Shown: positions 1-64,000 of the stretch, in pieces
Position numbering within the stretch: the stretch's first letter is position 1
How the letters are laid out: each line of letters starts with the position of its first letter
Origin: Methylomonas methanica MC09
GTDB taxonomy: Bacteria; Pseudomonadota; Gammaproteobacteria; Methylococcales; Methylomonadaceae
NCBI RefSeq assembly: GCF_000214665.1
Contig: NC_015572.1
Coordinates: 4,774,001-4,838,000, forward strand
DNA: 64,000 nucleotides
Direction of reading: 5' to 3'
The notes under the pieces: model-generated
Database searches by the model: none
The model's input: the letters and a program-made list of their open reading frames with translations, nothing else
What the model was told of the DNA's origin: nothing
Program-made: the position numbers and the translations under genes

Positions 1-1
1 T

Positions 2-475
2 GGCAGCGGCCAGCACCGCCAATACGAACGCTTGGCGCGCAACGGCTCGAACGGCGCGGTATTGGTAGTGCCGATGCTAGACTCTGAAACCGTCCTACTG
101 GTCAGGGAATACGCCGCCGGCCTGCATCGCTACGAACTGGGCCTGCCCAAAGGCAAAATAGACCCGGGCGAAGATAATTTGCGTGCCGCCAACCGGGAGT
201 TAAAGGAAGAAGTGGGCTACGGCGCCAAACGCCTACAGCACCTGCACACGGTATCCATGGCGCCCGCCTATCTGGAACATACCATCGACATTATTCTCGC
301 CGAACAGCTTTACCCGGAAAAACTGGTGGGCGACGAACCGGAAGAGTTGGAAGTGGTGCCGTGGAACATACACGAAATCGACAAACTGATGAGCAGCGGC
401 GAATGCAGCGAAGCCCGCTCGATTGCCGCGCTTTTTTTAGCTGCGGCCTTTCTGCGCGACCGAATCGATAGCTAA
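2..475 (+). CDS. nudE: ADP-compound hydrolase NudE (5' truncated by window edge)
   Basis: This is a Nudix hydrolase that cleaves ADP-ribose, NADH and similar ADP-linked metabolites in the cytoplasm. The open frame runs into the window edge, so the true start lies outside; a TTG at 32 is only an internal codon. The visible part contains a complete Nudix box, with the PKGKIDPGE segment followed by RELKEEVG. The flanking blocks LVREYAAG, YELGLPKG and SMAPAYLE, and the late GDEPEELE stretch, match the NudE subfamily closely. The gene converges on ampD and the two overlap by 39 bases at their 3' ends. About 30 N-terminal residues are probably missing compared with E. coli NudE. Confidence 0.9.
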   Translation, partial: GSGQHRQYERLARNGSNGAVLVVPMLDSETVLLVREYAAGLHRYELGLPKGKIDPGEDNLRAANRELKEEVGYGAKRLQHLHTVSMAPAYLEHTIDIILAEQLYPEKLVGDEPEELEVVPWNIHEIDKLMSSGECSEARSIAALFLAAAFLRDRIDS

Positions 476-1009
476 CCCGGCACGATATCGCCGCCAATCG
501 AAGCGCCCACCCGGATCGTCTTTTCTGCCCGGCGCAATATCGCTATGTCCGACTATCCGTTCCAGATTAAGCTTGGGATAGTGCGTGAGCAATAGCTGCG
601 TAAGCTCTATCAATTTTTGATACTGCGGCTCGCAATAAGACTGATTCACCGACCCTTCCAACTCAATGCCGATGGAAAAATCATTGCACCGCTCCCGCCC
701 CTGGTAGCACGACACGCCCGCATGCCAGGCTCGCTGATCGAACGGCACAAATTGCAGTAGCTCGCCATCCCGGCGTATCACTACGTGCGCGGAAACCCGG
801 AGCCGGGCTATTTCCTGAAAATACGGATGTGCGTCGGTATCCAAGTGATTACAAAATAATTGCTCGATATAAGGACCGCCAAACTGCTCTGGCGGCAAGC
901 TGATGCAATGAATCACCAGCAGAGAAATATCGGCGGCATCGGGTCTGGCATCGCAGTTGGGAGAATACCGAAACGGCGCGCTGTCAATGCGATGGTCGAG
1001 AATCTTCAT
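437..1009 (-). CDS. ampD: 1,6-anhydro-N-acetylmuramyl-L-alanine amidase AmpD
   Basis: This cytoplasmic zinc amidase removes the peptide from anhydromuropeptides during cell-wall recycling, and its activity influences beta-lactamase induction in species with ampR. The 190-residue length is normal for AmpD. His34 in LVIHC, the later AHVVIRRDGE segment, and the GHSDIAPGRKDDPG block supply the expected zinc ligands and catalytic region. RKDDPGGRFDW is a typical AmpD signature, and there is no signal peptide, as expected for AmpD rather than AmiD. Its 3' end overlaps nudE tail to tail, and its 5' end diverges from nadC across an intergenic gap of about 115 bases. Confidence 0.93.
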   Translation of the reverse strand: MKILDHRIDSAPFRYSPNCDARPDAADISLLVIHCISLPPEQFGGPYIEQLFCNHLDTDAHPYFQEIARLRVSAHVVIRRDGELLQFVPFDQRAWHAGVSCYQGRERCNDFSIGIELEGSVNQSYCEPQYQKLIELTQLLLTHYPKLNLERIVGHSDIAPGRKDDPGGRFDWRRYRAGLAIDSVAQKGRS

Positions 1010-1088
1010 TCGGCTGCATCAGTGTAAATGGTAAATATTCCCATAATTCGGCATAAGCTAATAGCCCTAGCTGTCTTTCGGCTTGGTT

Positions 1089-1094
1089 TATAAT
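1089..1094 (+). promoter_or_regulatory. Candidate -10 box for nadC
   Basis: A perfect TATAAT lies here, but no good -35 hexamer is visible 16-18 bases upstream. Because the box overlaps the upstream ATG at 1093, transcription from it would begin downstream of that codon. This is the reason for choosing the ATG at 1126 as the nadC start. Confidence 0.35.
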
Positions 1095-1125
1095 GCCGCA
1101 TCTTAGAATTAATACTTGGACACCC

Positions 1126-1965
1126 ATGAAACCGCAGCCCGCCTTGGAAGACATTACCGCCTATCTTGCCGAAGATGTGGGCGACGGCGACCTGACCGCC
1201 AATATCATTCCCGAAACGGTTCAAGCCAGTGCCCGCGTGGTCACCCGCGAAAACATGCTGCTATGCGGCCAAGCCTGGTTCGATGCGGTATTCCGACACC
1301 TGAACCAACACGTCGTCATTGAGTGGGCTTATCAGGAAGGCGACGAAATTGCTGCCGGCAGTGTACTTTGCCAGCTGCACGGCCCCGCCAGAACCTTGCT
1401 CACCGGCGAACGCACCGCGTTAAACCTGCTGCAAACCCTGTCGGCAACCGCCACCGTTGCGCGCCGATACGCGCAGGCAGTCGCCGGCACTCATTGCAAA
1501 GTGCTGGATACCCGTAAAACCATACCCGGACTGAGATTGGCGCAAAAATACGCCGTGCGTTGCGGCGGCTGCGTCAATCACCGCATCGGCTTGTTCGATG
1601 CCATTTTAATCAAGGAAAATCATATTATTGCCGCCGGCTCAATCAGCGCGGCGATAGCCAAAGCCCGGGAACTCAGCGACGTACTGGTGGAAATCGAGGT
1701 GGAGTCCCTAGCCGAATTGCAAGAAGCTTTAGCGGCGCAACCCGACCGTATCATGCTGGATAATTTTACGACCGATGATTTACGCCGGGCAGTGGCACTC
1801 AATCACGGCAAAGTCGAATTGGAAGCTTCAGGCAACGTTAGCCTGGACACCATTCGCGGCATTGCCGAAACCGGCGTGGATTACATTTCGATCGGGGCTT
1901 TAACCAAAAACCTCAACGCTATCGACCTCTCAATGCGAATCGAATTATTGCCTATCCGGCAATAG
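1126..1965 (+). CDS. nadC: Nicotinate-nucleotide pyrophosphorylase (carboxylating) NadC
   Basis: NadC (quinolinate phosphoribosyltransferase) converts quinolinate and PRPP to nicotinate mononucleotide in de novo NAD synthesis. The N-terminal block EDVGDGDLTA, the central VLDTRKTIPGLR and KYAVRCGGCVNHR motifs, LIKENH and the late ISIGALTKN are all diagnostic and in the right order. The length is about 279 residues from the ATG at 1126, typical of the family. An in-frame ATG at 1093 would add 11 residues, but it overlaps a TATAAT box, so the later start is preferred. The gene diverges from ampD and is followed at once by a small hairpin with a T-run. Confidence 0.95.
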   Translation: MKPQPALEDITAYLAEDVGDGDLTANIIPETVQASARVVTRENMLLCGQAWFDAVFRHLNQHVVIEWAYQEGDEIAAGSVLCQLHGPARTLLTGERTALNLLQTLSATATVARRYAQAVAGTHCKVLDTRKTIPGLRLAQKYAVRCGGCVNHRIGLFDAILIKENHIIAAGSISAAIAKARELSDVLVEIEVESLAELQEALAAQPDRIMLDNFTTDDLRRAVALNHGKVELEASGNVSLDTIRGIAETGVDYISIGALTKNLNAIDLSMRIELLPIRQ

Positions 1966-1986
1966 CCCGTCATTGGCGGGTTTTAT
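1966..1986 (+). terminator. Probable intrinsic terminator of nadC
   Basis: Directly after the TAG stop, CCCGTC and GGCGGG can pair (one G-T pair) over a three-base loop, and the stem is followed by TTTTAT. The position fits a terminator for nadC. Confidence 0.6.
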
Positions 1987-2029
1987 AAAACCCAACCAAT
2001 GCTTTGCAAGTAAACCGATCGATTTTCGC

Positions 2030-2542
2030 CTAGGAAACCACGTTGAGATTTTCGTTCTCGTACAAACGGGTTTTCTTCCAGTTAACGAATTTGCTATCGT
2101 CAAAATGCGCGTCGTGATCGATGGCATGTTCGTAACAGCTCCGGAACAACCGAGCGGTGCGGAATGCATGCAATTCATCGTCAGCCGTAACCGTTTGCAC
2201 ATTGCCGACTTGGAAGGTTTTATTGCGGGATTTGCCGTCTTTCACCCAAAACACCGTGTAGCATAAATAGCTTTTATCCTTGCGGTGATCGAATTTAATC
2301 GTGCGGGACACGCCGGTCACACCGGTGGTGGTTTTATTTTTAGGCGGCTTTAAAAAGCGGGTCTTACTGCCTTTCAGCACGACCAGCATCTGATCCCGCC
2401 AAGTGATGGCAGCTTTCAAGGACTTGGTCTTGCTGCCCCACAGTTTATGCGAAAAATAGCGGCTGCTTTCTTTGCCGCGTCTGACGATGCGCACTTGGAA
2501 ACCAAAAGCATCGGGTTCTGTAATATGTTTAACTTTTGCCAT
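2030..2542 (-). CDS. Small protein with two AP2/ERF-like DNA-binding repeats
   Basis: This small basic protein (170 residues from the chosen start) appears to contain two copies of an AP2/integrase-N-like fold. The first runs from about GFQVRIVRRGKESSRYFS to the SLKAAITWRDQML helix. The second runs from about TTGVTGVSRTIKFD through YTVFWVKDGKSRNKTF to the helix with FRTARLFRSCYEHA. Each has the expected three-strand-plus-helix spacing. Such stand-alone bacterial AP2-like proteins are thought to bind DNA, but no target is known. The ATG at 2542 is chosen because the family normally begins near the first repeat; an upstream start at 2566 is possible. The gene is isolated between nadC and the peroxiredoxin gene. 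Confidence 0.6.
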   Translation of the reverse strand: MAKVKHITEPDAFGFQVRIVRRGKESSRYFSHKLWGSKTKSLKAAITWRDQMLVVLKGSKTRFLKPPKNKTTTGVTGVSRTIKFDHRKDKSYLCYTVFWVKDGKSRNKTFQVGNVQTVTADDELHAFRTARLFRSCYEHAIDHDAHFDDSKFVNWKKTRLYENENLNVVS

Positions 2543-2783
2543 ATTTATCAACCATTCAATCAACAAAAGCCCACAAGATGATCCTGTTTATCCGACACCA
2601 TCCGTTAGTCATGTAAGCGTTAGACTACAAATTAACGTGAATTTGTCAGTTGCGCAAGTTTAATTTGACCGGATTGATACATAATTCCACAGTATTTTAG
2701 TGTAGAATAGCCTCCTGCCCTATTTCATAGGTGCAAACCCCCTCATAACATTTTGTTTTATAAGAAATTTTGGAGAAAAATCG

Positions 2784-3386
2784 ATGAGCGTTTTAGTAGG
2801 TAAGCAAGCACCTGATTTTACAGTTCCAGCAGTCCTGGCCGATGGCCAAATCGTTGACTCATTCAGTTTTTCCGAAGCAACTCGCGGCAAATACGCCGTG
2901 ATTTTCTTCTACCCATTGGACTTTACCTTTGTCTGCCCAAGCGAACTGATCGCATTCGACCACCGTATCGACGAATTCAAAAGCCGCGGCGTGGAAGTCA
3001 TTGGTGTCTCCATCGACTCGCACTTTACCCACAACGCATGGCGCAACACCCCGGTCAACCAAGGCGGTATCGGCCCTGTCCGTTACACACTGGCGGCGGA
3101 CATCAGCCACGGCATCTGCAAAGACTACGATGTTGAATCTTCAATCGGCGTCGCCTTCCGTGGCAGCTTCCTGATCGACAAAAACGGCATGGTTCGCCAC
3201 CAAGTGGTTAACGACCTGCCGCTGGGCCGTAACATCGACGAAATGCTGCGCATGATCGACGCGCTGCAATTCCATGAAGAACACGGCGAAGTCTGCCCAG
3301 CGGGTTGGAATAAAGGTGACTCCGGTATGAACGCCAGCCCTGCCGGCGTTGCGGAATACTTGAGCCAAAATGCTGACAAGCTGTAA
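2784..3386 (+). CDS. Typical 2-Cys peroxiredoxin (AhpC/Tsa family)
   Basis: This cytoplasmic peroxidase reduces H2O2 and organic peroxides using a thioredoxin-type reductant. The peroxidatic cysteine is Cys51 in FTFVCPSE and the resolving cysteine is Cys171 in GEVCPAGW. The 200-residue length is standard for the Prx1/AhpC class. The C-terminus follows the Prx1-type pattern rather than that of E. coli AhpC. GGAGA lies eight bases before the ATG and supports this start. The gene appears monocistronic, with a strong intrinsic terminator about 30 bases after the stop. No ahpF or oxyR lies next to it. Confidence 0.92.
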   Translation: MSVLVGKQAPDFTVPAVLADGQIVDSFSFSEATRGKYAVIFFYPLDFTFVCPSELIAFDHRIDEFKSRGVEVIGVSIDSHFTHNAWRNTPVNQGGIGPVRYTLAADISHGICKDYDVESSIGVAFRGSFLIDKNGMVRHQVVNDLPLGRNIDEMLRMIDALQFHEEHGEVCPAGWNKGDSGMNASPAGVAEYLSQNADKL

Positions 3387-3414
3387 TTTTTAGCTGTCCC
3401 GCGAACGACAAAAA

Positions 3415-3444
3415 GGCGCATTGTTTCGACAATGCGCCTTTTTT
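3415..3444 (+). terminator. Intrinsic terminator after peroxiredoxin gene
   Basis: GGCGCATTG pairs perfectly with CAATGCGCC over the loop TTTCGA, and six T residues follow. An A-run precedes the stem, so the hairpin could work in both directions. Confidence 0.92.
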
Positions 3445-3724
3445 AATGTCTGTATATCTGCATTGAAATGTGAGTTAACTCGGTTCCTATCGGTTTTTGT
3501 TCTAACCGCGCAAAAGAAGTTGGATACAAAATTTCCGCAAGCTTGTGCTCAAAGTCGGCCTTCCAACAAATAACATTATGCCGTTAGAAAACGAAGGCTT
3601 TTTGCAATATTGAATTCGTCGCTATCGACCCTAAGCAGACCGCCCTGATTTCTGGTGAACGACTGATTTAGTCCTTATAGCGGCCCATTAACCCCAACGG
3701 TTTGATCACAATTTAAAAGTGGCT
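3445..3724. other. Intergenic stretch without recognised genes
   Basis: About 280 bases between the peroxiredoxin terminator and the first REP copy. I see no convincing reading frame, promoter pair or RNA fold here. Confidence 0.5.
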
Positions 3725-3754
3725 GTAGGGCGGATAAGCGTAGCGTCATCCGCC
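3725..3754 (+). repeat. REP element, left copy flanking the RAYT gene
   Basis: GTAGGGCGGATAAGCG begins a 30-nt REP whose GGCGGAT and ATCCGCC arms form a 7-bp stem over a 12-nt loop. The same 30 nt occur inverted on the far side of the RAYT pseudogene, split there by the intron (6347-6375 plus base 4322). Such REP pairs are the expected substrate of a RAYT transposase. Confidence 0.9.
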
Positions 3755-3774
3755 AAATCGGCTAAACTCTTTTC

Positions 3775-4311
3775 ATGCCAAACTATCGACGAAATCGCAT
3801 TCCTGGCGGCACCTATTTCTTCACCGTTAACCTTCTCGAACGGAAATCGACGCTGTTGATCGAGCATATTGCAGAGTTACGGGAAGCGGTGCGAATGGTC
3901 CGGGAAAATCGGCCATTTCATATCGATGCCTGGGTGGTTTTACCTGATCATATGCATGCTATCTGGACATTACCGGCTGGTGACGATCAATATTCCAACC
4001 GATGGCGGGCGATTAAAAAAGCCTTTTCGAAAGCGATACCAAAAACCGAATATCGCTCCGCAATCAGAATAAAACGCCACGAGCGAGGCATATGGCAACG
4101 TCGTTTTTGAGAACATACCATTACCGATGATGCCGACTATGCGGCGAATATGGATTACATCCATTACAACCCTGTTAAGCATGGTTGGGCTGTTACCGTT
4201 AAGGATTGGTCATATTCAATTTTTCATCGCTTGGTCAGAATGGGTGTTTATCCGTTAAATTGGGCGGGGCTGGACTTGGTAATTTCAGAAGCGGGTGAAC
4301 CGGATGCTTGA
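3775..4311 (+). pseudogene. REP-associated tyrosine transposase (RAYT, IS200-like Y1 family), nonsense-interrupted
   Basis: RAYTs are single-domain Y1 transposases thought to spread REP hairpins. The N-terminus YRRNRIPGGTYFFTVNL, the HUH-type VVLPDHMHAIW motif and RGIWQRRF are family hallmarks. A TGA at 4108-4110 stops the frame straight after QRRF, where relatives carry Trp (TGG). Reading on in the same frame gives EHTITDDADYAANMDYIHYNPVKHG, including the expected tyrosine region, to a natural stop at 4309-4311. The full frame is 178 residues plus the internal stop, so the gene looks recently inactivated by one substitution. The inverted REPs on both sides confirm the assignment. Confidence 0.88.
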
Positions 4312-4322
4312 CGGTTTTATCG

Positions 4323-4391
4323 ATCGGGTCAGAGGAGGCCGCAGCCTCCGTCTGCCCACAGAACCGTGCGTACGGGTCCGTACACGGCTCA
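4323..4391 (-). ncRNA. Group II intron domains V and VI
   Basis: On the minus strand GAGCCGTGTACGG and the matching CGTACGCACGGTTC (4361-4390) form the domain V hairpin, directly after the RT stop codon. Domain VI follows as a GGAGGC/GCCTCC stem with an unpaired A near the end, about seven bases before the 3' splice site, fitting the branch-point position. Confidence 0.85.
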
Positions 4392-5690
4392 TCACGCAAG
4401 ACTCACCCATTGAGAGACTTCAAACCAGTGCGCCAACTTCTGGTCGGATCGGATAGCTTGGCCTTTACCCTTTATAAACCAATCGTTAGGATAGGCTCTG
4501 GATACTGCCACTGTCTTGCTAAGCGCCCATCGTTTCCGATTTGTAAACGCTACGGCAGCCGCTTTGGGCGACACCCCTCTTTTGACCAACGTCCGATATA
4601 GATTTCTCTTATTCTTCTGCTGATCAACCAACCTAGCCCTCAGTCGTCGTCGGATATGCGCCTCTATCTTCACTAATTGCGCTGGATAGTGGCTTAGACT
4701 GAAATAATTCGACCAGCCTACATACCATTGATTGATCGACTTTAGGGTGGTTTCTATATCCTTATTGGTGCCTCGTGGCGTTAGGGCTTTGACATTATCC
4801 ATGGCCGTTTGCAGGGCTTTTCGCGCAATCGCAATCGTCCCGTTCACTACCGTAAAGCCCAAAAACTTTACCCTTTCTGATCTTGCCACTTGGCTTTTCG
4901 CCCGGTTCACCTTGAGCTTGAGCTTGCTTTCTATGAACTGGCTGACCGTTTCCATCACACGTTCCGCCGCTTTTTGTGACTTCACGAAGATATTGCAGTC
5001 ATCGGCAAACCTACAAAATTCCAGGCCGCGTTTTTCCAGTTCTTTATCCAGTTCGTCCAGCACAATGTTACTCAGCAAGGGGCTTAGCGGCCCGCCTTGC
5101 ATCGTGCCTTCCTCGCTCCGAACCACCACGCCGTTGATCATGATGCCGCTTCGCAGCATCAGTCCGATCAGACGCAGTATCCGTTTGTCGGTGATCCGTT
5201 GTCCTATTCGGGCTATCAGCCGGTCATGATGGATTCGGTCAAAGAATTTCTCCAGATCAATATCCACCACATACGACTTACCGCTGTTTATGATGCTTTG
5301 CGCCGCCTGTACCGCTTGGTGTGGATTCCGTCCGGGACGAAAACCGTAACTATGCGGCGAAAAATGCGGTTCAAACATCGGCTCCAGCAGCAGCTTCAAG
5401 GCTGTTTGCACCACGCGATCCCGTACCGTCGGGATGCCCAGCCGTCTTACCCCGCCTTGCGGCTTGGGAATTTCCACTCGGCGCACCGGCGATGGCTTGT
5501 AAGTCCAGTTCAGCAATTCCTGCTGTAACCGACTTAGCTCTTCTTCTAACCGGAATTCAAAGTCATGTATGTTCACCCCATCAATGCCGGGCTTGCCTTT
5601 GTTTTCCTTGACCTGTTCGAATCCTATCCGCAGATAAGACGCGTAACAGAGATTTTCGAAGAGTCTTTCGTCCTCAATGTGTTGGCTCAT
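4392..5690 (-). CDS. ltrA: Group II intron reverse transcriptase/maturase
   Basis: This protein splices its host intron RNA and copies it during retromobility. It is 432 residues long. The RT domain has the GKPGIDG start, the FRPGRNPHQA block, QGGPLSPLLSNI at about 198-209 and the catalytic FADD at 228-231 (a YADD variant). The maturase (X) domain follows, with SINQWYVGWSNYF. There is no HNH/endonuclease domain with zinc-binding cysteines at the C-terminus; it ends shortly after KRWALSKTVAVSRAYPNDWF. This agrees with a class C intron that uses hairpins as targets. The frame is intact, so the intron could still be active. Confidence 0.94.
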   Translation of the reverse strand: MSQHIEDERLFENLCYASYLRIGFEQVKENKGKPGIDGVNIHDFEFRLEEELSRLQQELLNWTYKPSPVRRVEIPKPQGGVRRLGIPTVRDRVVQTALKLLLEPMFEPHFSPHSYGFRPGRNPHQAVQAAQSIINSGKSYVVDIDLEKFFDRIHHDRLIARIGQRITDKRILRLIGLMLRSGIMINGVVVRSEEGTMQGGPLSPLLSNIVLDELDKELEKRGLEFCRFADDCNIFVKSQKAAERVMETVSQFIESKLKLKVNRAKSQVARSERVKFLGFTVVNGTIAIARKALQTAMDNVKALTPRGTNKDIETTLKSINQWYVGWSNYFSLSHYPAQLVKIEAHIRRRLRARLVDQQKNKRNLYRTLVKRGVSPKAAAVAFTNRKRWALSKTVAVSRAYPNDWFIKGKGQAIRSDQKLAHWFEVSQWVSLA

Positions 5691-6346
5691 GTCGTTTATT
5701 TCACTCGTGTTTGCAGAGGGTTTTCAATAATCTCGCGTGATTGATTCGTTCGCTGTTTACGTTGCAAATAGTCAATCGCTCCTATTAGGCTGATCTTAAC
5801 CCTCCGGTCTTTAATTAACGGCTATGGCCGCTTTCGTGTTCCACCCTTCGTCTCCAACGTCCTGTTACTTTCTCGGTGTTTTACCCTCTTCCATGTCACC
5901 ATGAAATCATCGGCACCGACTTTTACGACTACTACGGCTTCATCTGCGGACCCTTGGTTCATCACGTCAGCATTGCTGCCGCGCTTAGGGCTTATAGAAT
6001 CGCAGTTATTCCGACCCAAACCAACGGCCCTTCACTGGGTAAGGTAGTCCCCACTGTCTCGATCCACCTACCTTCACTACAGCCACAGTTTACGGTGAGA
6101 ATTTAGGGCTTAAGTGGCTCACGGCACCTTACCCACTGTGGTTGCCTTACGAAGGTTCACTTTCGTTTAGGTGACCGATTTGGTTCCAGCTTCCTTCAGA
6201 TTCCGCATTGGCTCTGTATTACCGCAATCCCCTTTGGGTAGCAATACCGAGTTTCTTTGGACACCCTTGCCTTCACCTACATTTTCCCTTCTCACGGGGC
6301 AATGGCTGGACTTCCACCAGCTTGCTGACTACCATGCCAGTCGCAC
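5691..6346 (-). ncRNA. Group II intron 5' RNA (domains I-IV portion)
   Basis: This 656-base stretch without real genes is the structured 5' part of the intron RNA upstream of the RT start. Short open frames on both strands here are chance products of the ribozyme sequence. Confidence 0.85.
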
Positions 6347-6375
6347 GCGGATGACGCTACGCTTATCCGCCCTAC
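6347..6375 (-). repeat. REP element, right copy (split by the intron)
   Basis: Read on the minus strand, this is 29 of the 30 bases of the REP at 3725-3754; the last C lies across the intron at 4322. With the intron removed the two REPs are perfect inverted copies flanking the RAYT pseudogene. Confidence 0.92.
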
Positions 6376-6545
6376 GGCCTTGCATGCGATCCATGGCATG
6401 TTAAAGCACGATCAGCCGTTCGATAACACACGGTTTTATGCCATTCCGGCACCTATCATCGCCGAGTAAAAAATGGTGCGTTTTCGTTGACTTTAAACAG
6501 AGTATCTACGGCCCTTTAGATACACGTTGGCTAAGGAGAAGGATT

Positions 6546-7823
6546 TTGGTAGAAAAAGAATATGCAGTAGACGAAGTATTCGGGATTAACCGAGACCTGC
6601 CATTAAATTATGTAGAAAGACGCAGCGCTGATTTGGTTTTAGTAGCGAACCTCGCCAGAAGGCAACATTTAGTAATTTATGGTAGCTCCAAACAAGGCAA
6701 AACATCGTTGAGAAAACATTGCCTGAAGGATGATGATTACATAGTAGTTCACTGTTCAAATAAATGGAGTTTGGATAATGTTCATGAGGCAATATTAAAA
6801 CAGGCCGGATATGAAATAACTGTTTCAAAAACTTTGGCCACGTCTGGTAAACAAAAGATATTTGCAAAGATAAAAGCCAGTTTTTTTGGATCAGAAGCCG
6901 AAGGTGGTGCTGAAGCAGAGAGAAGCAATGAAGAGGGTCTGACAACAGCACCTCTTGAATTAGACCCAATGGATGTCAATGACATCATATCTGCTCTAAC
7001 AAACATTAGCTTTCAGAGGTACATAGTTTTAGAGGATTTTCACTATTTACCAATAGAGACGCAGAAAGACTTTGCAGTCGCTTTAAAAGCATTTCATGAG
7101 AGTTCGGATTTCTCCTTTATTATCATTGGTGTATGGCTTGAAAAGAATCGTCTTAGTGTTTACAACGGCGACCTTACAGGAAGGCTGTTACCAATTAATG
7201 CAGATAGATGGATGAGGGATGAGCTTGAGCAAGTTATATCAGCTGGTGAAGCGCTTTTAAACATATCCTTCACCAAGGGTTTTAAGAATGAGCTATTAGA
7301 TTCTTGCTACGAAAGTGTATATATAGTTCAAGAAACTTGCCATCAATGTTGTTTGAGAGAAGAGGTTCATCGAACACAGCAAGAACAGCGAGAAATTGGT
7401 AATAATGTTAATTGTTCAGAAATAATAAATTACGTCGTAAATCAGCAAGGTGGTAGATTTAATTCTTTCCTGACGCAGTTTTCAGAAGGATTTCAGGATA
7501 CAACTCTTGAGATGCACAAGTGGCTGCTTTATCCGATTTTAATTTCAGATGTTGAACACATTGAAAAAGGATTTCGACAGGCCGAGATCAGAAACATATT
7601 GCAACAAACACACCCAAGAGGTTCAGAGCTTAACTCTGGTAACGTTACTCAGTCCTTGCAATCAGCTTCTTCATTACAGATTAAAAAAGATATTAAGCCG
7701 ATGATTTTGGATTATGACCAAACCAATCTACGTCTAAATATTGTGGACAAAAGTTTTCAAATATGGCTTTCAAGACAGGATAGAAACGAATTGCTTGATT
7801 TGGTTGGTTTACCTTTGAGTTAA
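6546..7823 (+). CDS. P-loop (AAA/STAND-like) ATPase of unknown function, defence candidate
   Basis: The protein is about 425 residues. Near the N-terminus is a Walker A motif, YGSSKQGKTSL, followed by a hydrophobic Walker B strand, RYIVLEDFHYL, consistent with an ORC/STAND-type AAA domain. The C-terminal half, about residues 270-425, shows no motif I recognise and contains a QETCHQCC cluster. The TTG at 6546 is chosen as start because AAGGAGAAGG lies just before it and the family begins near VFGINRDLPLNYVERR; upstream codons in the same frame look non-coding. The gene is clearly AT-rich compared with its neighbours, which points to transfer. It sits alone between a REP/intron patch and the attachment site of an integrated element. 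Confidence 0.75.
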   Translation: MVEKEYAVDEVFGINRDLPLNYVERRSADLVLVANLARRQHLVIYGSSKQGKTSLRKHCLKDDDYIVVHCSNKWSLDNVHEAILKQAGYEITVSKTLATSGKQKIFAKIKASFFGSEAEGGAEAERSNEEGLTTAPLELDPMDVNDIISALTNISFQRYIVLEDFHYLPIETQKDFAVALKAFHESSDFSFIIIGVWLEKNRLSVYNGDLTGRLLPINADRWMRDELEQVISAGEALLNISFTKGFKNELLDSCYESVYIVQETCHQCCLREEVHRTQQEQREIGNNVNCSEIINYVVNQQGGRFNSFLTQFSEGFQDTTLEMHKWLLYPILISDVEHIEKGFRQAEIRNILQQTHPRGSELNSGNVTQSLQSASSLQIKKDIKPMILDYDQTNLRLNIVDKSFQIWLSRQDRNELLDLVGLPLS

Positions 7824-8152
7824 TAACAAAACGCTTATGAGACGACTTGCCTGCGCTGAGTTTCGGGAAGCCCGTGAGCGAAGGGGTGATAGACAGCTTT
7901 CGGTTTTACTTTTGCCTCATACCAATATTTTTTAGTGTCGAAAATTGGCCGATCGCGAGTATTCAAACCTACAAGAACTCGTCTGCGCCAATGGCAGTTT
8001 TTCGTCTGGAAGAATGCTTAGCTAACCAAACTTATCTCAAGTTTGACTCAGACTCGCAGCCAGTAGGTAGGCTCCCGGCTTTTGGTTACTTGCACTCTCA
8101 GTGATAACCGCTCATTTGCGCTGTTGTGGGATTGTTTGGAAAGCGCGCGGAT
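7824..8152. other. Intergenic stretch without recognised genes
   Basis: An 85-codon frame at 7847-8104 has no ribosome binding site or recognisable motif, and I do not call it a gene. No RNA fold stands out. Confidence 0.5.
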
Positions 8153-8178
8153 ACAAAAAAGCCCGGTTTACCGGGCTT
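8153..8178 (-). terminator. Ancestral yicC terminator, now stranded left of the element
   Basis: On the minus strand AAGCCCGG pairs with CCGGGCTT over TAAA and is followed by six T residues. It lies 29 bases beyond the left att copy of the yicC 3' end. It was probably the yicC terminator before the element inserted. Confidence 0.8.
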
Positions 8179-8206
8179 GATGAATCTATGAGATTGCTCG
8201 GGACAA

Positions 8207-8224
8207 CCTGAAACATTATTCAAT
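8207..8224. repeat. Left attachment site core
   Basis: The 18-bp CCTGAAACATTATTCAAT is identical to 24534-24551. Similarity continues outside the core: both copies are preceded by a GAGA-rich stretch, GGGACAACC or GGAACAGCC, and a terminator hairpin. Confidence 0.9.
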
Positions 8225-8296
8225 ATTGAATCTGAATATATATTGACTATATAAGCAATTGATTTTAAAAGACTGAATTCAATGTGTTATTGCTAC

Positions 8297-8316
8297 TGGT
8301 GCCCGCATTGGTGCCC
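8297..8316. promoter_or_regulatory. Integrase arm-type sites, left end
   Basis: Two direct TGGTGCCC copies start at 8297 and 8309, exactly 12 bp apart. The right end has the same motif with the same spacing at 24414 and 24426. Confidence 0.75.
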
Positions 8317-8479
8317 ACTTTTAGCGGGCTTACATGGCATAGAATGATACACATAAATAAACCAACAGCATAAAACATAATCATGTTTCAGCATTAGTTT
8401 TGGCTTTCACGTTCCAGATATACCACCCCCACCAAACCCGGAAACCCCCAGCAAAGCCCCAAACCCAAACCGGCTATAC

Positions 8480-8624
8480 TGCATTCGCGGTTTAGACATT
8501 AATGCTGTTTGCTTAAACCGTACCCCGATATCATGGTGTCTTTGGTTCAGCTCCTTGCTATCGGTGGAGCATGGTCCTTGGGAGCCGGTCATCTTTTTAT
8601 CGTGGAGGGTGGCCGGCTTTTTTT
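8480..8624 (+). ncRNA. Candidate small RNA, opposite to all genes of the element
   Basis: Three hairpins follow each other on the plus strand: CGGTTTA/TAAACCG (8488-8520), GCTCC/GGAGC (8550-8570) and a strong terminator stem (8583-8618) with a seven-T tail. A TATACT at 8475-8480 could be a -10 box, but no clear -35 is present. No convincing coding frame occupies this span. Confidence 0.4.
8583..8624 (+). terminator. Strong plus-strand intrinsic terminator
   Basis: AGCCGGTCA pairs with TGGCCGGCT (nine pairs, one G-T) over an 18-base loop and is followed by seven T residues. No plus-strand gene lies upstream within the element. Confidence 0.8.
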
Positions 8625-8644
8625 ATGGGCGACAAGCGCTTGAT

Positions 8645-8672
8645 TTAAAACCACTCCCCAAATCTGGGGAGT
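8645..8672 (-). terminator. Probable terminator of the BRO/AlpA operon
   Basis: On the minus strand ACTCCCC and GGGGAGT pair over a six-base loop, followed by GGTTTTAAA. A second hairpin with the same loop lies at 8687-8700 (GCCC/GGGC), so the operon ends in two matched hairpins. Confidence 0.6.
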
Positions 8673-8708
8673 CGATTTGAGTCACCGCCCAAATCTGGGC
8701 TGTCCTCT

Positions 8709-8948
8709 TTATTTGGCTAGATATGGCCCGAGGAAATAAATCAACCCTTGTTCGGTTAGCACATCCATTTTTTGAGCACCATCAAGCGTTGGAATTGATG
8801 CAACGGCTTTCCACTCTTCCGGGACATGCTTTATTGCCTCAGTCACGTCAGTAAGGTCATGGTAGCCAATAGCCATCATTGCATCTTGCGCGACGAATAG
8901 CGGGTTGCCGTCGGCGTCTGGCACTACGCGGGCGCGTTTATCTGGCAT
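8709..8948 (-). CDS. Truncated BRO-N domain protein
   Basis: This protein of about 79 residues corresponds to the first part of a BRO-N (phage antirepressor) domain. RVVPDADGNPLFVAQDAM, IKHVPEEWK and VLTEQGLIYFLG align with the full-length BRO protein encoded at 9850-10626 in the same operon. It stops at GPYLAK, where the relative continues with the rest of the BRO-N domain and a C-terminal domain. The ATG at 8948 overlaps the upstream gene by 11 bases, a normal operon junction. It may be a decayed duplicate or a short modulator of the longer paralogue. Confidence 0.7.
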   Translation of the reverse strand: MPDKRARVVPDADGNPLFVAQDAMMAIGYHDLTDVTEAIKHVPEEWKAVASIPTLDGAQKMDVLTEQGLIYFLGPYLAK

Positions 8949-9789
8949 TTCGCACCTCAACCGGTTTTACTTGCTCAACAACTGCCAGCCTGGGCGGAAC
9001 CCGCTTGAGTAACGGCTCACCGTTCGGCTGCGTGGTTACTGTGTAAATCGTCAAAGGCCGCCCGGTAGATTCGACAAACCAGTCATTCAAAAAACCATGA
9101 GCCGATTCTCTGAGTTCTTTGTTTTGCATGATTTCCCGAATCATTACTTCGGAAACGGCTTCATGCAGCACGCATCCAGTTGAAACAAAATCGCCGGCAT
9201 TGGCACCGTCTTCGACGTGATAAATAATCAAGTGCATGAGGCCGGTTACATCGTCCATTGCTAAGGCTTTCTCTACATGAACATGGCTTGTTGACAGGAT
9301 CGCCGCGTATTCGTGCGGCGTTGCTTTGCCGTATTCGTCAAATACCTGAATCAGTTCGAAAATTCTGTTTTGATAAGATATTTTCGCCGGTTTGCAGCTT
9401 TCCAGCCAATTCGAATAGAAACTTATGCGCTCAATCAGAAGTTCCCCACGATGCTGAAAGAATGGATTGTCTTTATTTAGCTTAATCTCTCGTTCTGCAT
9501 GCCTGATATTTTGCCGAAGCAAGCGTTCAACTTTGTTTAGTTTGCGATATGCGTGCTTCAGCCTAAACAAGACACTAACAATCTTCTTTTGCTTACAACT
9601 GGCTAAGTCTGGCGCGTACTGTGCGAAGTCTGCCGGTAACCAGCCGGCATCCTCAAGCGTTTCTATGGCGCACTCGTTGCAATGGCAATCATCACCGTAT
9701 GCTTTAAGGTATTCGCTGTATTCGGCATCGGTCATGGGCGGCGCTTGGTTTCCGCACTCGCAAGTGAAGCTACTACTGGTATTGTTCAT
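8938..9789 (-). CDS. Hypothetical protein with N-terminal Cys cluster (element gene)
   Basis: I do not recognise this protein of about 283 residues. Near the N-terminus it has FTCECGNQAPP followed by CHCNECAIETLEDAGW, which could bind zinc. The middle is helical and charged (RLKHAYRKLNKVERLLRQ), and the end is proline-rich. The ATG at 9789 is preferred over a TTG at 9816 because AGGATT lies just before it. It sits between two BRO-N genes in a four-gene operon (AlpA, BRO, this gene, truncated BRO), so a regulatory or helper role is possible but unproven. Confidence 0.7.
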   Translation of the reverse strand: MNNTSSSFTCECGNQAPPMTDAEYSEYLKAYGDDCHCNECAIETLEDAGWLPADFAQYAPDLASCKQKKIVSVLFRLKHAYRKLNKVERLLRQNIRHAEREIKLNKDNPFFQHRGELLIERISFYSNWLESCKPAKISYQNRIFELIQVFDEYGKATPHEYAAILSTSHVHVEKALAMDDVTGLMHLIIYHVEDGANAGDFVSTGCVLHEAVSEVMIREIMQNKELRESAHGFLNDWFVESTGRPLTIYTVTTQPNGEPLLKRVPPRLAVVEQVKPVEVRNAR

Positions 9790-9849
9790 TTTTAATCCTA
9801 ATTTGTAATCGCTCAACCCGAAACCGGGCCGAGCGAATGGTGTACTTGG

Positions 9850-10626
9850 TTATTGAAGAAACGAGACAATCCGTTCGTGCCACTTGATTTGCTTTACGGG
9901 TGTACCGTTGCCCTGCTTTTTGCCGGTATCGAGCAACTCCGCATAATTTTCGCCTTTCTCGGTCAGCTTCCAGCACTTGCGGTCTTTGGCGTCCCGATAG
10001 CCTTGCTGAAAGCCTTTTGACTCAAGTAGTAAGTTGATTTTGACTGGTGACGAACTGAGCTGCTTGGCTATGTCCGAGGGCGTCAGCAAAACCTCCTTCT
10101 TTTCAGCCAGCAGGTGCGTTGCGTCAAGGTTTTCAAGCACGTTGATGCCGGTGGCTTTGAATGTCGCTTGGTTGGCAGACAATAGCGCCTGATTGCCTTT
10201 AAACAAGAGTTTTGCAACAGCATGGTTTGATTTGAATATCCGGTTTGCTTCGATGTTTTGCTTTGCAGGGGTGTCCGCCGTTTTTGGCCTTGCGGTATAA
10301 CTGCCGGTCTTGCGGATGGACGGTAGAACATCACCAGCAATCCATTTTTGCATGGGCAATGCTTTGGGCTTGTCACTTCGACCCAAAAAGAAATACAAAC
10401 CTTGTTCCGTCAACGCAACCACCTCCTGATCACCGCCAAGGGTGGAAATCCGAGTTCCCCCCTTCCATTCGACCGGAACGTGGTCTATGTATTTGCCAAC
10501 TCCACCAGCTACAGGATAATTAAGATTCTCCAAAACATCCTTAGCCACAAACAACGGTTCGCCGTTCGAATCAATAACCACACGAACCGATTTGCTTTCA
10601 AACTCGAATGGGATTAACTGACTCAT
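9850..10626 (-). CDS. BRO family phage antirepressor-like protein
   Basis: The 258-residue protein starts with a BRO-N domain: SVRVVIDSNGEPLFVAKDVL, YIDHVPVEWKG, VVALTEQGLYFFLGRSDKP, MQKWIAGDVLPSIRKTGSY. A second, C-terminal region follows a linker (KKEVLLTPSDIAKQLSSSPVKINLLLESKGFQ), resembling the helix-turn-helix-like C-terminal domains of phage regulators. BRO proteins bind DNA and often act as antirepressors in temperate phages. The start ATG overlaps the stop of the upstream AlpA gene as ATGA, so the two are translationally coupled. Confidence 0.85.
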   Translation of the reverse strand: MSQLIPFEFESKSVRVVIDSNGEPLFVAKDVLENLNYPVAGGVGKYIDHVPVEWKGGTRISTLGGDQEVVALTEQGLYFFLGRSDKPKALPMQKWIAGDVLPSIRKTGSYTARPKTADTPAKQNIEANRIFKSNHAVAKLLFKGNQALLSANQATFKATGINVLENLDATHLLAEKKEVLLTPSDIAKQLSSSPVKINLLLESKGFQQGYRDAKDRKCWKLTEKGENYAELLDTGKKQGNGTPVKQIKWHERIVSFLQ

Positions 10627-10898
10627 TCTGCACCCCCATCGATCGCATCCGCATTGCCGGCAACGACTGCCACCTCACGCTCTACATGGATTTTTTCGAC
10701 AAGCACCTTGATTTGATCGTTTGACTTGCCAGCTATCCTTGCTTTATTGATTTGCTCAACTTCGCTTAACGGCCACAACGCCGCCGCACCAACTTTTACC
10801 GGCTTAGGGAGCAGCCCTGAGCTAATATCGGCATAAATTTTGGATTTTTTTAGGCCGGTTTGTTTTTCAAGCTCCGGCATTCGTATCAGCCTATTCAT
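10623..10898 (-). CDS. AlpA-family DNA-binding regulator (copy 2)
   Basis: This 91-residue protein has a MerR/AlpA-type winged helix: RMPELEKQTGLKKSKIYADISSGLLPKPVKVG followed by ALWPLSEVEQINKARIAGKS. AlpA proteins activate integrase or excision genes in P4-like satellites and prophages. The element carries a second relative at 22173-22421 with the same AGKSxxxIK block. This copy heads the operon that continues with the BRO gene, overlapping it by ATGA. Confidence 0.85.
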   Translation of the reverse strand: MNRLIRMPELEKQTGLKKSKIYADISSGLLPKPVKVGAAALWPLSEVEQINKARIAGKSNDQIKVLVEKIHVEREVAVVAGNADAIDGGAE

Positions 10899-11000
10899 TT
10901 TTTTTACCTATACTGTATCCGTTGCGGAGTGCAACGGTTGGCAATAGATTTGCACGGAATATTTGCTGTTTTTGTGGCGTTTTCCGATTTTGATAGGCAC

Positions 11001-11026
11001 AAAAAAGCCGGGGGCTTCCCGGCTTT
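11001..11026 (-). terminator. Intrinsic terminator after 11051-11482 gene
   Basis: AAAGCCGGG and CCCGGCTTT pair perfectly over a five-base loop, with a run of T residues on the minus strand. It separates the gene at 11051 from the downstream AlpA operon. Confidence 0.88.
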
Positions 11027-11050
11027 GTCGAATTAAATAAAACCAATAAC

Positions 11051-11482
11051 TTACCGAAAGAATGTCGCGTAATGAATTATTTGATCTTGTGGGATGTTGC
11101 CAATGAATGTTCGTTCGTTGGCTCGGTAAAGCACTGCGGCGACGTGCAACAATATGTCGCTGTAGCGATCAGAGTTTTCTTTGGTATCGAACATAAACTT
11201 TAAACCATCCTCTTCGAAATTGATGCTTTCTAGTCCTATCGTTTTTAAAAAGTAGTCAACAACATCCAGTGCGAATCGGTCATCTGCTTCGTCCTTCAAA
11301 TCTTGCAAAAAGCAGTCAATATGCGCACAAAGCATGTTCTCTTTTACCATGCACGCGTAGGTAATTATAATTTCAGCACTCGCTTTTGCTTTTGCGCTTG
11401 GTTCGTAAAAACTGTCGACAATATGGTCTAAAGCTTTACCAACAACATCATCTTCACCTTGCTGTATTTTCATAACCTTCAT
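11051..11482 (-). CDS. Hypothetical element protein
   Basis: I do not recognise this protein of about 143 residues. It is acidic and predicted helical, with no signal peptide or membrane segment. The ATG at 11482 is chosen because AGGTGA lies seven bases upstream; an earlier codon at 11539 has no such site. A strong terminator follows the stop, so it is probably the last gene of its transcript. About 270 bases without a clear gene separate it from the next gene upstream. Confidence 0.65.
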   Translation of the reverse strand: MKVMKIQQGEDDVVGKALDHIVDSFYEPSAKAKASAEIIITYACMVKENMLCAHIDCFLQDLKDEADDRFALDVVDYFLKTIGLESINFEEDGLKFMFDTKENSDRYSDILLHVAAVLYRANERTFIGNIPQDQIIHYATFFR

Positions 11483-11755
11483 GTTTATTTCACCTATAAA
11501 TATATAACTGATCCGGGCATTGTTGCCGATCGAATGCATTTTAAAACATACTCTGTTGCTTTACATTTCCAGGCGCCAAGCTTTACGTTTCCATCGCCCA
11601 TATCCACCGAATACGGTTATGCAGGATCGTAACGGCATCGATTGCCAGCCAGACCAGACGGTTCGCTATCCTGGACCGGGTCTTGTCGACCATCCTGAGC
11701 AGGTGGCCGCGCAATTGCAGCACCGCAATCGCAATTCTAAACCTCGTTGACGGCC

Positions 11756-11992
11756 TCATGCTGCACCGCCTTCTGACCGAATCATCACATGAGATGCCAA
11801 CCGGATGGCGCTGATAAGCCCGCTTTTGGTAAATGGGTTATTGACTTCGGTAGGAATGGTTCTTTCGCTGCCGGCTTTCGCAGCGCAATCATCCGTTATA
11901 AATTCTTCAAGAAGCCTTGTGCAAGCAAGGACAACTGCGTAGGCCTCTCCTCTGTCGTTTGGGTTTGGCTTGGTGGTGGATTGTCTGCTCAT
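11756..11992 (-). CDS. Hypothetical small element protein
   Basis: The 78-residue protein has no motif I recognise. It begins MSRQSTTKPNPNDRGEAYAVV and ends SEGGAA. Its ATG overlaps the stop of the upstream gene (11989-12468) as ATGA, and both proteins end in a GGAA or GGAA-like tail, which supports real, coupled translation. Confidence 0.6.
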   Translation of the reverse strand: MSRQSTTKPNPNDRGEAYAVVLACTRLLEEFITDDCAAKAGSERTIPTEVNNPFTKSGLISAIRLASHVMIRSEGGAA

Positions 11993-12468
11993 GCTGCACC
12001 GCCTTGTACTTCGGCTGATCCATCAAAAAGCTCGGCGTCAAGCCCTTCTTTGATTTCCTTGAGCTCACGCTCGACGGCCCACAGCGAATAAGTAATAGCA
12101 TCGCCATACGCGGGATCGGAACAGGCGTCGATTAACAGTAAAATCACAGCGTGGGCACGTTGTGCGGACTCAAAAATACTGTCCAAGCTTGGCTTGCTTT
12201 GGGTTGGCTTGTTGGCGGGCGCTACGCTTGCCGGCGCATCCTCGCCGACTATCCTCTCCGCGCCTCCGATTATCTCGTCTATCTTCTCGATATCCGCGAT
12301 AGCAGACCTAATTGATGCGCCAACAATCTCATCGTTTGCTTGGTTGTCCGCATTAAGGTTGACGGAAATTAGCTGCAAAACGCCTTTGGCTTGCTCGGTG
12401 ATAAGGCCTAGCTCATCGATTAAGTCCAGGCTAATTATTTTACTTGGCTTGGTTGTTTGCTTTGTCAT
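11989..12468 (-). CDS. Hypothetical helical element protein
   Basis: This acidic protein of about 159 residues is predicted to be largely helical and has no recognised motif. The ATG at 12468 is chosen because AGGAGA precedes it; the frame is open further upstream to 12513, but without a ribosome site. The middle is alanine- and proline-rich (EDAPASVAPANKP), as in a linker between two helical halves. It is coupled to the 78-residue gene downstream by ATGA. Confidence 0.65.
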   Translation of the reverse strand: MTKQTTKPSKIISLDLIDELGLITEQAKGVLQLISVNLNADNQANDEIVGASIRSAIADIEKIDEIIGGAERIVGEDAPASVAPANKPTQSKPSLDSIFESAQRAHAVILLLIDACSDPAYGDAITYSLWAVERELKEIKEGLDAELFDGSAEVQGGAA

Positions 12469-12812
12469 GGTGGTTTCTCCTATGCTGGATAAAAACCGCC
12501 GCCTTGGTTCCAATCAACGGGCGACGTGGTTAAGTGGGTTGGAACTACCGCGCATAGGTGCGGCCAGCCGCGAAGCTGCCCAAATAACCACGCCATAACA
12601 GAATAAACACGGCATCAACCGTGCTGAATGACGGGCATAAAAAAAACCGCGTGAATGCGGCTTCTTTTCTCACGCCTATGCAAAAAACGGGGTTCCAATC
12701 CCGGCGCCGAATGTGTCGGCACGGTTAAAGCTTATGCTGGGTGGCGGGTGGGTGTCAAGGATTTGTTGTTGGTGCCGTTATATTTCACGGCTCAGCCAAT
12801 TCTTCGAGCGCG

Positions 12813-12849
12813 TGGGCATGGGATTCCGATAATTCGTCGGAAATGCCCA
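12813..12849. repeat. Imperfect inverted repeat
   Basis: TGGGCAT-gggA-TTCCGA on the left pairs with TCGGAAATGCCCA on the right, leaving a four-base insertion in one arm and a short AT-rich centre. It lies next to the terminator downstream of the small-terminase-like gene. It could be a protein-binding site or part of a packaging or regulatory site; this is not proven. Confidence 0.6.
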
Positions 12850-12851
12850 TG

Positions 12852-12877
12852 AAAAAAGCCGCGCAAAGTTGCGCAGC
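12852..12877 (-). terminator. Intrinsic terminator after 12901-13422 gene
   Basis: GCGCAA and TTGCGC, with outer GC pairs, form a stem followed on the minus strand by six T residues. It lies 24 bases beyond the stop codon. Confidence 0.75.
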
Positions 12878-12900
12878 AAGCTAAGATCAGCCGAATGACT

Positions 12901-13422
12901 CTAATTTTCAATAATCCCCCGCTCAATCAGCACCAGGCGCTGGCGCTCCCTCGCCTTTTTCATTCTGTCTTCAAACTCAATCGCTAGGCGTTCCATCATT
13001 TCCGGGTCGGCTTTGAGAGATGTATCTTCAACTTCGACTTTATCACGCCACTTGTCCGGCTGACGATTCTTCATCCAAAAAATACAGGCCGTGGTATCTG
13101 GCGCGTAATGCTTGGTTATTTCGGTCTTAATAACCTCGCCCTCGTACACATTGACCTTGGTTTCCGGGTGGCTAAATCCAGTAGCGCGGTTGAATAGGGA
13201 ATTTGCAACCTTTGCATCGGCCGCGGTTTTGCCATCAAGGAGGGCTTGGGCAAACTCTGGATGCTGTTTTTTCCACGTGTTGATCGTTCTCGCGCTTACC
13301 TTGAAGAACTCACCGAGTTGAGCGTCAGTGGCGCCAAGGAGGCAGTAGTTGTATGCCAGCTCGGCATATTCTTCTTGGTATGCCGACGGCCTGCCGCCCG
13401 GGTGCTTTTTTGAGTTTGGCAT
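12901..13422 (-). CDS. Terminase small subunit-like protein
   Basis: The 173-residue protein has the layout of a phage small terminase. A GGRPSAYQEEYAELAYNYCLLGATDAQLGEFF helix-turn-helix region is followed by VSARTINTWKKQHPEF, the usual DNA-recognition block. A KTAADAKVANSLFNRATGFSHPE region then leads to a C-terminal helix. Small terminases recognise pac or cos sites and guide the large subunit. No large subunit is encoded in the element, so this protein may redirect a helper phage packaging motor. Its last residues, ARERQRLVLIERGIIEN, closely match the tail of the adjacent 125-residue protein. Confidence 0.75.
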   Translation of the reverse strand: MPNSKKHPGGRPSAYQEEYAELAYNYCLLGATDAQLGEFFKVSARTINTWKKQHPEFAQALLDGKTAADAKVANSLFNRATGFSHPETKVNVYEGEVIKTEITKHYAPDTTACIFWMKNRQPDKWRDKVEVEDTSLKADPEMMERLAIEFEDRMKKARERQRLVLIERGIIEN

Positions 13423-13475
13423 ATCGAGTCTTTAGGGTGTGAAGAAACTCAGCTTGAATCGAGTTAAGTTAAAAA

Positions 13476-13853
13476 TTACGCGTCATTAATGATGCCACGC
13501 TCTATCAGAATTTGCCGCTGCCTCTCACGGGCTTCCTCTAATCTAACCATCATTTCGTTTTCAATCTGTTGCAGCAATGCTTGATCGACTTTGCCGCTTG
13601 AAATCTCAACCTCTTGCCGTGGCTTACCGTGTGAACGATCCAACAAGCTATTGGCAGCCGCAATTCTTGACGGTGCTGGCGCTTCGTTGTCGCGCATCAC
13701 TTTAACAAGGACTTGAACGGCCTCTTCGGTGTACTCGCTGGCCAACTGCTTAAGTCCTGCCGTGGCTTTGTTTGGTGTCCCCGGCTTACGCCCACTGCCC
13801 GGCCTTTTTCCGCCGCGCTTTGGTTTGATTTTTTCGCCTACTTTTTCAATCAT
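13476..13853 (-). CDS. Second terminase-small-subunit-like/DNA-binding protein
   Basis: This 125-residue basic protein begins with KPKRGGKRPGSGRKPGTPNKATAG, a pattern seen at the N-terminus of many phage terminase small subunits and related DNA-binding proteins. A helical SRIAAANSLLDRSHGKPRQ segment follows. Its end, EEARERQRQILIERGIINDA, is nearly the same as that of the neighbouring 173-residue protein, although the rest differs. The shared tail suggests that both bind the same partner, for example a large terminase or portal. The stop codon lies four bases inside the region before the XRE gene start, in one operon. Confidence 0.65.
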   Translation of the reverse strand: MIEKVGEKIKPKRGGKRPGSGRKPGTPNKATAGLKQLASEYTEEAVQVLVKVMRDNEAPAPSRIAAANSLLDRSHGKPRQEVEISSGKVDQALLQQIENEMMVRLEEARERQRQILIERGIINDA

Positions 13854-13857
13854 CGTC

Positions 13858-14409
13858 TTACTGGAATCCGTTGTTCAACGAATTGGCGACTCTACTGGTT
13901 TCTTGGTTTGCTTCATTAATCAGCCGCACCAATCTAGCGCCGCACTTCATATCCTCAAATCCGGGGTTAAGCTCCGCGAATCGCTTCAAAGTGGCCTTTA
14001 TCTGCCCCACCTTGGTATTGGCGGCCACTACTGCATTACTCAGGAACGAAATCTGGCTGTAGGTGCTGCGAATGGCCTCATCTTGGGCCTTTGTGGCATG
14101 TTCGAGGATGTTTTCCATCTGAGCCTGCTGAACCCGCTCTGGATCGCGCTGCCAGTGGTCCGATAAACCTAAGAGGAAATCGGCGCTAACCCCGTAGACC
14201 TCGGCGGCCTTGGGAATTAGCCAAAGCGGAACAGAGTTGGTATCACTGGCCAGCTCGACCTTGCTAAGCTTGCTGCTATTGTCGTACCCCAGCATTTTTG
14301 AGGCATTTATGCCACTCAGTCCGCATAATTCGCGCGAGAACTTCATGCGTTCGCCGAACGTGCCGATAATCTGTAACGTCTGAGCCTTTATTTCTGCGCG
14401 TGTCGCCAT
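13858..14409 (-). CDS. XRE-type helix-turn-helix protein with coiled-coil tail (copy 1)
   Basis: The 183-residue protein starts with a Cro/CI-type helix-turn-helix, about residues 15-80 (MKFSRELCGLSGINASKMLGY, then LIPKAAEVYGVSADFLLGLSDHW). A long helical region, about 90-180, follows (STYSQISFLSNAVVAANTKVGQIKATLKRFAELNPGF). It is a paralogue of the next gene upstream (14484-15074), with the same domain order and the FLLG/FLFG, LSNAV/LTNAV and NPGF/NPEW matches. Its location within the structural-like part of the element, not beside the integrase, is unusual for a master repressor. Confidence 0.8.
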   Translation of the reverse strand: MATRAEIKAQTLQIIGTFGERMKFSRELCGLSGINASKMLGYDNSSKLSKVELASDTNSVPLWLIPKAAEVYGVSADFLLGLSDHWQRDPERVQQAQMENILEHATKAQDEAIRSTYSQISFLSNAVVAANTKVGQIKATLKRFAELNPGFEDMKCGARLVRLINEANQETSRVANSLNNGFQ

Positions 14410-14483
14410 GCTTTAAGTTCCGATTTTTATGATACGAAATTAAAGCACTGGCCAACCCGCGTTAATCGCGCCTCTTTCCGTTT

Positions 14484-15074
14484 TTACGCGGCCTTACTGC
14501 TTGCATAGGCGGAAAGCATTTCAACCGGCAATAGCTTTTGCCGAACCATGGCTAAAACAGCTTTTTGTGCGGCTAATTTGGCTTTTGAGACTGATGACAG
14601 GACGGGCGAACTTTTCGCTAGATCAATCCATTCCGGATTTGCCTGTTGAAATGAATCGAGAGCATCGCTTATGGTCTGAATGGCCGGCGCCAGCGATTGA
14701 ACCGCATTGGTTAAGGTATTGATCTGGGCTTGCTGCTGAATAAGCTTGGCGGCAATTCTCGCTTGGTCTTTGGTAAGCTTGGCTTGAATATGGGATAGAA
14801 AATCTCGCTCTCGGCGTACTTCGGGAGCTATCTCCCAGTCTGAATGGCAACCGAAAAGAAAGTCGACTGACACGTCATAGGCCTTTGAGGCTTGTTGGAT
14901 AGCGTAGAGCGGGATTGCGTCTACATCGATTCCATTTTCGATCTGCCGCAATTCGCCTTGCGAGATCCCCATTATCTCCGCCGCTTCGTGGATGCTGTAT
15001 TTCGTCAGCTCTCGCGCTTCTTTAATGCGTGCGGCGATTGTTTTCAACAATGCAATCTCTTGTTTGTTATCCAT
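14484..15074 (-). CDS. XRE-type helix-turn-helix protein with coiled-coil tail (copy 2)
   Basis: From the ATG at 15074, which has AAGG upstream, the protein has about 196 residues. The helix-turn-helix is clear: RIKEARELTKYSIHEAAEIMGISQGELRQIENG, followed by AIQQASKAYDVSVDFLFG. A long glutamine-rich helix follows (KLIQQQAQINTLTNAVQSLAPAIQTISDAL). The longer frame to 15242 overlaps the upstream gene and has a non-phage-like basic N-terminus, so it is not used. Two paralogues in tandem suggest duplication, perhaps to make two repressors with different targets. Confidence 0.8.
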   Translation of the reverse strand: MDNKQEIALLKTIAARIKEARELTKYSIHEAAEIMGISQGELRQIENGIDVDAIPLYAIQQASKAYDVSVDFLFGCHSDWEIAPEVRRERDFLSHIQAKLTKDQARIAAKLIQQQAQINTLTNAVQSLAPAIQTISDALDSFQQANPEWIDLAKSSPVLSSVSKAKLAAQKAVLAMVRQKLLPVEMLSAYASSKAA

Positions 15075-15094
15075 TTTTTGCCTTGGTGGTGGTG

Positions 15095-15823
15095 TTATTG
15101 GCTTACGAATTTTTTGTAGTCTCTGCGGTCGATGGCGGTCAAAGTGGTAAGCAGCATCGGCACTTTTAGCTCGGTGAAATTGCCGTTTCGATCGATCGGA
15201 GCATTGGTATCTTTTGTTATGTTTTCGATAACCATTGGCCAATACGTCGCGCCTTTGTAGTTAACGGCAAGCATGACAGGCGCAGCGGAAGGAAAGGTGG
15301 ATTGGTAGCTAAGGCCTTGATCAAGTAGGCGAGCGGCAAGGCTACCTTCTTCCGACAGTTCTACGGGCAGAGCCCATTCCATCAACTGGTTAAACGGCTG
15401 GTGTACCTCTTTTACCGGGTCCGCCCATGCCCTAAACAGGGCGGTTACATTGAATTTTGCAGGCTGATTGCCGACATAAACCTGGGTTGAATTAAGCTTT
15501 GTTACGGATGTACGGCCTTCCAAGCCATGCGCTAAGCGTTGCAGGTCGCTGCCGAACACACCGTCTACCTTGCTGAGCAAACCGCTCAAACTTCCAGATT
15601 GAACCAATTGCTGCAAGGTAGGGCTCACATTCTGTGTGCCGGCATTTTCGAATGGGCTTGCCCATGTCGTTGATAATTCCAGGTTCGAATCGGTGAATAC
15701 GCACTTGACGACCGTGTCCTCCGTTTTATTTCCTTTGCGGTCGATAGGGTAAATTGAGGCAACCAGATTTTCATTTAGTCCGCCCCAATCCGATGTTAAA
15801 ACTTTGGTTTGTTGTTCTGCCAT
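15095..15823 (-). CDS. Putative phage tail/baseplate-type protein
   Basis: I do not recognise a named family for this 242-residue protein with certainty. Its C-terminal half has the style of tail proteins near the baseplate hub: VNYKGATYWPMVIENI, then IDRNGNFTELKVPMLLTTLTAIDRRDY, recalling gpU or tail-tip proteins. The central FNVTALFRAWADPVKEVHQPFNQLMEWALP block is also phage-like. It follows the tape-measure/lysozyme-like gene by 12 bases in the same transcript, the usual order in tail modules. A structural role is inferred from this context. Confidence 0.5.
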   Translation of the reverse strand: MAEQQTKVLTSDWGGLNENLVASIYPIDRKGNKTEDTVVKCVFTDSNLELSTTWASPFENAGTQNVSPTLQQLVQSGSLSGLLSKVDGVFGSDLQRLAHGLEGRTSVTKLNSTQVYVGNQPAKFNVTALFRAWADPVKEVHQPFNQLMEWALPVELSEEGSLAARLLDQGLSYQSTFPSAAPVMLAVNYKGATYWPMVIENITKDTNAPIDRNGNFTELKVPMLLTTLTAIDRRDYKKFVSQ

Positions 15824-15835
15824 GATGGTGTCCGG

Positions 15836-17746
15836 TTAGTAGTGGCCAATGCCGCCTGCAATGATGTGCGCCATGCGTCTGTCGGAGATTTCTTGGGATG
15901 CATCATTGTTGTTTTCGATGCGCACCGTTTGTACCTCAGGCTTTTGCGTATTTAGCTGCTCTCTGATTATTGGCGCATCCGCGATCTTGGGTGCTGTTGG
16001 CATGGCGGTGGCCCTGAATGATGGTGCGGACACGCTGGCTATTTTGGCGTAACGTCGGGCGTCGGCTATTCGCTGGGGTTGTACGCCGCCTTTCATGCCC
16101 AACGACGATATTTCATATTGCTGCTCAACCAAAGCCGTTTTTTTGTCTAGGGTGCCTGCCGCTCTGATGTTGTCGCCGGCCTTTTTGTGGGTGTTGCGCA
16201 ATTCCCAATCAACAAAATTCACCTGCTCTTCGAAGCTGGCTTCGGCTATGTTTTTACCGTACAGCTTTTTAAATTGATCTTGCCTTGGCTTATGCCATTG
16301 GGCAGCACCAATAGCCTTGCCTTTATCGCCCACAGCGGTGGTATTAAAGCCGCTTTCGCTGTTAAGGCTGGCGGCTATGGCAGCTGCGTCGTCTTTCGAC
16401 CAACCTTTTTGCATTAGAATTTGCATTGCACGCTCAGGGCTTCCGGTTTCGCCTTTGCTGCGGATGGATTTAGCCGCTCGACTGCCGGCTTTTCCCAACG
16501 TGGTATTGTTTAGCAAAAATGACGGCACCCCGCTTAACGTGTCCCACGCCTCACCCGCACTCGCCTTGGTACGATCCCACCACGCGGCCCCCATTTTTTT
16601 AAAATCGATCCCGGTATTGGCTTTGGTGTAGTTGTTCAGGTCGTTCAACTGTTCGCCAACGATATTGCCGGCGCCAGTTAAATTCGACCCGGTTCGATCA
16701 AGCCAAAGCGCAAATCCTTTCTTAAAATCGAATCCGCCTGTTGCCTCTTCAAACTTGGAAACAAGCTTGCCGGGAATGTCGGCTTGGCGTAAATCTGAAA
16801 CCCACGTGCCAAACTTTTCGCCAATAATCTGTCCTGCCTGGTCTCCCAGGAATCCACCCACAACGCCGCCAACGATGGTGCCAATTGGCCCAGCCGCTGA
16901 TCCGGCCATTGCGCCCGCGCCGATACCGGCCAAGCTTCCGGCCCAGCCGCCCGCCGACTTACCGGCTGCCGCATCTTTTTGCGCTCGGGTCATTGTGGGA
17001 TCACTTTCTGAGCCGTATATATCGAATGCAGCACCGGCGCCAGCCAGCAAGGAACCAATGACGGGTATTCGCTTAAACAAGCCTTTTGCGCCCCGGCCAG
17101 CTTTGGTGAGCAAGCCAAGCAGGCCACCAGCAAACAGCCCGCGGGATAACCCGGGTAGACCACCGCCACCGCCGTTGTTGCTAAAAATGCTTGTGCCGCC
17201 CACGCCTCCGGGCTTTTCCTCGATAGATTTCAGAATTTTTTTTGTAGCCTTGTTGTAAGTCGTATCTTCCTTGTGGAAAAGGTTCATCGATTTGAAAATC
17301 TTACGCAACAATCCCGTTTGGGTATTGTCATCCCGCTTAAACATGCTTACGGCCCGCTTCATTGGTTCGGCCACCTCCCTGGCTGCCTGCGCCGCCGGGT
17401 CGATCTGCCCAGCGGCATCAAGCCCGCCGCGTGTGGCATTGCCCATCCGGCTTAAGAGCGCGTTTACATTGGCCGAGGCAACCCTTTTGGGCTCAACCGG
17501 TTTTTGATTTTGCGAAGGCATGAACCGGCCATTGCTTGCACGTTTTGGCATTGCCACGACTGTGCGTTGACCGACCGCTGCCGGCGCCGCTGGTTGGCGT
17601 GATGACCCGGACTTTTTGCCGGGGTTGAATGTTGCGGATTTTATAGCGGCAATGTCGCGTTTTATATCGAGTAGGTATTGTGGGATTTTGCCTAAATCGA
17701 TCGGATCACCGATCAAAAACCCCTGATTATCGTGGTTTAATGCCAT
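15836..17746 (-). CDS. Tape-measure-like protein with tail lysozyme domain
   Basis: The 636-residue protein has three visible parts. Residues 1-190 are basic and low in complexity (QPAAPAAVGQR, MPKRASNGRFMPSQ). Residues about 195-330 hold glycine-rich hydrophobic stretches (GGLLGLLTKAGRG and a long glycine-zipper around AGIGAGAMAGSAAGPIG) that could cross or insert into a membrane. Residues about 440-560 match the phage tail lysozyme fold: AMQILMQKGWSKDDAAAIAASLNSESGFN, then KAIGAAQWHKPRQDQF and FVDWELRN. Such proteins degrade peptidoglycan at the tail tip and help DNA cross the envelope. It is odd to find one in an element without capsid genes. Confidence 0.75.
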   Translation of the reverse strand: MALNHDNQGFLIGDPIDLGKIPQYLLDIKRDIAAIKSATFNPGKKSGSSRQPAAPAAVGQRTVVAMPKRASNGRFMPSQNQKPVEPKRVASANVNALLSRMGNATRGGLDAAGQIDPAAQAAREVAEPMKRAVSMFKRDDNTQTGLLRKIFKSMNLFHKEDTTYNKATKKILKSIEEKPGGVGGTSIFSNNGGGGGLPGLSRGLFAGGLLGLLTKAGRGAKGLFKRIPVIGSLLAGAGAAFDIYGSESDPTMTRAQKDAAAGKSAGGWAGSLAGIGAGAMAGSAAGPIGTIVGGVVGGFLGDQAGQIIGEKFGTWVSDLRQADIPGKLVSKFEEATGGFDFKKGFALWLDRTGSNLTGAGNIVGEQLNDLNNYTKANTGIDFKKMGAAWWDRTKASAGEAWDTLSGVPSFLLNNTTLGKAGSRAAKSIRSKGETGSPERAMQILMQKGWSKDDAAAIAASLNSESGFNTTAVGDKGKAIGAAQWHKPRQDQFKKLYGKNIAEASFEEQVNFVDWELRNTHKKAGDNIRAAGTLDKKTALVEQQYEISSLGMKGGVQPQRIADARRYAKIASVSAPSFRATAMPTAPKIADAPIIREQLNTQKPEVQTVRIENNNDASQEISDRRMAHIIAGGIGHY

Positions 17747-17750
17747 CTTT

Positions 17751-17981
17751 TTAGCCTAATGTGTTTGATAGGTTAGCCATCCTTTCGGCGCATGTTTGAA
17801 ATTCGGCGTTGGCTTTGTTGAAAACGGTTTGAAAAGCTTTTAGCGCAAGCTCGTCGTCGGCTGATTTTCGCGGGTGCAGCAGAGTTTCTAGATCGCTGGA
17901 AATGCTGCTAATTGAAGACAAAATTGTTTGAATTTCATCTTTCGCGCTGTCGATCTTTTCGGAGGTGGTTGGGTTTTTCAT
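17751..17981 (-). CDS. Small helical protein upstream of the tail-like gene
   Basis: The 76-residue protein has no recognised motif and is predicted to be almost wholly helical (EIQTILSSISSISSDLETLL, then a charged second helix). It ends four bases before the tape-measure-like gene and probably belongs to the same transcript. Its size and position recall tail-assembly chaperones, but sequence alone does not show this. Confidence 0.6.
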   Translation of the reverse strand: MKNPTTSEKIDSAKDEIQTILSSISSISSDLETLLHPRKSADDELALKAFQTVFNKANAEFQTCAERMANLSNTLG

Positions 17982-18037
17982 GATGATTTGCCTTTTGCAG
18001 TTTGAAATAGCGCCAGCGTTAACCGGCGCCTTGTGGG

Positions 18038-18631
18038 TTATTTGCTGAATGGATTGGCACCAATGCCAAGTTCCAGGCGCGTTTGCGCCAGTTCTGGCAC
18101 GCGCGTGCCAACTAAATATGCGGCATCATACAGCGGCGCATCGGCAAGGTATTTCTGGATTTTTAGCTTCTCGTTTCGCAACTCATCTACCACAACATCC
18201 AGTGCCGAAATCTCCTCATCCGGATTAACTACGATGCTGTCAATCTCGGCTTGGCTGAATTGCCTTTTAATCAGCTCTTCGATCTTCTGCTTGTATGTAT
18301 CGATCAAAGATTCTTGCTGATGCTTTGTCGCCTCAATATCACCATCAATTTGCATGTAGCGAGATGAGGCGGCAGAAAGCAACGCCTGATCTCTGTCGTC
18401 GTACTGTTTCTGTCCCTTCTCCACAATGGCGACAGAAATAGCCAGGGCGTCCTGTAGCAAGGAAAGGCAATCGGTAACTTGGTCGATCAGGCGGTTTCCG
18501 CCATCAAAGACATTAAGTGATCGGACATCAATTTTTGCCAGCGAATCAACCGCTGGAGATAGCCTTTCGCGAGAATAAATAGCGGCTTCAAAACGCTTCT
18601 TAGTGATAGCTGTGGCGTGGCTTGTAGGCAT
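18038..18631 (-). CDS. Hypothetical coiled-coil protein of the tail-like module
   Basis: I do not recognise this 197-residue protein. It is helical, with a long charged coiled-coil in the middle (IDGDIEATKHQQESLIDTYK and KQKIEELIKRQF) and a C-terminal part ending GIGANPFSK. There is no signal peptide or membrane segment. It lies between the nuclease gene and the tail-like genes, so it may be structural or a scaffold. Upstream is a T/A-rich spacer of about 120 bases. Confidence 0.65.
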   Translation of the reverse strand: MPTSHATAITKKRFEAAIYSRERLSPAVDSLAKIDVRSLNVFDGGNRLIDQVTDCLSLLQDALAISVAIVEKGQKQYDDRDQALLSAASSRYMQIDGDIEATKHQQESLIDTYKQKIEELIKRQFSQAEIDSIVVNPDEEISALDVVVDELRNEKLKIQKYLADAPLYDAAYLVGTRVPELAQTRLELGIGANPFSK

Positions 18632-18751
18632 TTTTGATCCTTTTTGGTTTGGTTTGAAAAAATTGATTAAGTGGGGTTAGGTTAACGCCCTTTTGCGGGG
18701 TGGCTTTGGGGGTGTTTCCGATTTTTAAGCGTTAATGAAGCGTGTCGCTCT

Positions 18752-19177
18752 TTATCTGCTGTTCGTGATAATGTGACAAAACGCCGCCACGGATAGCGCA
18801 GCCGTGTATTCAATCTGTTGCGTTTGGGTCATGCTGCTGTTTACCAGCGAAATCGGCACAACCACGCGCCACGCTGAACGATTGGCCCGATAGCCTAGCA
18901 CTGGCATCAATCCGGCTTGATCGGCCTGTGTGACGGCCTGAGCCCACCATTTTTGAATCTGCGCGTCGGTGGCTGTTTGGTAGCGTTTGCACTCGATAGC
19001 CAATAGACGGAACGCATCGGCCACCGCGCCGGATTCGTCAGGATGTACGATCAGGTCGTGGCCACCGCTGCGGGTTTGCTCAAGGTTGCGGATCAGGCGA
19101 ACCCCGCACCAATCTTGAACCAGTCCGGCAAATTCTCTTTCTGCACCGGCGCCCTTTGCGCGTGAATTAATTGCCAT
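18752..19177 (-). CDS. PDDEXK-superfamily endonuclease
   Basis: The protein of about 141 residues has the layout of Holliday-junction-resolvase-like and phage PDDEXK nucleases. SRAKGAGAEREFAGLVQDWCGVRLIRN is followed by SGGHDLIVHPD, with the catalytic Asp, and LLAIECKRY, with the E-x-K pair. The region AVTQADQAGLMPVLGYRANRSAWRV is the usual last strand and helix. It could resolve replication intermediates or trim packaged DNA. The ATG at 19177 has GAGG upstream and overlaps the helicase gene by 11 bases. Confidence 0.8.
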   Translation of the reverse strand: MAINSRAKGAGAEREFAGLVQDWCGVRLIRNLEQTRSGGHDLIVHPDESGAVADAFRLLAIECKRYQTATDAQIQKWWAQAVTQADQAGLMPVLGYRANRSAWRVVVPISLVNSSMTQTQQIEYTAALSVAAFCHIITNSR

Positions 19178-20510
19178 TTCGTCTAACCTCAAATCCTTGC
19201 TGCTTGTAAATTACGCCGCGCTTGCGGGCTGCTGATATGCCAAAGCCGCATCGGTCCACAATATCGAGAATATAGGCGCATCTCTTGCCCGGATAAGGCC
19301 GCCTAGCCCTGCCAATGGATTGAATAAGTCTTGTGGCGGCCGGCGTTTTGCGTGCGACTTCGGCGGATACCGGGGCTGCAAATATCACCGCGCCCACATG
19401 CGGCCAGTCGATACCTTCGGACAGTAGCGAAAGCGTGCCGATAATCAGGTTTGATGTTTCGGCCTTGGCTCGCGCTGCGGCTTTTTGCTTTGCTGGCAAC
19501 TGACCATGTAGCAATACTGGTTCAGCGCCCTGTTCGATAGCCATTTGCGCCAATCTTTCGGCGTGTTCGATAGTTGAGGTTAAAACTGCCGTGCCAGTTG
19601 CTTGGCTGCTTTTCAAAGCTGACCTGATGATTAACTGGTTCCGGCTTTTGTCTGCTGCCAATTTGCCTAGAAAGTCCGTCCAGCTTTTAGGGATCCCAGT
19701 GAAATCATGGTGGATAGTCGAAACCACGACCGGCAGAACGGCGCCTTCCACGTCATCTTTTGAAATTTCCGCCACTACCGGGCCAAGAGCCGCGAATATC
19801 ATGGGCTCCAGGCCGTCCCGCCGCTGCGGCGTGGCTGATAGGCCGAATCGATACCTTGCCGCTTGCCGGTTAATCACGTTATAAGCCTGAGTCGCTGGTA
19901 CGTTGTGGCATTCGTCGACGATCAATAGGCCATAGTCCAAACTGCCTTCGTGTTTGACCAAGGTTTGTACGGTGGCAATAGTGAACTGTTCGCCCTCTAT
20001 CCACTTGCCGCCGCCGATAATGCCCGCATCCAGGCCAGCGAATTTTTCAATCGCACCTTGCCATTGGTGCGCCAGCTCCCGCGACTTAACTAGAATCAGG
20101 CATCTTTGACCAAGCCTTGCGGCTAGTTCAATGCCTATCGTTGTTTTCCCTGAGCCGGTCGGGCCCACGATCACGCCGCCGCCTGCAGTAATAGCGGATT
20201 GAATCGCGCGCTCTTGGTAGTCGCGCGTTTCGATACTGGTTTCGATGACGGCTGAGTGCGTGTGGCGTCGATCTTCAATTTTTTGAAGGATAATCCCCAA
20301 GGTTTTTAAGCAAACGCCACGCGGAATACTCAAACCACTTTCGTCTTGCGCGTAAAGCTTAATGGTGCGGTCGATGCCAAACGGCTTACGGCTGAATTTT
20401 ACGGCCTCAAGGTATTTTGGGTTTGGAATGGTTAAAGCATTCTTGATAGTCTCGACATCTTGGTTTGTTAGACCGATCAAATCGATTTTATTACCGATAA
20501 TTGTTTTCAT
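19167..20510 (-). CDS. SF2 DEAD/DEAH-type helicase
   Basis: This 447-residue superfamily 2 helicase contains, in order, RDYQERAIQSAI (Q-like), GPTGSGKTTIGIELA (motif I), LIVDECHN (motif II, DECH), GLSATPQRRDG (motif III) and QSIGRARRPYPGKR (motif VI). The N-terminal 95 residues form an extra domain. The overall layout is close to XPB-like helicases found in phages. It is probably used in the element's own replication, because it lies just downstream of the iteron array and the RepA-like gene and overlaps a nuclease gene. Confidence 0.92.
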   Translation of the reverse strand: MKTIIGNKIDLIGLTNQDVETIKNALTIPNPKYLEAVKFSRKPFGIDRTIKLYAQDESGLSIPRGVCLKTLGIILQKIEDRRHTHSAVIETSIETRDYQERAIQSAITAGGGVIVGPTGSGKTTIGIELAARLGQRCLILVKSRELAHQWQGAIEKFAGLDAGIIGGGKWIEGEQFTIATVQTLVKHEGSLDYGLLIVDECHNVPATQAYNVINRQAARYRFGLSATPQRRDGLEPMIFAALGPVVAEISKDDVEGAVLPVVVSTIHHDFTGIPKSWTDFLGKLAADKSRNQLIIRSALKSSQATGTAVLTSTIEHAERLAQMAIEQGAEPVLLHGQLPAKQKAAARAKAETSNLIIGTLSLLSEGIDWPHVGAVIFAAPVSAEVARKTPAATRLIQSIGRARRPYPGKRCAYILDIVDRCGFGISAARKRGVIYKQQGFEVRRNGN

Positions 20511-20545
20511 TTTTTTAACTCAAAGTTTGGACCGACAAGACGGCC

Positions 20546-20646
20546 GGACATGCCAGCCGGACACCGGACACTCCTTATAGGAGTGTGTCCGTGTCCGTCC
20601 GGGTCAGGACATGGCGGACAATGTCTGGATTTGTCCGGGTTTGTCC
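20546..20646. repeat. Iteron array with central palindrome, candidate replication origin
   Basis: Nine GGACA/TGTCC pentamers lie within 101 bases: forward at 20546, 20559, 20566, 20607 and 20616, and inverse at 20586, 20592, 20632 and 20642. Several are extended to CCGGACA or TGTCCGG. In the centre, ACACTCCT and AGGAGTGT (20568-20586) form a perfect eight-pair stem over TAT. The array lies between the RepA-like gene and the helicase gene, where an origin is expected. Confidence 0.75.
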
Positions 20647-20651
20647 GGTTA

Positions 20652-21764
20652 TTAGTCATTGATTGGCCACCAGTAATTGTCAAAGTTGCAAATCATCTGG
20701 CCGTTAAAAAGCTTGTCTCTCGTCCGTTTAAACGCCTTCTGTCTCGTGTCCGGGTTTTCACCGTCGATTCGTGGGTAAAAAAGGTCTTTCCAGTAGTCGA
20801 TGTTGACGACCTTTTTTGTTGATCCAGCATCAAAACCAGAGAAGGTTTTGATAATCGATTGGGATGGTGGAACGCCGTTTTGTTCTACGGCTTGATATAG
20901 GCAGTGAAGGGCTATTTCGTCTCGGGATGATAATTTTGGTTTTGCTTCAACCGGCCTGGCTTCTCCGGCGTGTTCTAAGTACACGGATGTCAGCGCGGCG
21001 CCATCCTCATCACACCAATCCAATGCAACAGGGGTAAGAGTAAATTGCATGGGCCGGAACGCTTCAAAATCCTTGGACTTGTGACAAGCCAGCACAACGT
21101 TGCAACCCTCTTTTGTCGAGCCAAACTCGCCATCCATCGCCGCACGAATTGAGCTACTGCCCCGGCTGCGGTCTTTCTGCCCATGGCCGCTATGATGAAC
21201 TACCAGAACAGCCGCGCCCAAGGGTTTTAGGTGGTTGTCGATGTTGGCAACAAACTGCCCAATATCGGCGCTGCTGTTCTCGTCGCCGGTCATGTTGCGG
21301 TGTAGCGTATCGATGATGATGAGGCCGGGATTCGGACAAAGCGACACGATAGAATCGGCCACCCATTGCGCGGCTTTTTCGTCGATCAGGTCGGCAGGGC
21401 GTTGACTAATAAACAACCCGTCCGGCGCTTTGAGTCCATATTTTTTCTCTAACGCCATAAGTCTGCGCGATAGCCCGGCAAAGCCCTCACCGGCAATCAC
21501 CACCACATCAGATTTGGTTGTTTTTTTGCCCTCCCACGAACGACCCGCCGCAACGCAAAACGCCCAATCGAGTGCGAAAAGCGATTTTCCCGCTGCTGGT
21601 TCACCGAAGAGCAAATTTAGGGAGCCGGCTTCCAAAATGTCAGCAACAAGCCATTGAATAACAACGGGCTTTGCAGTAAGCTCACTTGCGCGAATCAAAG
21701 GAAATCTATTTATTGGCTCCTGGCTGGCGGGCTCGGGGCCAATATCAATGTAATCAGGCAGCAT
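20652..21764 (-). CDS. RepA-like replicative ATPase/helicase (AAA_25 type)
   Basis: From the ATG at 21764, which has AGGGA upstream, the protein has about 370 residues. It resembles RSF1010 RepA and related hexameric helicases: NLLFGEPAAGKSLFALDWA (Walker A), a GRSWEGK segment, LIIIDTLHRNMTGDENS (Walker B) and AVLVVHHSGH (the RecA-fold sensor). The C-terminal 100 residues include a likely winged helix (SSRDEIALHCLYQAVEQNGVPPSQSI). The first 51 codons of the longer open frame are discarded because they overlap the upstream gene. This is the best candidate for the protein that acts at the iterons just downstream. Confidence 0.88.
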   Translation of the reverse strand: MLPDYIDIGPEPASQEPINRFPLIRASELTAKPVVIQWLVADILEAGSLNLLFGEPAAGKSLFALDWAFCVAAGRSWEGKKTTKSDVVVIAGEGFAGLSRRLMALEKKYGLKAPDGLFISQRPADLIDEKAAQWVADSIVSLCPNPGLIIIDTLHRNMTGDENSSADIGQFVANIDNHLKPLGAAVLVVHHSGHGQKDRSRGSSSIRAAMDGEFGSTKEGCNVVLACHKSKDFEAFRPMQFTLTPVALDWCDEDGAALTSVYLEHAGEARPVEAKPKLSSRDEIALHCLYQAVEQNGVPPSQSIIKTFSGFDAGSTKKVVNIDYWKDLFYPRIDGENPDTRQKAFKRTRDKLFNGQMICNFDNYWWPIND

Positions 21765-22164
21765 TTGCCGATCCCTGCGCACGATCCACGCGATAGGTTT
21801 TAATCGGCGGCTGATCTGCCGGCCATTCAAAATTCGGATTTGAGTAATCCACCCAACGCGGCCAAATCGTGACAGACTCAGCGCCAGCGCGTAACAGCTC
21901 ACGCGCCAGCTCAACAACCAACTGCTCCGGCGCCGGCTGTGTCCACTCGATTACGACCGAGCAGCAAGCAACAGGCCAGGACAGCGCCGCCAAATCGGCA
22001 TCGGGCGGCAATACCAGGGTGACGGAATCGCCGCGCTGATTACGGGCCTTGGCGCTGTTCCAGGCGTCACTGCCAACGCACACGACGACCAGCCACGGCG
22101 GGTTTTTAAAACGCTGCCGATCAGCAAGCAGTTTGCCAAATGGCGGCAATTTCTGGCTTTTCAT
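21754..22164 (-). CDS. Hypothetical element protein upstream of repA-like gene
   Basis: The 136-residue protein has a Rossmann-like feel (PPWLVVVCVGSDAWNSAKARNQRG, then VTLVLPPDADLAALSWPVACCSVVIEW), recalling toprim-type or nucleotide-binding folds, but no diagnostic motif is complete. It overlaps the RepA-like gene by 11 bases and follows the AlpA gene by eight bases. It may be a replication accessory protein. Confidence 0.65.
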   Translation of the reverse strand: MKSQKLPPFGKLLADRQRFKNPPWLVVVCVGSDAWNSAKARNQRGDSVTLVLPPDADLAALSWPVACCSVVIEWTQPAPEQLVVELARELLRAGAESVTIWPRWVDYSNPNFEWPADQPPIKTYRVDRAQGSANAA

Positions 22165-22172
22165 CGCCGCCC

Positions 22173-22421
22173 CTATGCCGCGTGAGCGCGAGCCGCAACC
22201 AGGTCGGAAACCAGTTGTTTTATTTCCAGTTCGGATTTGCCAGCGATAAATGCTTTATTGATTATTTCAATTTCGTTCGATGGCCAAGCCGAAGCTTCAC
22301 CGATTTTGATGGGCGGCGGCAATAATCCGGCCTTGATAGCGCGATAAAATGATGTTCGTGGTCTACCGGTTGCTTCACTGGCTGCCGCAAACCGCAATAA
22401 CATGATGATATTTTTTGCCAT
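22173..22421 (-). CDS. alpA: AlpA-family DNA-binding regulator (copy 1)
   Basis: The 82-residue protein has the AlpA winged helix: MLLRFAAASEATGRPRTSFYRAIKAGLLPPPIKIG followed by SAWPSNEIEIINKAFIAGKSELEIKQLV. It is the first gene of the replication operon and stands close to the integrase, the usual position of AlpA in satellites. An AGGTAACGTA/TACGCTACCT inverted repeat 78 bases upstream is a likely operator. A second relative is encoded at 10623-10898. Confidence 0.88.
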   Translation of the reverse strand: MAKNIIMLLRFAAASEATGRPRTSFYRAIKAGLLPPPIKIGEASAWPSNEIEIINKAFIAGKSELEIKQLVSDLVAARAHAA

Positions 22422-22498
22422 TTTCCAAAACCTTTGTTTGGAACACCGAGGGATTCGATGTCATGGCTAAATGTTCGCTATTTTCTCCGAGACGCATA

Positions 22499-22534
22499 AG
22501 GTAACGTATTTTTTATTTTTATATTACGCTACCT
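22499..22534. promoter_or_regulatory. Candidate operator/promoter region of the alpA operon
   Basis: AGGTAACGTA (22499-22508) and TACGCTACCT (22525-22534) are inverted copies with nine of ten bases matching. The 16-base spacer is almost pure A/T. The site lies upstream of alpA and just after the 3' end of the next gene, so it suits a regulator of the replication operon. Confidence 0.6.
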
Positions 22535-22549
22535 ATGTGATTGTTTTTT

Positions 22550-23110
22550 CTAAATTTTTACTTCTCCATATCCTTCTTTTGCTTCGCTGTCGCCCTTCCT
22601 CCAGGCCCACATTATGCCCTTGTATATCAGCTCTTCATTATTCGACTTGACGATGTTTCTTTCATCCAGCAGCACTATTATTCCAAGTGGATCGTGATTT
22701 ACATGAATTTTCCCCTCCCTCGGAATTGGGTATTTTTTCCTTGCCTTGTCGATACTACTCCCGTCAGCTTTGCACTCTGTGCCAAGCAACTCCAGAGCTA
22801 AGCCTTTTGCCTTATTGCTATTAATACCTTTCATGTTTCCATTTTTCTTTTCCACGGTATTTACAATTATCAATGACAGGTAATAGGCCAAGGCGTAAGT
22901 AAGCATTTTGTTTCCAGGCCTTGGTTTTCGAGGGTTCTTAAAAACATCGTCTGGCAAAGCAATTCCTGCATCACATGCTTTCTTACCATCGAAAAAAACT
23001 TGACCATATGACACGACGTTATTCATGTCTCTATAAAGCGTCGTTAAATCAAACTTAATCCTCTGGTCGTCAGATTCTAATCCCCATTTAATTCCTTCTA
23101 CATTAGCCAT
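22550..23110 (-). CDS. Hypothetical protein coupled to the integrase
   Basis: I do not recognise this 186-residue protein. It is more AT-rich than its neighbours. It contains a hydrophobic helix (MLTYALAYYLSLIIVNTVE) and a basic middle (KARKKYPIPREGKIHVNHDP), and has no signal peptide. Its start overlaps the integrase stop by eight bases, so the two are probably translated together. Its low GC suggests a later gain, for instance a cargo gene with an accessory or defence role, but nothing in the sequence proves this. Confidence 0.65.
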   Translation of the reverse strand: MANVEGIKWGLESDDQRIKFDLTTLYRDMNNVVSYGQVFFDGKKACDAGIALPDDVFKNPRKPRPGNKMLTYALAYYLSLIIVNTVEKKNGNMKGINSNKAKGLALELLGTECKADGSSIDKARKKYPIPREGKIHVNHDPLGIIVLLDERNIVKSNNEELIYKGIMWAWRKGDSEAKEGYGEVKI

Positions 23111-24365
23111 TATTCGCCTTCCTAAACGGTGTCACATTCCAATCCTTACCCTTTTCGCAAGCCTCAATAAAATTCGCCAGCTTTTGCAATGCGGCCTTGC
23201 GCTCGTCAAAGTAATCATGCCGGTTATAGATACCTTCAACACCTTTTATCTTGTGGTTTAAGCAACGCTCGGCAATATGGGATTCAATGCCCAAGGCTGC
23301 TAAGTGGGTGCGGGCTGTTCGCCTAAAATCGTGGATCGTGAACGGATCGACGCCGGGCATGTTGGCTTTCACTTTGGACAGGGCCACGTTCAAGGTGTTT
23401 TCATGAATGTACGGCAAGCGCCGGTCTTGATATTGCCTGGCAGGGAACAGGTAGACGCCATCGGACAGCCGGATAATATCGCGTAGCAACTCAACAGCTT
23501 GTTTCGGTAACGGGATGATGATCTCGGCTTTGGTTTTGGTGTCGCTGGTGGTCAGCTGCCAAGTGGCTTTATCTAAGTCGAATTGGTCTACCCGGGCGGT
23601 TACCAGTTCGCCTTTTCTCACGCACAGCATTAGCAGCAATTTAAAGGCGTACTCATTCAACAACGAAAAGCCTTTGGTCTTGCGCATGCCCTCGAACAAT
23701 ATCACCAGTTCATCACGGGATAGCGCACGGGTTCTAGGGTCTTCCTTGCCGCCAGCGTCGGACAAGTCGAACGCCGAAGCCGGGTTAAATTGAATGATGT
23801 GCCGCTTGATGGCATAGTCGAACATGCGCTTAGTCCAACGTAGCACGTCGTTAGCAACGGTTGGTGCTCCACGCTCTACGACAGTTTCCAGCATGTTGGA
23901 TATGTCCATAGGCTTAACATCCTCGACCGGAATCTTGCCGATGTTCGGTTTGATGTCCTTCTCTATTCTCGATCTAACGATGTTGGGATGCTTCCACCGG
24001 CCAAGAATGGTTTTTTCAAAATACTCTTCCGCCAACTGGCCCACTGTGTAGGCGTTTTTAGCGGCTTCGATCTTTTCCAGGGCTTCGGCTTTACGTTCCT
24101 GCTTTTCCCCGGCCACGTCATACCCAAGCGCCACACGTGCCCGATATTCTTTTGCCTGTCTGCGGGCTTCGGCAAGGGATAAGTCGGCATAGCTGCCCAG
24201 TGTCATAACTCTGCGTTGGCCAGCGAAACGATACCTAAAACGCCAGATCGGCATAGCGAAATTCTCTCGGTAACTTAAAAACAAGCCGCCGCCATCTCCG
24301 CGTTGCTCGAATCTTTCGCCGCTCTTGATCCACGCCCTAATTTGAATGTCTGTTAATGCGCTCAT
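23103..24365 (-). CDS. int: Tyrosine recombinase/integrase (P4-type, DUF4102 N-terminus)
   Basis: The 420-residue integrase starts with the DUF4102 arm-binding domain (IRAWIKSGERFEQRGDGGGLFLSY, then RFRYRFAGQRRVMTLGSYADLSLAEAR). A SAM-like core-binding domain follows. The catalytic domain has the Arg in LCVRKGELVTARVDQFD, HDFRRTARTHLAALGI (HxxR), LNHKIKG, and the nucleophile in YNRHDYFDERKAAL. It integrates the element at the 3' end of yicC. The gene lies 169 bases from the right att core, with arm-type sites in between. Confidence 0.95.
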   Translation of the reverse strand: MSALTDIQIRAWIKSGERFEQRGDGGGLFLSYRENFAMPIWRFRYRFAGQRRVMTLGSYADLSLAEARRQAKEYRARVALGYDVAGEKQERKAEALEKIEAAKNAYTVGQLAEEYFEKTILGRWKHPNIVRSRIEKDIKPNIGKIPVEDVKPMDISNMLETVVERGAPTVANDVLRWTKRMFDYAIKRHIIQFNPASAFDLSDAGGKEDPRTRALSRDELVILFEGMRKTKGFSLLNEYAFKLLLMLCVRKGELVTARVDQFDLDKATWQLTTSDTKTKAEIIIPLPKQAVELLRDIIRLSDGVYLFPARQYQDRRLPYIHENTLNVALSKVKANMPGVDPFTIHDFRRTARTHLAALGIESHIAERCLNHKIKGVEGIYNRHDYFDERKAALQKLANFIEACEKGKDWNVTPFRKANNG

Positions 24366-24381
24366 AATCCTCTCCTATGGT

Positions 24382-24433
24382 GGGCACCACTAAAAAAGCC
24401 AATTTTCTACAGGTGGTGCCCTTAGTGGTGCCC
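24382..24433. promoter_or_regulatory. Integrase arm-type sites, right end
   Basis: GTGGTGCCC occurs at 24413-24421 and 24425-24433, 12 bp apart, and inverted as GGGCACCAC at 24382-24390. The left end carries the same TGGTGCCC pair with identical spacing. These sites lie between int and the att core and probably also overlap the int promoter. Confidence 0.75.
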
Positions 24434-24477
24434 GGATATTATGCGCTTCCCAAGAACAATATGAAACAGCAAGGCAC

Positions 24478-24501
24478 AAAAAAGCCGCGATTTACGCGGC
24501 C
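24478..24501 (-). terminator. Element-borne terminator now serving yicC
   Basis: On the minus strand GCCGCG and CGCGGC pair over a five-base loop, followed by a T-run. The element appears to carry a replacement for the original yicC terminator, which now lies at 8153-8178. Confidence 0.8.
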
Positions 24502-24533
24502 TTGAAGGGGAATGAGAGACTTCCCGGAACAGC

Positions 24534-24551
24534 CTGAAACATTATTCAATG
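24534..24551. repeat. Right attachment site core, overlapping yicC stop
   Basis: The 18-bp CCTGAAACATTATTCAAT is identical to 8207-8224 and includes the TAA stop and last codons of yicC, so integration leaves the gene intact. Confidence 0.9.
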
Positions 24552-25405
24552 TTCTGAATCTGCTCACGCATTTGCTCGATCAAAACTTTCAGGTCGATTG
24601 ATATCTGCGTCATTTCTCTATCGGCCGATTTGGAACCCAGGGTGTTGGCTTCACGATTCATTTCCTGCATCAAAAAATCCAGCCGGCGGCCGATGGGTTC
24701 TTTTTGTTTTAGCGCCCGTAAGACTTCCGCCACATGGGTCTGCAGACGATCCAGCTCTTCCGCCACGTCGAGTTTTTGCGCCAACAGCACCAATTCCTGT
24801 TCCAGCCTATCGAAACTAGGCTCAGCGACCAGTTCGGTTACCCGGGCAATCAGTTTGCCGCGCAAGTTATTTAATACCTCCGGCATGCGCTGGTGGGCCG
24901 CTTCCACCAGCCGGCTGATTTTGTCGCAGCGGTCAGTCAGCAAAACGGCCAATTGCGCGCCTTCGCGAGCACGCGTCTCCAGCAACTTGTCCAGCGTAGC
25001 GTTCAGCAAACAAATGATTTTTTCCTGCAACGCTTCTTTATCGGTTTCCGGCTCTTGCTGTATGCCCGGAAACAACAGCACATCCAGCGCGGAAAAAGCT
25101 TGCGGGTTGCTCATACAGGCTTCTATTTCCGCTGTAGCCGCCAGCAGTTTTTGTAAAGTTTCTGTGTGAATATTGAAACTCTGGCTGCCCGGCTGTTTTT
25201 TGTAACTCAACGCGCATTCGATTTTGCCGCGCTTGAGTTTGTCCGCCACCAACCGGCGCACATCCGACTCTACAAAACGCAGGCGTTCCGGCAGTTTGAC
25301 GCTGACATCGCTGTACCGATGATTCACCGACCGTAGTTCGCAAAGGATGGTTAGGTTGTCGACGCCAATCTCGCCGTCTGCAAACGCAGTCATGCTTCTT
25401 ATCAT
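24542..25405 (-). CDS. yicC: Endoribonuclease YicC
   Basis: The YicC family are conserved endoribonucleases that in E. coli act on small RNAs such as RyhB. The 287-residue length is normal. MIRSMTAFADGE, LRSVNHRYSDVSVKLPERLR, RGKIEC and the C-terminal EPIGRRLDFLMQEMNREANTLGSKSAD are family signatures. The end, VLIEQMREQIQNIE, is encoded inside the attachment site of the integrated element, which leaves the protein sequence complete. The gene diverges from a protein kinase gene with only 44 bases between their starts. Confidence 0.94.
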   Translation of the reverse strand: MIRSMTAFADGEIGVDNLTILCELRSVNHRYSDVSVKLPERLRFVESDVRRLVADKLKRGKIECALSYKKQPGSQSFNIHTETLQKLLAATAEIEACMSNPQAFSALDVLLFPGIQQEPETDKEALQEKIICLLNATLDKLLETRAREGAQLAVLLTDRCDKISRLVEAAHQRMPEVLNNLRGKLIARVTELVAEPSFDRLEQELVLLAQKLDVAEELDRLQTHVAEVLRALKQKEPIGRRLDFLMQEMNREANTLGSKSADREMTQISIDLKVLIEQMREQIQNIE

Positions 25406-25449
25406 TTTTCACCTATAATCGCCGCGATACTTCGCGAAACGCATAAACA

Positions 25450-26346
25450 ATGGCCGAATATTACGATCCGGAAACGTACCCACAGCAGTGGAATTATCTG
25501 CAATCGGGCACCATTATAGATCAGTACATGATTGAACGTGAGCTTGCGCACGGCGGTTTTAGCTCCGTGTATCTGGCCAGACAGCTGGAAGATCAGGTAC
25601 AAGTAGCGATCAAGGAATACCTGCCGCGCAAGTTGGCTCACCGTACCTGGAACAATATTGTGGTGCCCAATAACGAGGAAACCCTTCCCATGTTCATGCG
25701 CGGGCGGGCGCTGTTTTTTGAGGAGGCCAAGGTGCTGGCATCCTTAAAGCACCATAACATTGTGGAAGTGGTCAATTTTTTTCAAGCCAACGACACCGTG
25801 TATATGGTGATGACGTACGACTACGGCCTGTGCCTGGACAAAATCCTGCATAGGAAAATCATACCCGCCACCGAATCGTTTTTAACCACGGTATTTGGCT
25901 TGTTGTTGAAAGGGATCGACATTATCCATGCCCATCAACTGGTGCATCTGGACATAAAACCCGCCAACATTCTGATCCGCGCCGACAACGATCCGTTACT
26001 ATTGGATTTTGGAGCGATACGCAAATTTCCCAGCCATCCGTCCAACCATCGCGCCAAAGTATTGACCAACGGCTTTTCGCCCATAGAGCAGTATGACAAT
26101 CGCGGCCGACTGGGGCCTTGGACCGATATTTACGCCGTTGGCGCTACCATGCGCGCCTGTATGGACTTAAAAATACCGCCGGCTTCCACCGACCGGGTCA
26201 AACAAGACAGCCTGCCTTTGGCCGTAAAAACCTACAAACGCAAATATCCGGAATATCTTTTGCGCGCCGTCGACTGGGCCATGGCCATATACCCGGAACA
26301 GCGGCCGCAAAGCGTGGCGGAATTGGCTCAGGCCCTAAGCCCCTAA
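25450..26346 (+). CDS. Serine/threonine protein kinase
   Basis: This 298-residue cytoplasmic eukaryotic-like kinase has no extra domains. YMIERELAHGGFSSVYLAR gives the glycine loop, VAIKEYLP the lysine, HLDIKPANILI the catalytic loop and LLDFGAIR the metal-binding DFG. GFSPIEQYDNRGRLGPWTDIYAVGATM is the typical bacterial Pkn activation and APE-like region. There is no transmembrane segment or sensor domain, so its signal must come from a partner. It stands between yicC and rph; its substrates are unknown. Confidence 0.93.
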   Translation: MAEYYDPETYPQQWNYLQSGTIIDQYMIERELAHGGFSSVYLARQLEDQVQVAIKEYLPRKLAHRTWNNIVVPNNEETLPMFMRGRALFFEEAKVLASLKHHNIVEVVNFFQANDTVYMVMTYDYGLCLDKILHRKIIPATESFLTTVFGLLLKGIDIIHAHQLVHLDIKPANILIRADNDPLLLDFGAIRKFPSHPSNHRAKVLTNGFSPIEQYDNRGRLGPWTDIYAVGATMRACMDLKIPPASTDRVKQDSLPLAVKTYKRKYPEYLLRAVDWAMAIYPEQRPQSVAELAQALSP

Positions 26347-26442
26347 GCCCAAACCATGCCGATCGCCGCGCCCGGTCCGATAGTTCAAAAGCCGGCGTGT
26401 AAAGCCAGTATAATAGGATAATTTTTACCCTGCGAGACCAAT

Positions 26443-27174
26443 ATGAGACCAAGCGGACGCAACCCGGATCAACTGCGCGATATACGTTTTACCTGCCATT
26501 ACACCAAACACGCGGAAGGATCTGTTTTAGTCGAATTCGGCGATACCCGGGTGTTGTGCACCGCCAGTGTCGACAATAACGTCCCGCGCTTTTTAAAAGG
26601 TAAAGGCGAAGGCTGGGTAACCGCGGAATACGGCATGCTGCCGCGTTCCACGCACAGCCGCATGGACAGGGAAGCCGGCCGCGGCAAGCAAGGCGGGCGG
26701 ACGCTGGAAATTCAGCGCTTGATCGGCCGTTCGCTGCGGGCCGCGCTGGATATGAAAGCGCTGGGCGAGCATACCATCACCATCGATTGCGATGTCATAC
26801 AAGCCGACGGCGGCACCCGTACCGCTTCGATTACCGGCGGCTTTGTGGCGTTATCGATTGCGATCGAACATTTGTTAAAAACCAACCGTATCAAAAAAAA
26901 TCCCCTGCACGGTCAAGTGGCATCCGTATCGGTAGGCATTTTTAGCGGCGTCCCGGTATTGGACCTGGATTACGCCGAGGACAGCCAAGCTGAAACCGAC
27001 ATGAACGTGGTGATGAACGAAGCCGGAAACTTTATAGAAGTACAAGGCACGGCCGAAGGCCACGCCTTTAGAAAAGACGAGCTCAACGCCATGCTGGAGC
27101 TGGCCGAACACGGTATTAACCAATTGCTTGCCAAACAGCAGGAAGCGCTGGAAATCGCCAAACAACCCCGTTAA
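26443..27174 (+). CDS. rph: Ribonuclease PH
   Basis: RNase PH trims the 3' ends of tRNA precursors by phosphorolysis. The 243-residue protein begins [17 protein letters not shown] and contains [64 protein letters not shown] and [20 protein letters not shown], all hallmarks of an intact enzyme. The C-terminus is full length, unlike the frameshifted rph of E. coli K-12. It is followed by rdgB after 30 bases, the usual order. Confidence 0.97.
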
Positions 27175-27204
27175 TCAACAGCACCGGATTCAACCCATCG
27201 CATC

Positions 27205-27792
27205 ATGAGTTCAATTGTGTTAGCCAGCGGCAATCCCGGCAAAATTCGCGAGATTCAAGCCTTATTGCAAAACGACGACATTTTGCCGCAATCGCAATTC
27301 AATGTCGTGGAAGCGGACGAAACCGGTTCCACCTTTATCGAAAATGCCATTATCAAGGCCCGCAACGCGGCACGGCATTGCCGGTTGCCGGCGATTGCCG
27401 ACGATTCCGGATTGGCGGTGGATGCCTTGCAAGGCGCGCCGGGGGTCATTTCGGCCCGTTATGCAGGCGTCGGCGCATCCGACCAAGCCAATCTGGAAAA
27501 ACTGCTGCTGGAGATGCGCGACATCCCCACCCGGCAACGCACGGCACGGTTTATTTGCGTCATGGTTTATCTGCGGCACGCCAACGACCCCACGCCCATT
27601 ATTGCCCAAGGCGTTTGGGAGGGACGGATTCTGGAAGCGGCCGTGGGCGACAATGGTTTCGGTTACGATCCGGTGTTTTGGGTCGAGTCGCAACAATGCG
27701 CCTCCGCCCAATTGGTGCCGGCGTTAAAAAACCAACTCAGCCATCGCGGCCAAGCATTACGGGCACTCTCACAGCATCTGAACGGCCGGTGA
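27205..27792 (+). CDS. rdgB: Non-canonical purine NTP pyrophosphatase RdgB (XTP/dITP diphosphatase)
   Basis: RdgB hydrolyses dITP, dHAPTP and XTP, keeping damaged purines out of DNA. The 195-residue protein begins SSIVLASGNPGKIREIQALL. It contains ETGSTFIENAIIKARNAAR, LPAIADDSGLAVDALQGAPGVISARYAG and DNGFGYDPVFWV, the substrate and metal-binding motifs of the family. Its TGA overlaps the GTG start of the next gene by three bases (GTGA), so rph, rdgB and the phosphotransferase gene probably form an operon. Confidence 0.96.
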   Translation: MSSIVLASGNPGKIREIQALLQNDDILPQSQFNVVEADETGSTFIENAIIKARNAARHCRLPAIADDSGLAVDALQGAPGVISARYAGVGASDQANLEKLLLEMRDIPTRQRTARFICVMVYLRHANDPTPIIAQGVWEGRILEAAVGDNGFGYDPVFWVESQQCASAQLVPALKNQLSHRGQALRALSQHLNGR

Positions 27793-28862
27793 ATGAAGCG
27801 CTATTAAAAGCGGCCGGTCAATTTGCTCCGAGCCAATCGATTCAAGCGATCACGCCACTGGGGAACGGCCTGATCAACGATACTTTTTTGGTAAATACCC
27901 TCTCGGACAGCTTTGTCTTGCAACGCATCAATGCCAGCGTATTTCCGGAACCGCGACTGGTTATCCACAACCTGGCCGAATTGAGTCGGCACATCAAGCA
28001 AAAACATCGGGATTCTGTCAGGCTAAGCATTCCCGAGTTACTGCCAACCCTAACAGGCGGCCTGTTCTATCAGACCGAAGAGCAACAGGTATGGCGCGCC
28101 TTGGAATTGATCCAACCTGCCGAAAGCCGCGAACAGATACGCACCGATACCGAGGCCGCCCAAGTCGGCGTTGCCTTGGCGCACTTTCACCGGCTTTGTA
28201 GCGATTTACCTGTCGACACACTACACGATACCCTGCCGGGCTTTCATATTACGCCCCGCTATTTTCAACGTTACCAGCAACTAACGGCAAAGCCGGTAAC
28301 AGTGGAAAAAGACCGTGATTTTTCGCTGTGCGAGACATTTATCCAAGCCCATCGGACTCGGCTCGACGTTTTGGAAGCAGCCAAACGACGCGGAGCGCTA
28401 CGCATCAGAGTGATTCACGGCGATCCAAAACTCAACAATTTTTTGTTTCAACCCGGAACCGACCATATTATCAGCCTGATCGATTTGGACACCGTAAAGC
28501 CCGGGCTGCTACATTACGATATTGGCGATTGCATACGCTCCTGCTGCAGAAACAAGCAAGACAACAGCTTTAATTTGCACCGCTGCCAAATCATCCTGCA
28601 ACATTATTTGCAGGAAGCGAGTGGCTTTTTCAACGAAAGTGATTACGACTATCTTTACGCTGCAATCTGGTTAATACCCTTCGAACTGGGTCTACGCTTT
28701 TTTAGCGACTATTTAGCGGGCAACCAGTATTTCAAAGTAAGCGAACCCAAACAAAACCTGACACGCGCATTAGCGCAATTCGCATTCTGCGACAACATCC
28801 TGAGTCAGCAAACGCCCCTGCTAAGTATTCTGCAAGCCTTTAAAACAGCCTACCTTTCTTAA
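27789..28862 (+). CDS. Phosphotransferase (APH/NahK-like kinase)
   Basis: The protein of about 357 residues belongs to the aminoglycoside phosphotransferase superfamily and most resembles N-acetylhexosamine kinase-type small-molecule kinases. PLGNGLINDTFLVNT is the loop, FVLQRIN holds the ATP-binding Lys-region, RVIHGDPKLNNFLF is the Brenner-type catalytic motif and SLIDLDTVKPGLLHYDIGDCIRS the metal site. The GTG at 27789 overlaps the rdgB stop and fits the family N-terminus; the longer open frame upstream is only the shifted frame of rdgB. The substrate may be a sugar or amino sugar. Confidence 0.85.
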   Translation: MNEALLKAAGQFAPSQSIQAITPLGNGLINDTFLVNTLSDSFVLQRINASVFPEPRLVIHNLAELSRHIKQKHRDSVRLSIPELLPTLTGGLFYQTEEQQVWRALELIQPAESREQIRTDTEAAQVGVALAHFHRLCSDLPVDTLHDTLPGFHITPRYFQRYQQLTAKPVTVEKDRDFSLCETFIQAHRTRLDVLEAAKRRGALRIRVIHGDPKLNNFLFQPGTDHIISLIDLDTVKPGLLHYDIGDCIRSCCRNKQDNSFNLHRCQIILQHYLQEASGFFNESDYDYLYAAIWLIPFELGLRFFSDYLAGNQYFKVSEPKQNLTRALAQFAFCDNILSQQTPLLSILQAFKTAYLS

Positions 28863-29476
28863 AACACCCGATCCTATACGGCGAAGGTCTATGCTTGCCG
28901 CCGTCAACCAGCGACATTTCGCGCGAAACCGGATCCGCCCGGAACGCCGGCCACAGGCGGCGCTTCGAATAGGGCTTAAGCCAAAATCGTCATATATACG
29001 CCGTTATTGTCCGAAAGCTTAAATTATTCTTAATTTATTACAGAATTATTAACCCGGAATTTAAACCACTATGTTTTAAATGGAATTAATCATTGCGGCC
29101 GTGTTTCAGGCTTCTGAAAACTTAAAAAAATCAGCAATAATCCTGCGCAATCAGCTATTTTTTTGCATAAATACCATTTTTATTAAATGGTTTAATTGCA
29201 CAAACAAACCCTTCCCCAAAATACCCGCCCTCATAAAGAAAATCATATAAAACACTGATATATAAAGAATAATTAAAAGAAAAAGCCCAAACACTTAATT
29301 GTCAATATATTTAATTTTTCACATCCGCTCAGAAAAATAATTCAATCCGCGAGTTTTATCTTTCCGAATATGGTAGGATAAATTCGCTACCAAGTGGCAG
29401 CTAATTAGCCATACGATTCTCATTAAATTGTTTTGTTAATTAGTAATACAACACCTCTAACAATTGGATTTGAAAA
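28863..29476. other. AT-rich intergenic stretch
   Basis: These 614 bases hold no gene I can support. The region from about 29000 is very AT-rich, as in promoter regions of strongly expressed genes, and probably contains the control region of the secreted protein gene at 29477. No clear -35/-10 pair or riboswitch fold stands out. Confidence 0.5.
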
Positions 29477-29854
29477 ATGGTAAACATTAAAAAAGCTTTG
29501 GTTTCTTTGGTAATGGCAACAGCCCTGATTATGTCGTCAACTGCATTCGCCGGCACTTCCGACGAAGTAGTAAGAGCAGCTGGCGAAGGCACTGTAGCCG
29601 CAATGGAAAAGGCCGTCAGCTTGAATGCAGAGGGTGCGGACAAAGACCAAGTTGAAGATGCATTGAGAGAAGCACGCGGCTTACAAAAAGAATTCCGTTT
29701 TGAAGGTACCGAGCGTTTACGCCAAAAAGCCGGCGACAAAATGCGCGTAGCGCGCGCTCAAGTTAAAGACGGCGACGCAGCTGCAGCGACTACCTTAAAA
29801 GAACTGTTGGATATGTACAAAGAAATGATGAAGGTTTATAACGCAAACCACTAA
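29477..29854 (+). CDS. Small secreted helical protein
   Basis: The 125-residue protein has a clear Sec signal peptide (KKALVSLVMATALIMSSTAFA, cleaved near AFA-GTS). The mature part is about 100 residues of charged helices (GTVAAMEKAVSLNAEGADKD, ARGLQKEFRFEGTERL) that may form a small periplasmic helical bundle. There are no cysteines or known motifs. A long AT-rich region upstream and a strong terminator downstream suggest a well-expressed single gene. The function is unknown. Confidence 0.8.
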   Translation: MVNIKKALVSLVMATALIMSSTAFAGTSDEVVRAAGEGTVAAMEKAVSLNAEGADKDQVEDALREARGLQKEFRFEGTERLRQKAGDKMRVARAQVKDGDAAAATTLKELLDMYKEMMKVYNANH

Positions 29855-29865
29855 GCCTCACTCTC

Positions 29866-29895
29866 AACTGCAGCCGTTACTGAACGGCTGCAGTT
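29866..29895. terminator. Long perfect hairpin between convergent genes
   Basis: AACTGCAGCCGTT and AACGGCTGCAGTT form 13 perfect pairs over ACTG. It stands between the 3' ends of two convergent genes and could stop transcription from both sides, although the T-tracts are weak. Confidence 0.75.
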
Positions 29896-29902
29896 GCAGC
29901 TC

Positions 29903-30895
29903 TTAATTTGCCGTATCGAAGTAATGCATGGCGCCAATCAAGGGTGTTCTGGGATTTAAAGCCAGCTTGACCGATACTTTTCCCAATAAGGTTTGAAACC
30001 GCCCTTTAGCAGTAAACCCCATCATAAACCCGCCGGCCTGCATGGCTGAACGTATTTTCGGACCGATTCCGCCTCCAATAAACACGCCTCCGGTAGCAAA
30101 CGATTTCATAAACAGATTACCGGCCTCCGCACCGTAAATTTCCACAAACATCCTGACTGCCTCACTGCATAACGCATCTTCGCCATTAATACCCAGCCTG
30201 GAAATGACGGCGTTGCGATCGGCACCGTTACCATTGCAATATTCCGCGCTCGGCACCGCCGGACAAGGCGGGGCAAACTGGCTGTCGACCAGAAAATCAT
30301 AGAGATGGCTGAAACCGACACCGGATAAAATCCGTTCGTAACTGACATGCTGCGGAAATTGCTTGCGCAGAAAATACAGTAATTTATCCTGCTGTACGGT
30401 TTGCGGCGCAAACGAGCAGTGTCCCCCTTCGCTGGCAATGGCATGATACTGCCTGCCATCCCAATACAAGATCGCTTCGCCTAAGCCGGTACCGGCGGCT
30501 ATGACGGCGATATTGCCGGATTGCCGCTCGGCATTAGGGTTAAGCTCGACGAAGTCCTCGGCTTCCAGATGCAGCATGCCGAAGGCCATGGCCTCCAGAT
30601 CGTTAAGCAATCTAACCTTTTCGGTACCCAGCTTGGTTTTCAGTATCGCCGCATCCAGGGTCCAATTCAGGTTGGTGGCAAAACAGCGCTGCTCGACCAC
30701 TGGCCCCGCCACGCCGAAACACACCGAACTTAGCTGTATATTCGCCGGCAAAAACAAGTTCAAAATATCATCAAAACTGTCATATTCACCGCTGGCAAAC
30801 GTCTGCTCCCGCACGCATTTCAACAGGCCGTCCGCTTCTTTCTCCAATAAAGATAAAACCGTTTTAGTACCGCCTATATCGCCGGCAAGAATCAT
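29903..30895 (-). CDS. glk: Glucokinase
   Basis: Glucokinase phosphorylates glucose with ATP. The 330-residue protein begins MILAGDIGGTKTVLSLLE, the phosphate-binding loop of the bacterial Glk family. It continues with VCFGVAGPVVEQRCFATNLNW, RLLNDLEAMAFGM and VIAAGTGLGEAIL, and GGVFIGGGIGPKI near the end. The ATG at 30895 is the family start, with a GGGG before it; the longer frame overlaps the preceding gene. It is the last gene of a dcd-GH15-glk run, and the GH15 partner would feed it glucose if it is a true glucan hydrolase. Confidence 0.94.
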   Translation of the reverse strand: MILAGDIGGTKTVLSLLEKEADGLLKCVREQTFASGEYDSFDDILNLFLPANIQLSSVCFGVAGPVVEQRCFATNLNWTLDAAILKTKLGTEKVRLLNDLEAMAFGMLHLEAEDFVELNPNAERQSGNIAVIAAGTGLGEAILYWDGRQYHAIASEGGHCSFAPQTVQQDKLLYFLRKQFPQHVSYERILSGVGFSHLYDFLVDSQFAPPCPAVPSAEYCNGNGADRNAVISRLGINGEDALCSEAVRMFVEIYGAEAGNLFMKSFATGGVFIGGGIGPKIRSAMQAGGFMMGFTAKGRFQTLLGKVSVKLALNPRTPLIGAMHYFDTAN

Positions 30896-30906
30896 GGTCG
30901 ACCCCG

Positions 30907-33900
30907 TTAATTTTGATTGTGATTGAGCAAATACACTAGCGCATCCAGAATGCCGTTGGCCAAGGCGTGTGGAGGCAATTGGTAAAACGCCTGCCAAGCC
31001 AGCGATACGCAATCGTCATAGTGGTCATAATACTGTGGATGCGCCTGCAGCCAGCATATCCTTACCGCATGCCCTATCAATATATCGGTGACCAAGGTGT
31101 CATCGATATAAAGTTCCGGGTTGTTACGCACAATGGATACCAAGGCCCGTAGCGCTTCCACGCTGAGTTGCCGATATACCGGCGCTTCAATTTTGTTTAA
31201 CACGTGATTGATGTGCAGCCTGAAACTCTGCTCGCCGGCCGTCATCTGCGCCAACATGATGTCACTGTCTATGCGGCGCTTGCTGTTGTATTTTTCGCCT
31301 ATCATCAGGCCCTTGCAGTGATGCAATAAATCCCAGATACCGCCGAAAAATTCCTCGTTTTCGCGCCCGACGCTGCCCTGTTGTTCGCGCCAGGCATACC
31401 AGTCCTCCGCTCCGCCAAAGTGCAGCGGATCCATGCTGACCGGGAATCTCGCCGCGCCGAGCCCGCGCCGCTCGCCTTCATAATGCAGGGTTTCCACCCG
31501 CCCTAATTGGGTTTCACTATTGCCGTAGTCTTCCAAGGTTTCCCGAACCAGCAGCGACAGACAGTGCGGCGGCAAGGCCAATATCTCGTTAAAGGCCGCG
31601 TCCAGCGAGCTGTTGCCGAGCCGTTTTTGTCGTGCAATGATCAATTGCAGAATATGCCCGATTCTGATGGTATGCATGTCGGCGAACAAAGCCGGATTCA
31701 GCTTGATCAACATGCCCAGGTAAATGATCAACTCCTGAGTAAGGATCTGTTGACTGCTGTCGTCCGGGTTAAAGGTACGGATAGTTTCCAAAATCTGCCA
31801 GGAATCGGTCGGCCTGCGCAAAGTAGCTTTGCCGCTATAGGCGCGACCCACCGTCAAGCCGTGCTGGCGTACCAGAATTTCCGTGGCCGCCTGCTCCAGA
31901 TTAATATCGTATTTACCCAGCAAACCGGCACAACGGCGCACGATTTGCCAAAGATGCATATCGCCGGCCCGCAGATAAACTTCCTCCAGCAAGTCCCGAA
32001 CTCGGGCGCTTCGCCCCGAACCGTTATTCAGACCGCAGCTGTAATCGAGGCCGTGGCGCTGAGACAATATCGCCAAGGCTTCCAGTTGCGCAAATAGATT
32101 AGGGTTATGCTGCAATTCGGCGAGCAAAACCTCATCGTCGCCTATTTCCCACTCGGTCTGTTGGTAACTATCCAGCGGTTGCGGAAGGGAATCGCCCTGG
32201 GTCAACAGCTGGGAAAACGGCCGTTCCGGCTCGCTCCAAATCACTTCGGAAAACCTGAAATCGTGCAGATAACCGATTTTTTCCCGGCAAACCGTGTCCA
32301 AAAATGCCGCCACGGACGCCAAGCGTATCGACACGCCATTTAGATCGCCGGTTTGCAATTGTTGAATAAAGCCCAGCAATGCCTGCCCGTCGTCGCCCAC
32401 CAGCATGTTCTGCTTGATATTGATGACAACCAAAGGCTGGCCGGGCTTATCCCAATGCTTGGCAACATAGGCCAGCTCAAGCTGCAAACGCTGAATCAAC
32501 AGCTGGTTATCCATGGCGATGTAAAAGCCTTTTTGGTCTAGAAACTGCGGCAGAAACAATAACGGCTCGCCGGCCAGCTCGTAAAGCTTGGAGGTGGACA
32601 GCGTACGCAGCTGGCGCAAAGGCCGTCCGCTTAGACCGATACGGTCGTTACGGCCGACTTGGGTATAAGCAGCCGCCAATTCGCTGGCTTCCCGCACCTG
32701 AATCGGCGCAACTTCCGCCCGTGTCTGACAAGGAATGCGCAGCCGAGTCAATTCCGCCTGCACCGCTTCGTCTTCAGCCAGCAGAGCAACTTGTACGCAC
32801 GCGAGAGATTGCTGTTCCGTGACCAAATGGCGGCCGAGCGGATCAATATCCGCCAAATCGATAAAACCGTCCTGCAGCAAACAACCTAAAATAAACAGGC
32901 TTTGCGCCCATACTAACGGCACGTTCTCGTTGGGACTGCGTTGCTGGCTGTGAGGATTGGCTTTTTCGGCCTCTACGGCTTCCGCCGGCACCCAATAAAG
33001 TTCGGGCAGTAGCCATTGGCCGTTTTCTTCCACGCGCAAGGCTTCCAGTTTGCGGCGATAATCCAACGCACTCTGCTCGTCGCCTTTAAACAGGCCGTTC
33101 AGCAATAAATAGCAAAAAAACAGCGGCCATTCGCATTCGATATCCGCGAACTGCTTAAGCTCGTGCGGTTCGTAATGCAGCCGATTGTGATCTTCCAATA
33201 CGGTTTGATGACCATCCAACAAAAAACGCTTACAGCCGTAGCGTCCTTGCAGTTTTTCCACGATGGCCGCCTGGGTTTTATGGCGTAATTCCGGATTATC
33301 GACTGCAAAGGCCGGAAACCCGGTCACACTCAATACTGCCGCATCGACTTCCTTGGAAATCGATTCGCGCGGCAACAAGGATTCCAGCGTAATACGGGTG
33401 CGGGCAATATCGTCGCTGATCACATGAATGATGGAACTCTGCCCGCCGTCCTTGCCGAACAAATTAAAATTGGCCAACGCTTCCAGGGCGGCCTTGGCCA
33501 TACCGATGGAACTGGCATTCAATTCCGCCTGGCCGTGGTTCATTTTATTGCCGCGCTCCCAAATGCCGTAATCCGGGGTGCGATAGGCCCGGCTGATGTA
33601 ATGCACCAGGTTTTGCACGAAATTGACTTCATCCAGGGTAAACACGATGCGCAAGCCGGAGGCGGTCATCTGTGCCAGCATCAGCAGAAACAGTGAGGTG
33701 GCATCCAGTTGCAGATGCCCCCATTCGTGGTCGCCGACCACCACGTCGCCGCTATGGGTATCGTATTTGGCGTGCAAGGCGTCCAGCGGTTCCTGGCTAT
33801 GCTTGAATTTTTCCACCTTGGCGGACTGCCGCATCATGGCGGTCAATAAACCGCGCATCAGCTTGACGACGCTTTGCTCCAATTCGTAGGTGCGGTCCGG

Positions 33901-34170
33901 ACGGTCGCCACTGCGCCGATAGGCCAGCGCCAGTCCCCAGGCCGCCAGAATACTGTAGACATTATCCCGCACCCAGGCGTCGGTATAGTTGCCGTGCGTG
34001 GTGACCGCGGTACTGGCCGGCAACAAGCCGCTGACCCAATCCTGCCGGTTGAGAATAATGCCTTGAACCTGACGATAATAACTTTCCAGGCCATCCGGCG
34101 CCGAAGAGGGAGAATTGCCCGTGGGCGCTTGGGTCGCTGACATATTCTGACTGAAAAATTGTTTATACAT
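30907..34170 (-). CDS. Glycoside hydrolase family 15/phosphorylase kinase regulatory-like protein
   Basis: The 1087-residue protein looks like the GH15-type proteins related to the regulatory subunits of phosphorylase kinase. The N-terminal (alpha/alpha)6 domain has GNYTDAWVRDNVYSILAAWGLALAYRR, DVVVGDHEWGHLQLDATSLFL, YGIWERGNKMNHGQAELNASSIGMA and CEWPLFFCYLLLNGLF, all resembling glucoamylase active-site blocks. About 500 further residues of less familiar sequence follow. There is no signal peptide, so it works in the cytoplasm, perhaps on glycogen or as a regulator. It lies 11 bases upstream of glk in the same operon. Starts at 34170 or 34143 are both possible. Confidence 0.85.
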   Translation of the reverse strand: MYKQFFSQNMSATQAPTGNSPSSAPDGLESYYRQVQGIILNRQDWVSGLLPASTAVTTHGNYTDAWVRDNVYSILAAWGLALAYRRSGDRPDRTYELEQSVVKLMRGLLTAMMRQSAKVEKFKHSQEPLDALHAKYDTHSGDVVVGDHEWGHLQLDATSLFLLMLAQMTASGLRIVFTLDEVNFVQNLVHYISRAYRTPDYGIWERGNKMNHGQAELNASSIGMAKAALEALANFNLFGKDGGQSSIIHVISDDIARTRITLESLLPRESISKEVDAAVLSVTGFPAFAVDNPELRHKTQAAIVEKLQGRYGCKRFLLDGHQTVLEDHNRLHYEPHELKQFADIECEWPLFFCYLLLNGLFKGDEQSALDYRRKLEALRVEENGQWLLPELYWVPAEAVEAEKANPHSQQRSPNENVPLVWAQSLFILGCLLQDGFIDLADIDPLGRHLVTEQQSLACVQVALLAEDEAVQAELTRLRIPCQTRAEVAPIQVREASELAAAYTQVGRNDRIGLSGRPLRQLRTLSTSKLYELAGEPLLFLPQFLDQKGFYIAMDNQLLIQRLQLELAYVAKHWDKPGQPLVVINIKQNMLVGDDGQALLGFIQQLQTGDLNGVSIRLASVAAFLDTVCREKIGYLHDFRFSEVIWSEPERPFSQLLTQGDSLPQPLDSYQQTEWEIGDDEVLLAELQHNPNLFAQLEALAILSQRHGLDYSCGLNNGSGRSARVRDLLEEVYLRAGDMHLWQIVRRCAGLLGKYDINLEQAATEILVRQHGLTVGRAYSGKATLRRPTDSWQILETIRTFNPDDSSQQILTQELIIYLGMLIKLNPALFADMHTIRIGHILQLIIARQKRLGNSSLDAAFNEILALPPHCLSLLVRETLEDYGNSETQLGRVETLHYEGERRGLGAARFPVSMDPLHFGGAEDWYAWREQQGSVGRENEEFFGGIWDLLHHCKGLMIGEKYNSKRRIDSDIMLAQMTAGEQSFRLHINHVLNKIEAPVYRQLSVEALRALVSIVRNNPELYIDDTLVTDILIGHAVRICWLQAHPQYYDHYDDCVSLAWQAFYQLPPHALANGILDALVYLLNHNQN

Positions 34171-34184
34171 CGATGAGAAGGGGC

Positions 34185-34751
34185 TTATGCCTTGGGTAAA
34201 GTGACGCCGACCTGTCCCTGATATTTTCCGCCTCTATCCTTATAGGAGGTTTCGCAGATTTGATCGCCGCCGAAAAACAGCATTTGCGCCACCCCTTCGT
34301 TGGCGTAGATTTTGGCCGGCAATGGCGTAGTATTGGAAAATTCCAGCGTCACATGGCCTTCCCACTCCGGCTCCAAGGGTGTGACGTTGACGATGATGCC
34401 GCAGCGGGCATAAGTCGATTTGCCCAAGCAAACCACCAGCACATCGCGGGGAATACGAAAATACTCCACGGTCCGCGCCAGGGCGAAGGAATTGGGCGGA
34501 ATGATGCAGACATCCGACTTTACATCAACGAAGCTGCCTTCGTCGAAATCCTTGGGGTCGACGATGGTGGAATTGATATTGGTGAAGATTTTAAATTCGT
34601 TGGAACAGCGCACATCGTAGCCGTAACTGGATGTGCCGTAGGAAATAATGCGACCCTGTTCGGACTCCCGAACCTGTCCGGCTTGAAACGGTTCTATCAT
34701 GCCGTGTTGCTCGGACATACGGCGTATCCATTGGTCTGATTTTATGCTCAT
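34185..34751 (-). CDS. dcd: dCTP deaminase
   Basis: Dcd deaminates dCTP to dUTP and supplies most dUMP for thymidylate in gammaproteobacteria. The 188-residue protein begins [15 protein letters not shown]. It contains [66 protein letters not shown], with the catalytic Glu region, and [10 protein letters not shown]. The C-terminus [19 protein letters not shown] is complete. It is the first gene of a run with the GH15-like and glk genes, 14 bases apart. Confidence 0.97.
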
Positions 34752-34818
34752 GTGGCTTGTGGCAATTAAATAATAAACAAGCCGTCAAAATAGCATATTG
34801 AAGCGGAAAAATTTAGCC

Positions 34819-36393
34819 TTAATCGGCCTCAACCCGCAGCAACAGTCGATTTAATTTATCCCAGACCTGGGATTGGGATACAAGGTCGTCGACAGCACCA
34901 TTATTGTGCAATTCCACCGCGTAAATCCGCTCTTCGGCAGTCAATGGCTCACTGGCGCCTTTTAATAAATCCAGCACCGTATTATCGGCTTCCGAGGCGT
35001 CGTTTCGGCGCTGATTTATGCGCTGCCGTTGCAGTGCCTCATCGATACCGATATCGACAATGGCAAACGGCATGTTCAGCTGAGCGGCCAGACTTAAAAA
35101 CTGCCCGCGTTCCGCTTGCTTTAAAAAAGCCGCATCGACGATCACTGAAAAACCCGATCGCAGGATGTCGCCGGCCAGCTGCAGTAAATGCCGATAGGTT
35201 TTGACGGTGGCTTCCGGACTATAGATACCGCCACCCAAATCGGAATGGCTGGCTTGCTGCGGCTGTATACCAAACAAACGTTTGCGTTCGACGTCGGAGC
35301 GGATCCGGATAAAACCCAGCCGCTCCAGAATCAGTTGCGATACCGTGGTTTTGCCGCAGCCCGGCAGGCCGTGCGTGATGAGCAAGCCGGGCTGCGGCGC
35401 TCTGTAAAACCGTTCGGCCAAATCCAGATAACCCCGACATAGCCCCAGGCCATGTTGCCCACCCAGTTGGGCCGCGCGAATGGCGCTGACTTTTGCCATC
35501 ACCATGGCCCGATATCCCAAATAAAACCGCAACACGCTCAAGCCGCCATAGTCGCCGCTGGCTTGCAAATAGGCATCTAAAAAAGCATAAGCCAAATTCG
35601 GCCGCAGCCGCTGCTGCAAATCCATCAGCAAAAAGGCGATATCGTTCATGACGTCGATCCAACGCAAGGCCGGATTGAACTCGATGCCGTCGAAAGGCGT
35701 CGGCTGCCCGTCCAGCAACACGATATTGCCTAAATGCAAATCGCCGTGGCATTCCCGCACTTGGCCGGCTCGCAGTCGTTGATCGAACAGCCCCCGGCAG
35801 GAAGCAAATTCCTGTTCGCTGGCCGCCTGCAGACCGGCAAGCCGTGCAGCATGGGATTCATCCAATAACAGGGCCAATTGCTGAAAATTTTGTCTGGCCG
35901 GCAATGCCACGGCGTCGGCATCGCCATACCCTGAATCCGCTACAGCCGGCGGCAGACCGGCGTGAAATTCCGCCAGAGTAATAGCCAAACTTTGCATATG
36001 TTGTCGCGTCAAGGCACCGCGCGCCAGCACATGATCCAACAAATCTTCTTCGGCAAAGCGCTGCATCTTAACGGCATATTCAAAGGCCGGTTCGGCATCG
36101 AAAACCGGCTGCCGCGGGCTACCGCCTATACCGACCACAGCCAAATAAAGGCCTGGCGCCAGCCGCCGGTTTAAACGCAACTCTTCCCGACAAAACAAGT
36201 GCCGTTGGGCCAATTCGGAAAAATCGAGAAAGCCGAAGTCGACCGGCTTTTTAATTTTGTAGACGAAGTCGCCGGCCAACAAAACCCACGAAATATGGGT
36301 TTCCAGCAGGCGTATCGATTCCGCCGGATGCGGGTAACGGGCAGGGTTTTTTAAAGATTCGATCAATGTGCAATCCAAATCGCCCTTAACCAT
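34819..36393 (-). CDS. Two-domain APH-like kinase/AAA P-loop protein
   Basis: The 524-residue protein has two parts. Residues 1-330 resemble an aminoglycoside phosphotransferase-type domain: THISWVLLAGDFVYKIKKPVDFGFLDFS, then VRECHGDLHLGNIVLLDGQPTPFDGIEFN with the catalytic HGD. Residues 340-524 are a P-loop kinase of the AAA_33/zeta-like type, with LITHGLPGCGKTTVSQLI as Walker A and a VIVDAAFLKQAER loop. Fusions of this kind are widespread in proteobacteria and have no known substrate. The gene lies upstream of dcd in the same orientation. Confidence 0.85.
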   Translation of the reverse strand: MVKGDLDCTLIESLKNPARYPHPAESIRLLETHISWVLLAGDFVYKIKKPVDFGFLDFSELAQRHLFCREELRLNRRLAPGLYLAVVGIGGSPRQPVFDAEPAFEYAVKMQRFAEEDLLDHVLARGALTRQHMQSLAITLAEFHAGLPPAVADSGYGDADAVALPARQNFQQLALLLDESHAARLAGLQAASEQEFASCRGLFDQRLRAGQVRECHGDLHLGNIVLLDGQPTPFDGIEFNPALRWIDVMNDIAFLLMDLQQRLRPNLAYAFLDAYLQASGDYGGLSVLRFYLGYRAMVMAKVSAIRAAQLGGQHGLGLCRGYLDLAERFYRAPQPGLLITHGLPGCGKTTVSQLILERLGFIRIRSDVERKRLFGIQPQQASHSDLGGGIYSPEATVKTYRHLLQLAGDILRSGFSVIVDAAFLKQAERGQFLSLAAQLNMPFAIVDIGIDEALQRQRINQRRNDASEADNTVLDLLKGASEPLTAEERIYAVELHNNGAVDDLVSQSQVWDKLNRLLLRVEAD

Positions 36394-36494
36394 GGATTTT
36401 CCTGCATCCCAGTTGAAATGAAAGCCTGAAATAAGGCATTTTAGAGACTAAAAATACCCATGCTGCGTTCAAATAACGACATAGGCGGACTTTA

Positions 36495-37091
36495 TCAAGG
36501 CGCTTGATTCTTTAATTTGTATTGTAACTTCAACCAAACCCCAAACCGGGTCAACGCCCAGCCACGGGTGAAAATATCGACACTCAAGCAAAAACAGATA
36601 AACCACATCGAGGACAAGGGCCATTCTTGCCATAGCAAAATACCCAGAAATACCGACAACATGCCGCCGAATGTCGCCACGTTGAAATGGGAAAAGTGTA
36701 CCGCATAGCCGGCAAACACCCGGAATAAACCTTTTATCATCAAATATGCCGCAGCCAGCATAATCAATTTGTCTGCGGATTTGCTCAGCTCGGTAAGCAA
36801 AACGATCCCGACAATGGAATCTAAAACCGCAATCTGCAAATTGGTATAAAACTCTTTGGTGCGGCGCCAAAACAGGGCATCCAAACTGGAAAAAGCCCCG
36901 CTGGCCAGAATCACAATGGCCACCATCGGCAACCATGAACTGTCTTGAAACATGATCCTGACATCCGGGATTAGCAGGGAAAACAACGTTAATAGCCCAC
37001 CGGAAACCGTCAACACCAATCCGCGCACAAACAAGGTGTTACGCTGCGGCAAGAAATGATCGAAATCGGTATATCCTTCAATTTGGCTCAT
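36495..37091 (-). CDS. HdeD-like (DUF308) membrane protein
   Basis: From the ATG at 37091, which has AGGGGG just upstream, the protein has 198 residues with about six hydrophobic segments, for example LFVRGLVLTVSGGLLTLFSLL, WLPMVAIVILASGAFSSLDALFW, LQIAVLDSIVGIVLLTEL and FGGMLSVFLGILLW. The repeated short-loop layout is typical of HdeD, which in E. coli is linked to acid resistance. No partner genes such as hdeA or hdeB lie nearby, so the role is open. Confidence 0.7.
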   Translation of the reverse strand: MSQIEGYTDFDHFLPQRNTLFVRGLVLTVSGGLLTLFSLLIPDVRIMFQDSSWLPMVAIVILASGAFSSLDALFWRRTKEFYTNLQIAVLDSIVGIVLLTELSKSADKLIMLAAAYLMIKGLFRVFAGYAVHFSHFNVATFGGMLSVFLGILLWQEWPLSSMWFICFCLSVDIFTRGWALTRFGVWLKLQYKLKNQAP

Positions 37092-37309
37092 ACATCCCCC
37101 TAAGATATTGTTGATCAATTAACCGCCGCCAGCTTTAAAAAAGTTTCTTGTCTTTAAGGCAAATACTCGAAATGCACAATAGACCCGTAGACTAAAGAAT
37201 CGTTTTAATCAAGGGCTCATTAAAAATTCGGCACATTGCATCCTTGGATGCTTCGCGCGACTTTTGCCGAAAAACTCAATAGAAATCCTAGACAAAGCTG
37301 CCATTACGA

Positions 37310-37642
37310 TTAATCGTTGCGGAACAAGTCCATGATCATTTTCTTTTCATCTTCCGCCAAAATATCATCCGACGCAAACCGATTGGATCTGCGCAGATGC
37401 TTGGCGGCCAAGGAATTTCTTCGCTGAGTACGTCGCTCCGCCGCACGCCGATCCGCCGTACGACGCTCCATTTCTCTACGATCGTACTTTGGCCATAACT
37501 CATAGCTCTCCTTCATCACGGCTATCCATTCAGCTGAATTGAATGGATAGGGATTAGTCCTTCTTTCGCTCTGACGTCTCGAATGATTTCGGCGAAAATG
37601 CGTATCTGTATTCATGGCAATTAACAATTGTTCAACCTTCAT
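37310..37642 (-). CDS. Small arginine-rich hypothetical protein
   Basis: This protein of about 110 residues is dominated by RR-containing repeats (HSRRQSERRTNPY, DRREMERRTADRRAAERRTQRRNS) and ends in an acidic helix (ILAEDEKKMIMDLF). Such ERR/DRR stretches resemble nucleic-acid or membrane-surface binding segments, but no known domain is visible. The start is uncertain: ATG codons at 37642 and 37615 both lack a good ribosome site. Confidence 0.6.
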   Translation of the reverse strand: MKVEQLLIAMNTDTHFRRNHSRRQSERRTNPYPFNSAEWIAVMKESYELWPKYDRREMERRTADRRAAERRTQRRNSLAAKHLRRSNRFASDDILAEDEKKMIMDLFRND

Positions 37643-37835
37643 GCTAACGGCGGCTCTGTGGGCAAGGAAACACAAAATTTGTGTTGTACATCAATATCTT
37701 AATTCAATATATCAGCTTTTAAGCCGCCTTGCTAACCGCTTATGTTTCACCTTACCCACCCTGACTTAAACATTTCTGAACATAATTGGTTCATGGTCAA
37801 GCCCGCTCGCGAAGAACATTCAGGCTTTACATTAA

Positions 37836-37847
37836 AGACGACCGGTC
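37836..37847. promoter_or_regulatory. Candidate TetR operator upstream of its own gene
   Basis: AGACGACCGGTC, with the palindromic core GACCGGTC, lies 13 bases before the tetR start. The same 12 bases recur at 39112-39123 before the DUF4242 gene. NemR-like TetR proteins are known to bind GACC/GGTC-type palindromes. Confidence 0.7.
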
Positions 37848-37860
37848 GCATAATTCACCC

Positions 37861-38457
37861 ATGCCGAATTTAAAACCCAAACAAATTAAGAAAGACAAAC
37901 TGCTGGAACAGGGGGTTAGCCTGTTGCTGGAAAAAGGCTACCACGCTACCGGCTTGAAGGAGATTCTGGATACGGTACAGATTCCCAAAGGCTCTTTTTA
38001 CAGCTATTTCAACAGCAAGGAACAATTTGCCGCGGAAGCGGTCAGCCACTACATAGAGCCTTTTATCCTTCGTTTATCGGCGCATTTACAAAATCCGGCG
38101 CTGGACGGTTTATCGGCTTTAAAGACTTATTATGCGGAACTGATAACGGAAGTTGAGCAGACCGGTTTTAAAGGCGGCTGCTTGCTGGGCAACCTGATGG
38201 GCGAGGTCGGCGATACCAGCCCCTTATGCCAAAAATCTTTGCTGGATGCCGTCGGACGCTATAGTGATTTGCAAAGAATCGCCTTGGAGCGCGGCCAAAA
38301 ACAGGGCAAGGTACGCTTGGACAGGTCGGCTAAAAGTATGGCCGACCTGATGCTGAACAGCTGGCAAGGCGCGTTGCTGCGTATGAAAGTCGAACAATCC
38401 GTGGAACCCTTGAAAGCGGTTTGTCGGGATTTGCTGGACGATTATTTTGGGGTTTGA
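37861..38457 (+). CDS. TetR/AcrR family transcriptional regulator
   Basis: From the ATG at 37861 the protein has about 198 residues. The N-terminal helix-turn-helix is clear: DKLLEQGVSLLLEKGYHATGLKEILDTVQIPKGSFYSYFNSKEQFAAE. The C-terminal half, with GFKGGCLLGNLMGEV, matches the NemR/AcuR-like TetR group that senses electrophiles or small organic molecules, and its single Cys in GGCLLGN may be the sensor. The frame is open further upstream, but its own likely operator lies there. It is predicted to repress itself and the DUF4242-SBP56 genes, which share the operator sequence. Confidence 0.88.
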   Translation: MPNLKPKQIKKDKLLEQGVSLLLEKGYHATGLKEILDTVQIPKGSFYSYFNSKEQFAAEAVSHYIEPFILRLSAHLQNPALDGLSALKTYYAELITEVEQTGFKGGCLLGNLMGEVGDTSPLCQKSLLDAVGRYSDLQRIALERGQKQGKVRLDRSAKSMADLMLNSWQGALLRMKVEQSVEPLKAVCRDLLDDYFGV

Positions 38458-38556
38458 CAGCAATATCCGAACTAATGGTTCTATCTAAGGTTGCAACTTG
38501 CACTGGGGTTTAGTGTGTTCAAATTTTCTGTTCAATGTCAAAACCAGGGAGGTTTA

Positions 38557-38946
38557 ATGTACTTTTGGGGAGCCTTTCCGGCGACACTCCAAATGTTCTT
38601 TATGGCACCGATAGTTACTGATGTAACCCCCTGGCATTTAGGTCAGCTTTGGTTTGCTGCAGCTTTGTTAGGCGTTGTTGGACTTTGGATGGCGGTATTT
38701 CAAAGTTCGTTTGAGTTTCGTTTTTGTTGCGCCGTAACCTTTATTTTTCTCGTCGCAGGAATGACCGCTGCAATTCCAGTTTTTATTCCACTAATGTGGA
38801 TTATTTTAAAAAGTTTCGTGCAATCACCTGATGCTATTCTAAATTTGAGTACTTGGTTAGGTTTTTGGATATTTTATGGCCCTTTGATTTGCGCTTTACA
38901 TTTTTGCACTAAAAACATTGTTGTGAGGCTGAAACCTGGGCCATAG
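38557..38946 (+). CDS. Small multi-pass membrane protein
   Basis: I do not recognise this protein of about 129 residues. It has four hydrophobic segments (FWGAFPATLQMFFMAPIV, LWFAAALLGVVGLWMAVF, FRFCCAVTFIFLVAGMTAAIPVFI and LGFWIFYGPLICALHFC). AGGGAGG lies just before the ATG at 38557 and fixes the start. It stands between tetR and the second operator, and its AT-richer codons suggest a separate origin. Confidence 0.65.
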   Translation: MYFWGAFPATLQMFFMAPIVTDVTPWHLGQLWFAAALLGVVGLWMAVFQSSFEFRFCCAVTFIFLVAGMTAAIPVFIPLMWIILKSFVQSPDAILNLSTWLGFWIFYGPLICALHFCTKNIVVRLKPGP

Positions 38947-39111
38947 AAAGCTGTTTTATGGCTCCCAAGATCCAGAGCTTCTCGGCTGGGCTGAATGCAA
39001 TGAAACCCAGCAATGACAGGGCGCCTAGCTCGATCTCGCTTTCGCACTAACCAACCGACGAATCGAAATAACCGCTGCCCGCCCGGCAGCATTTTTTAAC
39101 ACCGGTAAATT

Positions 39112-39123
39112 AGACGACCGGTC
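39112..39123. promoter_or_regulatory. Candidate TetR operator upstream of DUF4242-SBP56 genes
   Basis: AGACGACCGGTC is identical to the site at 37836-37847 before tetR. It lies 18 bases before the DUF4242 start, where a bound repressor would block transcription. Confidence 0.72.
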
Positions 39124-39141
39124 ATTTATTAGGAGTTTATC

Positions 39142-39417
39142 ATGCCAAAATTTATTATAGAACGCGATATTCCCGGAGCCGGTAAACTGACTCCAACCGA
39201 ACTGCACGGAATCGCCCAAAAATCATGCTGCGTATTGCGCGACATGGGACCGCAAATTCAATGGCTGCACAGCTATGTTACTGGCGATAAAGTCTATTGC
39301 ATCTACATTGCCGATAGCGAACAAGCAATTCGCGAACACGCTACTCAGGGCGGTTTCCCGGCGAATCGCATAGAAGAAATCAAGACCATCATCGACCCCA
39401 CCACGGCCGATGCTTGA
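39142..39417 (+). CDS. DUF4242 small protein (SCO4226-like, possible metal binding)
   Basis: The 91-residue protein begins MPKFIIERDIPGAGKLTPTEL and continues with VLRDMGPQIQWLHSYVTGDKVYCIYIA and EHATQGGFPANRIEEIKTIIDP, the pattern of the DUF4242 ferredoxin-like fold. A Streptomyces relative (SCO4226) has been described as nickel-binding. AGGAG lies before the ATG. It is transcribed with the SBP56 gene 29 bases downstream, so a role in metal or sulfur handling is reasonable but inferred. Confidence 0.82.
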   Translation: MPKFIIERDIPGAGKLTPTELHGIAQKSCCVLRDMGPQIQWLHSYVTGDKVYCIYIADSEQAIREHATQGGFPANRIEEIKTIIDPTTADA

Positions 39418-39446
39418 TTAATTACCACCACAAGGGGAGAGAGAAC

Positions 39447-40772
39447 ATGATAACCATACCGAAAAAACTCATACACTTTAGCGTCGCCTTACTGCTCGGC
39501 AGCGCCAGCCTGTCGGCAGCGGCCGACGAAACCTGCGCCTCGCCCTATATGGCGAAAATCACCGGACAGGAAGATTTCGTCTACATCTGGACTTTAGGTT
39601 CGGAAGGGGTCGGCGACGAGCAGGACAAATTGGTCACCGTCGATGTCAATCCGAAGTCGCCAAAATACGGCAAGGTGGTCGCCAGCCTGTCGGTCGGCGG
39701 CCGTAACGAAGCTCATCATTCCGATTTTACCGACGACCGCCGCTTCCTGTGGGCCGGCGGCCTGGACACCAACAAAATCTTCATATTCGATGTCGCCAGC
39801 GACCCGGCCAAGCCTAAATTGACCAAAACCATCACAGATTTTGTCGCCAAAAGCGGCGGCGTGGTCGGCCCACATAGCTTGTACGCCTTGCCGGGACGCA
39901 TGATCATCACCGGCCTGTCCAACAACAAAGACCACGGCGGCCGTACCGCGATTGTGGAATACAGCAACGCCGGCGACTATATAGCGACCTATTGGCTGCC
40001 CACCGATAGCAATCTGCAGGGCGCCATCAAATCCGGCAAATATGCCGACGGTTACAATTACGACGTGCGGGTGTTGCCGCGTAAAAACCTGATGCTGACC
40101 TCCTCTTTCACCGGTTGGTCGAATTACATGATGGATTTCGGCAAAATGCTGGCCGACCCGGAAGCCATGAAGCGTTTCGGTAATACGGTAGTGCAATGGG
40201 ACCTGCACAGTCGCCAACCGAAAAAAGTCTTCGACGTGCCGGGCGCGCCGCTGGAAATCCGCTGCGCTTGGGGCGAGAGTCATAATTACTGCTTTACCAG
40301 CACGGCCTTGACCTCGAAAATCTGGCTGATCCATCAGGACGACAAAGGCGAATGGCAAGCCAAGGATGTGGCCGATATCGGCGATCCCAGCAAAATACCG
40401 CTACCGGTGGATATTTCCATCTCCAGCGACGATAAAACCCTGTGGGTCAACACCTTTATGGACGGTATGACCCGCCGTTTCGACATCAGCGACCCGTTCC
40501 ACCCCAAACAAGTGTTCGAGAAAAAAATCGCCTCCCAAGTCAACATGGTTTCATCCAGCTGGGACGGCAAACGCCTGTATTACACCTCGTCATTATTGGC
40601 CAACTGGGATAAGAAGGGCGCTGATAACGAGCAGTTCTTCAAAGCCTATAGCTGGGACGGTAATAAACTTGAGGAACAATTCTCTATCGACTTTACCAAG
40701 GAAAAATTGGGCCGGGCACATCAAATGCGCTTTGGCGCTTATTCGCTGTACGGTAAAAAAGCCGACATGTAA
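39447..40772 (+). CDS. Periplasmic selenium-binding protein 56 family (methanethiol oxidase-like)
   Basis: From the ATG at 39447, preceded by AGGGGAGAGAG, the protein has 441 residues. It starts with a Sec signal peptide ending near SAAA. The rest matches SBP56, a seven-bladed propeller: CASPYMAKITGQEDFVYIWTLG, GRNEAHHSDF, GGVVGPHSLYALPG, PGAPLEIRCAWG, LPVDISISSDDKTLWVNTF and LGRAHQMRFG. Bacterial MtoX, a copper enzyme oxidising methanethiol to formaldehyde, H2S and H2O2, belongs to this family. Methanethiol oxidation would suit a methylotroph, but mtoX genes usually have SCO1 and MauG neighbours, which are absent here. Confidence 0.88.
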   Translation: MITIPKKLIHFSVALLLGSASLSAAADETCASPYMAKITGQEDFVYIWTLGSEGVGDEQDKLVTVDVNPKSPKYGKVVASLSVGGRNEAHHSDFTDDRRFLWAGGLDTNKIFIFDVASDPAKPKLTKTITDFVAKSGGVVGPHSLYALPGRMIITGLSNNKDHGGRTAIVEYSNAGDYIATYWLPTDSNLQGAIKSGKYADGYNYDVRVLPRKNLMLTSSFTGWSNYMMDFGKMLADPEAMKRFGNTVVQWDLHSRQPKKVFDVPGAPLEIRCAWGESHNYCFTSTALTSKIWLIHQDDKGEWQAKDVADIGDPSKIPLPVDISISSDDKTLWVNTFMDGMTRRFDISDPFHPKQVFEKKIASQVNMVSSSWDGKRLYYTSSLLANWDKKGADNEQFFKAYSWDGNKLEEQFSIDFTKEKLGRAHQMRFGAYSLYGKKADM

Positions 40773-40786
40773 TTTTTAACCCCGGC

Positions 40787-40850
40787 CGGCTTATCCAGCT
40801 CCCTGCCCCTTTTTTGGAAAGGGGATTACGCTGGATGAGCCGTATTTTTT
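40787..40850 (+). terminator. Large two-layer terminator after SBP56 gene
   Basis: CGGCTTATCCAGC pairs with GCTGGATGAGCCG (one mismatch) around an inner CCCCTT/AAGGGG hairpin, and TATTTTTT follows. Confidence 0.8.
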
Positions 40851-40961
40851 AACCCGTTCGCGTAGCGGGTTAAATTTATCCCCTCAAAACTGCCGCTTTG
40901 AAAATCAGTCAGGACGCGGTAGGCTAACAGCTTCAAGCCTCTCCAGCACGCCCCCCACACC

Positions 40962-42098
40962 ATGAAAACTAAATCCCTGGTTATCGTCGTAGCTCTGGCA
41001 CTACTGATTGCCCTATTTTTCTACAGTCGGCGCCCTAAACCGGTAGCGGTAGAGATTTACACCGTGACGACCGGCCCAGTGCAATCCACGGTAGCCAATA
41101 CCCGGGTCGGCACGATCAAAGCCTGCCGCCGCGCATATCTAGCCCCGGCAACCGGCGGCCAAGTGGCCCTGCTGCATGTCAAGGAAGGCGATAAGGTCAA
41201 ACAAGGTCAATTGTTGCTGGAAGTCTGGAACCAGGATTTAAAAGCCCAAGTTAGCTTGCAAAAAGCCCAGGTCAAGGCCAATAGAGCCAGCGCCGAGCAG
41301 GCTTGTCAATTGGCGGGTAGCGCCGAACGCGAAGCCGCCCGTTTATCCCGCCTGCAAACCAGCAAGCAAATCGTTTCGGTGGAACAGGTCGATAAAGCCG
41401 TCAGTAACAGCAAATCGCAGCGCGCGGCCTGCCGGGCGGCGCAACAGAGTATTGAAGTAGCGGAGCAGCAAGTGGCGGTTGCCGAAGCCGCCGTGCGCCG
41501 CACCCTGGTGCTGGCACCTTTCGACGGTACCGTGGCCGAAGTGAATGCCGAGCTCGGCGAATTCGTCACACCGTCACCGCCCGGTATCCCAACCTTGCCG
41601 CCTATCGATTTACTGGATGTCAGCTGCCTGACGGTATCGGCACCGATAGACGAAGTCGACGCCGCCGCGCTGAAAACCGGCATGCGGGCTTGCGTGTCCT
41701 TGGACGCCTTCCCGGAAAAGCGCTGCTCGGGCGTCGTCACCCGTATCGCGCCCTACGTGTTGGAAAAGGAAAAACAGGCTCGCACCGTGGAAGTAGAAGT
41801 TACGCTTAGGGATCCCAAGGATCTGACGGAATTATTACCCGGCTACAGCGCCGATATAGAAGTACAGCTGGCGAAAAAACAGGATGTGCCGCGTTTGCCG
41901 GCGGAAGCCATTTTGGAAAACAACCGGGTATTAAAATTAGACGATGACAATGTGTTGCACGAACAAAGCTTTCAACCCGGCTTATCCAACTGGAGCTATA
42001 CCGAAGTCGTGTCCGGCCTAAAACCCGGCGACCGGGTCGCGATGTCGATCGGTAAGGATGGTGTAGTGGATGGCGCCAAGGTCGACATCAAACCATGA
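40962..42098 (+). CDS. Periplasmic adaptor (membrane fusion protein) of a MacA/HlyD type exporter
   Basis: The 378-residue protein has an N-terminal membrane anchor (SLVIVVALALLIALFFYSRR) and then the usual adaptor order. The lipoyl half-motif VALLHVKEGDKVKQGQLLLEV is followed by a coiled-coil hairpin with many KAQ/AEQ helices, then the returning lipoyl half RTLVLAPFDGTVAEVNAELGEFV and beta-barrel regions. It links an inner-membrane exporter to an outer-membrane channel. Its stop overlaps the start of the ABC ATPase gene (ATGA), so the two proteins work together. Several cysteines (TIKACRRA, EQACQLA, QRAACRAA, VSCLT, RACVSL, KRCSG) are unusual for an adaptor. Confidence 0.9.
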   Translation: MKTKSLVIVVALALLIALFFYSRRPKPVAVEIYTVTTGPVQSTVANTRVGTIKACRRAYLAPATGGQVALLHVKEGDKVKQGQLLLEVWNQDLKAQVSLQKAQVKANRASAEQACQLAGSAEREAARLSRLQTSKQIVSVEQVDKAVSNSKSQRAACRAAQQSIEVAEQQVAVAEAAVRRTLVLAPFDGTVAEVNAELGEFVTPSPPGIPTLPPIDLLDVSCLTVSAPIDEVDAAALKTGMRACVSLDAFPEKRCSGVVTRIAPYVLEKEKQARTVEVEVTLRDPKDLTELLPGYSADIEVQLAKKQDVPRLPAEAILENNRVLKLDDDNVLHEQSFQPGLSNWSYTEVVSGLKPGDRVAMSIGKDGVVDGAKVDIKP

Positions 42099-42757
42099 TC
42101 CAGCTCCGCAACATCCATCGCGATTTTCAAGTCGGCGACCAAACCGTGCGCGCTCTGAACGGGGTGGATTTATCGGTCCGACGTGGCGAATACGTGTCTG
42201 TGATGGGCCCGTCCGGTTCGGGTAAATCCACCTTGCTGAACATCATCGCACTGCTGGATCAGCCGACTGCCGGCAGTTATATTCTGAATGGTCACGATGT
42301 CACCCGGCAAAGCGACGACGAGCTGGCCAAAATCCGCCGGGAAAACATCGGCTTTGTGTTCCAGTTTTTTCACTTGATTCCACGCCTGACGGCCGCCGAA
42401 AATATCGAAATGCCGCTGATCCTGGCAGGCATCGACAGCAAAGTGCGTCAGCAAAAAGTGCAGCAAGCGTTGGCCGAGGTGAATTTGTTGGATAGGGCGG
42501 AACATAAACCCAATCAATTATCGGGCGGCCAGTTACAGCGCATCGCCATTGCCCGGGCCATGATTATGCAACCCGCCATTTTGCTGGCCGACGAACCGAC
42601 CGGCAACCTGGACAGCAAAGCGGGCATGGAAATCATCGATTTATTGGAGAAGCTCAACCATCAAGGGGTGACGTTAATGATCATCACCCATGACCGCAAC
42701 ATCGGCGAACGGGCCACGCGGCGTATCCGTATCGTGGACGGCGTTATCGAACATTAA
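42095..42757 (+). CDS. ABC transporter ATP-binding protein (MacB/LolD-like)
   Basis: The 220-residue ATPase has [22 protein letters not shown] (Walker A), [19 protein letters not shown] (Q-loop), [35 protein letters not shown] (signature and Walker B) and [17 protein letters not shown] (H-loop), all intact. The layout is that of the LolD/MacB group, whose partner is a FtsX-like permease. No permease gene follows; the next gene is on the other strand and overlaps this 3' end by 14 bases. The permease may be encoded elsewhere or may have been lost. Confidence 0.92.
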
Positions 42758-42941
42758 CCGATGCAGCGTGAAGCAAAGGCAGGCTGACGGCCGATTCGGG
42801 TTGTTCTTGCCGGATTTGCAGCGCTTCCTGTTGCATGTGATTACATAATGCACAGGTTGCGCCCATTAATAACGCCAATTCCTCATCCGACATTTCATCG
42901 CCACAACGCGAGCAACACCCCATTTTTCGTACTTTTTTCAT
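42744..42941 (-). CDS. Small CxxC-containing protein
   Basis: The 65-residue protein has MGCCSRCGDEMSDEEL near the start and TCALCNHMQQEAL in the middle, so two CxxC pairs could form a small zinc site. AAGGAGGATC is placed well before the ATG, which supports real translation. The function is unknown. Its 3' end overlaps the ABC ATPase gene by 14 bases. Confidence 0.7.
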   Translation of the reverse strand: MKKVRKMGCCSRCGDEMSDEELALLMGATCALCNHMQQEALQIRQEQPESAVSLPLLHAASVNVR

Positions 42942-43238
42942 TTTGATCCTCCTTTTTTAAGAGGCCATCAGAATAAGTACATCCCACTGCTTAGTTTGTC
43001 GAAAAAGCCGCATTTTTGGCTTTTATATCGGATAATGTTCCGGGCAACAAGCTGCAAATCATTATTTATGCATGGGCGAAACGCAGGGGATAGAGCCGCC
43101 GTCTGGCCAATTTTTACGCGTACGACTACGGCTAGCGGCAACTGTTGCCTTAGGGAGTTTTCGAAACCTGAGGACGCAAGCTCCGGTACCGGCCCGCGAT
43201 CAGGTCGGGTTAAAACGGGTTGGGGAGCGTCGACAGCA
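42942..43238. other. Structured intergenic stretch of unknown role
   Basis: No gene is supported here. A hairpin with A- and T-runs at 42999-43025 (AAAAGCC/GGCTTTT) could stop transcription in either direction. From 43070 to 43220 the GC-rich sequence has several short complementary blocks (AGCCG/CGGCT, GTTTTCGAAAC, GGTACC) and may fold, but I could not match it to a known riboswitch. Confidence 0.4.
42999..43025. terminator. Hairpin with flanking A/T-runs
   Basis: AAAAGCC and GGCTTTT pair across a short loop, with A/T-runs on both sides, so it could end transcripts from the lipoprotein gene (minus). Confidence 0.5.
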
Positions 43239-43550
43239 TTATTTCTTAATGCTTTTATACCCCTCCTCGCTCTCCTGCATAATTTTCTGGCCTTCTTCCA
43301 CCATAGCCCGCCCTTGGTCGATTTTTAACTGCCCATCCCGCTGCATGGACAAGCCTTTTTCCACCATTTGCTTGCCTTCCTGCCAACGGTTGCCTAATTG
43401 GGCAATTCCCTGACTATCCCGCAGCATTTGGTCGCCGGACAGAATTTTTTCCGCCGTGGGCGGCGGCGGGGGATCGCCGGCACAACCACTGATTAGAACG
43501 GCTAAGGCCATGCCCGGGAGACTGAAGATTAAACGGTTGATTTTCCGCAT
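43239..43550 (-). CDS. Small lipoprotein
   Basis: The 103-residue protein has a signal peptide with a clear lipobox (LAVLISGC-AGD), so it is a lipoprotein. The mature part has a proline run (PPPPPT) and then a repeated helical pattern (WQEGKQMVEKGLSMQRDGQ, KIDQGRAMVEEGQKIMQESEEGY). The heptad-like MVEKG/MVEEG units suggest a short coiled-coil, as in Lpp-like envelope lipoproteins. The function is unknown; the gene lies next to lptG. Confidence 0.8.
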   Translation of the reverse strand: MRKINRLIFSLPGMALAVLISGCAGDPPPPPTAEKILSGDQMLRDSQGIAQLGNRWQEGKQMVEKGLSMQRDGQLKIDQGRAMVEEGQKIMQESEEGYKSIKK

Positions 43551-43618
43551 GAAGAGCCCTCTGATTCCAACAAATCAAATAAAAAATTATATTAAAGATT
43601 GCTATTTTACAAACAGAT

Positions 43619-44686
43619 TCAACTCGTCCGCCACACCGCATACAAAGCGATGCAAAACACCAGGGCGCTGGGCGCGATAGCCATTAACATCGGATTCATG
43701 TCATACACCAAACCCATATGGCCCGTGATCCTGTCCAAAATATTAAAACTCATACCGATCAACACCCCCATCATGATACGGCCGCCGGTACCGATGCCCC
43801 GGCCGATGCCAATCACAAACGGCGCGGAGACCATCAGCATCACAAACGTTACCAGGGGGTTAATCAACCGGCTCCAGAACGCCAGTTCATAATTCTGCGA
43901 TTTTTGGTTATTGGCTTTCAAAAAAGCGATGTAGTTGTACAAATCGAACAATGATAAATTGTCGGAATTGACCACAGCCACTTTCAATAAATCGGAATCG
44001 ATAGTCGACTGCCAATCCATTTCAGACAAACTGTCGGCATTAATTTGTTTCGGCGAAATGAAGGACTGTGTGACATTAGTCAATTGCCACTGCTTATTCC
44101 CTAAAAAACGGCCATGCTCGGCCTGGGTCACTTCGCTCAATTTATGCTGCTCGTCGATTTCGTAAATCCGGATATCGCCCAGGGAGCCGTCATCCAGTAT
44201 TTGCCGCACATTGATAAACCGGTTACCTTCCCGCAGCCACATACCGTATTGCGAACGCAATACCACGCCATTGTTTTGGGCGGTGGTTTTTAATAGCTGT
44301 GCGGTACGCTCGGCGGCCGGGGCCACAAACTCGCCTACCCCTATCGCCACGACAACCAAAACCAAGCCCGCCAACATAATGCCGCGAATAATCCAGCCTA
44401 TGGATAGTCCCGCGGCCCGCATGGCCACGATCTCGCGGTTGTTAGCCATGGCCCCCACCACAAACAAGCTACCCAGCAATGCAGCCGAAGGCACCAGATC
44501 GAAAAACACCCGCGGCGACGTTAACGCCACATACAAAATAATTTGCTTCAAGCCGTAACTGCCGTGCCCCAGATCTTTTAACTCGTCGCTAAAAGTAAAC
44601 AGGTTAAACAGGGTCAGCAGCAATAACACCGCCAGCAACGAGCCTTTGGTTACTTCCCTGACAATATACAGCGTCAGGACATTCAC
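43619..44686 (-). CDS. lptG: LPS export permease LptG
   Basis: LptG forms, with LptF and LptB2, the inner-membrane ABC transporter that extracts lipopolysaccharide and passes it to LptC. The 355-residue protein has the YjgP/YjgQ layout: TLYIVREVTKGSLLAVLLLLTLF, GHGSYGLKQIILYVALTSPRVFFDLVPSAALLGSL, ANNREIVAMRAAGLSIGWI, a periplasmic beta-rich domain, and LINPLVTFVMLMVSAPFVIG near the end. Its start overlaps the lptF stop by four bases (ATGA). Confidence 0.96.
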   Translation of the reverse strand: MNVLTLYIVREVTKGSLLAVLLLLTLFNLFTFSDELKDLGHGSYGLKQIILYVALTSPRVFFDLVPSAALLGSLFVVGAMANNREIVAMRAAGLSIGWIIRGIMLAGLVLVVVAIGVGEFVAPAAERTAQLLKTTAQNNGVVLRSQYGMWLREGNRFINVRQILDDGSLGDIRIYEIDEQHKLSEVTQAEHGRFLGNKQWQLTNVTQSFISPKQINADSLSEMDWQSTIDSDLLKVAVVNSDNLSLFDLYNYIAFLKANNQKSQNYELAFWSRLINPLVTFVMLMVSAPFVIGIGRGIGTGGRIMMGVLIGMSFNILDRITGHMGLVYDMNPMLMAIAPSALVFCIALYAVWRTS

Positions 44687-45753
44687 AACGTCACCTTACC
44701 GGTAAATTTAAGCATCATCCATTTCCAGCTGTATAAACGCACCAGCATGAACAAGCCCACCACCAATAACAACGCTTCCACCCAAAAATAGCCCAACCAG
44801 GCCGGTACGACTTCACTCATCACCCAGCTGTGATTGACGCGTTGCAAGTTGGCATAGGCAAAATAGATGCCAAAGGCTACCAAAACGCTACCGTACACCC
44901 CACCGCGCGGAGAAGACTTGGCCAGCGGCACGGCCAGAAAAGCCAACAACAGGACCCCGAACGGCGCGTTCAGCCTGTCCTGAAAATGCGCGACATCGGC
45001 AATCTGTTTGGATTGCCATAAACTTTCCGTAGGCATCGACTCCAAATGAGGAACAAAGGCAACCGCCTTTTTCTCTACCAGCACGGCATATTCTTTAAAC
45101 GTTTCTATGGTGTAGTCTTTCTGGCCTGGAATACCCTGCACCCGCTCGCCCTGCTCTAAAATCAAATACAAACCGCCCGGCAAATATTCCAGCCGCCCAT
45201 ACTCGGCATTTACCACCCCCAACTTATCGCCCTGTTTGTTTTGCACAAACACCTTGCGCATTTTGCCGCTGGCGTCAACATCTTCGGTGTAAAAAATCAA
45301 TTCGCCGCTACTGTATTCGCTAAAGCGTCCAGCCGATATGCCGCGGACATCGGCGTTTTCCTTGTCCTGATGCATTAGCACCTCGGTTTGCGCCTCGGCC
45401 CAGGGCGCTGCATATAAAGACAACCCGGCCGCGCACAGGCTCAATGGCAATACCAACCAAAATACCGCGCGATAAATTGTCGATACCCCGCCGCCCGCGG
45501 ACGCAATGGCGGCCATTTCCTGTTCCCGATGCATGCGTCCCAACACCATTAATACGGCCATGAATAGTGCGGCGGGCAGAAAGGTGGTGGCGGCTATCAC
45601 AATCTTCAAGCCTAAAAGCGCCAAAACGGTTTCGCTGGCAATATTGCCTTCAATGGCTTGCGCCAAAATCTTGATGAATTTGCGGCTGACGATGATCACA
45701 ACCAATACCGTCAAAACCGAAACCACGGTCTTAAACAGATCCTTAATGATCAT
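44683..45753 (-). CDS. lptF: LPS export permease LptF
   Basis: LptF is the partner of LptG in the LPS transporter. From the ATG at 45753, preceded by TTGGACA, the protein has about 356 residues, the family length. IIKDLFKTVVSVLTVLVVIIVSRKF, FLPAALFMAVLMVLGRMHREQEMAAIASAGGG and LNAPFGVLLLAFLAVPLAKSSPRGG are typical. The longer open frame to 45897 is not supported by the family. In most gammaproteobacteria lptF diverges directly from pepA; here pepA lies about 12 kb away at 58128. Confidence 0.95.
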   Translation of the reverse strand: MIIKDLFKTVVSVLTVLVVIIVSRKFIKILAQAIEGNIASETVLALLGLKIVIAATTFLPAALFMAVLMVLGRMHREQEMAAIASAGGGVSTIYRAVFWLVLPLSLCAAGLSLYAAPWAEAQTEVLMHQDKENADVRGISAGRFSEYSSGELIFYTEDVDASGKMRKVFVQNKQGDKLGVVNAEYGRLEYLPGGLYLILEQGERVQGIPGQKDYTIETFKEYAVLVEKKAVAFVPHLESMPTESLWQSKQIADVAHFQDRLNAPFGVLLLAFLAVPLAKSSPRGGVYGSVLVAFGIYFAYANLQRVNHSWVMSEVVPAWLGYFWVEALLLVVGLFMLVRLYSWKWMMLKFTGKVTL

Positions 45754-46077
45754 TTTGTCCAAAACCGTCAACAGGCGCAAAGGTCGACCGGCACTGGGTA
45801 GGTTTCGCTCACTATTCAAAAAAAATCCCCCGATTTTTAAACCGTCGAGCCTCTCGGAAAATTGCCGTCGGCAATAAAAAACAAGGCGTAGTCGCACCCT
45901 ATCGAGACCACTTGGAGAAGCGATGATAATTCAACACCCCTCTCCCGCAAAGCCGAGCGCTCGATACCGAATACCTTGGATATAGCCCCGGTTGGAAGGA
46001 CGAATTGTCCGAGATACACTTGAGCCTCTAAACCGGTTTCGCAGCCAGTAGAGCCGCTCCTGTATTCACGATTGAAA

Positions 46078-47046
46078 TTAGTGACATTCGGCATCCTTAA
46101 GCGAATACAGTCTGTTTTGTACGTATTCGCCCCAGAAATAGGCGACGATTTCCTGAATTTCCCAGTCGTGGGAACGGCACACTTCGACCAATCTGTCCAA
46201 CTGGCTCTTGACTGCGTCAATTTCGGCTTTCAAGACCTTGTAGCTGGCACTGTGCAGAAAATATTCGCTCAGTTCGTTTTCGTTATTGAGATACCGGCTG
46301 CGTAACTGTTGCCAATCCATATTCAACTCCTGCATCAGTCGAAACAGGGGAGTAGTCATACAATTTTCTCTTAGATCGTTACAAGCAGGCTTGCCCAGGT
46401 TTTCCTGAGTACCCGCCAAATCGAGCACGTCGTCCGCCAGTTGGTAAGCTAATCCCAATAAATAGCCAATTTCCTTCAACGCCGCTTGCAATGCTTCCGG
46501 AGTGTCGGCACGAATCAAAGCGGGTGCCTGGGTACAGAACGCAAATAAAGCCCCCGTTTTGCCCCGCGCCACTCCATATAAGTCTTCGATCTTGGGAGAA
46601 AATTGCGGATCGGACAACACCAAATCCTGAATAGCCTCACCGCGGCAGGTGTCGTGAATACATTCGGTGAACACACTAGCACAAGCAGCATTCTGCGTTG
46701 CTTGCACATGATTAACCCCCAGGCTGAACAGGTAATCCCCATACAAGACCGCGCTTTTATTACCGTGCGAAGCTTTGAAGCTGGCTGCATTGCGCCGCAT
46801 CGGGCTATCGTCGATCACGTCGTCATGTACCAGGGTCGCCAGATGAATCACCTCAATGGCAATGGCCGCTTCAATCGCCGAACTTAAGTCAACGTTGTTA
46901 TCCCGGGCGTTTTTCAGCAACAATCTGGCACGGCTAAGTTTTGCTCTTTCGATATTACCCGCAGACGGAAAAACGCGTAACAGATAAGGATCCTGCGTCA
47001 GAAGCTGAGTGAGTTTTTGTCGGATGATTTCTGTTTCTGCCGCCAT
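46078..47046 (-). CDS. Polyprenyl diphosphate synthase (trans-isoprenyl type)
   Basis: The 322-residue protein condenses isopentenyl diphosphate with an allylic diphosphate. The first aspartate-rich motif is LATLVHDDVIDDSPMRR and the second is YQLADDVLDLAGTQENLGKP, both intact. GNKSAVLYGDYLFSLG and RGEAIQDLVL are the usual neighbouring blocks. The residues before the first motif suggest a long-chain enzyme of the octaprenyl type, but chain length cannot be set by eye. It diverges from two tandem methyltransferase genes (200 bases between starts), so it could serve a special prenyl pathway rather than ubiquinone. Confidence 0.9.
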   Translation of the reverse strand: MAAETEIIRQKLTQLLTQDPYLLRVFPSAGNIERAKLSRARLLLKNARDNNVDLSSAIEAAIAIEVIHLATLVHDDVIDDSPMRRNAASFKASHGNKSAVLYGDYLFSLGVNHVQATQNAACASVFTECIHDTCRGEAIQDLVLSDPQFSPKIEDLYGVARGKTGALFAFCTQAPALIRADTPEALQAALKEIGYLLGLAYQLADDVLDLAGTQENLGKPACNDLRENCMTTPLFRLMQELNMDWQQLRSRYLNNENELSEYFLHSASYKVLKAEIDAVKSQLDRLVEVCRSHDWEIQEIVAYFWGEYVQNRLYSLKDAECH

Positions 47047-47246
47047 GTTATTATTTTATTTGGTAAAAATACGTGGATCGTGATGTCTGCTATTGCCCGA
47101 TTTCGGGCGTTGGTCGCCCATTATATGTTTTTCGGGTGCCTTAAACATCAACACTGTACTATTTTTATCGCATATGCGACGATATTGGGCTATTTCAAAG
47201 AAGCAACAAGGTGTTGTTTTTTGCACAACTAAAGTATTTAGGGCCT

Positions 47247-48179
47247 ATGTCAACTCAACAATTATTTTTCATGGAACCCGACCAGGATTACCGCAACGAC
47301 AGCCTGAAAGCCAACGTTGCCGTTTCCGATAGACCCCTGGTCGCCGACACTGCGCAGCATTTTGAAGATTGCCACAACGACTACTTATTTGCATGGGCCA
47401 ACAGCGACAATTTGGCCTTCCATTACGGTTATTGGGACAGCCCTGAACCCTATAATCAACATCAGGCCCTGATCAATAAAAACCAATTACTGTACGACAA
47501 AGCGAAAATTCAACCTAGCGATCGAGTACTCGATGCCGGTTGTGGGATCGGCGGCAGCTCTATCTGGATGGCCAAAAATTTCGGCAACAGAGCAACCGGC
47601 GTCACCATCAGCGGAAAACAGGTTGCATATGCGACCAATTATGCCAAGAAAAAAGGCGTATCGGATCTCGTCGAGTTTGTACAAACGGATTTTTGCAATA
47701 CCCCGTTCGAAGATGAGAGCTTTGATGTCGTTTGGAATGCCGAAGCGGTGAGCCACACCCAATTTAAAGGCGCTTTTCTAAAAGAAGCATTCCGCCTGTT
47801 GAAGCCCGGCGGCCGCATCGTTTACTGCGACGCCTTCATGATGCAACGCGGATTCAATGAAGAACAATGGCAGACCATGTTGGCTTTTTTCAACGGCTGG
47901 GCGGTACCCAACCTGTGCTACTGCGACGAATTTCAGGGCTTGTTGGAAGACTGCGGCTTCCAGGGTATCGAGCTGGATTATATTCACGAGCAGACCATGC
48001 AGTCCGCCGAGTACATGTATAAAGTCACCAAACGACTTTATCCTATTCAGAAGCTGAGTCAATGGTTGGGCTTACGCAACAAGGCGCAAACCGCCAATTA
48101 CTACGCAGGGCTTGCCCAATACGATATGTTCCGCAATCGTTACGCTGAGTATTGTGTTTTTACAGCCCAAAAACCGTAA
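47247..48179 (+). CDS. SAM-dependent methyltransferase, sterol/prenyl C-methyltransferase-like (copy 1)
   Basis: The protein has about 310 residues. RVLDAGCGIGGSSIWMAK is motif I of class I methyltransferases, FDVVWNAEAVSHT motif II and EAFRLLKPGGRIVYCDAF motif III. The GCGIGGSS loop and overall spacing resemble sterol, tocopherol and geranyl-diphosphate C-methyltransferases. The N-terminal HFEDCHNDYLFAWANSDNLAFHYGYWDS block is shared with the next gene. The ATG at 47247 is chosen because MSTQQLFFMEPDQDY aligns with the N-terminus of the paralogue. It diverges from a polyprenyl diphosphate synthase gene, so an isoprenoid substrate is an attractive but unproven idea. Confidence 0.85.
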   Translation: MSTQQLFFMEPDQDYRNDSLKANVAVSDRPLVADTAQHFEDCHNDYLFAWANSDNLAFHYGYWDSPEPYNQHQALINKNQLLYDKAKIQPSDRVLDAGCGIGGSSIWMAKNFGNRATGVTISGKQVAYATNYAKKKGVSDLVEFVQTDFCNTPFEDESFDVVWNAEAVSHTQFKGAFLKEAFRLLKPGGRIVYCDAFMMQRGFNEEQWQTMLAFFNGWAVPNLCYCDEFQGLLEDCGFQGIELDYIHEQTMQSAEYMYKVTKRLYPIQKLSQWLGLRNKAQTANYYAGLAQYDMFRNRYAEYCVFTAQKP

Positions 48180-48206
48180 TCGTCATTGCAAGCGAGCACC
48201 CCTCAC

Positions 48207-49130
48207 GTGAAAACCTATTATTTGGAACTGGACCAGGACTACCATCAACCTGACGCAGCCGCGAATGCCGAACTTGATAACGAAGCGTTGATCCAGGACA
48301 CCGTCGAATATTACGAGTCTTGTCATAACGACTATCTATTTGCCTGGTGCAACCGGCAAAACTTGGCCTTGCACTACGGCTACTGGAATAGCGATGAGCC
48401 CTACGATCACCATCAATCGCTGCTGAACACCAATCGACTACTCTACGAAACAGCCCACATTCAACCCCACGAGCGCGTCCTGGACGCCGGTTGCGGCTTG
48501 GGCGGCAGCTCGCTGTGGATAGCCAGCGAGTACGGTAACCAAGTGACCGGCATTACCGTCAGCCAGAAACAGGCCGATTATGCCAATCGCCAAGCCAAAA
48601 GCAGACATTTGAACGACAAGGCCGATTTCCAAGTCGCCGATTATTGCAATACCCCATTTGCAGATGCCTCATTCGACATCGTCTGGGCCTTGGAAAGTTC
48701 GTGTTATGCGCTGAAAAAAGACGATCTTATTCGGGAAGCGTTTCGTTTGTTACGTCCCGGCGGACGCTTGATATTGTGCGACGCCTTTATGTTGAAGCGT
48801 GAGTTTAACGAACAAGAGTGGAAAACCGTGATGGGATTCTTGAACGGTTGGATGCTACCCAATTTATCCGACAGAGCCAACTTCAGTGCCGGATTGGAAC
48901 GGGCTGGATTCAAGGACATCCGCATTCAAGACATCAGCAGCAACGTCCTGCCTTCATCCAAGCACATGTACAAAACCTCCCGCCGCTTGAATCCTGTGCA
49001 AAAAATCAGCGAGTGGTTAGGCTTACGCACAGCCACCCAAACCGCCAATCACAATGCCGGGCTGGTCCAATACGATTTCTTTCATGACCGTATGGCGGAG
49101 TATTTGGTATTCTGCGCCACGAAACCCTAA
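48207..49130 (+). CDS. SAM-dependent methyltransferase, sterol/prenyl C-methyltransferase-like (copy 2)
   Basis: This protein is a clear paralogue of the preceding one. It has ESCHNDYLFAWCNRQNLALHYGYWNS, RVLDAGCGLGGSSLWIAS (motif I), FDIVWALESSCYA (motif II) and EAFRLLRPGGRLILCDAFM (motif III). The two share the C-terminal LGLRxxxQTANxxAGLxQYDxF pattern. The acceptor region differs (NAEAVSHT against ALESSCYA), so the two enzymes may act at different positions or on different substrates. The GTG at 48207 is chosen by alignment; a TTG at 48186 is possible, and neither has a good ribosome site, which suggests coupling to the upstream gene. Confidence 0.83.
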   Translation: MKTYYLELDQDYHQPDAAANAELDNEALIQDTVEYYESCHNDYLFAWCNRQNLALHYGYWNSDEPYDHHQSLLNTNRLLYETAHIQPHERVLDAGCGLGGSSLWIASEYGNQVTGITVSQKQADYANRQAKSRHLNDKADFQVADYCNTPFADASFDIVWALESSCYALKKDDLIREAFRLLRPGGRLILCDAFMLKREFNEQEWKTVMGFLNGWMLPNLSDRANFSAGLERAGFKDIRIQDISSNVLPSSKHMYKTSRRLNPVQKISEWLGLRTATQTANHNAGLVQYDFFHDRMAEYLVFCATKP

Positions 49131-49452
49131 AAAGCTTAAGCACGTATTCCGACCTGCTTCCGATCGGAATACGCTACCTCTGTTTCGATGATTTGTCGGC
49201 TGGCGTATTCCAATAGGTTAAACCAGTAGAAATAGAATCCCCACTCTCCGCGTCGCATGCGCCTGGAACGATGCCGGAATACTGCTTAATTGCTTTTCTG
49301 AAAGGCAACACTGATTATCAATCTGACGCCTTATACTAAAGAATGTTGCGAAAATTGAAGGCTATTGACATACGCAGATAAGTGCATATACTCCTTTTTA
49401 TGTGCTTTACCCAACCCTGTTTAATCATTTGTCACAGTTGCGCGGTTTACCC

Positions 49453-49890
49453 ATGGAAATACCGGATTTAAACTCTTGTACCGATTGCACTGGCTTCAAC
49501 CTCCGCAAGGCTAACAGAGCAGTCAGTCAATTTTACGATGACATGTTGCGGCCGGCCGGTATCAGAGGCACTCAGTATTCACTGCTCGTGGCCGTAAAAT
49601 TGAGCGGCCCGGTAGTGGTGACAAAGCTTGCCGAATACGTCGTAATGGACCGCACGACCTTAACGCGCAACTTGGAAATTCTGGGCAAACAGGGGTTGGT
49701 CAAAGTCAGTTCAGGCGACGACAGACGCACGCGAATGATCTCAATTACGGCACAAGGATTGGCTGTACTGGCAAAAGCCTACCCGCTGTGGGAGCAGGCG
49801 CAAGCCAAAATCAAGGCAGAGGTGGGAATCAAACGTTTAAGTGCTTTAATGGAAGGCTTGTCCGCCCTGGTTAAGGTAACCCAGAGGTAA
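49453..49890 (+). CDS. MarR family transcriptional regulator
   Basis: From the ATG at 49453 the protein has 145 residues. The winged helix is clear: SLLVAVKLSGPVVVTKLAEYVVMDRTTLTRNLEILGKQGLVKVSSGDDRRTRMISITAQG. The N-terminus carries CTDCTGFNLRKANRAVSQFYDDML; such an N-terminal CxxC in MarR proteins may be a redox or metal sensor. It precedes the Fe-S/SCP2 gene in the same orientation and may control it or the upstream methyltransferases. Confidence 0.88.
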   Translation: MEIPDLNSCTDCTGFNLRKANRAVSQFYDDMLRPAGIRGTQYSLLVAVKLSGPVVVTKLAEYVVMDRTTLTRNLEILGKQGLVKVSSGDDRRTRMISITAQGLAVLAKAYPLWEQAQAKIKAEVGIKRLSALMEGLSALVKVTQR

Positions 49891-50148
49891 TTTTTTGTCT
49901 AAATACGTGCAACTACACGCTAATGCGTCTGATTGCTAACTTTGGACACCTGTTTGAAGCTTGATTTTTCGCTGATCGCCTTGCTGGCGATAGCGAAAAC
50001 ACCGTAATTGCAATTGCAACCCGGTTGGGTCTGCGCCTGAGCGACTTGCCCCAATTTATCTGCATGCACTGATTGCGCGCCGTGCGCCAGAACGCAAAGA
50101 GATAAGCCGGCAAATAAATGTGTATATACATGTAACGGAGCGTAAAAA

Positions 50149-51486
50149 GTGAAATTCGATGAACATCCCACCGTCCTTCGGTACCGAGAAGCCATTTCCC
50201 AAGACCCAATCAAGGATAAACAATTCCTGACGGTCTCCCGGTTGCGACAATTGGCGCTGGAAGCCGGAGCGGACGATGCCGGCTGCGTCAGCCTGAATCG
50301 AAGCGAACTGGACGGACAAAGGTCAGATATCCTGCAAGCTTTCCCACAAGCCAAAACTTTGTTGAGCTTCGTCTACCGCATGAATCGGGAAAACATACGC
50401 AGCGCTTCCCGCTCCGTTGCAAACCTGGAATTTCATCATAGCGGCGATGAGGTGAACGACATCGCCAGGCGTATCGTCAAAAGCCTGGAGAAACAGGGTA
50501 TCCCGGCGATCAATCCCGCGATGGGCTTTCCGATGGAAACCGAACGCTGGCCCAACAAAATGTGGGTAATCTCCCATAAACCGGTTGCAGAGGCGGCTGG
50601 TCTGGGGCGTATCGGTCTTCATCGTAATGTCATTCACCCCGTTTTCGGCAACTTTATCTTGCTCGGCACCCTTGTATTGGATGCAGAAATTGACGAGGAA
50701 TCGCGCCCAATCGAATACAATCCTTGCCTGGAATGCAAGCTTTGTGTCGCCGCCTGTCCGGTGGGGGCGATAGCCGTTGATGGCCATTTCGACTTTTCCG
50801 CTTGTTATACCCACAACTATCGCGAGTTCATGGGCGGATTCACCGACTGGGTTGAAACAATTGTCACCAGCCGCAATACCAAGCAATATCGGCAAAAGAC
50901 CAACGATGCCGAGTCGGTTTCAATGTGGCAAAGCCTGTCGTTCGGAGCCAATTACAAGGCGGCTTATTGCTTGGCAGTATGTCCGGCGGGCGACGATGTC
51001 ATTGGCCCGTTCTTAAACGACAAGAAAGAATTTATCAAACGACTGGTTCGCCCACTGCAAGATAAGCAAGAAACGGTTTACGTGGTAGCCAAATCCGACG
51101 CGGAAGATCATGTGATTCGCCGCTTTCCGCAGAAGAAGGTCAAACGGGTCAATAACAGTCTAAGGCCGACATCGATAGACGCGTTTCTGAAAGGACTTCC
51201 CCACGTTTTCCAAAAAGGAAAATCGGCTAAGCTCAACGCAACCTACCATTTTACATTTACCGGTACCGAAAACATCCACGCCACCGTTATTATTCACGAC
51301 CGACAACTGAAAGTTCTGCAGGGGCACACCGGGTATCCGGATTTTCAGCTCACAGCAGACAGTAAGACCTGGCTGGCATTTCTCGCCAAGGAAAAGCGTC
51401 TTGCCTGGGCACTGATACAACGAAAGATCAGATTCAAAGGGCCTCCCGGCATGTTGTTGGCCTTCGGACGCTGCTTCCTTGCCTAA
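50149..51486 (+). CDS. Fe-S protein with QueG-like ferredoxin core and C-terminal SCP2 domain
   Basis: The 445-residue protein has an N-terminal region like the reductive dehalogenase/epoxyqueuosine reductase group (LRQLALEAGADDAGCVSLNRSEL, then AEAAGLGRIGLHRNVIHPVFGNFILLGTLVLDAE). A [4Fe-4S] motif CLECKLCVAACPVGAI follows, and a second cluster site is suggested by AAYCLAVCPAGDDVIGPF. The last 100 residues, LNATYHFTFTGTENIHATVIIHDRQLKVLQGHTG and onward, look like an SCP2 sterol-carrier fold. It is too different from QueG to be called epoxyqueuosine reductase. ACGGAG before the GTG at 50149 fixes the start. A redox step on a lipid-like substrate is a reasonable guess. Confidence 0.8.
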   Translation: MKFDEHPTVLRYREAISQDPIKDKQFLTVSRLRQLALEAGADDAGCVSLNRSELDGQRSDILQAFPQAKTLLSFVYRMNRENIRSASRSVANLEFHHSGDEVNDIARRIVKSLEKQGIPAINPAMGFPMETERWPNKMWVISHKPVAEAAGLGRIGLHRNVIHPVFGNFILLGTLVLDAEIDEESRPIEYNPCLECKLCVAACPVGAIAVDGHFDFSACYTHNYREFMGGFTDWVETIVTSRNTKQYRQKTNDAESVSMWQSLSFGANYKAAYCLAVCPAGDDVIGPFLNDKKEFIKRLVRPLQDKQETVYVVAKSDAEDHVIRRFPQKKVKRVNNSLRPTSIDAFLKGLPHVFQKGKSAKLNATYHFTFTGTENIHATVIIHDRQLKVLQGHTGYPDFQLTADSKTWLAFLAKEKRLAWALIQRKIRFKGPPGMLLAFGRCFLA

Positions 51487-52233
51487 CGCCCAAGGGCGAG
51501 GAAAAATTACCCTATCGGCAGGCGCTTTCACGCGGCCGTTCAACCAACCGCGGGCAAACAATGCGTTCAGCTGCCTGAATGCCTCGACATGGCTAGGGGT
51601 GCGGCAACCCATAGGATGACCTGCACCGCGTTGCGAAACAAACGGGCATGCCGGGATACCTCAGCCCTTCCAGGCCTTGACTATTGATACACGGGGTTAA
51701 AAGGGCTCAACTTAATTCCAATGTGTAATCGCTACCCATTCCCGTCGCGCCACTCGCGCTAAGCGTTTGATAAAATTCGGCCCGCTCATCCAATATCAAG
51801 ACGAAACAACAGGATAGGCTCGGCCGTAAGGTGCAATCTTAGGGCGTCAATAGGTGTAGCCTGCACCCGCACAGTTGGCTTTAAATCATTCGGCGTATTA
51901 CGCTATCGCCAATACGCCCTACGATGGCTAAAAATATGCGAAAAAGAGTAATGAATGCCAACCTGTATGTAAATTTGACCTACAAATACCTTCATGGTTA
52001 TAGTTTTTTTCGTTGCCTAGGGGGAACTTTACCCGCCTGCTTTACTACCCTGTCGATCCCGACCTGTTCCGCCGCCGTTGTTGCAGCGATTGTTGTTTTG
52101 CCCAACCCGCAGGCGGTAAACAACACGCACCGTTCGCGATTGGTGCGGTTCGTAAACTCACCGCAACCTACGCCTGCTTTTATCTGGACATTCGCCAAAT
52201 TGGAATCCGTATTGGATTTCATCGGAATACGCG
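51487..52233. other. Long intergenic stretch with a degenerate repeat
   Basis: These 747 bases have no supported gene. At about 51664-51827 they hold the first copy of a degenerate repeat whose second copy lies at 57853-58037. Small frames at 51924-52313 (plus) and 51998-52222 (minus) lack ribosome sites and are not called. Confidence 0.5.
51664..51827 (-). repeat. Degenerate direct repeat, copy A (possible gene remnant)
   Basis: Shared blocks with 57853-58037 include CTATTGAxACACG, CGCGCCACTCG, GTTTGAT and GATAGGCTC in the same order. On the minus strand both can be read as similar short peptides (VLILDERAEFYQTLSASGA here), so they may be remnants of one coding sequence. Confidence 0.6.
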
Positions 52234-53550
52234 TTAAAACTTGTAAATCGTTCGCAAGCGCAGGAAATCGTTGTTGCCCCAGCGACCGAATTGGGTATCT
52301 TCCGGACCGTTGAAAGACACGCCTTCCAGGTTGAAAAACAGATTATCGTTGGGCTTGTATTTAATGCCCGCGCTCAGGCTATAGTCCGTTTCGGCATTGC
52401 GCACACCCAAGGCATAATAACTCCATTCGTCGTTTTGCTTGAATTCGGTTTTTACTAGCACCGTATTGCGAAACAAGCGGGCTTTTCGGGATGAATAGCC
52501 AACCTTGTTCGCATCTGCAGAGGCCAAGGTTTCATCACCGCTCCATTGCACGCTCAACTTGGTTTCGGCAAATCCGATGGCTTCGGCCAGCGCATCGAAC
52601 TGGTAGCTTAAGCCTGCGGAATAACGAATGAAGTCCGCGTCTTTACCATCATAGGTTTGCTGATAAATCGCCTCTGCATAAAGCTTCCATTGGTCGATTA
52701 CCTTCAGCACACCCGCCGCGGTTGAGAAGGCCAACGGTTCTTGCTTGATGAACAGATTGGGATCGGCGGTGTTCAGCAGCGACGGATACAGCGATGGGCC
52801 ATGATGCGCCAAGCCGTAAAAATCATAGCCGGCCCGTGTGCCTTTATATTTGAGCAGGTAGCCCATGTTTTCCACCCGCACGGGATAGTATTTCTCTTCC
52901 AACGCGGTATTTTGCGCCAGAAAGGTGAATTGCGGATCGTCGCTTAAGCCAAACCAGCGGGAATTGTCCGTGGGTAAAAGGATTTTTTCATGAACCGGCA
53001 CCCATTTAAACGACAAGGTATCGTCGCCGATAAAATAATCGATGCCGGCCTGCCAAACACCCATTTTATAAGGCAGCGTCGGGTTGGACACATTGGTCAG
53101 ACCAAAGCGATCGACCGGTGAATATAACTCCGCAAATCCATTTTCAATATAATCCTTGCCCATCAAGAGCTCATAGTCGTCCGCATCATAGCGTAGCCAC
53201 AGCGTGTTGAAATCGGCATAACGGGGTTGACGGGTACGCTGACCCGGAAAGCGGACAATCCCCCGATATTCATCGTCCTGGGTCGAGTAGGTGGCGTAGG
53301 CGTCAAATCCCATCCGGATATTATCCAAAAGACTTGCCTGGGATTTCAGCGTGAACCGGCCTAAATAGGCGGCGTCGTCTTGATCCACTTGACGGCTGGC
53401 AGGTGCATCGAAATAGCCGGTGACCGACATATCCAGTTCATATTCCGCATTATCGTAAAAATCGGCCAACACGCCTTGCGCCTGCTCCGCGCAGACCTGA
53501 CTCGAGGCTGTGACCAGCGCGGCTAGCGTTAAGAAAACCGGCCTGTTCAC
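52234..53550 (-). CDS. Outer membrane beta-barrel protein (DUF1302-like)
   Basis: The 438-residue protein has a signal peptide cleaved near QVCA-EQ. The rest is rich in alternating aromatic and polar strands (LGRFTLKSQASLLDNIRMGFDAYATYS, FNTLWLRYDADDYELLMGKDYIENG, YSLSAGIKYKPNDNLFFNLEG) and ends in a terminal Phe (LRLRTIYKF), as needed for outer-membrane insertion. It overlaps the RND transporter gene by four bases. Barrels of this type often accompany LolA-like plus MMPL-type RND proteins, suggesting an envelope lipid or hydrophobe transport role. Confidence 0.82.
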   Translation of the reverse strand: MNRPVFLTLAALVTASSQVCAEQAQGVLADFYDNAEYELDMSVTGYFDAPASRQVDQDDAAYLGRFTLKSQASLLDNIRMGFDAYATYSTQDDEYRGIVRFPGQRTRQPRYADFNTLWLRYDADDYELLMGKDYIENGFAELYSPVDRFGLTNVSNPTLPYKMGVWQAGIDYFIGDDTLSFKWVPVHEKILLPTDNSRWFGLSDDPQFTFLAQNTALEEKYYPVRVENMGYLLKYKGTRAGYDFYGLAHHGPSLYPSLLNTADPNLFIKQEPLAFSTAAGVLKVIDQWKLYAEAIYQQTYDGKDADFIRYSAGLSYQFDALAEAIGFAETKLSVQWSGDETLASADANKVGYSSRKARLFRNTVLVKTEFKQNDEWSYYALGVRNAETDYSLSAGIKYKPNDNLFFNLEGVSFNGPEDTQFGRWGNNDFLRLRTIYKF

Positions 53551-56500
53551 GCATTCACCCTATGTTGTAGCAGTTTGCCGGTTTCCAAAAGGCGCTGGGC
53601 TAGAATCGTGTTGATATTGCGGTTTAGTTTTGCATGCAAGCGCGGATACAATCTCATGGCCGTATCGACTTTCTGGGGATCCAGGATGACCACTTTTAGC
53701 GGTTTGCCGGCTTTCGGCACCCGAATCGTCACACCTGAAGCCACACCTGCATAACCGGACTCGCCGAAGATCTCACCCAGCCCCAAACGGTCAATCAGTT
53801 TCTTGCGGCTGCCGTCGTGATGCACGATTTCAACTTCGCCTTCAATCACGATATACAACTCGGGCTGAACAGCGTTCTGTTCCACTAACACCGTACCGGG
53901 CTGGTATTCCTTGACCTGCGACATCAAAATGGCTCGCTTGATCTGGAACGGACTCATACCGCTAAATATCTCGCTTTGCGTCAGCACTTCCTTGCCGACG
54001 TTCAGTGCGATTACATCCCACAAACTGACCAATCGAAAACGTTTCAGCAAGATCGGCGTTAGCAATAAATCCGTGAGCATGGCGCCAAGCATGGTCAAGG
54101 CGGACAGTAAACCGAACTGGGTCAGAATATCAAAGCGGGAAAATACCAACATGGAAAAACCCACCGCCAGAGACAACGAGGTGGAAATGACCGGAATCGC
54201 CTCGGCCCGAATCGATCGCCTGGCTGCCGCGGCTTGATCGCCGTCGATTCGGCATTCCCTGTTATAGGTGCTCAGGATATGGATGGTATCGTCAATGGCG
54301 ATACCAATGGCGATGACGGCGACAATCGCAGTTGCGGGATTAAGCGGGATACCGGTCAGCCCCATGACACCGAACATCACAACGATGGGGATGATATTGG
54401 GGATCAAGGATACGAACCCCGCCGTTAATGACGAATACAGCAAGGACATCAACAGAAAAATAACGAAAATGAGCAATGCCAACGACCAGAATTGATTGAT
54501 GAACAGCGAGTCGGCGGCTTTGTTCACCATCAGATTCTTACTGGTGAGATAAAATTTATTGCTAGCCCCCAAGTTATCCGTCAGCCACTGCGTCAAGTCT
54601 TTTAAATAAGCATTGATGTCTGTCGAATTGGACAGGTTATGCCGTACCACAAAGTTCGCTTTGCGGTAATCGTGGCTGATAAAGCGCTCGATATCATTGC
54701 GCTGGAACAGCATGTAATATTGCTCCGCCAGATCGCGGGTTTCGGGAATGGTGTAGTAGGCAGGGTCGCCATGATGCATTTCCCGATTGACCAGATTTAA
54801 AAAATGGTTAATCGACAGGATGTTGTCGTAAATGCCTTGTCCGAGCATGAAGTTTTCAATGTTCTGCAATTTGGCCAGCTGTTCCGGGTCTTTAAAATCC
54901 CGCCCCTGCGCGGCTTCCACTGTCAGGAAAAAAACCTGCATGCCGGCCAAATTGTCATGCAACTGCGCGGCATTTTTAACGATCGGGTTATCCGCCTTAA
55001 AAAAGGACATGGGGTCGTTGCTGGAGGTTAGTTGCAATGCGGAGGCGGCGAATAAACAGGTGGTGATAATAACCGTGCCGACAATTTTTTTCTGATGCCG
55101 ATCGGACGCCTGCTCCAGAATACGTAGAAACTTTGCAAACCAACCTTGGGTCAGGTTCATGTCAACATTGATCGGTGACTGACGCGGACCGAAAAAGCGC
55201 AATAACAGCGGAAGCACCAAAATAGTCGCAACCAGATTGGCGAACATGGCAAAGGCACTGGTGATAGCGAACGAGCGCAACAAACTGATATCGCTGATAC
55301 TGTTCGACAAAAAACCAATAATAGTCGTGAAAGACGTGATGAAAATCGGCAGCCCGACGTGAATAGCCATAAAGCGAATCGCCGGAAAACGCGGCTCTGT
55401 CTGGTCTTTATTCAGTCCCTGCAAATAAGCCGATAACATATGGGTGTCTTCGGTGGAACCGATGACGATGACCAGACCCGGCAGGATGGCGGTTAAAAAA
55501 TTCAAGGGAATATCCGCCAAGCCCATAAAGCCGAACATCCAGACTATGCTCAAGCCCGAGGTGACCAGCGGTAAAACGGCAGCGACTGGTGTGCGCAACA
55601 TCAGCATGATGCTGATGACCAACGTGCCCACCGTTAGCGGAATCATCATCGTCAAATCGTCCAGCATGCTTTCTTCAATATCGACGTTGAGCCGCGGCGC
55701 GCCGATCTGAAACACGTTGTTGAAATGCGCTGTCAACGGCTGAATGGTTTCTTCTATACGCCTGTATGCCTCGCGATTGAATTCCGACTCGTTCATGGTG
55801 GCACGCAAGGTAACGGTAATCGTGCTGATTTTGCCATCGGCCGAAAGCTGATTCTTTTTCAGTAGCGGACTGTATAAGGCGTTATCTTTGATTTTTTGCA
55901 ATTCCTCGACGGTTTCCGGAATGTAATCAATCAGCGGCCCCAGTTCCAGGCCAAACTCGCTATCGCGAATACTCAAGGTGGTATTCAAGCTCTCGACTTT
56001 TTCGACAATATCCAGATTTTTTAAGGCATAGGTAACGTCATCGATGACTTGCAGATTTTCCGCTGTGAACAGATCCGGACTTTGAAAATAGATCAGCGTA
56101 ATGTTGTCCGAACCGAATGCCTTTACTACGTCCTGATACACCGGATAAATCGGGTCATGTGGATTCAGCATACTGTCGTAGCTGGTATCGATTTTAGGGT
56201 TCTGCAGTGCGAATAGGCTGGCGATAGTCAGAAACAGCACGAATAACAGACTGATGACCGGTCTGCGCGCACCGAAGGTCATGGTGCGTTCGATAAACAG
56301 GTTATGGTCAACGACATGACGCCCCTGATCTCTCGGTTCAAGCGTTTTTTGCTTGAGCGAAACATTACCGACAATGGTTTGATCGTCGACCGGCATCGAC
56401 TCGGTAAAATCCGTCGCGGTATTTCTTGATTCATTCCGAGCGGACGCGGGAAAATTGATAGCGATATCCAAGGTCGCGAAGCGGACTCGATCCGCCGGCT

Positions 56501-56798
56501 TTAGCTGCTGCGGCTGATTGGGCGGCAGCCGAGAACCGTTGACGAAGGTACCGTTTTGCGAGCCCAGGTCGGTCAGAAACAGGCGCTGCTCGGTATCGAG
56601 GTGAAGGCGGCAATGCTGCCGCGAGAGCAAGCTTTCCGGAATGTTGATATCAGGCGCATCCACGCCCCTGCCAATGCAAATACCGTTTGCCGTCTGTAAC
56701 AAAGAACTCGATAAGATCGCACTCTTAAAATCATCGTTAAGCGAGTAATTAATTGTCCAGTCGTTGCCTGGCGCGAGTTGGGTTTGGTCGTCTGACAT
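53547..56798 (-). CDS. FHA-RND (MMPL-like) transporter-cNMP-binding fusion protein
   Basis: The 1083-residue protein joins three modules. Residues about 35-110 form an FHA domain: GR at 43-44, SRQH at 59-62 and NGTFVNG at 82-88, the phosphothreonine-binding layout. Residues about 175-930 are an RND transporter of the MMPL/HpnN kind, with two sets of membrane helices (RPVISLLFVLFLTIASLFAL; GLVIVIGSTEDTHML; VAVIAIGIAIDDTIHILS) and two periplasmic domains. Residues about 945-1075 are a cyclic-nucleotide-binding domain (YQPGTVLVEQNAVQPELYIVIEGEVEI, LGEIFGESGYAG). Such control by both phosphopeptide and nucleotide binding in one transporter is rare. It lies between the LolA-like and barrel genes. 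Confidence 0.9.
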   Translation of the reverse strand: MSDDQTQLAPGNDWTINYSLNDDFKSAILSSSLLQTANGICIGRGVDAPDINIPESLLSRQHCRLHLDTEQRLFLTDLGSQNGTFVNGSRLPPNQPQQLKPADRVRFATLDIAINFPASARNESRNTATDFTESMPVDDQTIVGNVSLKQKTLEPRDQGRHVVDHNLFIERTMTFGARRPVISLLFVLFLTIASLFALQNPKIDTSYDSMLNPHDPIYPVYQDVVKAFGSDNITLIYFQSPDLFTAENLQVIDDVTYALKNLDIVEKVESLNTTLSIRDSEFGLELGPLIDYIPETVEELQKIKDNALYSPLLKKNQLSADGKISTITVTLRATMNESEFNREAYRRIEETIQPLTAHFNNVFQIGAPRLNVDIEESMLDDLTMMIPLTVGTLVISIMLMLRTPVAAVLPLVTSGLSIVWMFGFMGLADIPLNFLTAILPGLVIVIGSTEDTHMLSAYLQGLNKDQTEPRFPAIRFMAIHVGLPIFITSFTTIIGFLSNSISDISLLRSFAITSAFAMFANLVATILVLPLLLRFFGPRQSPINVDMNLTQGWFAKFLRILEQASDRHQKKIVGTVIITTCLFAASALQLTSSNDPMSFFKADNPIVKNAAQLHDNLAGMQVFFLTVEAAQGRDFKDPEQLAKLQNIENFMLGQGIYDNILSINHFLNLVNREMHHGDPAYYTIPETRDLAEQYYMLFQRNDIERFISHDYRKANFVVRHNLSNSTDINAYLKDLTQWLTDNLGASNKFYLTSKNLMVNKAADSLFINQFWSLALLIFVIFLLMSLLYSSLTAGFVSLIPNIIPIVVMFGVMGLTGIPLNPATAIVAVIAIGIAIDDTIHILSTYNRECRIDGDQAAAARRSIRAEAIPVISTSLSLAVGFSMLVFSRFDILTQFGLLSALTMLGAMLTDLLLTPILLKRFRLVSLWDVIALNVGKEVLTQSEIFSGMSPFQIKRAILMSQVKEYQPGTVLVEQNAVQPELYIVIEGEVEIVHHDGSRKKLIDRLGLGEIFGESGYAGVASGVTIRVPKAGKPLKVVILDPQKVDTAMRLYPRLHAKLNRNINTILAQRLLETGKLLQHRVNA

Positions 56799-56904
56799 AA
56801 ATCAATCCGGTGCCTAAAAGACGGCTAAAAAAGCACCGATACAACACGGTGCTGGATGGCGGGTGGACAGGACTTTTATAATTTTCGCTATGGGTTCAGT
56901 GGAA

Positions 56905-57756
56905 TTAGCGCGTTAACAAACCCGAGACCACGGAACGTTCCTGGAAAAATTTCTCCTGCACATCGTCTTCGGCAAAGCTGCGGGATTCAACATGCGTGAT
57001 GGTTTGGTGCTGATTGGCGATGTGTTCCATAGTGCTGGTATTGGCCCGCCACATTTGATCTTTGATCTGTTCTAAATCGCTGTTGGTTTGGCGTTTGATG
57101 AGTTGCTCGCGCTTGTCGTAAAACTCGACCTGGGTGATAAAGAAATTGGCTTGTTTGATCCAGAATAAACGATAGCTGTAGCCGGATTCTTGCTTGGTAT
57201 CCGGGTCGGTCGGCACGGACTTAACGACATAATAGTTTTCGCCGTTGATGACCTGGTCTTCCAAGCGCTCATAGGCATAATTGTCTTTCGAGTCGGAGGC
57301 CAAATCTTCAAAGGTGTAATCGGTACCCATAAAGTAGTTTTTTTTGCCGCCCTTGGAAATGCGCTTCATATTTCTGCCGTAGGCCGGCAGGTAAAGCCAT
57401 TGGTCGTCGGCCGCGCTTTTTTTCTGCCAGGTTAATAAACTCACGCCTTTAATCCCGGCTGGCTCGGTAAATACGGTCAGAAAGCGGGTTTCCTCCTCAG
57501 ACATTTCCCGCTCAAAACGCTTCAACATCCGCTCTTCCCGATTACCCGATTTATCGATCAAGCTCATTTTTTTTAATTCGAATTCATAGGGTCGATCATG
57601 CCGCAAGGAAACTTCATCCAAAATTTCACGCCCCGTCCATTGCTTGTTAGGTGCTTGCGTTTCTGAATCGGGTAAAGTAGCACTGGATTCCTGAGCGGAA
57701 ACGCATTGAACGATGGAAAACAAAACAAATAGGGAAGCAGTCAGGAATGATTTCAT
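56905..57756 (-). CDS. LolA-like outer membrane lipoprotein-sorting protein
   Basis: The 283-residue protein has a signal peptide (FLTASLFVLFSIVQCVSA-QE). It has the LolA-like fold seen in partners of MMPL-type RND transporters: FELKKMSLIDKSGNREERMLKRFER, TRFLTVFTEPAGIKGVSLLTW, QWLYLPAYGRNMKRISKGGKKNYFMGTDYTFEDL and RLFWIKQANFFITQVEFYDK. The fold binds acyl chains or lipids in the periplasm. It is the first gene of the three-gene cassette with the RND fusion and the outer-membrane barrel, and it probably carries the cargo between them. Confidence 0.88.
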   Translation of the reverse strand: MKSFLTASLFVLFSIVQCVSAQESSATLPDSETQAPNKQWTGREILDEVSLRHDRPYEFELKKMSLIDKSGNREERMLKRFEREMSEEETRFLTVFTEPAGIKGVSLLTWQKKSAADDQWLYLPAYGRNMKRISKGGKKNYFMGTDYTFEDLASDSKDNYAYERLEDQVINGENYYVVKSVPTDPDTKQESGYSYRLFWIKQANFFITQVEFYDKREQLIKRQTNSDLEQIKDQMWRANTSTMEHIANQHQTITHVESRSFAEDDVQEKFFQERSVVSGLLTR

Positions 57757-58127
57757 GGTCTTTGAATTAGGTTGAATTGCGAGTCAAGGATAAAGCCCAG
57801 CCAAGATTAAGGTAAGAGCAACAAACCTTATAAAACACAGCCTAGCTCAAGAAGCCTTTCCAGGCTAGTTTGAGCCTTATCTATTGAGACACGAGTCTAA
57901 AAGAACTTAGTAAGTCCAAAGTGAAATCACCGCCCACTCGGGTTGTCTCGCTGCTCGCGCCACTCGGCCTAATTGTTTGATGGTTTTTTGCCTGTTCATC
58001 CGTTTTCAACACCAATGCAGTTTGATAGGCTCAGTCCAGCCTGATGTTAGCAGCGCTGTCATGTATAATTTGCGAAAAACGCCCTGCACGGGATGCCCTT
58101 TACTTTAAGACACTCACAGACATTGCC
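57757..58127. other. Intergenic stretch with the second degenerate repeat
   Basis: This 371-base gap holds repeat copy B and the upstream region of pepA. No further gene is supported; the frame from 58044 is only an upstream extension of pepA. Confidence 0.5.
57853..58037 (-). repeat. Degenerate direct repeat, copy B (possible gene remnant)
   Basis: Same orientation as copy A at 51664-51827. On the minus strand it reads as ALVLKTDEQAKNHQTIRPSG and onward, similar to copy A. The two copies flank the three-gene RND cassette. Confidence 0.6.
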
Positions 58128-59612
58128 ATGGACTATTCTATAGAAAGCGTAACCTTAGACAAACTGCAAAGCGACTGTCTACTGGTCGGCGTGTATGAAA
58201 ATAAACAACTCAGCCCTTCCGCTGCCGCGTTGGACGGCCTATGCGACGGCCTGATCGGCAAGCTCATCGCACGAGGCGACATCAAAGGCAAAAACGCCGA
58301 AACCCTGTTAATCAATAACCTGCCCATCGAGAATATTCAACGCGTGGTATTGGTGGGCTTTGGCGAACACGGCAAACTTTCCCGTAAACAATTCCGCAAA
58401 GCCCTGGCCGCGGCGACTAAAGTCTTAAAAGACAGCAAAGTCAAAAGCGCCGGCGCGGCATTATTGGATATCGAACTGGCCCAAACCGACGCTCAATGGC
58501 TGGCGCGGCAGATCGTGGAAGTGGTGAATGACGGCTTGTACCAATATACCTCCACCAAGCAATGCGACGATAAAATTCAATTGCAGACACTGACCCTGAT
58601 CAGCAACGAGGCCAACAAAGCACTGGCGGAAACCGGCTTGGCACAAGGCATCGCCATTGGGCAAGGCATGGCCTTGACCAAACAACTGGCCGACCTGCCC
58701 GGTAATATCTGCACACCGACCTATCTGGCCGAACAAGCCTTGGTGCTTGCCGGCCAGCACGACAAACTGACTTGCGATATTCTGGAAGAAAGCGATATGG
58801 AGGCCCTGGGCATGGGCGCCTTTTTGTCGGTATCGCGCGGCAGCCGGCAACCGGCCAAACTGATTTGTCTGGACTATCAAGGCAGCGACGCGCATGCCAA
58901 GCCAATTGTACTGGTCGGCAAAGGCCTGACCTTCGACGCCGGCGGCATTTCCTTGAAACCCGGTGCCGGCATGGACGAAATGAAATACGACATGTGCGGC
59001 GGCGCCAGCGTGCTGGGCATCTTGCGCGCCGCCAGCATGCTGAACCTGCCGCTGAATATCGTCGGCCTGATTCCGTCCTCGGAAAACCTGCCGGACGGCA
59101 ACGCCAATAAACCCGGCGACATCCTCACCAGCATGGCCGGCAAAACCATCGAAGTGTTGAACACCGACGCCGAAGGCCGGCTGATCCTCTGCGACACGCT
59201 GACCTACGCCAAAAAGTACGATCCGGAAGTGGTCATCGACATGGCCACCCTGACCGGCGCCTGCATCGTGGCCCTGGGCCGGGTACCCAGCGGCTTGTTC
59301 GGTAACGACGACAAACTCTGCAACGATTTACTCGTCGCCAGCGAAACCGCCTGCGACCCGATCTGGCGTATGCCGATTTGGGAAGAATACCAGGAACAGC
59401 TTAAATCCAATTTCGCCGACTTGGCCAACATCGGCGGCCCGGACGGCGGCAGTATTACCGCGGCGGTGTTTTTATCCAAATTCGCGGAAAAATACCGCTG
59501 GGCGCACATCGACATTGCTGGCACCGCCTGGCGCACCGGCGCCAACAAAGGCGCCACCGGCCGACCGGTGGCCTTGCTGAGCCAATATTTAATCGACCGC
59601 GCAACCGCATGA
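58128..59612 (+). CDS. pepA: Leucyl aminopeptidase PepA
   Basis: PepA is a hexameric Zn/Mn aminopeptidase (M17) and in some bacteria also a DNA-binding protein. From the ATG at 58128 it has 494 residues, the family length. [36 protein letters not shown] and [26 protein letters not shown] contain the metal ligands and the NTDAEGRL signature. [20 protein letters not shown] follows. The stop overlaps the next small gene by four bases (ATGA). The first 28 codons of the longer open frame are not part of the family. Confidence 0.96.
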
Positions 59613-59821
59613 TCCCGGAGACGGCATCGGCGCTGACATGCCCGCACTGCGGGCATACCAAAACCGAAATCATGCCGACAGACGCCTGCCTGTGGTTTTA
59701 CGAATGCGAGCATTGCCATACTCTGTTGCGGCCAAAAGCCGGCGACTGCTGCGTATTCTGTTCCTACGGCAGCGTTAAATGCCCGCCCCAACAAGCGTGC
59801 TGTAAGCCGTGCCCGAAGTAG
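59609..59821 (+). CDS. GDCCVxC-type small Cys-rich protein
   Basis: The 70-residue protein has [40 protein letters not shown] and a Cys-rich end (CCKPCPK). The [10 protein letters not shown] block defines a family of small metal-binding proteins of unknown role, often next to unrelated housekeeping genes. Its start overlaps the pepA stop (ATGA), and its end overlaps the holC start, so it is translated in the pepA-holC operon. Confidence 0.82.
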
Positions 59822-60273
59822 TCTTTTACGTCCTGGCCTCCAGCTCCCAACATCAGCGTCAGGATTTCGCCTGCAAATTGATCGAAAAGATCTATCGCGG
59901 CGGCCAATTTTGCTATGTATTAACCGAGCATGCCGAACAGGCTGCTGAAATCGATAAGTTATTGTGGACATTTCGGCCCGGCAGTTTCGTGCCCCATCAG
60001 GTGTATGGCAATCAGCTACCCGCCTATCAAAACACCATCCTGATAGGCGACAACGCGGTCCCGGAGCACTGGCAAAAAATCATCATCAATTTATCCAGCC
60101 ACTTCCCGCCCACGATTGCTCCCACCGAGCGCATCGTGGAAATACTGGATAACAGCGAAGAAAGCAAGCAGGCAGGCCGCCAGCGCTACAAACATTACCT
60201 GGAAGCAGGGCTGGAAATTGTTACTCATAAGAACGAGGGCGGGGTTTGGCTGGAAACACGGGCAGGCGGCTGA
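59809..60273 (+). CDS. holC: DNA polymerase III chi subunit HolC
   Basis: HolC links the clamp loader to single-strand binding protein. The 154-residue protein begins [62 protein letters not shown], the family pattern. It continues with DNAVPEHWQKIIINLSSHFPP, near the usual psi- and SSB-binding surfaces. The GTG at 59809 is used. The usual valS gene does not follow in this window. Confidence 0.92.
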   Translation: MPEVVFYVLASSSQHQRQDFACKLIEKIYRGGQFCYVLTEHAEQAAEIDKLLWTFRPGSFVPHQVYGNQLPAYQNTILIGDNAVPEHWQKIIINLSSHFPPTIAPTERIVEILDNSEESKQAGRQRYKHYLEAGLEIVTHKNEGGVWLETRAGG

Positions 60274-60321
60274 TTTGCTGCACATTTTTAGAATGCCAGA
60301 TTATTAGAACGACGACAAAAT

Positions 60322-60852
60322 ATGCCTTTTACGCCATTTCACATGGGGCCGGGAACTGCGATAAAAGCTGTAACAGGTCGCTATTTTAGTTTGACAATCT
60401 TCGGATTCGCTCAAGTGGCTATTGATATTGAGCCATTAATACGAATTTTACGGCACGAAAGGGTCTTGCACGGTTTTACGCATACCTACTTAGGTGCTTT
60501 GTTATTTGGCTTGTTCGCTCTGTTCATTGGCAAGATAACTTGCCAATGGTTGCTTCGTACCTGGAATGTCTTTTTGAACTTTAAATACCTAAGGTGGCTG
60601 CAGGTTAATTCAAATATTTCTTGGTTTGCAGCGTCCACAGGCGCATTTATCGGCACATTTTCACATGTGCTCCTCGACAGCGTTATGCATGCTGATATGC
60701 AACCATTTTGGCCGTTTAGCCCCAGTAACGATTTACTAAATTGGGTGCCGGCTACCTGGGTATATCTACTGTGCAGCGCTTTGGGTGTATTTGGCCTTAT
60801 GGGCTTAATCGTAATAGCATTATGGAATAAATGGACAATCGAAATAGAATAA
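60322..60852 (+). CDS. YdjM-like membrane-bound metal-dependent hydrolase (DUF4184-like)
   Basis: The 176-residue protein begins MPFTPFHMGPGTAIKAV, an HxGPG-type motif, and has HGFTHTYLGALLFGLFALF and HVLLDSVMHADMQPFWPFS; the His and Asp residues are typical of the YdjM/LexA-regulated membrane hydrolase group. About four hydrophobic helices are present. It is AT-richer than the holC operon before it. The substrate is unknown. Confidence 0.75.
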   Translation: MPFTPFHMGPGTAIKAVTGRYFSLTIFGFAQVAIDIEPLIRILRHERVLHGFTHTYLGALLFGLFALFIGKITCQWLLRTWNVFLNFKYLRWLQVNSNISWFAASTGAFIGTFSHVLLDSVMHADMQPFWPFSPSNDLLNWVPATWVYLLCSALGVFGLMGLIVIALWNKWTIEIE

Positions 60853-60978
60853 AACTGCGCAATGTCACGTAACCGCTCGGCAAGCACTGATGCAATGCCC
60901 AACCTTGCATTTATGTGGTCGTATCGCGATAACAAACCGCAAGCCCGCTATTGGTGCACTTTCCGACACGGACTTTAA

Positions 60979-62106
60979 CTAAAAATAATCCTGGTACCGG
61001 CTTTGAATACGCTCTATTTCCGCCGAGTTTTCCAGAACCGCATCCACACAGTTCCGATCCAGCTTACCCGCTCCAACCATTTTATCCAACTCCGCGCAGG
61101 CTTCCTGAATAGTCCAGACCGGCTTATAAGGCCGCTTGCTGGTCAACGCGTCGAAAATATCCGCGACGGTTACGATCCTGGCTTCCATGGGGATATCGTT
61201 ACCGGATAAGCCGTTAGGATATCCCGAACCATCCAGATGCTCATGGTGGAATTTGACAATATTTAACATGATCCTGGAATCCGCCAAATGCTGAATGGCA
61301 AAATCGCCCAGGATTTTCTGCACAATTTCGCAGCCTTTGCCAACATGAGATTGCATAATCAGGCGCTCGCTGTCATCCAACGGCCCCGGTTTGAGTAACA
61401 CACTATCGGGAATGCCGATCTTGCCGATGTCGTGCAGCGGCGCGAACAGAAATACGTGCTCGACGAATTCGTCGCTCAACTGATGACGCGGCGCAACGGC
61501 TTTAGCGATGATTCTCGAATAACGCGCCATGCGCTCGAGGTGCGTGCCGGTCTCGAAATCACGCAAGTTCGCAAAATCCCGTGCCACTTTCGCGGAGGCA
61601 ACTATAGAGCGGACAGCGGAAAATTCATTGGAAATACTCATGTTGATCAGGCTGGCGTACAAGCTTAAATCGCGCTGCACTTCCTGATTGAAGGCGGCCT
61701 GTACGATCGAGTCGAAAAATATGAATCCGATAAATTCGCCGTTATCGTAAATCGGCAGGGTAAACAATGAGCGGTAGCCTTGCTTTAGCAGCCAGTTTGA
61801 GTGCAAAGTGTTTGACTTGATGACAGCCTGAATTTCGTCGATTACCCGTGGCTCGCCGCTTGTGGCAAGTTTGTAAAGTGAGGGGCTATCGGATAGTTTA
61901 AACTCGTAAGACGTAATTGCTTCGCCCCTTCGGGTGCTGTTAATAAAGGTTTTGAGTTTGTCATCCGCGGCATCGTAAATGGCGACGGCGATGCGGTCTA
62001 CGCTCGGTATGGCATTTAATATCCTCTCGTGCAGTATGCCGAGTCGCTGGGTCAACGTGGAATCGCTATCAAATAGATGAGGAGCTAATGCGTGCTGTAT
62101 AGCCAT
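60979..62106 (-). CDS. GAF domain HD-GYP protein (c-di-GMP phosphodiesterase)
   Basis: From the ATG at 62106, with GAGGTG upstream, the protein has 375 residues. A GAF-like sensor domain occupies about residues 20-165. The HD-GYP domain follows: RDFETGTHLERMARYSRIIAKAVA, LFAPLHDIGKIGIPDSVLLKPGPLDDSE, HHEHLDGSGYPNGLSGNDIPMEARIVTVADIFDALTSKRPYKP. The HD and the variant GYP (SGYPNGL) motifs are complete, so it probably hydrolyses c-di-GMP. The GAF ligand is unknown. The gene stands alone, with a 470-base gap upstream. Confidence 0.9.
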   Translation of the reverse strand: MAIQHALAPHLFDSDSTLTQRLGILHERILNAIPSVDRIAVAIYDAADDKLKTFINSTRRGEAITSYEFKLSDSPSLYKLATSGEPRVIDEIQAVIKSNTLHSNWLLKQGYRSLFTLPIYDNGEFIGFIFFDSIVQAAFNQEVQRDLSLYASLINMSISNEFSAVRSIVASAKVARDFANLRDFETGTHLERMARYSRIIAKAVAPRHQLSDEFVEHVFLFAPLHDIGKIGIPDSVLLKPGPLDDSERLIMQSHVGKGCEIVQKILGDFAIQHLADSRIMLNIVKFHHEHLDGSGYPNGLSGNDIPMEARIVTVADIFDALTSKRPYKPVWTIQEACAELDKMVGAGKLDRNCVDAVLENSAEIERIQSRYQDYF

Positions 62107-62112
62107 AATCAC

Positions 62113-62582
62113 CTCATTGTTAAGTTATACGCATTGTCCGGCCTACCATACAACATCAATAGGCTTAGTACACGATTTCGGCTCGAAATAGTGTTCCCAA
62201 GCACATTATTAAACTGAGTGGCCTTCTCGACTGCGGCGTTCCACTCAGCGGAAGTCATAAACTAGAACACTCCGCCTTTATCCGCAAATAGTTAGGATAA
62301 AACCTGTATCAGCAGAGTGCTCAGCTAAGCAAGATGTTGCATATTGTCGGCTAGGCTCTCTGCAACTCCCTGCTCGCCCCCTGTTGGAACATTTTGCCCC
62401 AGCCACGGGAGTTGCAGCCGACCAGGCTAAGAAGATTTACTCTCCAGGATACCCGCATTGCCGCTCTCAAACCAACAAATCCCGGTCGAAATATTGGCAG
62501 TGCTCTTCCCGAGCTAATGCGATAGGATGGCTGCTCACCGGATAACACACACCGCGTTGTTAGCGCTTAAAAAGGAGACGTC
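62113..62582. other. Intergenic stretch with a long stem-loop
   Basis: This gap of about 470 bases holds no supported gene. Its main feature is the long stem-loop at 62346-62422. A frame at 62351-62548 (minus) is a shadow of that structure. Confidence 0.5.
62346..62422. ncRNA. Long stem-loop, candidate structured RNA or inverted repeat
   Basis: TGCAACTCCC (62361-62370) and GGGAGTTGCA (62407-62416) form ten perfect pairs over a 36-base loop. GTCGGC (62346-62351) and GCCGAC (62417-62422) add six more pairs next to the stem, leaving a nine-base bulge. It has no T-run, so it is not a usual terminator. Confidence 0.55.
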
Positions 62583-62972
62583 ATGCTGAGTTCCATTTAC
62601 GCAGCCTTATTGGCTCTATTGATCGTCCGGTTGTCGCTGGGCGTAATCAAATTGCGCCGTAGCGAGAAAGTCAAGCTGGGCGACGGCGGTGTTTCCGCCC
62701 TGCAAAACGCCATCCGTGCACAAGGCAACGCCACGGAATATGTACCCATTTCATTGATCTTACTGATCCTGCTGGAATTGAATGGCGGGCACATGCTGTT
62801 GATCCATTTGGGCGGCATGACCATCCTGGCGGGACGCTTGCTGCATGCCAAAGGCTTGTTGGACGAAAACCTGCGATACCGGGTCTTAGGCATGCAATTG
62901 ACAATTTACAACTTGATTGGGTTGGCGGTATTCAATATCGGTTACGCCGCGTATCGGCAACTTTTCGCCTGA
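62583..62972 (+). CDS. MAPEG family membrane protein
   Basis: The 129-residue protein has four hydrophobic helices and the MAPEG pattern VSALQNAIRAQGNATEYVPISLILLILLELNG (RxxNxxE-like). MAPEG proteins include microsomal glutathione transferases. AAGGAG lies seven bases before the ATG. The bacterial relatives are of uncertain function. Confidence 0.88.
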   Translation: MLSSIYAALLALLIVRLSLGVIKLRRSEKVKLGDGGVSALQNAIRAQGNATEYVPISLILLILLELNGGHMLLIHLGGMTILAGRLLHAKGLLDENLRYRVLGMQLTIYNLIGLAVFNIGYAAYRQLFA

Positions 62973-63208
62973 CTTGGCTCGAAAACCAAGCGGCTTAAAT
63001 CGAATCGGAGCAGGGCACTGCGGAATTTGCTTGCGCTGAATCAAACCTGCTCAATTGCGAAGCAGCTCGCCCGTACACGTGTGAGCCAAGTAAACCTAAC
63101 CGGCGACCGCCCAAACAGGAGCACGAACCTCCGGCTCCGGCATACAACCGTTATGGCAACTACGATGTATAATTTCGCCCGCGTTTTTCGAATTTTTTAG
63201 GGGGACGG

Positions 63209-63505
63209 ATGAGTCTGGCATTTCAGCTACTCGCGCACCTGATCTTCTTAGCATGCATGCTGGCATTATTAATCTTGCCCGATCACCGCTACGCCTGGAT
63301 GCAGGCGTTCGATCCGGCCTTACCGGCCGAAGCCGTAACGGACCCCGCGGACAATAACCTGATATTTAGCTTCTTGCTGTTAATGGGCGCGTGCTTGACG
63401 CAAACCCTATTGATTGTCTGCAGCTGCGGCCGCGTGGGAAAGCGGGTTTCCGTTTCGCTCATCTGCGCGGCCGCTGTTTTTTGGGCCGCGAAATTCTGGC
63501 TTTGA
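63209..63505 (+). CDS. Small membrane protein
   Basis: I do not recognise this 98-residue protein. It has three hydrophobic helices (LLAHLIFLACMLALLIL, LIFSFLLLMGACLTQTLLIVC, VSVSLICAAAVFWAAKFWL). AGGGGGA lies six bases before the ATG, which supports the start. It precedes the esterase gene by 27 bases, so the two may share a transcript. Confidence 0.7.
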   Translation: MSLAFQLLAHLIFLACMLALLILPDHRYAWMQAFDPALPAEAVTDPADNNLIFSFLLLMGACLTQTLLIVCSCGRVGKRVSVSLICAAAVFWAAKFWL

Positions 63506-63532
63506 TGCCCCCCTTTATCACCAGGATATTCA

Positions 63533-64000
63533 ATGAAAAATCGTTTAGTGGTCTCGAGCACGGTCGGTTTGGTTACGCTGGCGATAGTGTTATTACCGGC
63601 AATTTGCCACAGCCAGGAAAAAACTTTACGACAGAAGTGGAAAGAGCGCCGCCTGGCGCGACAGTCTCAAGCTGCGGAAAATGCGGCAAGCCCAATTACC
63701 CAAGCCGGCGATTACACCTTCAGCCTGCAACAAAACGGATTAAACCGCCGATATCGGGTGCATGTGCCGGCCGGCTATACGCCGGATAAGCCGACTGCCA
63801 TGCTGCTGTCCCTGCATGGCGGCGGCGGTAACATGGATTATCAGGCCGACGACAGATACTACGGCCTGATTTCCAAATCGGACAGCGCGGGTTTCGTGGC
63901 GGTTTTTCCCAACGGCTATAGCCGCCTACGCTCCGGCAAACTGGCCACCTGGAATGCCGGCATCTGCTGTGGGGCGGCCCGCGACAAGGGTATCGACGAT
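63533..64000 (+). CDS. Secreted PHB depolymerase/feruloyl-esterase-like hydrolase (3' truncated by window edge)
   Basis: The first 156 residues are visible. A signal peptide (VSSTVGLVTLAIVLLPAICHS-QE) leads into LQQNGLNRRYRVHVPAGYTPDKPTAMLLSLHGGGGNMDY, the oxyanion-hole region of CE1/LpqC-like alpha/beta hydrolases, then FVAVFPNGYSRLRSGKLATWNAGICCGAARDKGIDD, with the typical WNAGxCCG block. The catalytic Ser lies beyond the window. It probably acts outside the cytoplasm on esters or polyesters. Confidence 0.85.
   Translation, partial: MKNRLVVSSTVGLVTLAIVLLPAICHSQEKTLRQKWKERRLARQSQAAENAASPITQAGDYTFSLQQNGLNRRYRVHVPAGYTPDKPTAMLLSLHGGGGNMDYQADDRYYGLISKSDSAGFVAVFPNGYSRLRSGKLATWNAGICCGAARDKGIDD

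Follow-up and report, generated by a model that had tools for sequence, protein, structure and literature searches.

A 16-kb integrated element was found in the genome of Methylomonas methanica MC09, within a window that comprises the whole stretch of 64,000 nucleotides analysed here. Its ends are exact 18-bp direct repeats (8207-8224 and 24533-24550), a pair also seen as an 84% 38-nt pair. The right repeat lies in the 3' end of yicC (24542-25405; TIGR00255, E 1.4e-79) and is adjoined by the integrase gene (23103-24365). GTGCCC/GGGCAC repeats, which are candidate arm sites, occur at 8299, 8311, 24382, 24416 and 24428, with single copies also at 12153 and 24137. The features are as follows (+ or - denotes the strand, and a point denotes none).

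8207..8224,., attL, 18-bp exact repeat
8709..8960, -, short BRO-like fragment (ORF, named by eye)
8938..9816, -, 292-aa protein; 50% identical homologue in satellite G017
9850..10626, -, BRO-N antirepressor (PF02498 E 1.5e-14; phrog_130 E 1.3e-38)
10623..10898, -, AlpA-type regulator (PF05930 E 1e-8)
11051..12513, -, four small ORFs, function unknown (174, 78, 58 and 162 aa)
12901..13422, -, small terminase subunit, TerS (phrog_309 E 5.7e-57)
13476..13853, -, 125-aa TerS-like protein (weak TerS matches; C-terminal tail in common with TerS)
13858..14409, -, second HTH protein; homologues in P1-like phages
14484..15242, -, HTH protein between the tail genes and TerS (PF01381 E 1.2e-8)
15095..15823, -, PmgG homologue, tube-linking ring of the baseplate centre (phrog_1114 E 1.7e-54)
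15836..17746, -, tape-measure protein, 636 aa, with tail-lysozyme cassette (PF18013 E 8.8e-21; phrog_9570 E 3.1e-31)
17751..17981, -, 76-aa protein upstream of the tape-measure gene (weak WXG100, under cut-off)
18038..18631, -, all-helical protein 5' of the tail genes; homologues found (model pLDDT 83)
18752..19192, -, PDDEXK endonuclease / resolvase-like (PF24608 E 1e-22; phrog_244)
19167..20510, -, ResIII/DEAD-box helicase (Pfam); 67% identical homologue in satellite G094b
20652..21917, -, AAA_25 replicative helicase/primase-type ATPase (PF13481 E 6e-37; phrog_906 E 7e-42); start codon uncertain
21754..22164, -, 136-aa protein; homologue in satellite G094b (36%, E 5e-10)
22173..22421, -, small AlpA-like regulator (named by eye; no match in an NCBIfam search); 84% identical homologue in G023
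22550..23110, -, 186-aa protein, function unknown (no match in family searches); 62% identical homologue beside the G023 yicC integrase
23103..24365, -, tyrosine integrase (PF00589/PF22022/PF13356; phrog_1 E 4.4e-66)
24533..24550,., attR, 18-bp exact repeat inside the yicC 3' end

The 174-aa product of the small ORF group has a partial homologue in G013. Neither Pfam and PHROGs scans of 20 of the 23 ORFs (all but 22173-22421, 11583-11759 and 8709-8960) nor tblastn with P1-type references detected a portal, capsid, sheath or large terminase (TerL) gene, and the former detected no lysis gene. The scans yielded one weak TerL-profile match in the helicase (E 0.015) and one weak head-protease match in 18038-18631 (E 0.014). 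No capsid-resizing or tail-chaperone gene was recognised in the element. The sequence-only reading had described these boundaries, the lack of head, sheath, lysis and TerL genes, and a replication module of the element's own (the AAA_25 ATPase and the helicase), and the searches bore it out.

Among the 11 best-matching yicC loci of the genus, three (L124, L132 and L133; genomes G015, G028 and G023) hold an 87-91% identical integrase in the same position, and yicC is a repeatedly used integration target. The MC09 left flank aligns to yicC-adjoining sequence in L124 and L132, both occupied, and over 91 nt (79%) to L128, which has no integrase match; no locus gave a clear example of an empty site. 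At yicC of G028, a 25-bp repeat brackets a 9.0-kb element that carries the same integrase and gave no match to any of the tail, head or terminase genes searched for; the MC09-type integrase thus also occurs without the tail kit.

Tail-core and terminase genes

The best PHROGs match of the 15836..17746 product is the unnamed family phrog_6922, and phrog_9570 is named 'tail length tape measure', in agreement with the earlier description of a tape-measure/tail-lysozyme-like protein. The product and phage tape-measure proteins (948 and 1009 aa) align over their entire lengths, with identities of 28% to the L003 protein and 26% to the Rb1 protein, and 28 columns are invariant throughout the seven rows of the alignment. 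Judged by its sequence, it belongs to a tape-measure family of P1-like phages, through L003 and Rb1 and not through the P1 ruler Sit. The neighbouring 15095..15823 product had been taken for a possible tail-tip protein. This assignment was replaced, as its sequence and its fold, which matches P1 PmgG, place it in the P1-like PmgG family. The tail parts of MC09 are therefore a tail core (ruler and tube-linking ring) and not a tail tip.

Integrase, AlpA, replication module and TerS form the usual PICI-type gene set, and all are present in the MC09 element. In such a satellite, the tail genes could serve solely as cargo for entry (a wall-cutting cassette adapted to the host, for instance), most particles having ordinary helper tails, and family members do differ in the central, wall-cutting region of the tape measure. 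However, PmgG carries no entry enzyme and is described as a structural ring in P1 (PMC12810830), yet it joins the tape measure, and we consider the cargo explanation quite unlikely. Complete P1 tails were not seen without PmgG, as reported in PMC9024508.

Two small-terminase-like proteins had been proposed, and both bear a TerS-type C-terminal tail in their sequences. MC09 TerS was matched by 405 of 50,697 phage records. A profile of the TerS tail gave one significant match among 7,533 phage-type ORFs, itself a TerS, directly 5' of a TerL that is 70% identical to the satellite TerL; MCP, sheath and PmgG follow. The tail is present in 9 of 20 satellite-type loci, five of these nine being the sources of the profile, and was not found in the three G094 elements or in the TerS of phage L092.

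Homologues of MC09 PmgG occur in the P1-like myophages P1, Rb1 (Xanthomonas), ABMM1 (Acinetobacter) and the IMG/VR contigs L045, L076 and L092, and homologues of its tape measure in the P1-like phages Rb1 and L003. L076 has TerL, HTH and the TerS tail in common with the satellite family, and L076 and L092 both hold a homologue of the 13858..14409 HTH protein upstream of TerS-TerL. Unlike the MC09 family, the P1-like phages possess MCP, portal, sheath and tube genes, and PmgG in P1-like viral contigs comes after sheath and gp21, away from the tape-measure gene.

Related elements and the question of prophage decay

Eight elements bracketed by att repeats, MC09 included, were located via PmgG, so that the constancy of PmgG among them arises by construction and satellites without PmgG would be missed. 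The tape measure and homologues of the 14484..15242 HTH protein are present in all eight, TerS in seven and TerL, which comes after TerS, in two. The elements occupy different att sites and differ in integrases and replication genes, while the tail pair is constant. One relative, in Methylomonas sp. LW13, is 23.8 kb long and lies at tRNA-Lys. When the tape measure was searched for independently, strong matches came from six of the 37 genus genomes, and these are exactly the genomes with PmgG. In seven of the eight (not in G240), the 18038..18631 protein or a homologue is encoded 5' of the tail genes; a fold search with its predicted structure gave no informative match, and that it acts as a tail assembly chaperone is only a guess.

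We considered whether the element is what remains of a P1-like prophage after loss of the genes for head, sheath and lysis. Its tail and terminase genes have homologues in P1-like phages, it contains the short BRO-like fragment, and G023 holds both a clearly decayed element of the MC09 type (HTH, shortened TerS and TerL among transposases) and an interrupted copy of the MC09 integrase at yicC. Against this stands, first, the gene order: PmgG and the tape measure are 5-20 kb apart in the six phages whose tape-measure gene is complete, but adjacent or one HTH gene apart in all eight bounded elements. Secondly, MCP, sheath, portal and tube, remnants of which would mark a defective prophage, were found by tblastn with P1-type references in none of the eight, whereas in each of the two control phages the same queries matched all four, as well as tape measure and PmgG. 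Helper-type sheath was found in 0/37 genus genomes (2/11 in the control set). Moreover, genes of the relatives are under purifying selection (omega 0.075-0.358 across 12 pairs), and the MC09-type integrase in G028 belongs to a 9.0-kb element without phage structural matches. Relatives with unrelated att sites show the same arrangement as MC09, which is therefore not the product of one deletion; this upholds the earlier description of a satellite-like element with tail genes but neither head nor portal. The sequence-only reading had named relatives with terminase, portal and capsid genes in the same place as the result that would overturn it; portal and capsid were found in 0/8, TerL after TerS in 2/8, and none of them in the G028 yicC element. 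Prophage decay is already strongly disfavoured, and we regard it as very unlikely.

A second alternative is that the tape measure and PmgG are dominant-negative decoys that act against helper tails, protecting the host without entering particles. PLE11, a Vibrio cholerae satellite, is described as also encoding a tail-assembly inhibitor (PMC12987554), and the blocking of tail assembly as a defence is the topic of PMC11364771 and PMC10884400. However, both MC09 proteins retain their full-length architecture, N- and C-terminal motifs included, and the lysozyme cassette is kept, although a decoy would need no wall-cutting domain; the pair also accompanies TerS in 7/8 bounded elements. The decoy explanation therefore appears unlikely.

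PmgG was found at 78 viral loci: 65 with a sheath gene, nine satellite-type and four others (three with only gp21 at the contig end, and L105, which is phage-type). Five label changes between satellites and phages are needed on the PmgG tree, and the genes have therefore been captured or exchanged several times. The tail kits are graded, comprising PmgG and ruler, with the addition of gp25 or of a phrog_4333 protein; in L117, PmgG is accompanied by gp25 and a tube protein (a tube-initiator relative), and a tape measure was not detected. Satellite rulers mostly measure 564-721 aa, compared with 842-1009 aa in the six phages measured, and L075 has a long one of 872 aa.

Proposed mechanism and relation to known satellites

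The MC09 element is a discrete integrated element with its own integrase and regulators and without complete virion genes. We consider it fairly probable that it is an integrative satellite, of a family that parasitises P1-like contractile-tailed phages by way of chimeric tails. No helper for MC09's host was identified. The family, without a head of its own but with tail-core genes, probably builds hybrid tails from its own and helper parts. Upon helper entry, the element would excise and replicate. Its TerS, which shares the tail of helper-type TerS and differs in the part that recognises DNA, would dock helper TerL and thereby steer satellite DNA into helper capsids. The satellite PmgG ring and ruler would substitute for those of the helper and seed tails otherwise made of helper hub, wedges, tube and sheath, which would bear the satellite's own wall-cutting cassette and may be shorter, given the difference in ruler length: by up to about 55 nm for some 370 residues, at the 0.15 nm per residue used in PMC9024508. 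The more specific proposal has, in our judgement, an even chance of being correct: a satellite lineage independent of PLE nucleates chimeric tails, PmgG and the short ruler capturing helper hub, tube and sheath, and captures the packaging motor via a TerS with swapped recognition and a helper-type TerL-docking tail.

The element resembles Gram-negative PICIs, as these are commonly defined, in integrase, AlpA, replication module, TerS and a size near 16 kb; to our knowledge, known PICIs bring no tail core. The cf-PICIs and the Streptomyces satellites MulchRoom and MiniFlayer do bring virion genes (PMC10690885). They supply capsid, portal and terminase, whereas the MC09 family supplies neither capsid nor portal, and the searches found no MCP, portal or TerL in the MC09 element.

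A satellite with tail parts had been thought unprecedented, a claim that the literature does not support. According to PMC12987554, V. cholerae PLEs carry genes for a tape-measure protein and for a tail assembly chaperone and make chimeric tails; PLE11 also encodes a baseplate hub, and its ruler differs by 95 aa from that of the helper, with tails about 10 nm shorter. The same paper presents PLE as the sole family reported to rebuild helper tails, well-characterised satellites being held to take them unchanged, and a figure legend (Extended Data Fig. 10) attributes putative tmp genes to PLE-like elements and to some cf-PICIs. Like PLE, the MC09 family consists of integrated satellites with their own tape measure and a baseplate-centre protein (in PLE11), would use helper capsids and most helper tail parts, and has a ruler whose length differs from the helper type, the difference being larger in the MC09 family. 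The two differ in the centre protein (hub BhuB in PLE, a PmgG-type tube-linking ring here) and in the helper (ICP1, as against a presumably P1-like phage), and the MC09 family, unlike PLE, has its own TerS with a helper-type tail, and TerL in some members. Tail incorporation has been demonstrated for PLE, whereas it is predicted for the MC09 family.

If the proposal is true, tail-core rewriting would occur in a second family, one whose helpers are P1-like, and would thus be a general satellite strategy, and the graded tail kits would place tail-core piracy beside capsid piracy. The choice between satellite and helper ruler would become testable, since only one ring protein, PmgG, partners the ruler here; its counterpart in P1 is essential and has a solved structure. 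The findings also add to the knowledge of mobile elements in methane-oxidising bacteria, and PmgG beside a tape-measure gene and TerS, without sheath, provides a sequence handle for such satellites.

A family of bounded elements

The element spans positions 8207-24550 of the window, which corresponds to 4,774,001-4,838,000 of a 5.05-Mb genome in a single contig. Exact 18-bp repeats mark its ends, the right copy lying inside the 3' end of yicC next to the integrase, and the boundaries claimed by the sequence-only reading were borne out. Its named genes run in the following order:

Minus strand, first: integrase, regulators, AAA_25 ATPase, ResIII helicase, PDDEXK nuclease
Minus strand, second: tail and terminase genes, including those for PmgG (15095-15823), a homologue of the P1 tube-linking ring protein, and the tape measure (15836-17746)
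Minus strand, third: AlpA, BRO antirepressor

PmgG was used as the search key across 296 related genomes, and 12 matched. Eight of these have satellite-type elements (G000, G005, G013, G017, G025, G034, G094 and G240), G227 and G167 are phage-like, G169 is unclassified and G086 has no more than fragments. Seven elements besides that of the window, 11.0-28.7 kb in size, were bracketed by repeats adjoining or inside tRNA genes (tRNA-Met, three; tRNA-Lys, two; tRNA-Ser and tRNA-Asn, one each), the tRNA of G017 being assigned by repeat identity only.

The window's element is a member of a family, not a remnant. Relatives with the terminase, portal and capsid genes that the sequence-only reading had named as evidence for gene loss were not seen: tblastn with P1-type references detected major capsid protein (MCP), sheath, portal and tube in none of the eight bounded elements and the large terminase subunit (TerL) in two (G025 and G017), while a tape measure and an HTH gene were found in all eight and the small subunit (TerS) in seven (absent from G240). 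MCP, sheath, portal, tube, tape measure and PmgG were all found in the positive controls, a prophage-like stretch of G227 and Xanthomonas phage Rb1. That all eight elements have PmgG follows from its use as search key. A separate tape-measure profile search gave strong matches in six of 37 genus genomes, exactly those with PmgG, and weak or partial matches in three others; the window's genome has a second, weak match. The wide surveys of the family took in few members.

yicC is a recurrent target: of 11 yicC loci compared within the genus, three have an integrase 87-91% identical to that of the window. No clearly unoccupied site was seen. The G028 element (G028:C82:161362-170368; L160/L161) is 9.0 kb long, bounded by 25-bp repeats, and encodes an integrase 89% identical to the window's, AlpA and a 669-aa protein; none of the tail, head or terminase references matched it. 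Because this integrase type also serves a tail-less element, integration and tail modules recombine. In G023, the integrase at yicC is interrupted, and the genes after it are homologous to those for the 186-aa protein and AlpA of the window; in G015 (L124 81-1331), a 91% identical integrase lies at yicC with a contig end nearby. Just beyond the left att site of the window (6438-7823), a 461-aa protein matches PDC-S59 (E 1.8e-72), a family of candidate defence proteins.

Integrases and replication genes vary among the elements (AAA_25, DnaB-like, primase-helicase, helicase and primase types). Three related satellites are carried by G094:C1, near 660 kb, 2.385 Mb and 3.628 Mb; satellites b and c are closely related from PmgG to the right end and differ in integrases and replication genes, which we read as a sign of modular exchange. 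A decayed element in G023 (L158/L159, G023:C2:630021-633445) retains HTH, a shortened TerS and TerL amid transposases, with neither PmgG nor tape measure.

Tail genes in satellites and phages

Among public viral contigs, 291 PmgG loci were confirmed and 80, including some near-copies, were kept. In the 78 compared together, a sheath gene was present in 65, nine were satellite-type, three had gp21 alone at the end of a contig, and a later comparison placed L105 with the phage type; the two remaining kept loci, L040 and L041, were satellite-type. In the PmgG tree (94 rows: 20 satellite, 69 phage and 5 unassigned), five satellite/phage label changes were needed against a mean of 18.2 with shuffled labels (0 of 500 shuffles as low), and at least two were forced by well-supported branches. 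The satellite copies are strongly clustered, yet they arose more than once or were exchanged with phage copies.

Complete satellite tape measures were 564-721 aa long in 12 of 13 cases (872 aa in L075), and those of six phages 842-1009 aa. In the 11.0-kb G240 element, PmgG is accompanied by a tape-measure relative of 564 aa that has a domain of endolysin type. The satellite-type contig L117 (8422-10917) encodes PmgG, a P1 Tub-related tube protein (E 5e-7) and TerS in that order, with no tape measure detected. A P1 gp25 homologue occurs in L117, L040, L041, L047, L054, L075 and genus members G005 and G034, and a phrog_4333 protein, shared with the P1-like phage L045, in L040 and L054. Omega for PmgG and tape measure was 0.075-0.358 in 12 pairs of relatives with dS < 1.5, none including the window's copies; since all window pairs exceeded this dS, we infer selection on those copies.

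The terminase tail and a putative helper

The C-terminal tails of the window's TerS and a neighbouring 125-aa protein are almost identical. A profile made from seven satellite tails matched 9 of 20 satellite-type loci (window, G005, G013, G017, G025, L040, L041, L054 and L117), five of which had supplied it, and matched neither the three G094 elements nor G240. Against 7,533 phage-type reading frames, one match was significant (E 3e-7; next 0.53), at the C-terminal end of a TerS of 425 aa in the P1-like phage contig L076, directly followed by TerL and then MCP, sheath and PmgG. The L076 TerL is 70% identical to that of the G025 satellite. The one other phage TerS seen complete beside its TerL, in L092 and its copy L093, had no such tail at the profile threshold, and its TerL is 40% identical. 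The N-terminal parts of TerS differ, and presumably read DNA, while the tail may dock on TerL; a helper-type tail with a different N-terminus would be expected of a TerS that redirects packaging.

The most economical reading of these genes is that PmgG and the tape measure would start and measure the tail, TerS would capture the packaging motor, and all other virion parts would come from a helper, probably a P1-like phage. A helper prophage was sought through its sheath, which was unmatched in 37 genus genomes; the same query matched G227 and G167 among 11 control genomes.

The arrangement is not wholly new, contrary to what had been proposed. According to PMC12987554, the tape measure and hub of PLE11, a Vibrio cholerae satellite, replace those of its helper ICP1 in satellite particles, and the PLE11 tail is shorter by about 10 nm; PLEs are named there as the first such family, and putative tmp genes are listed in PLE-like elements and cf-PICIs. 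The logic demonstrated for PLE11 would be the same here. No report of a PmgG-carrying satellite was noticed in the literature searched.

Other genes were noted as well. By eye, putative SRAP-, UmuD- and UmuC-like genes lie between PmgG and the HTH gene in the G025 element (L002 13509-16086). A G017 satellite gene (L023 3761-4705; G017:C1:870861-871805) matches phrog_1926, 'released from the phage upon host infection', the wording given to DarA in the P1 record, and a P1 DarA-like gene adjoins PmgG in G169 (L012). In the 72-kb phage contig L003 (16740-21181), a fibre-like gene with a reverse-transcriptase-like gene downstream is possibly a diversity-generating retroelement, a candidate recognised by eye.
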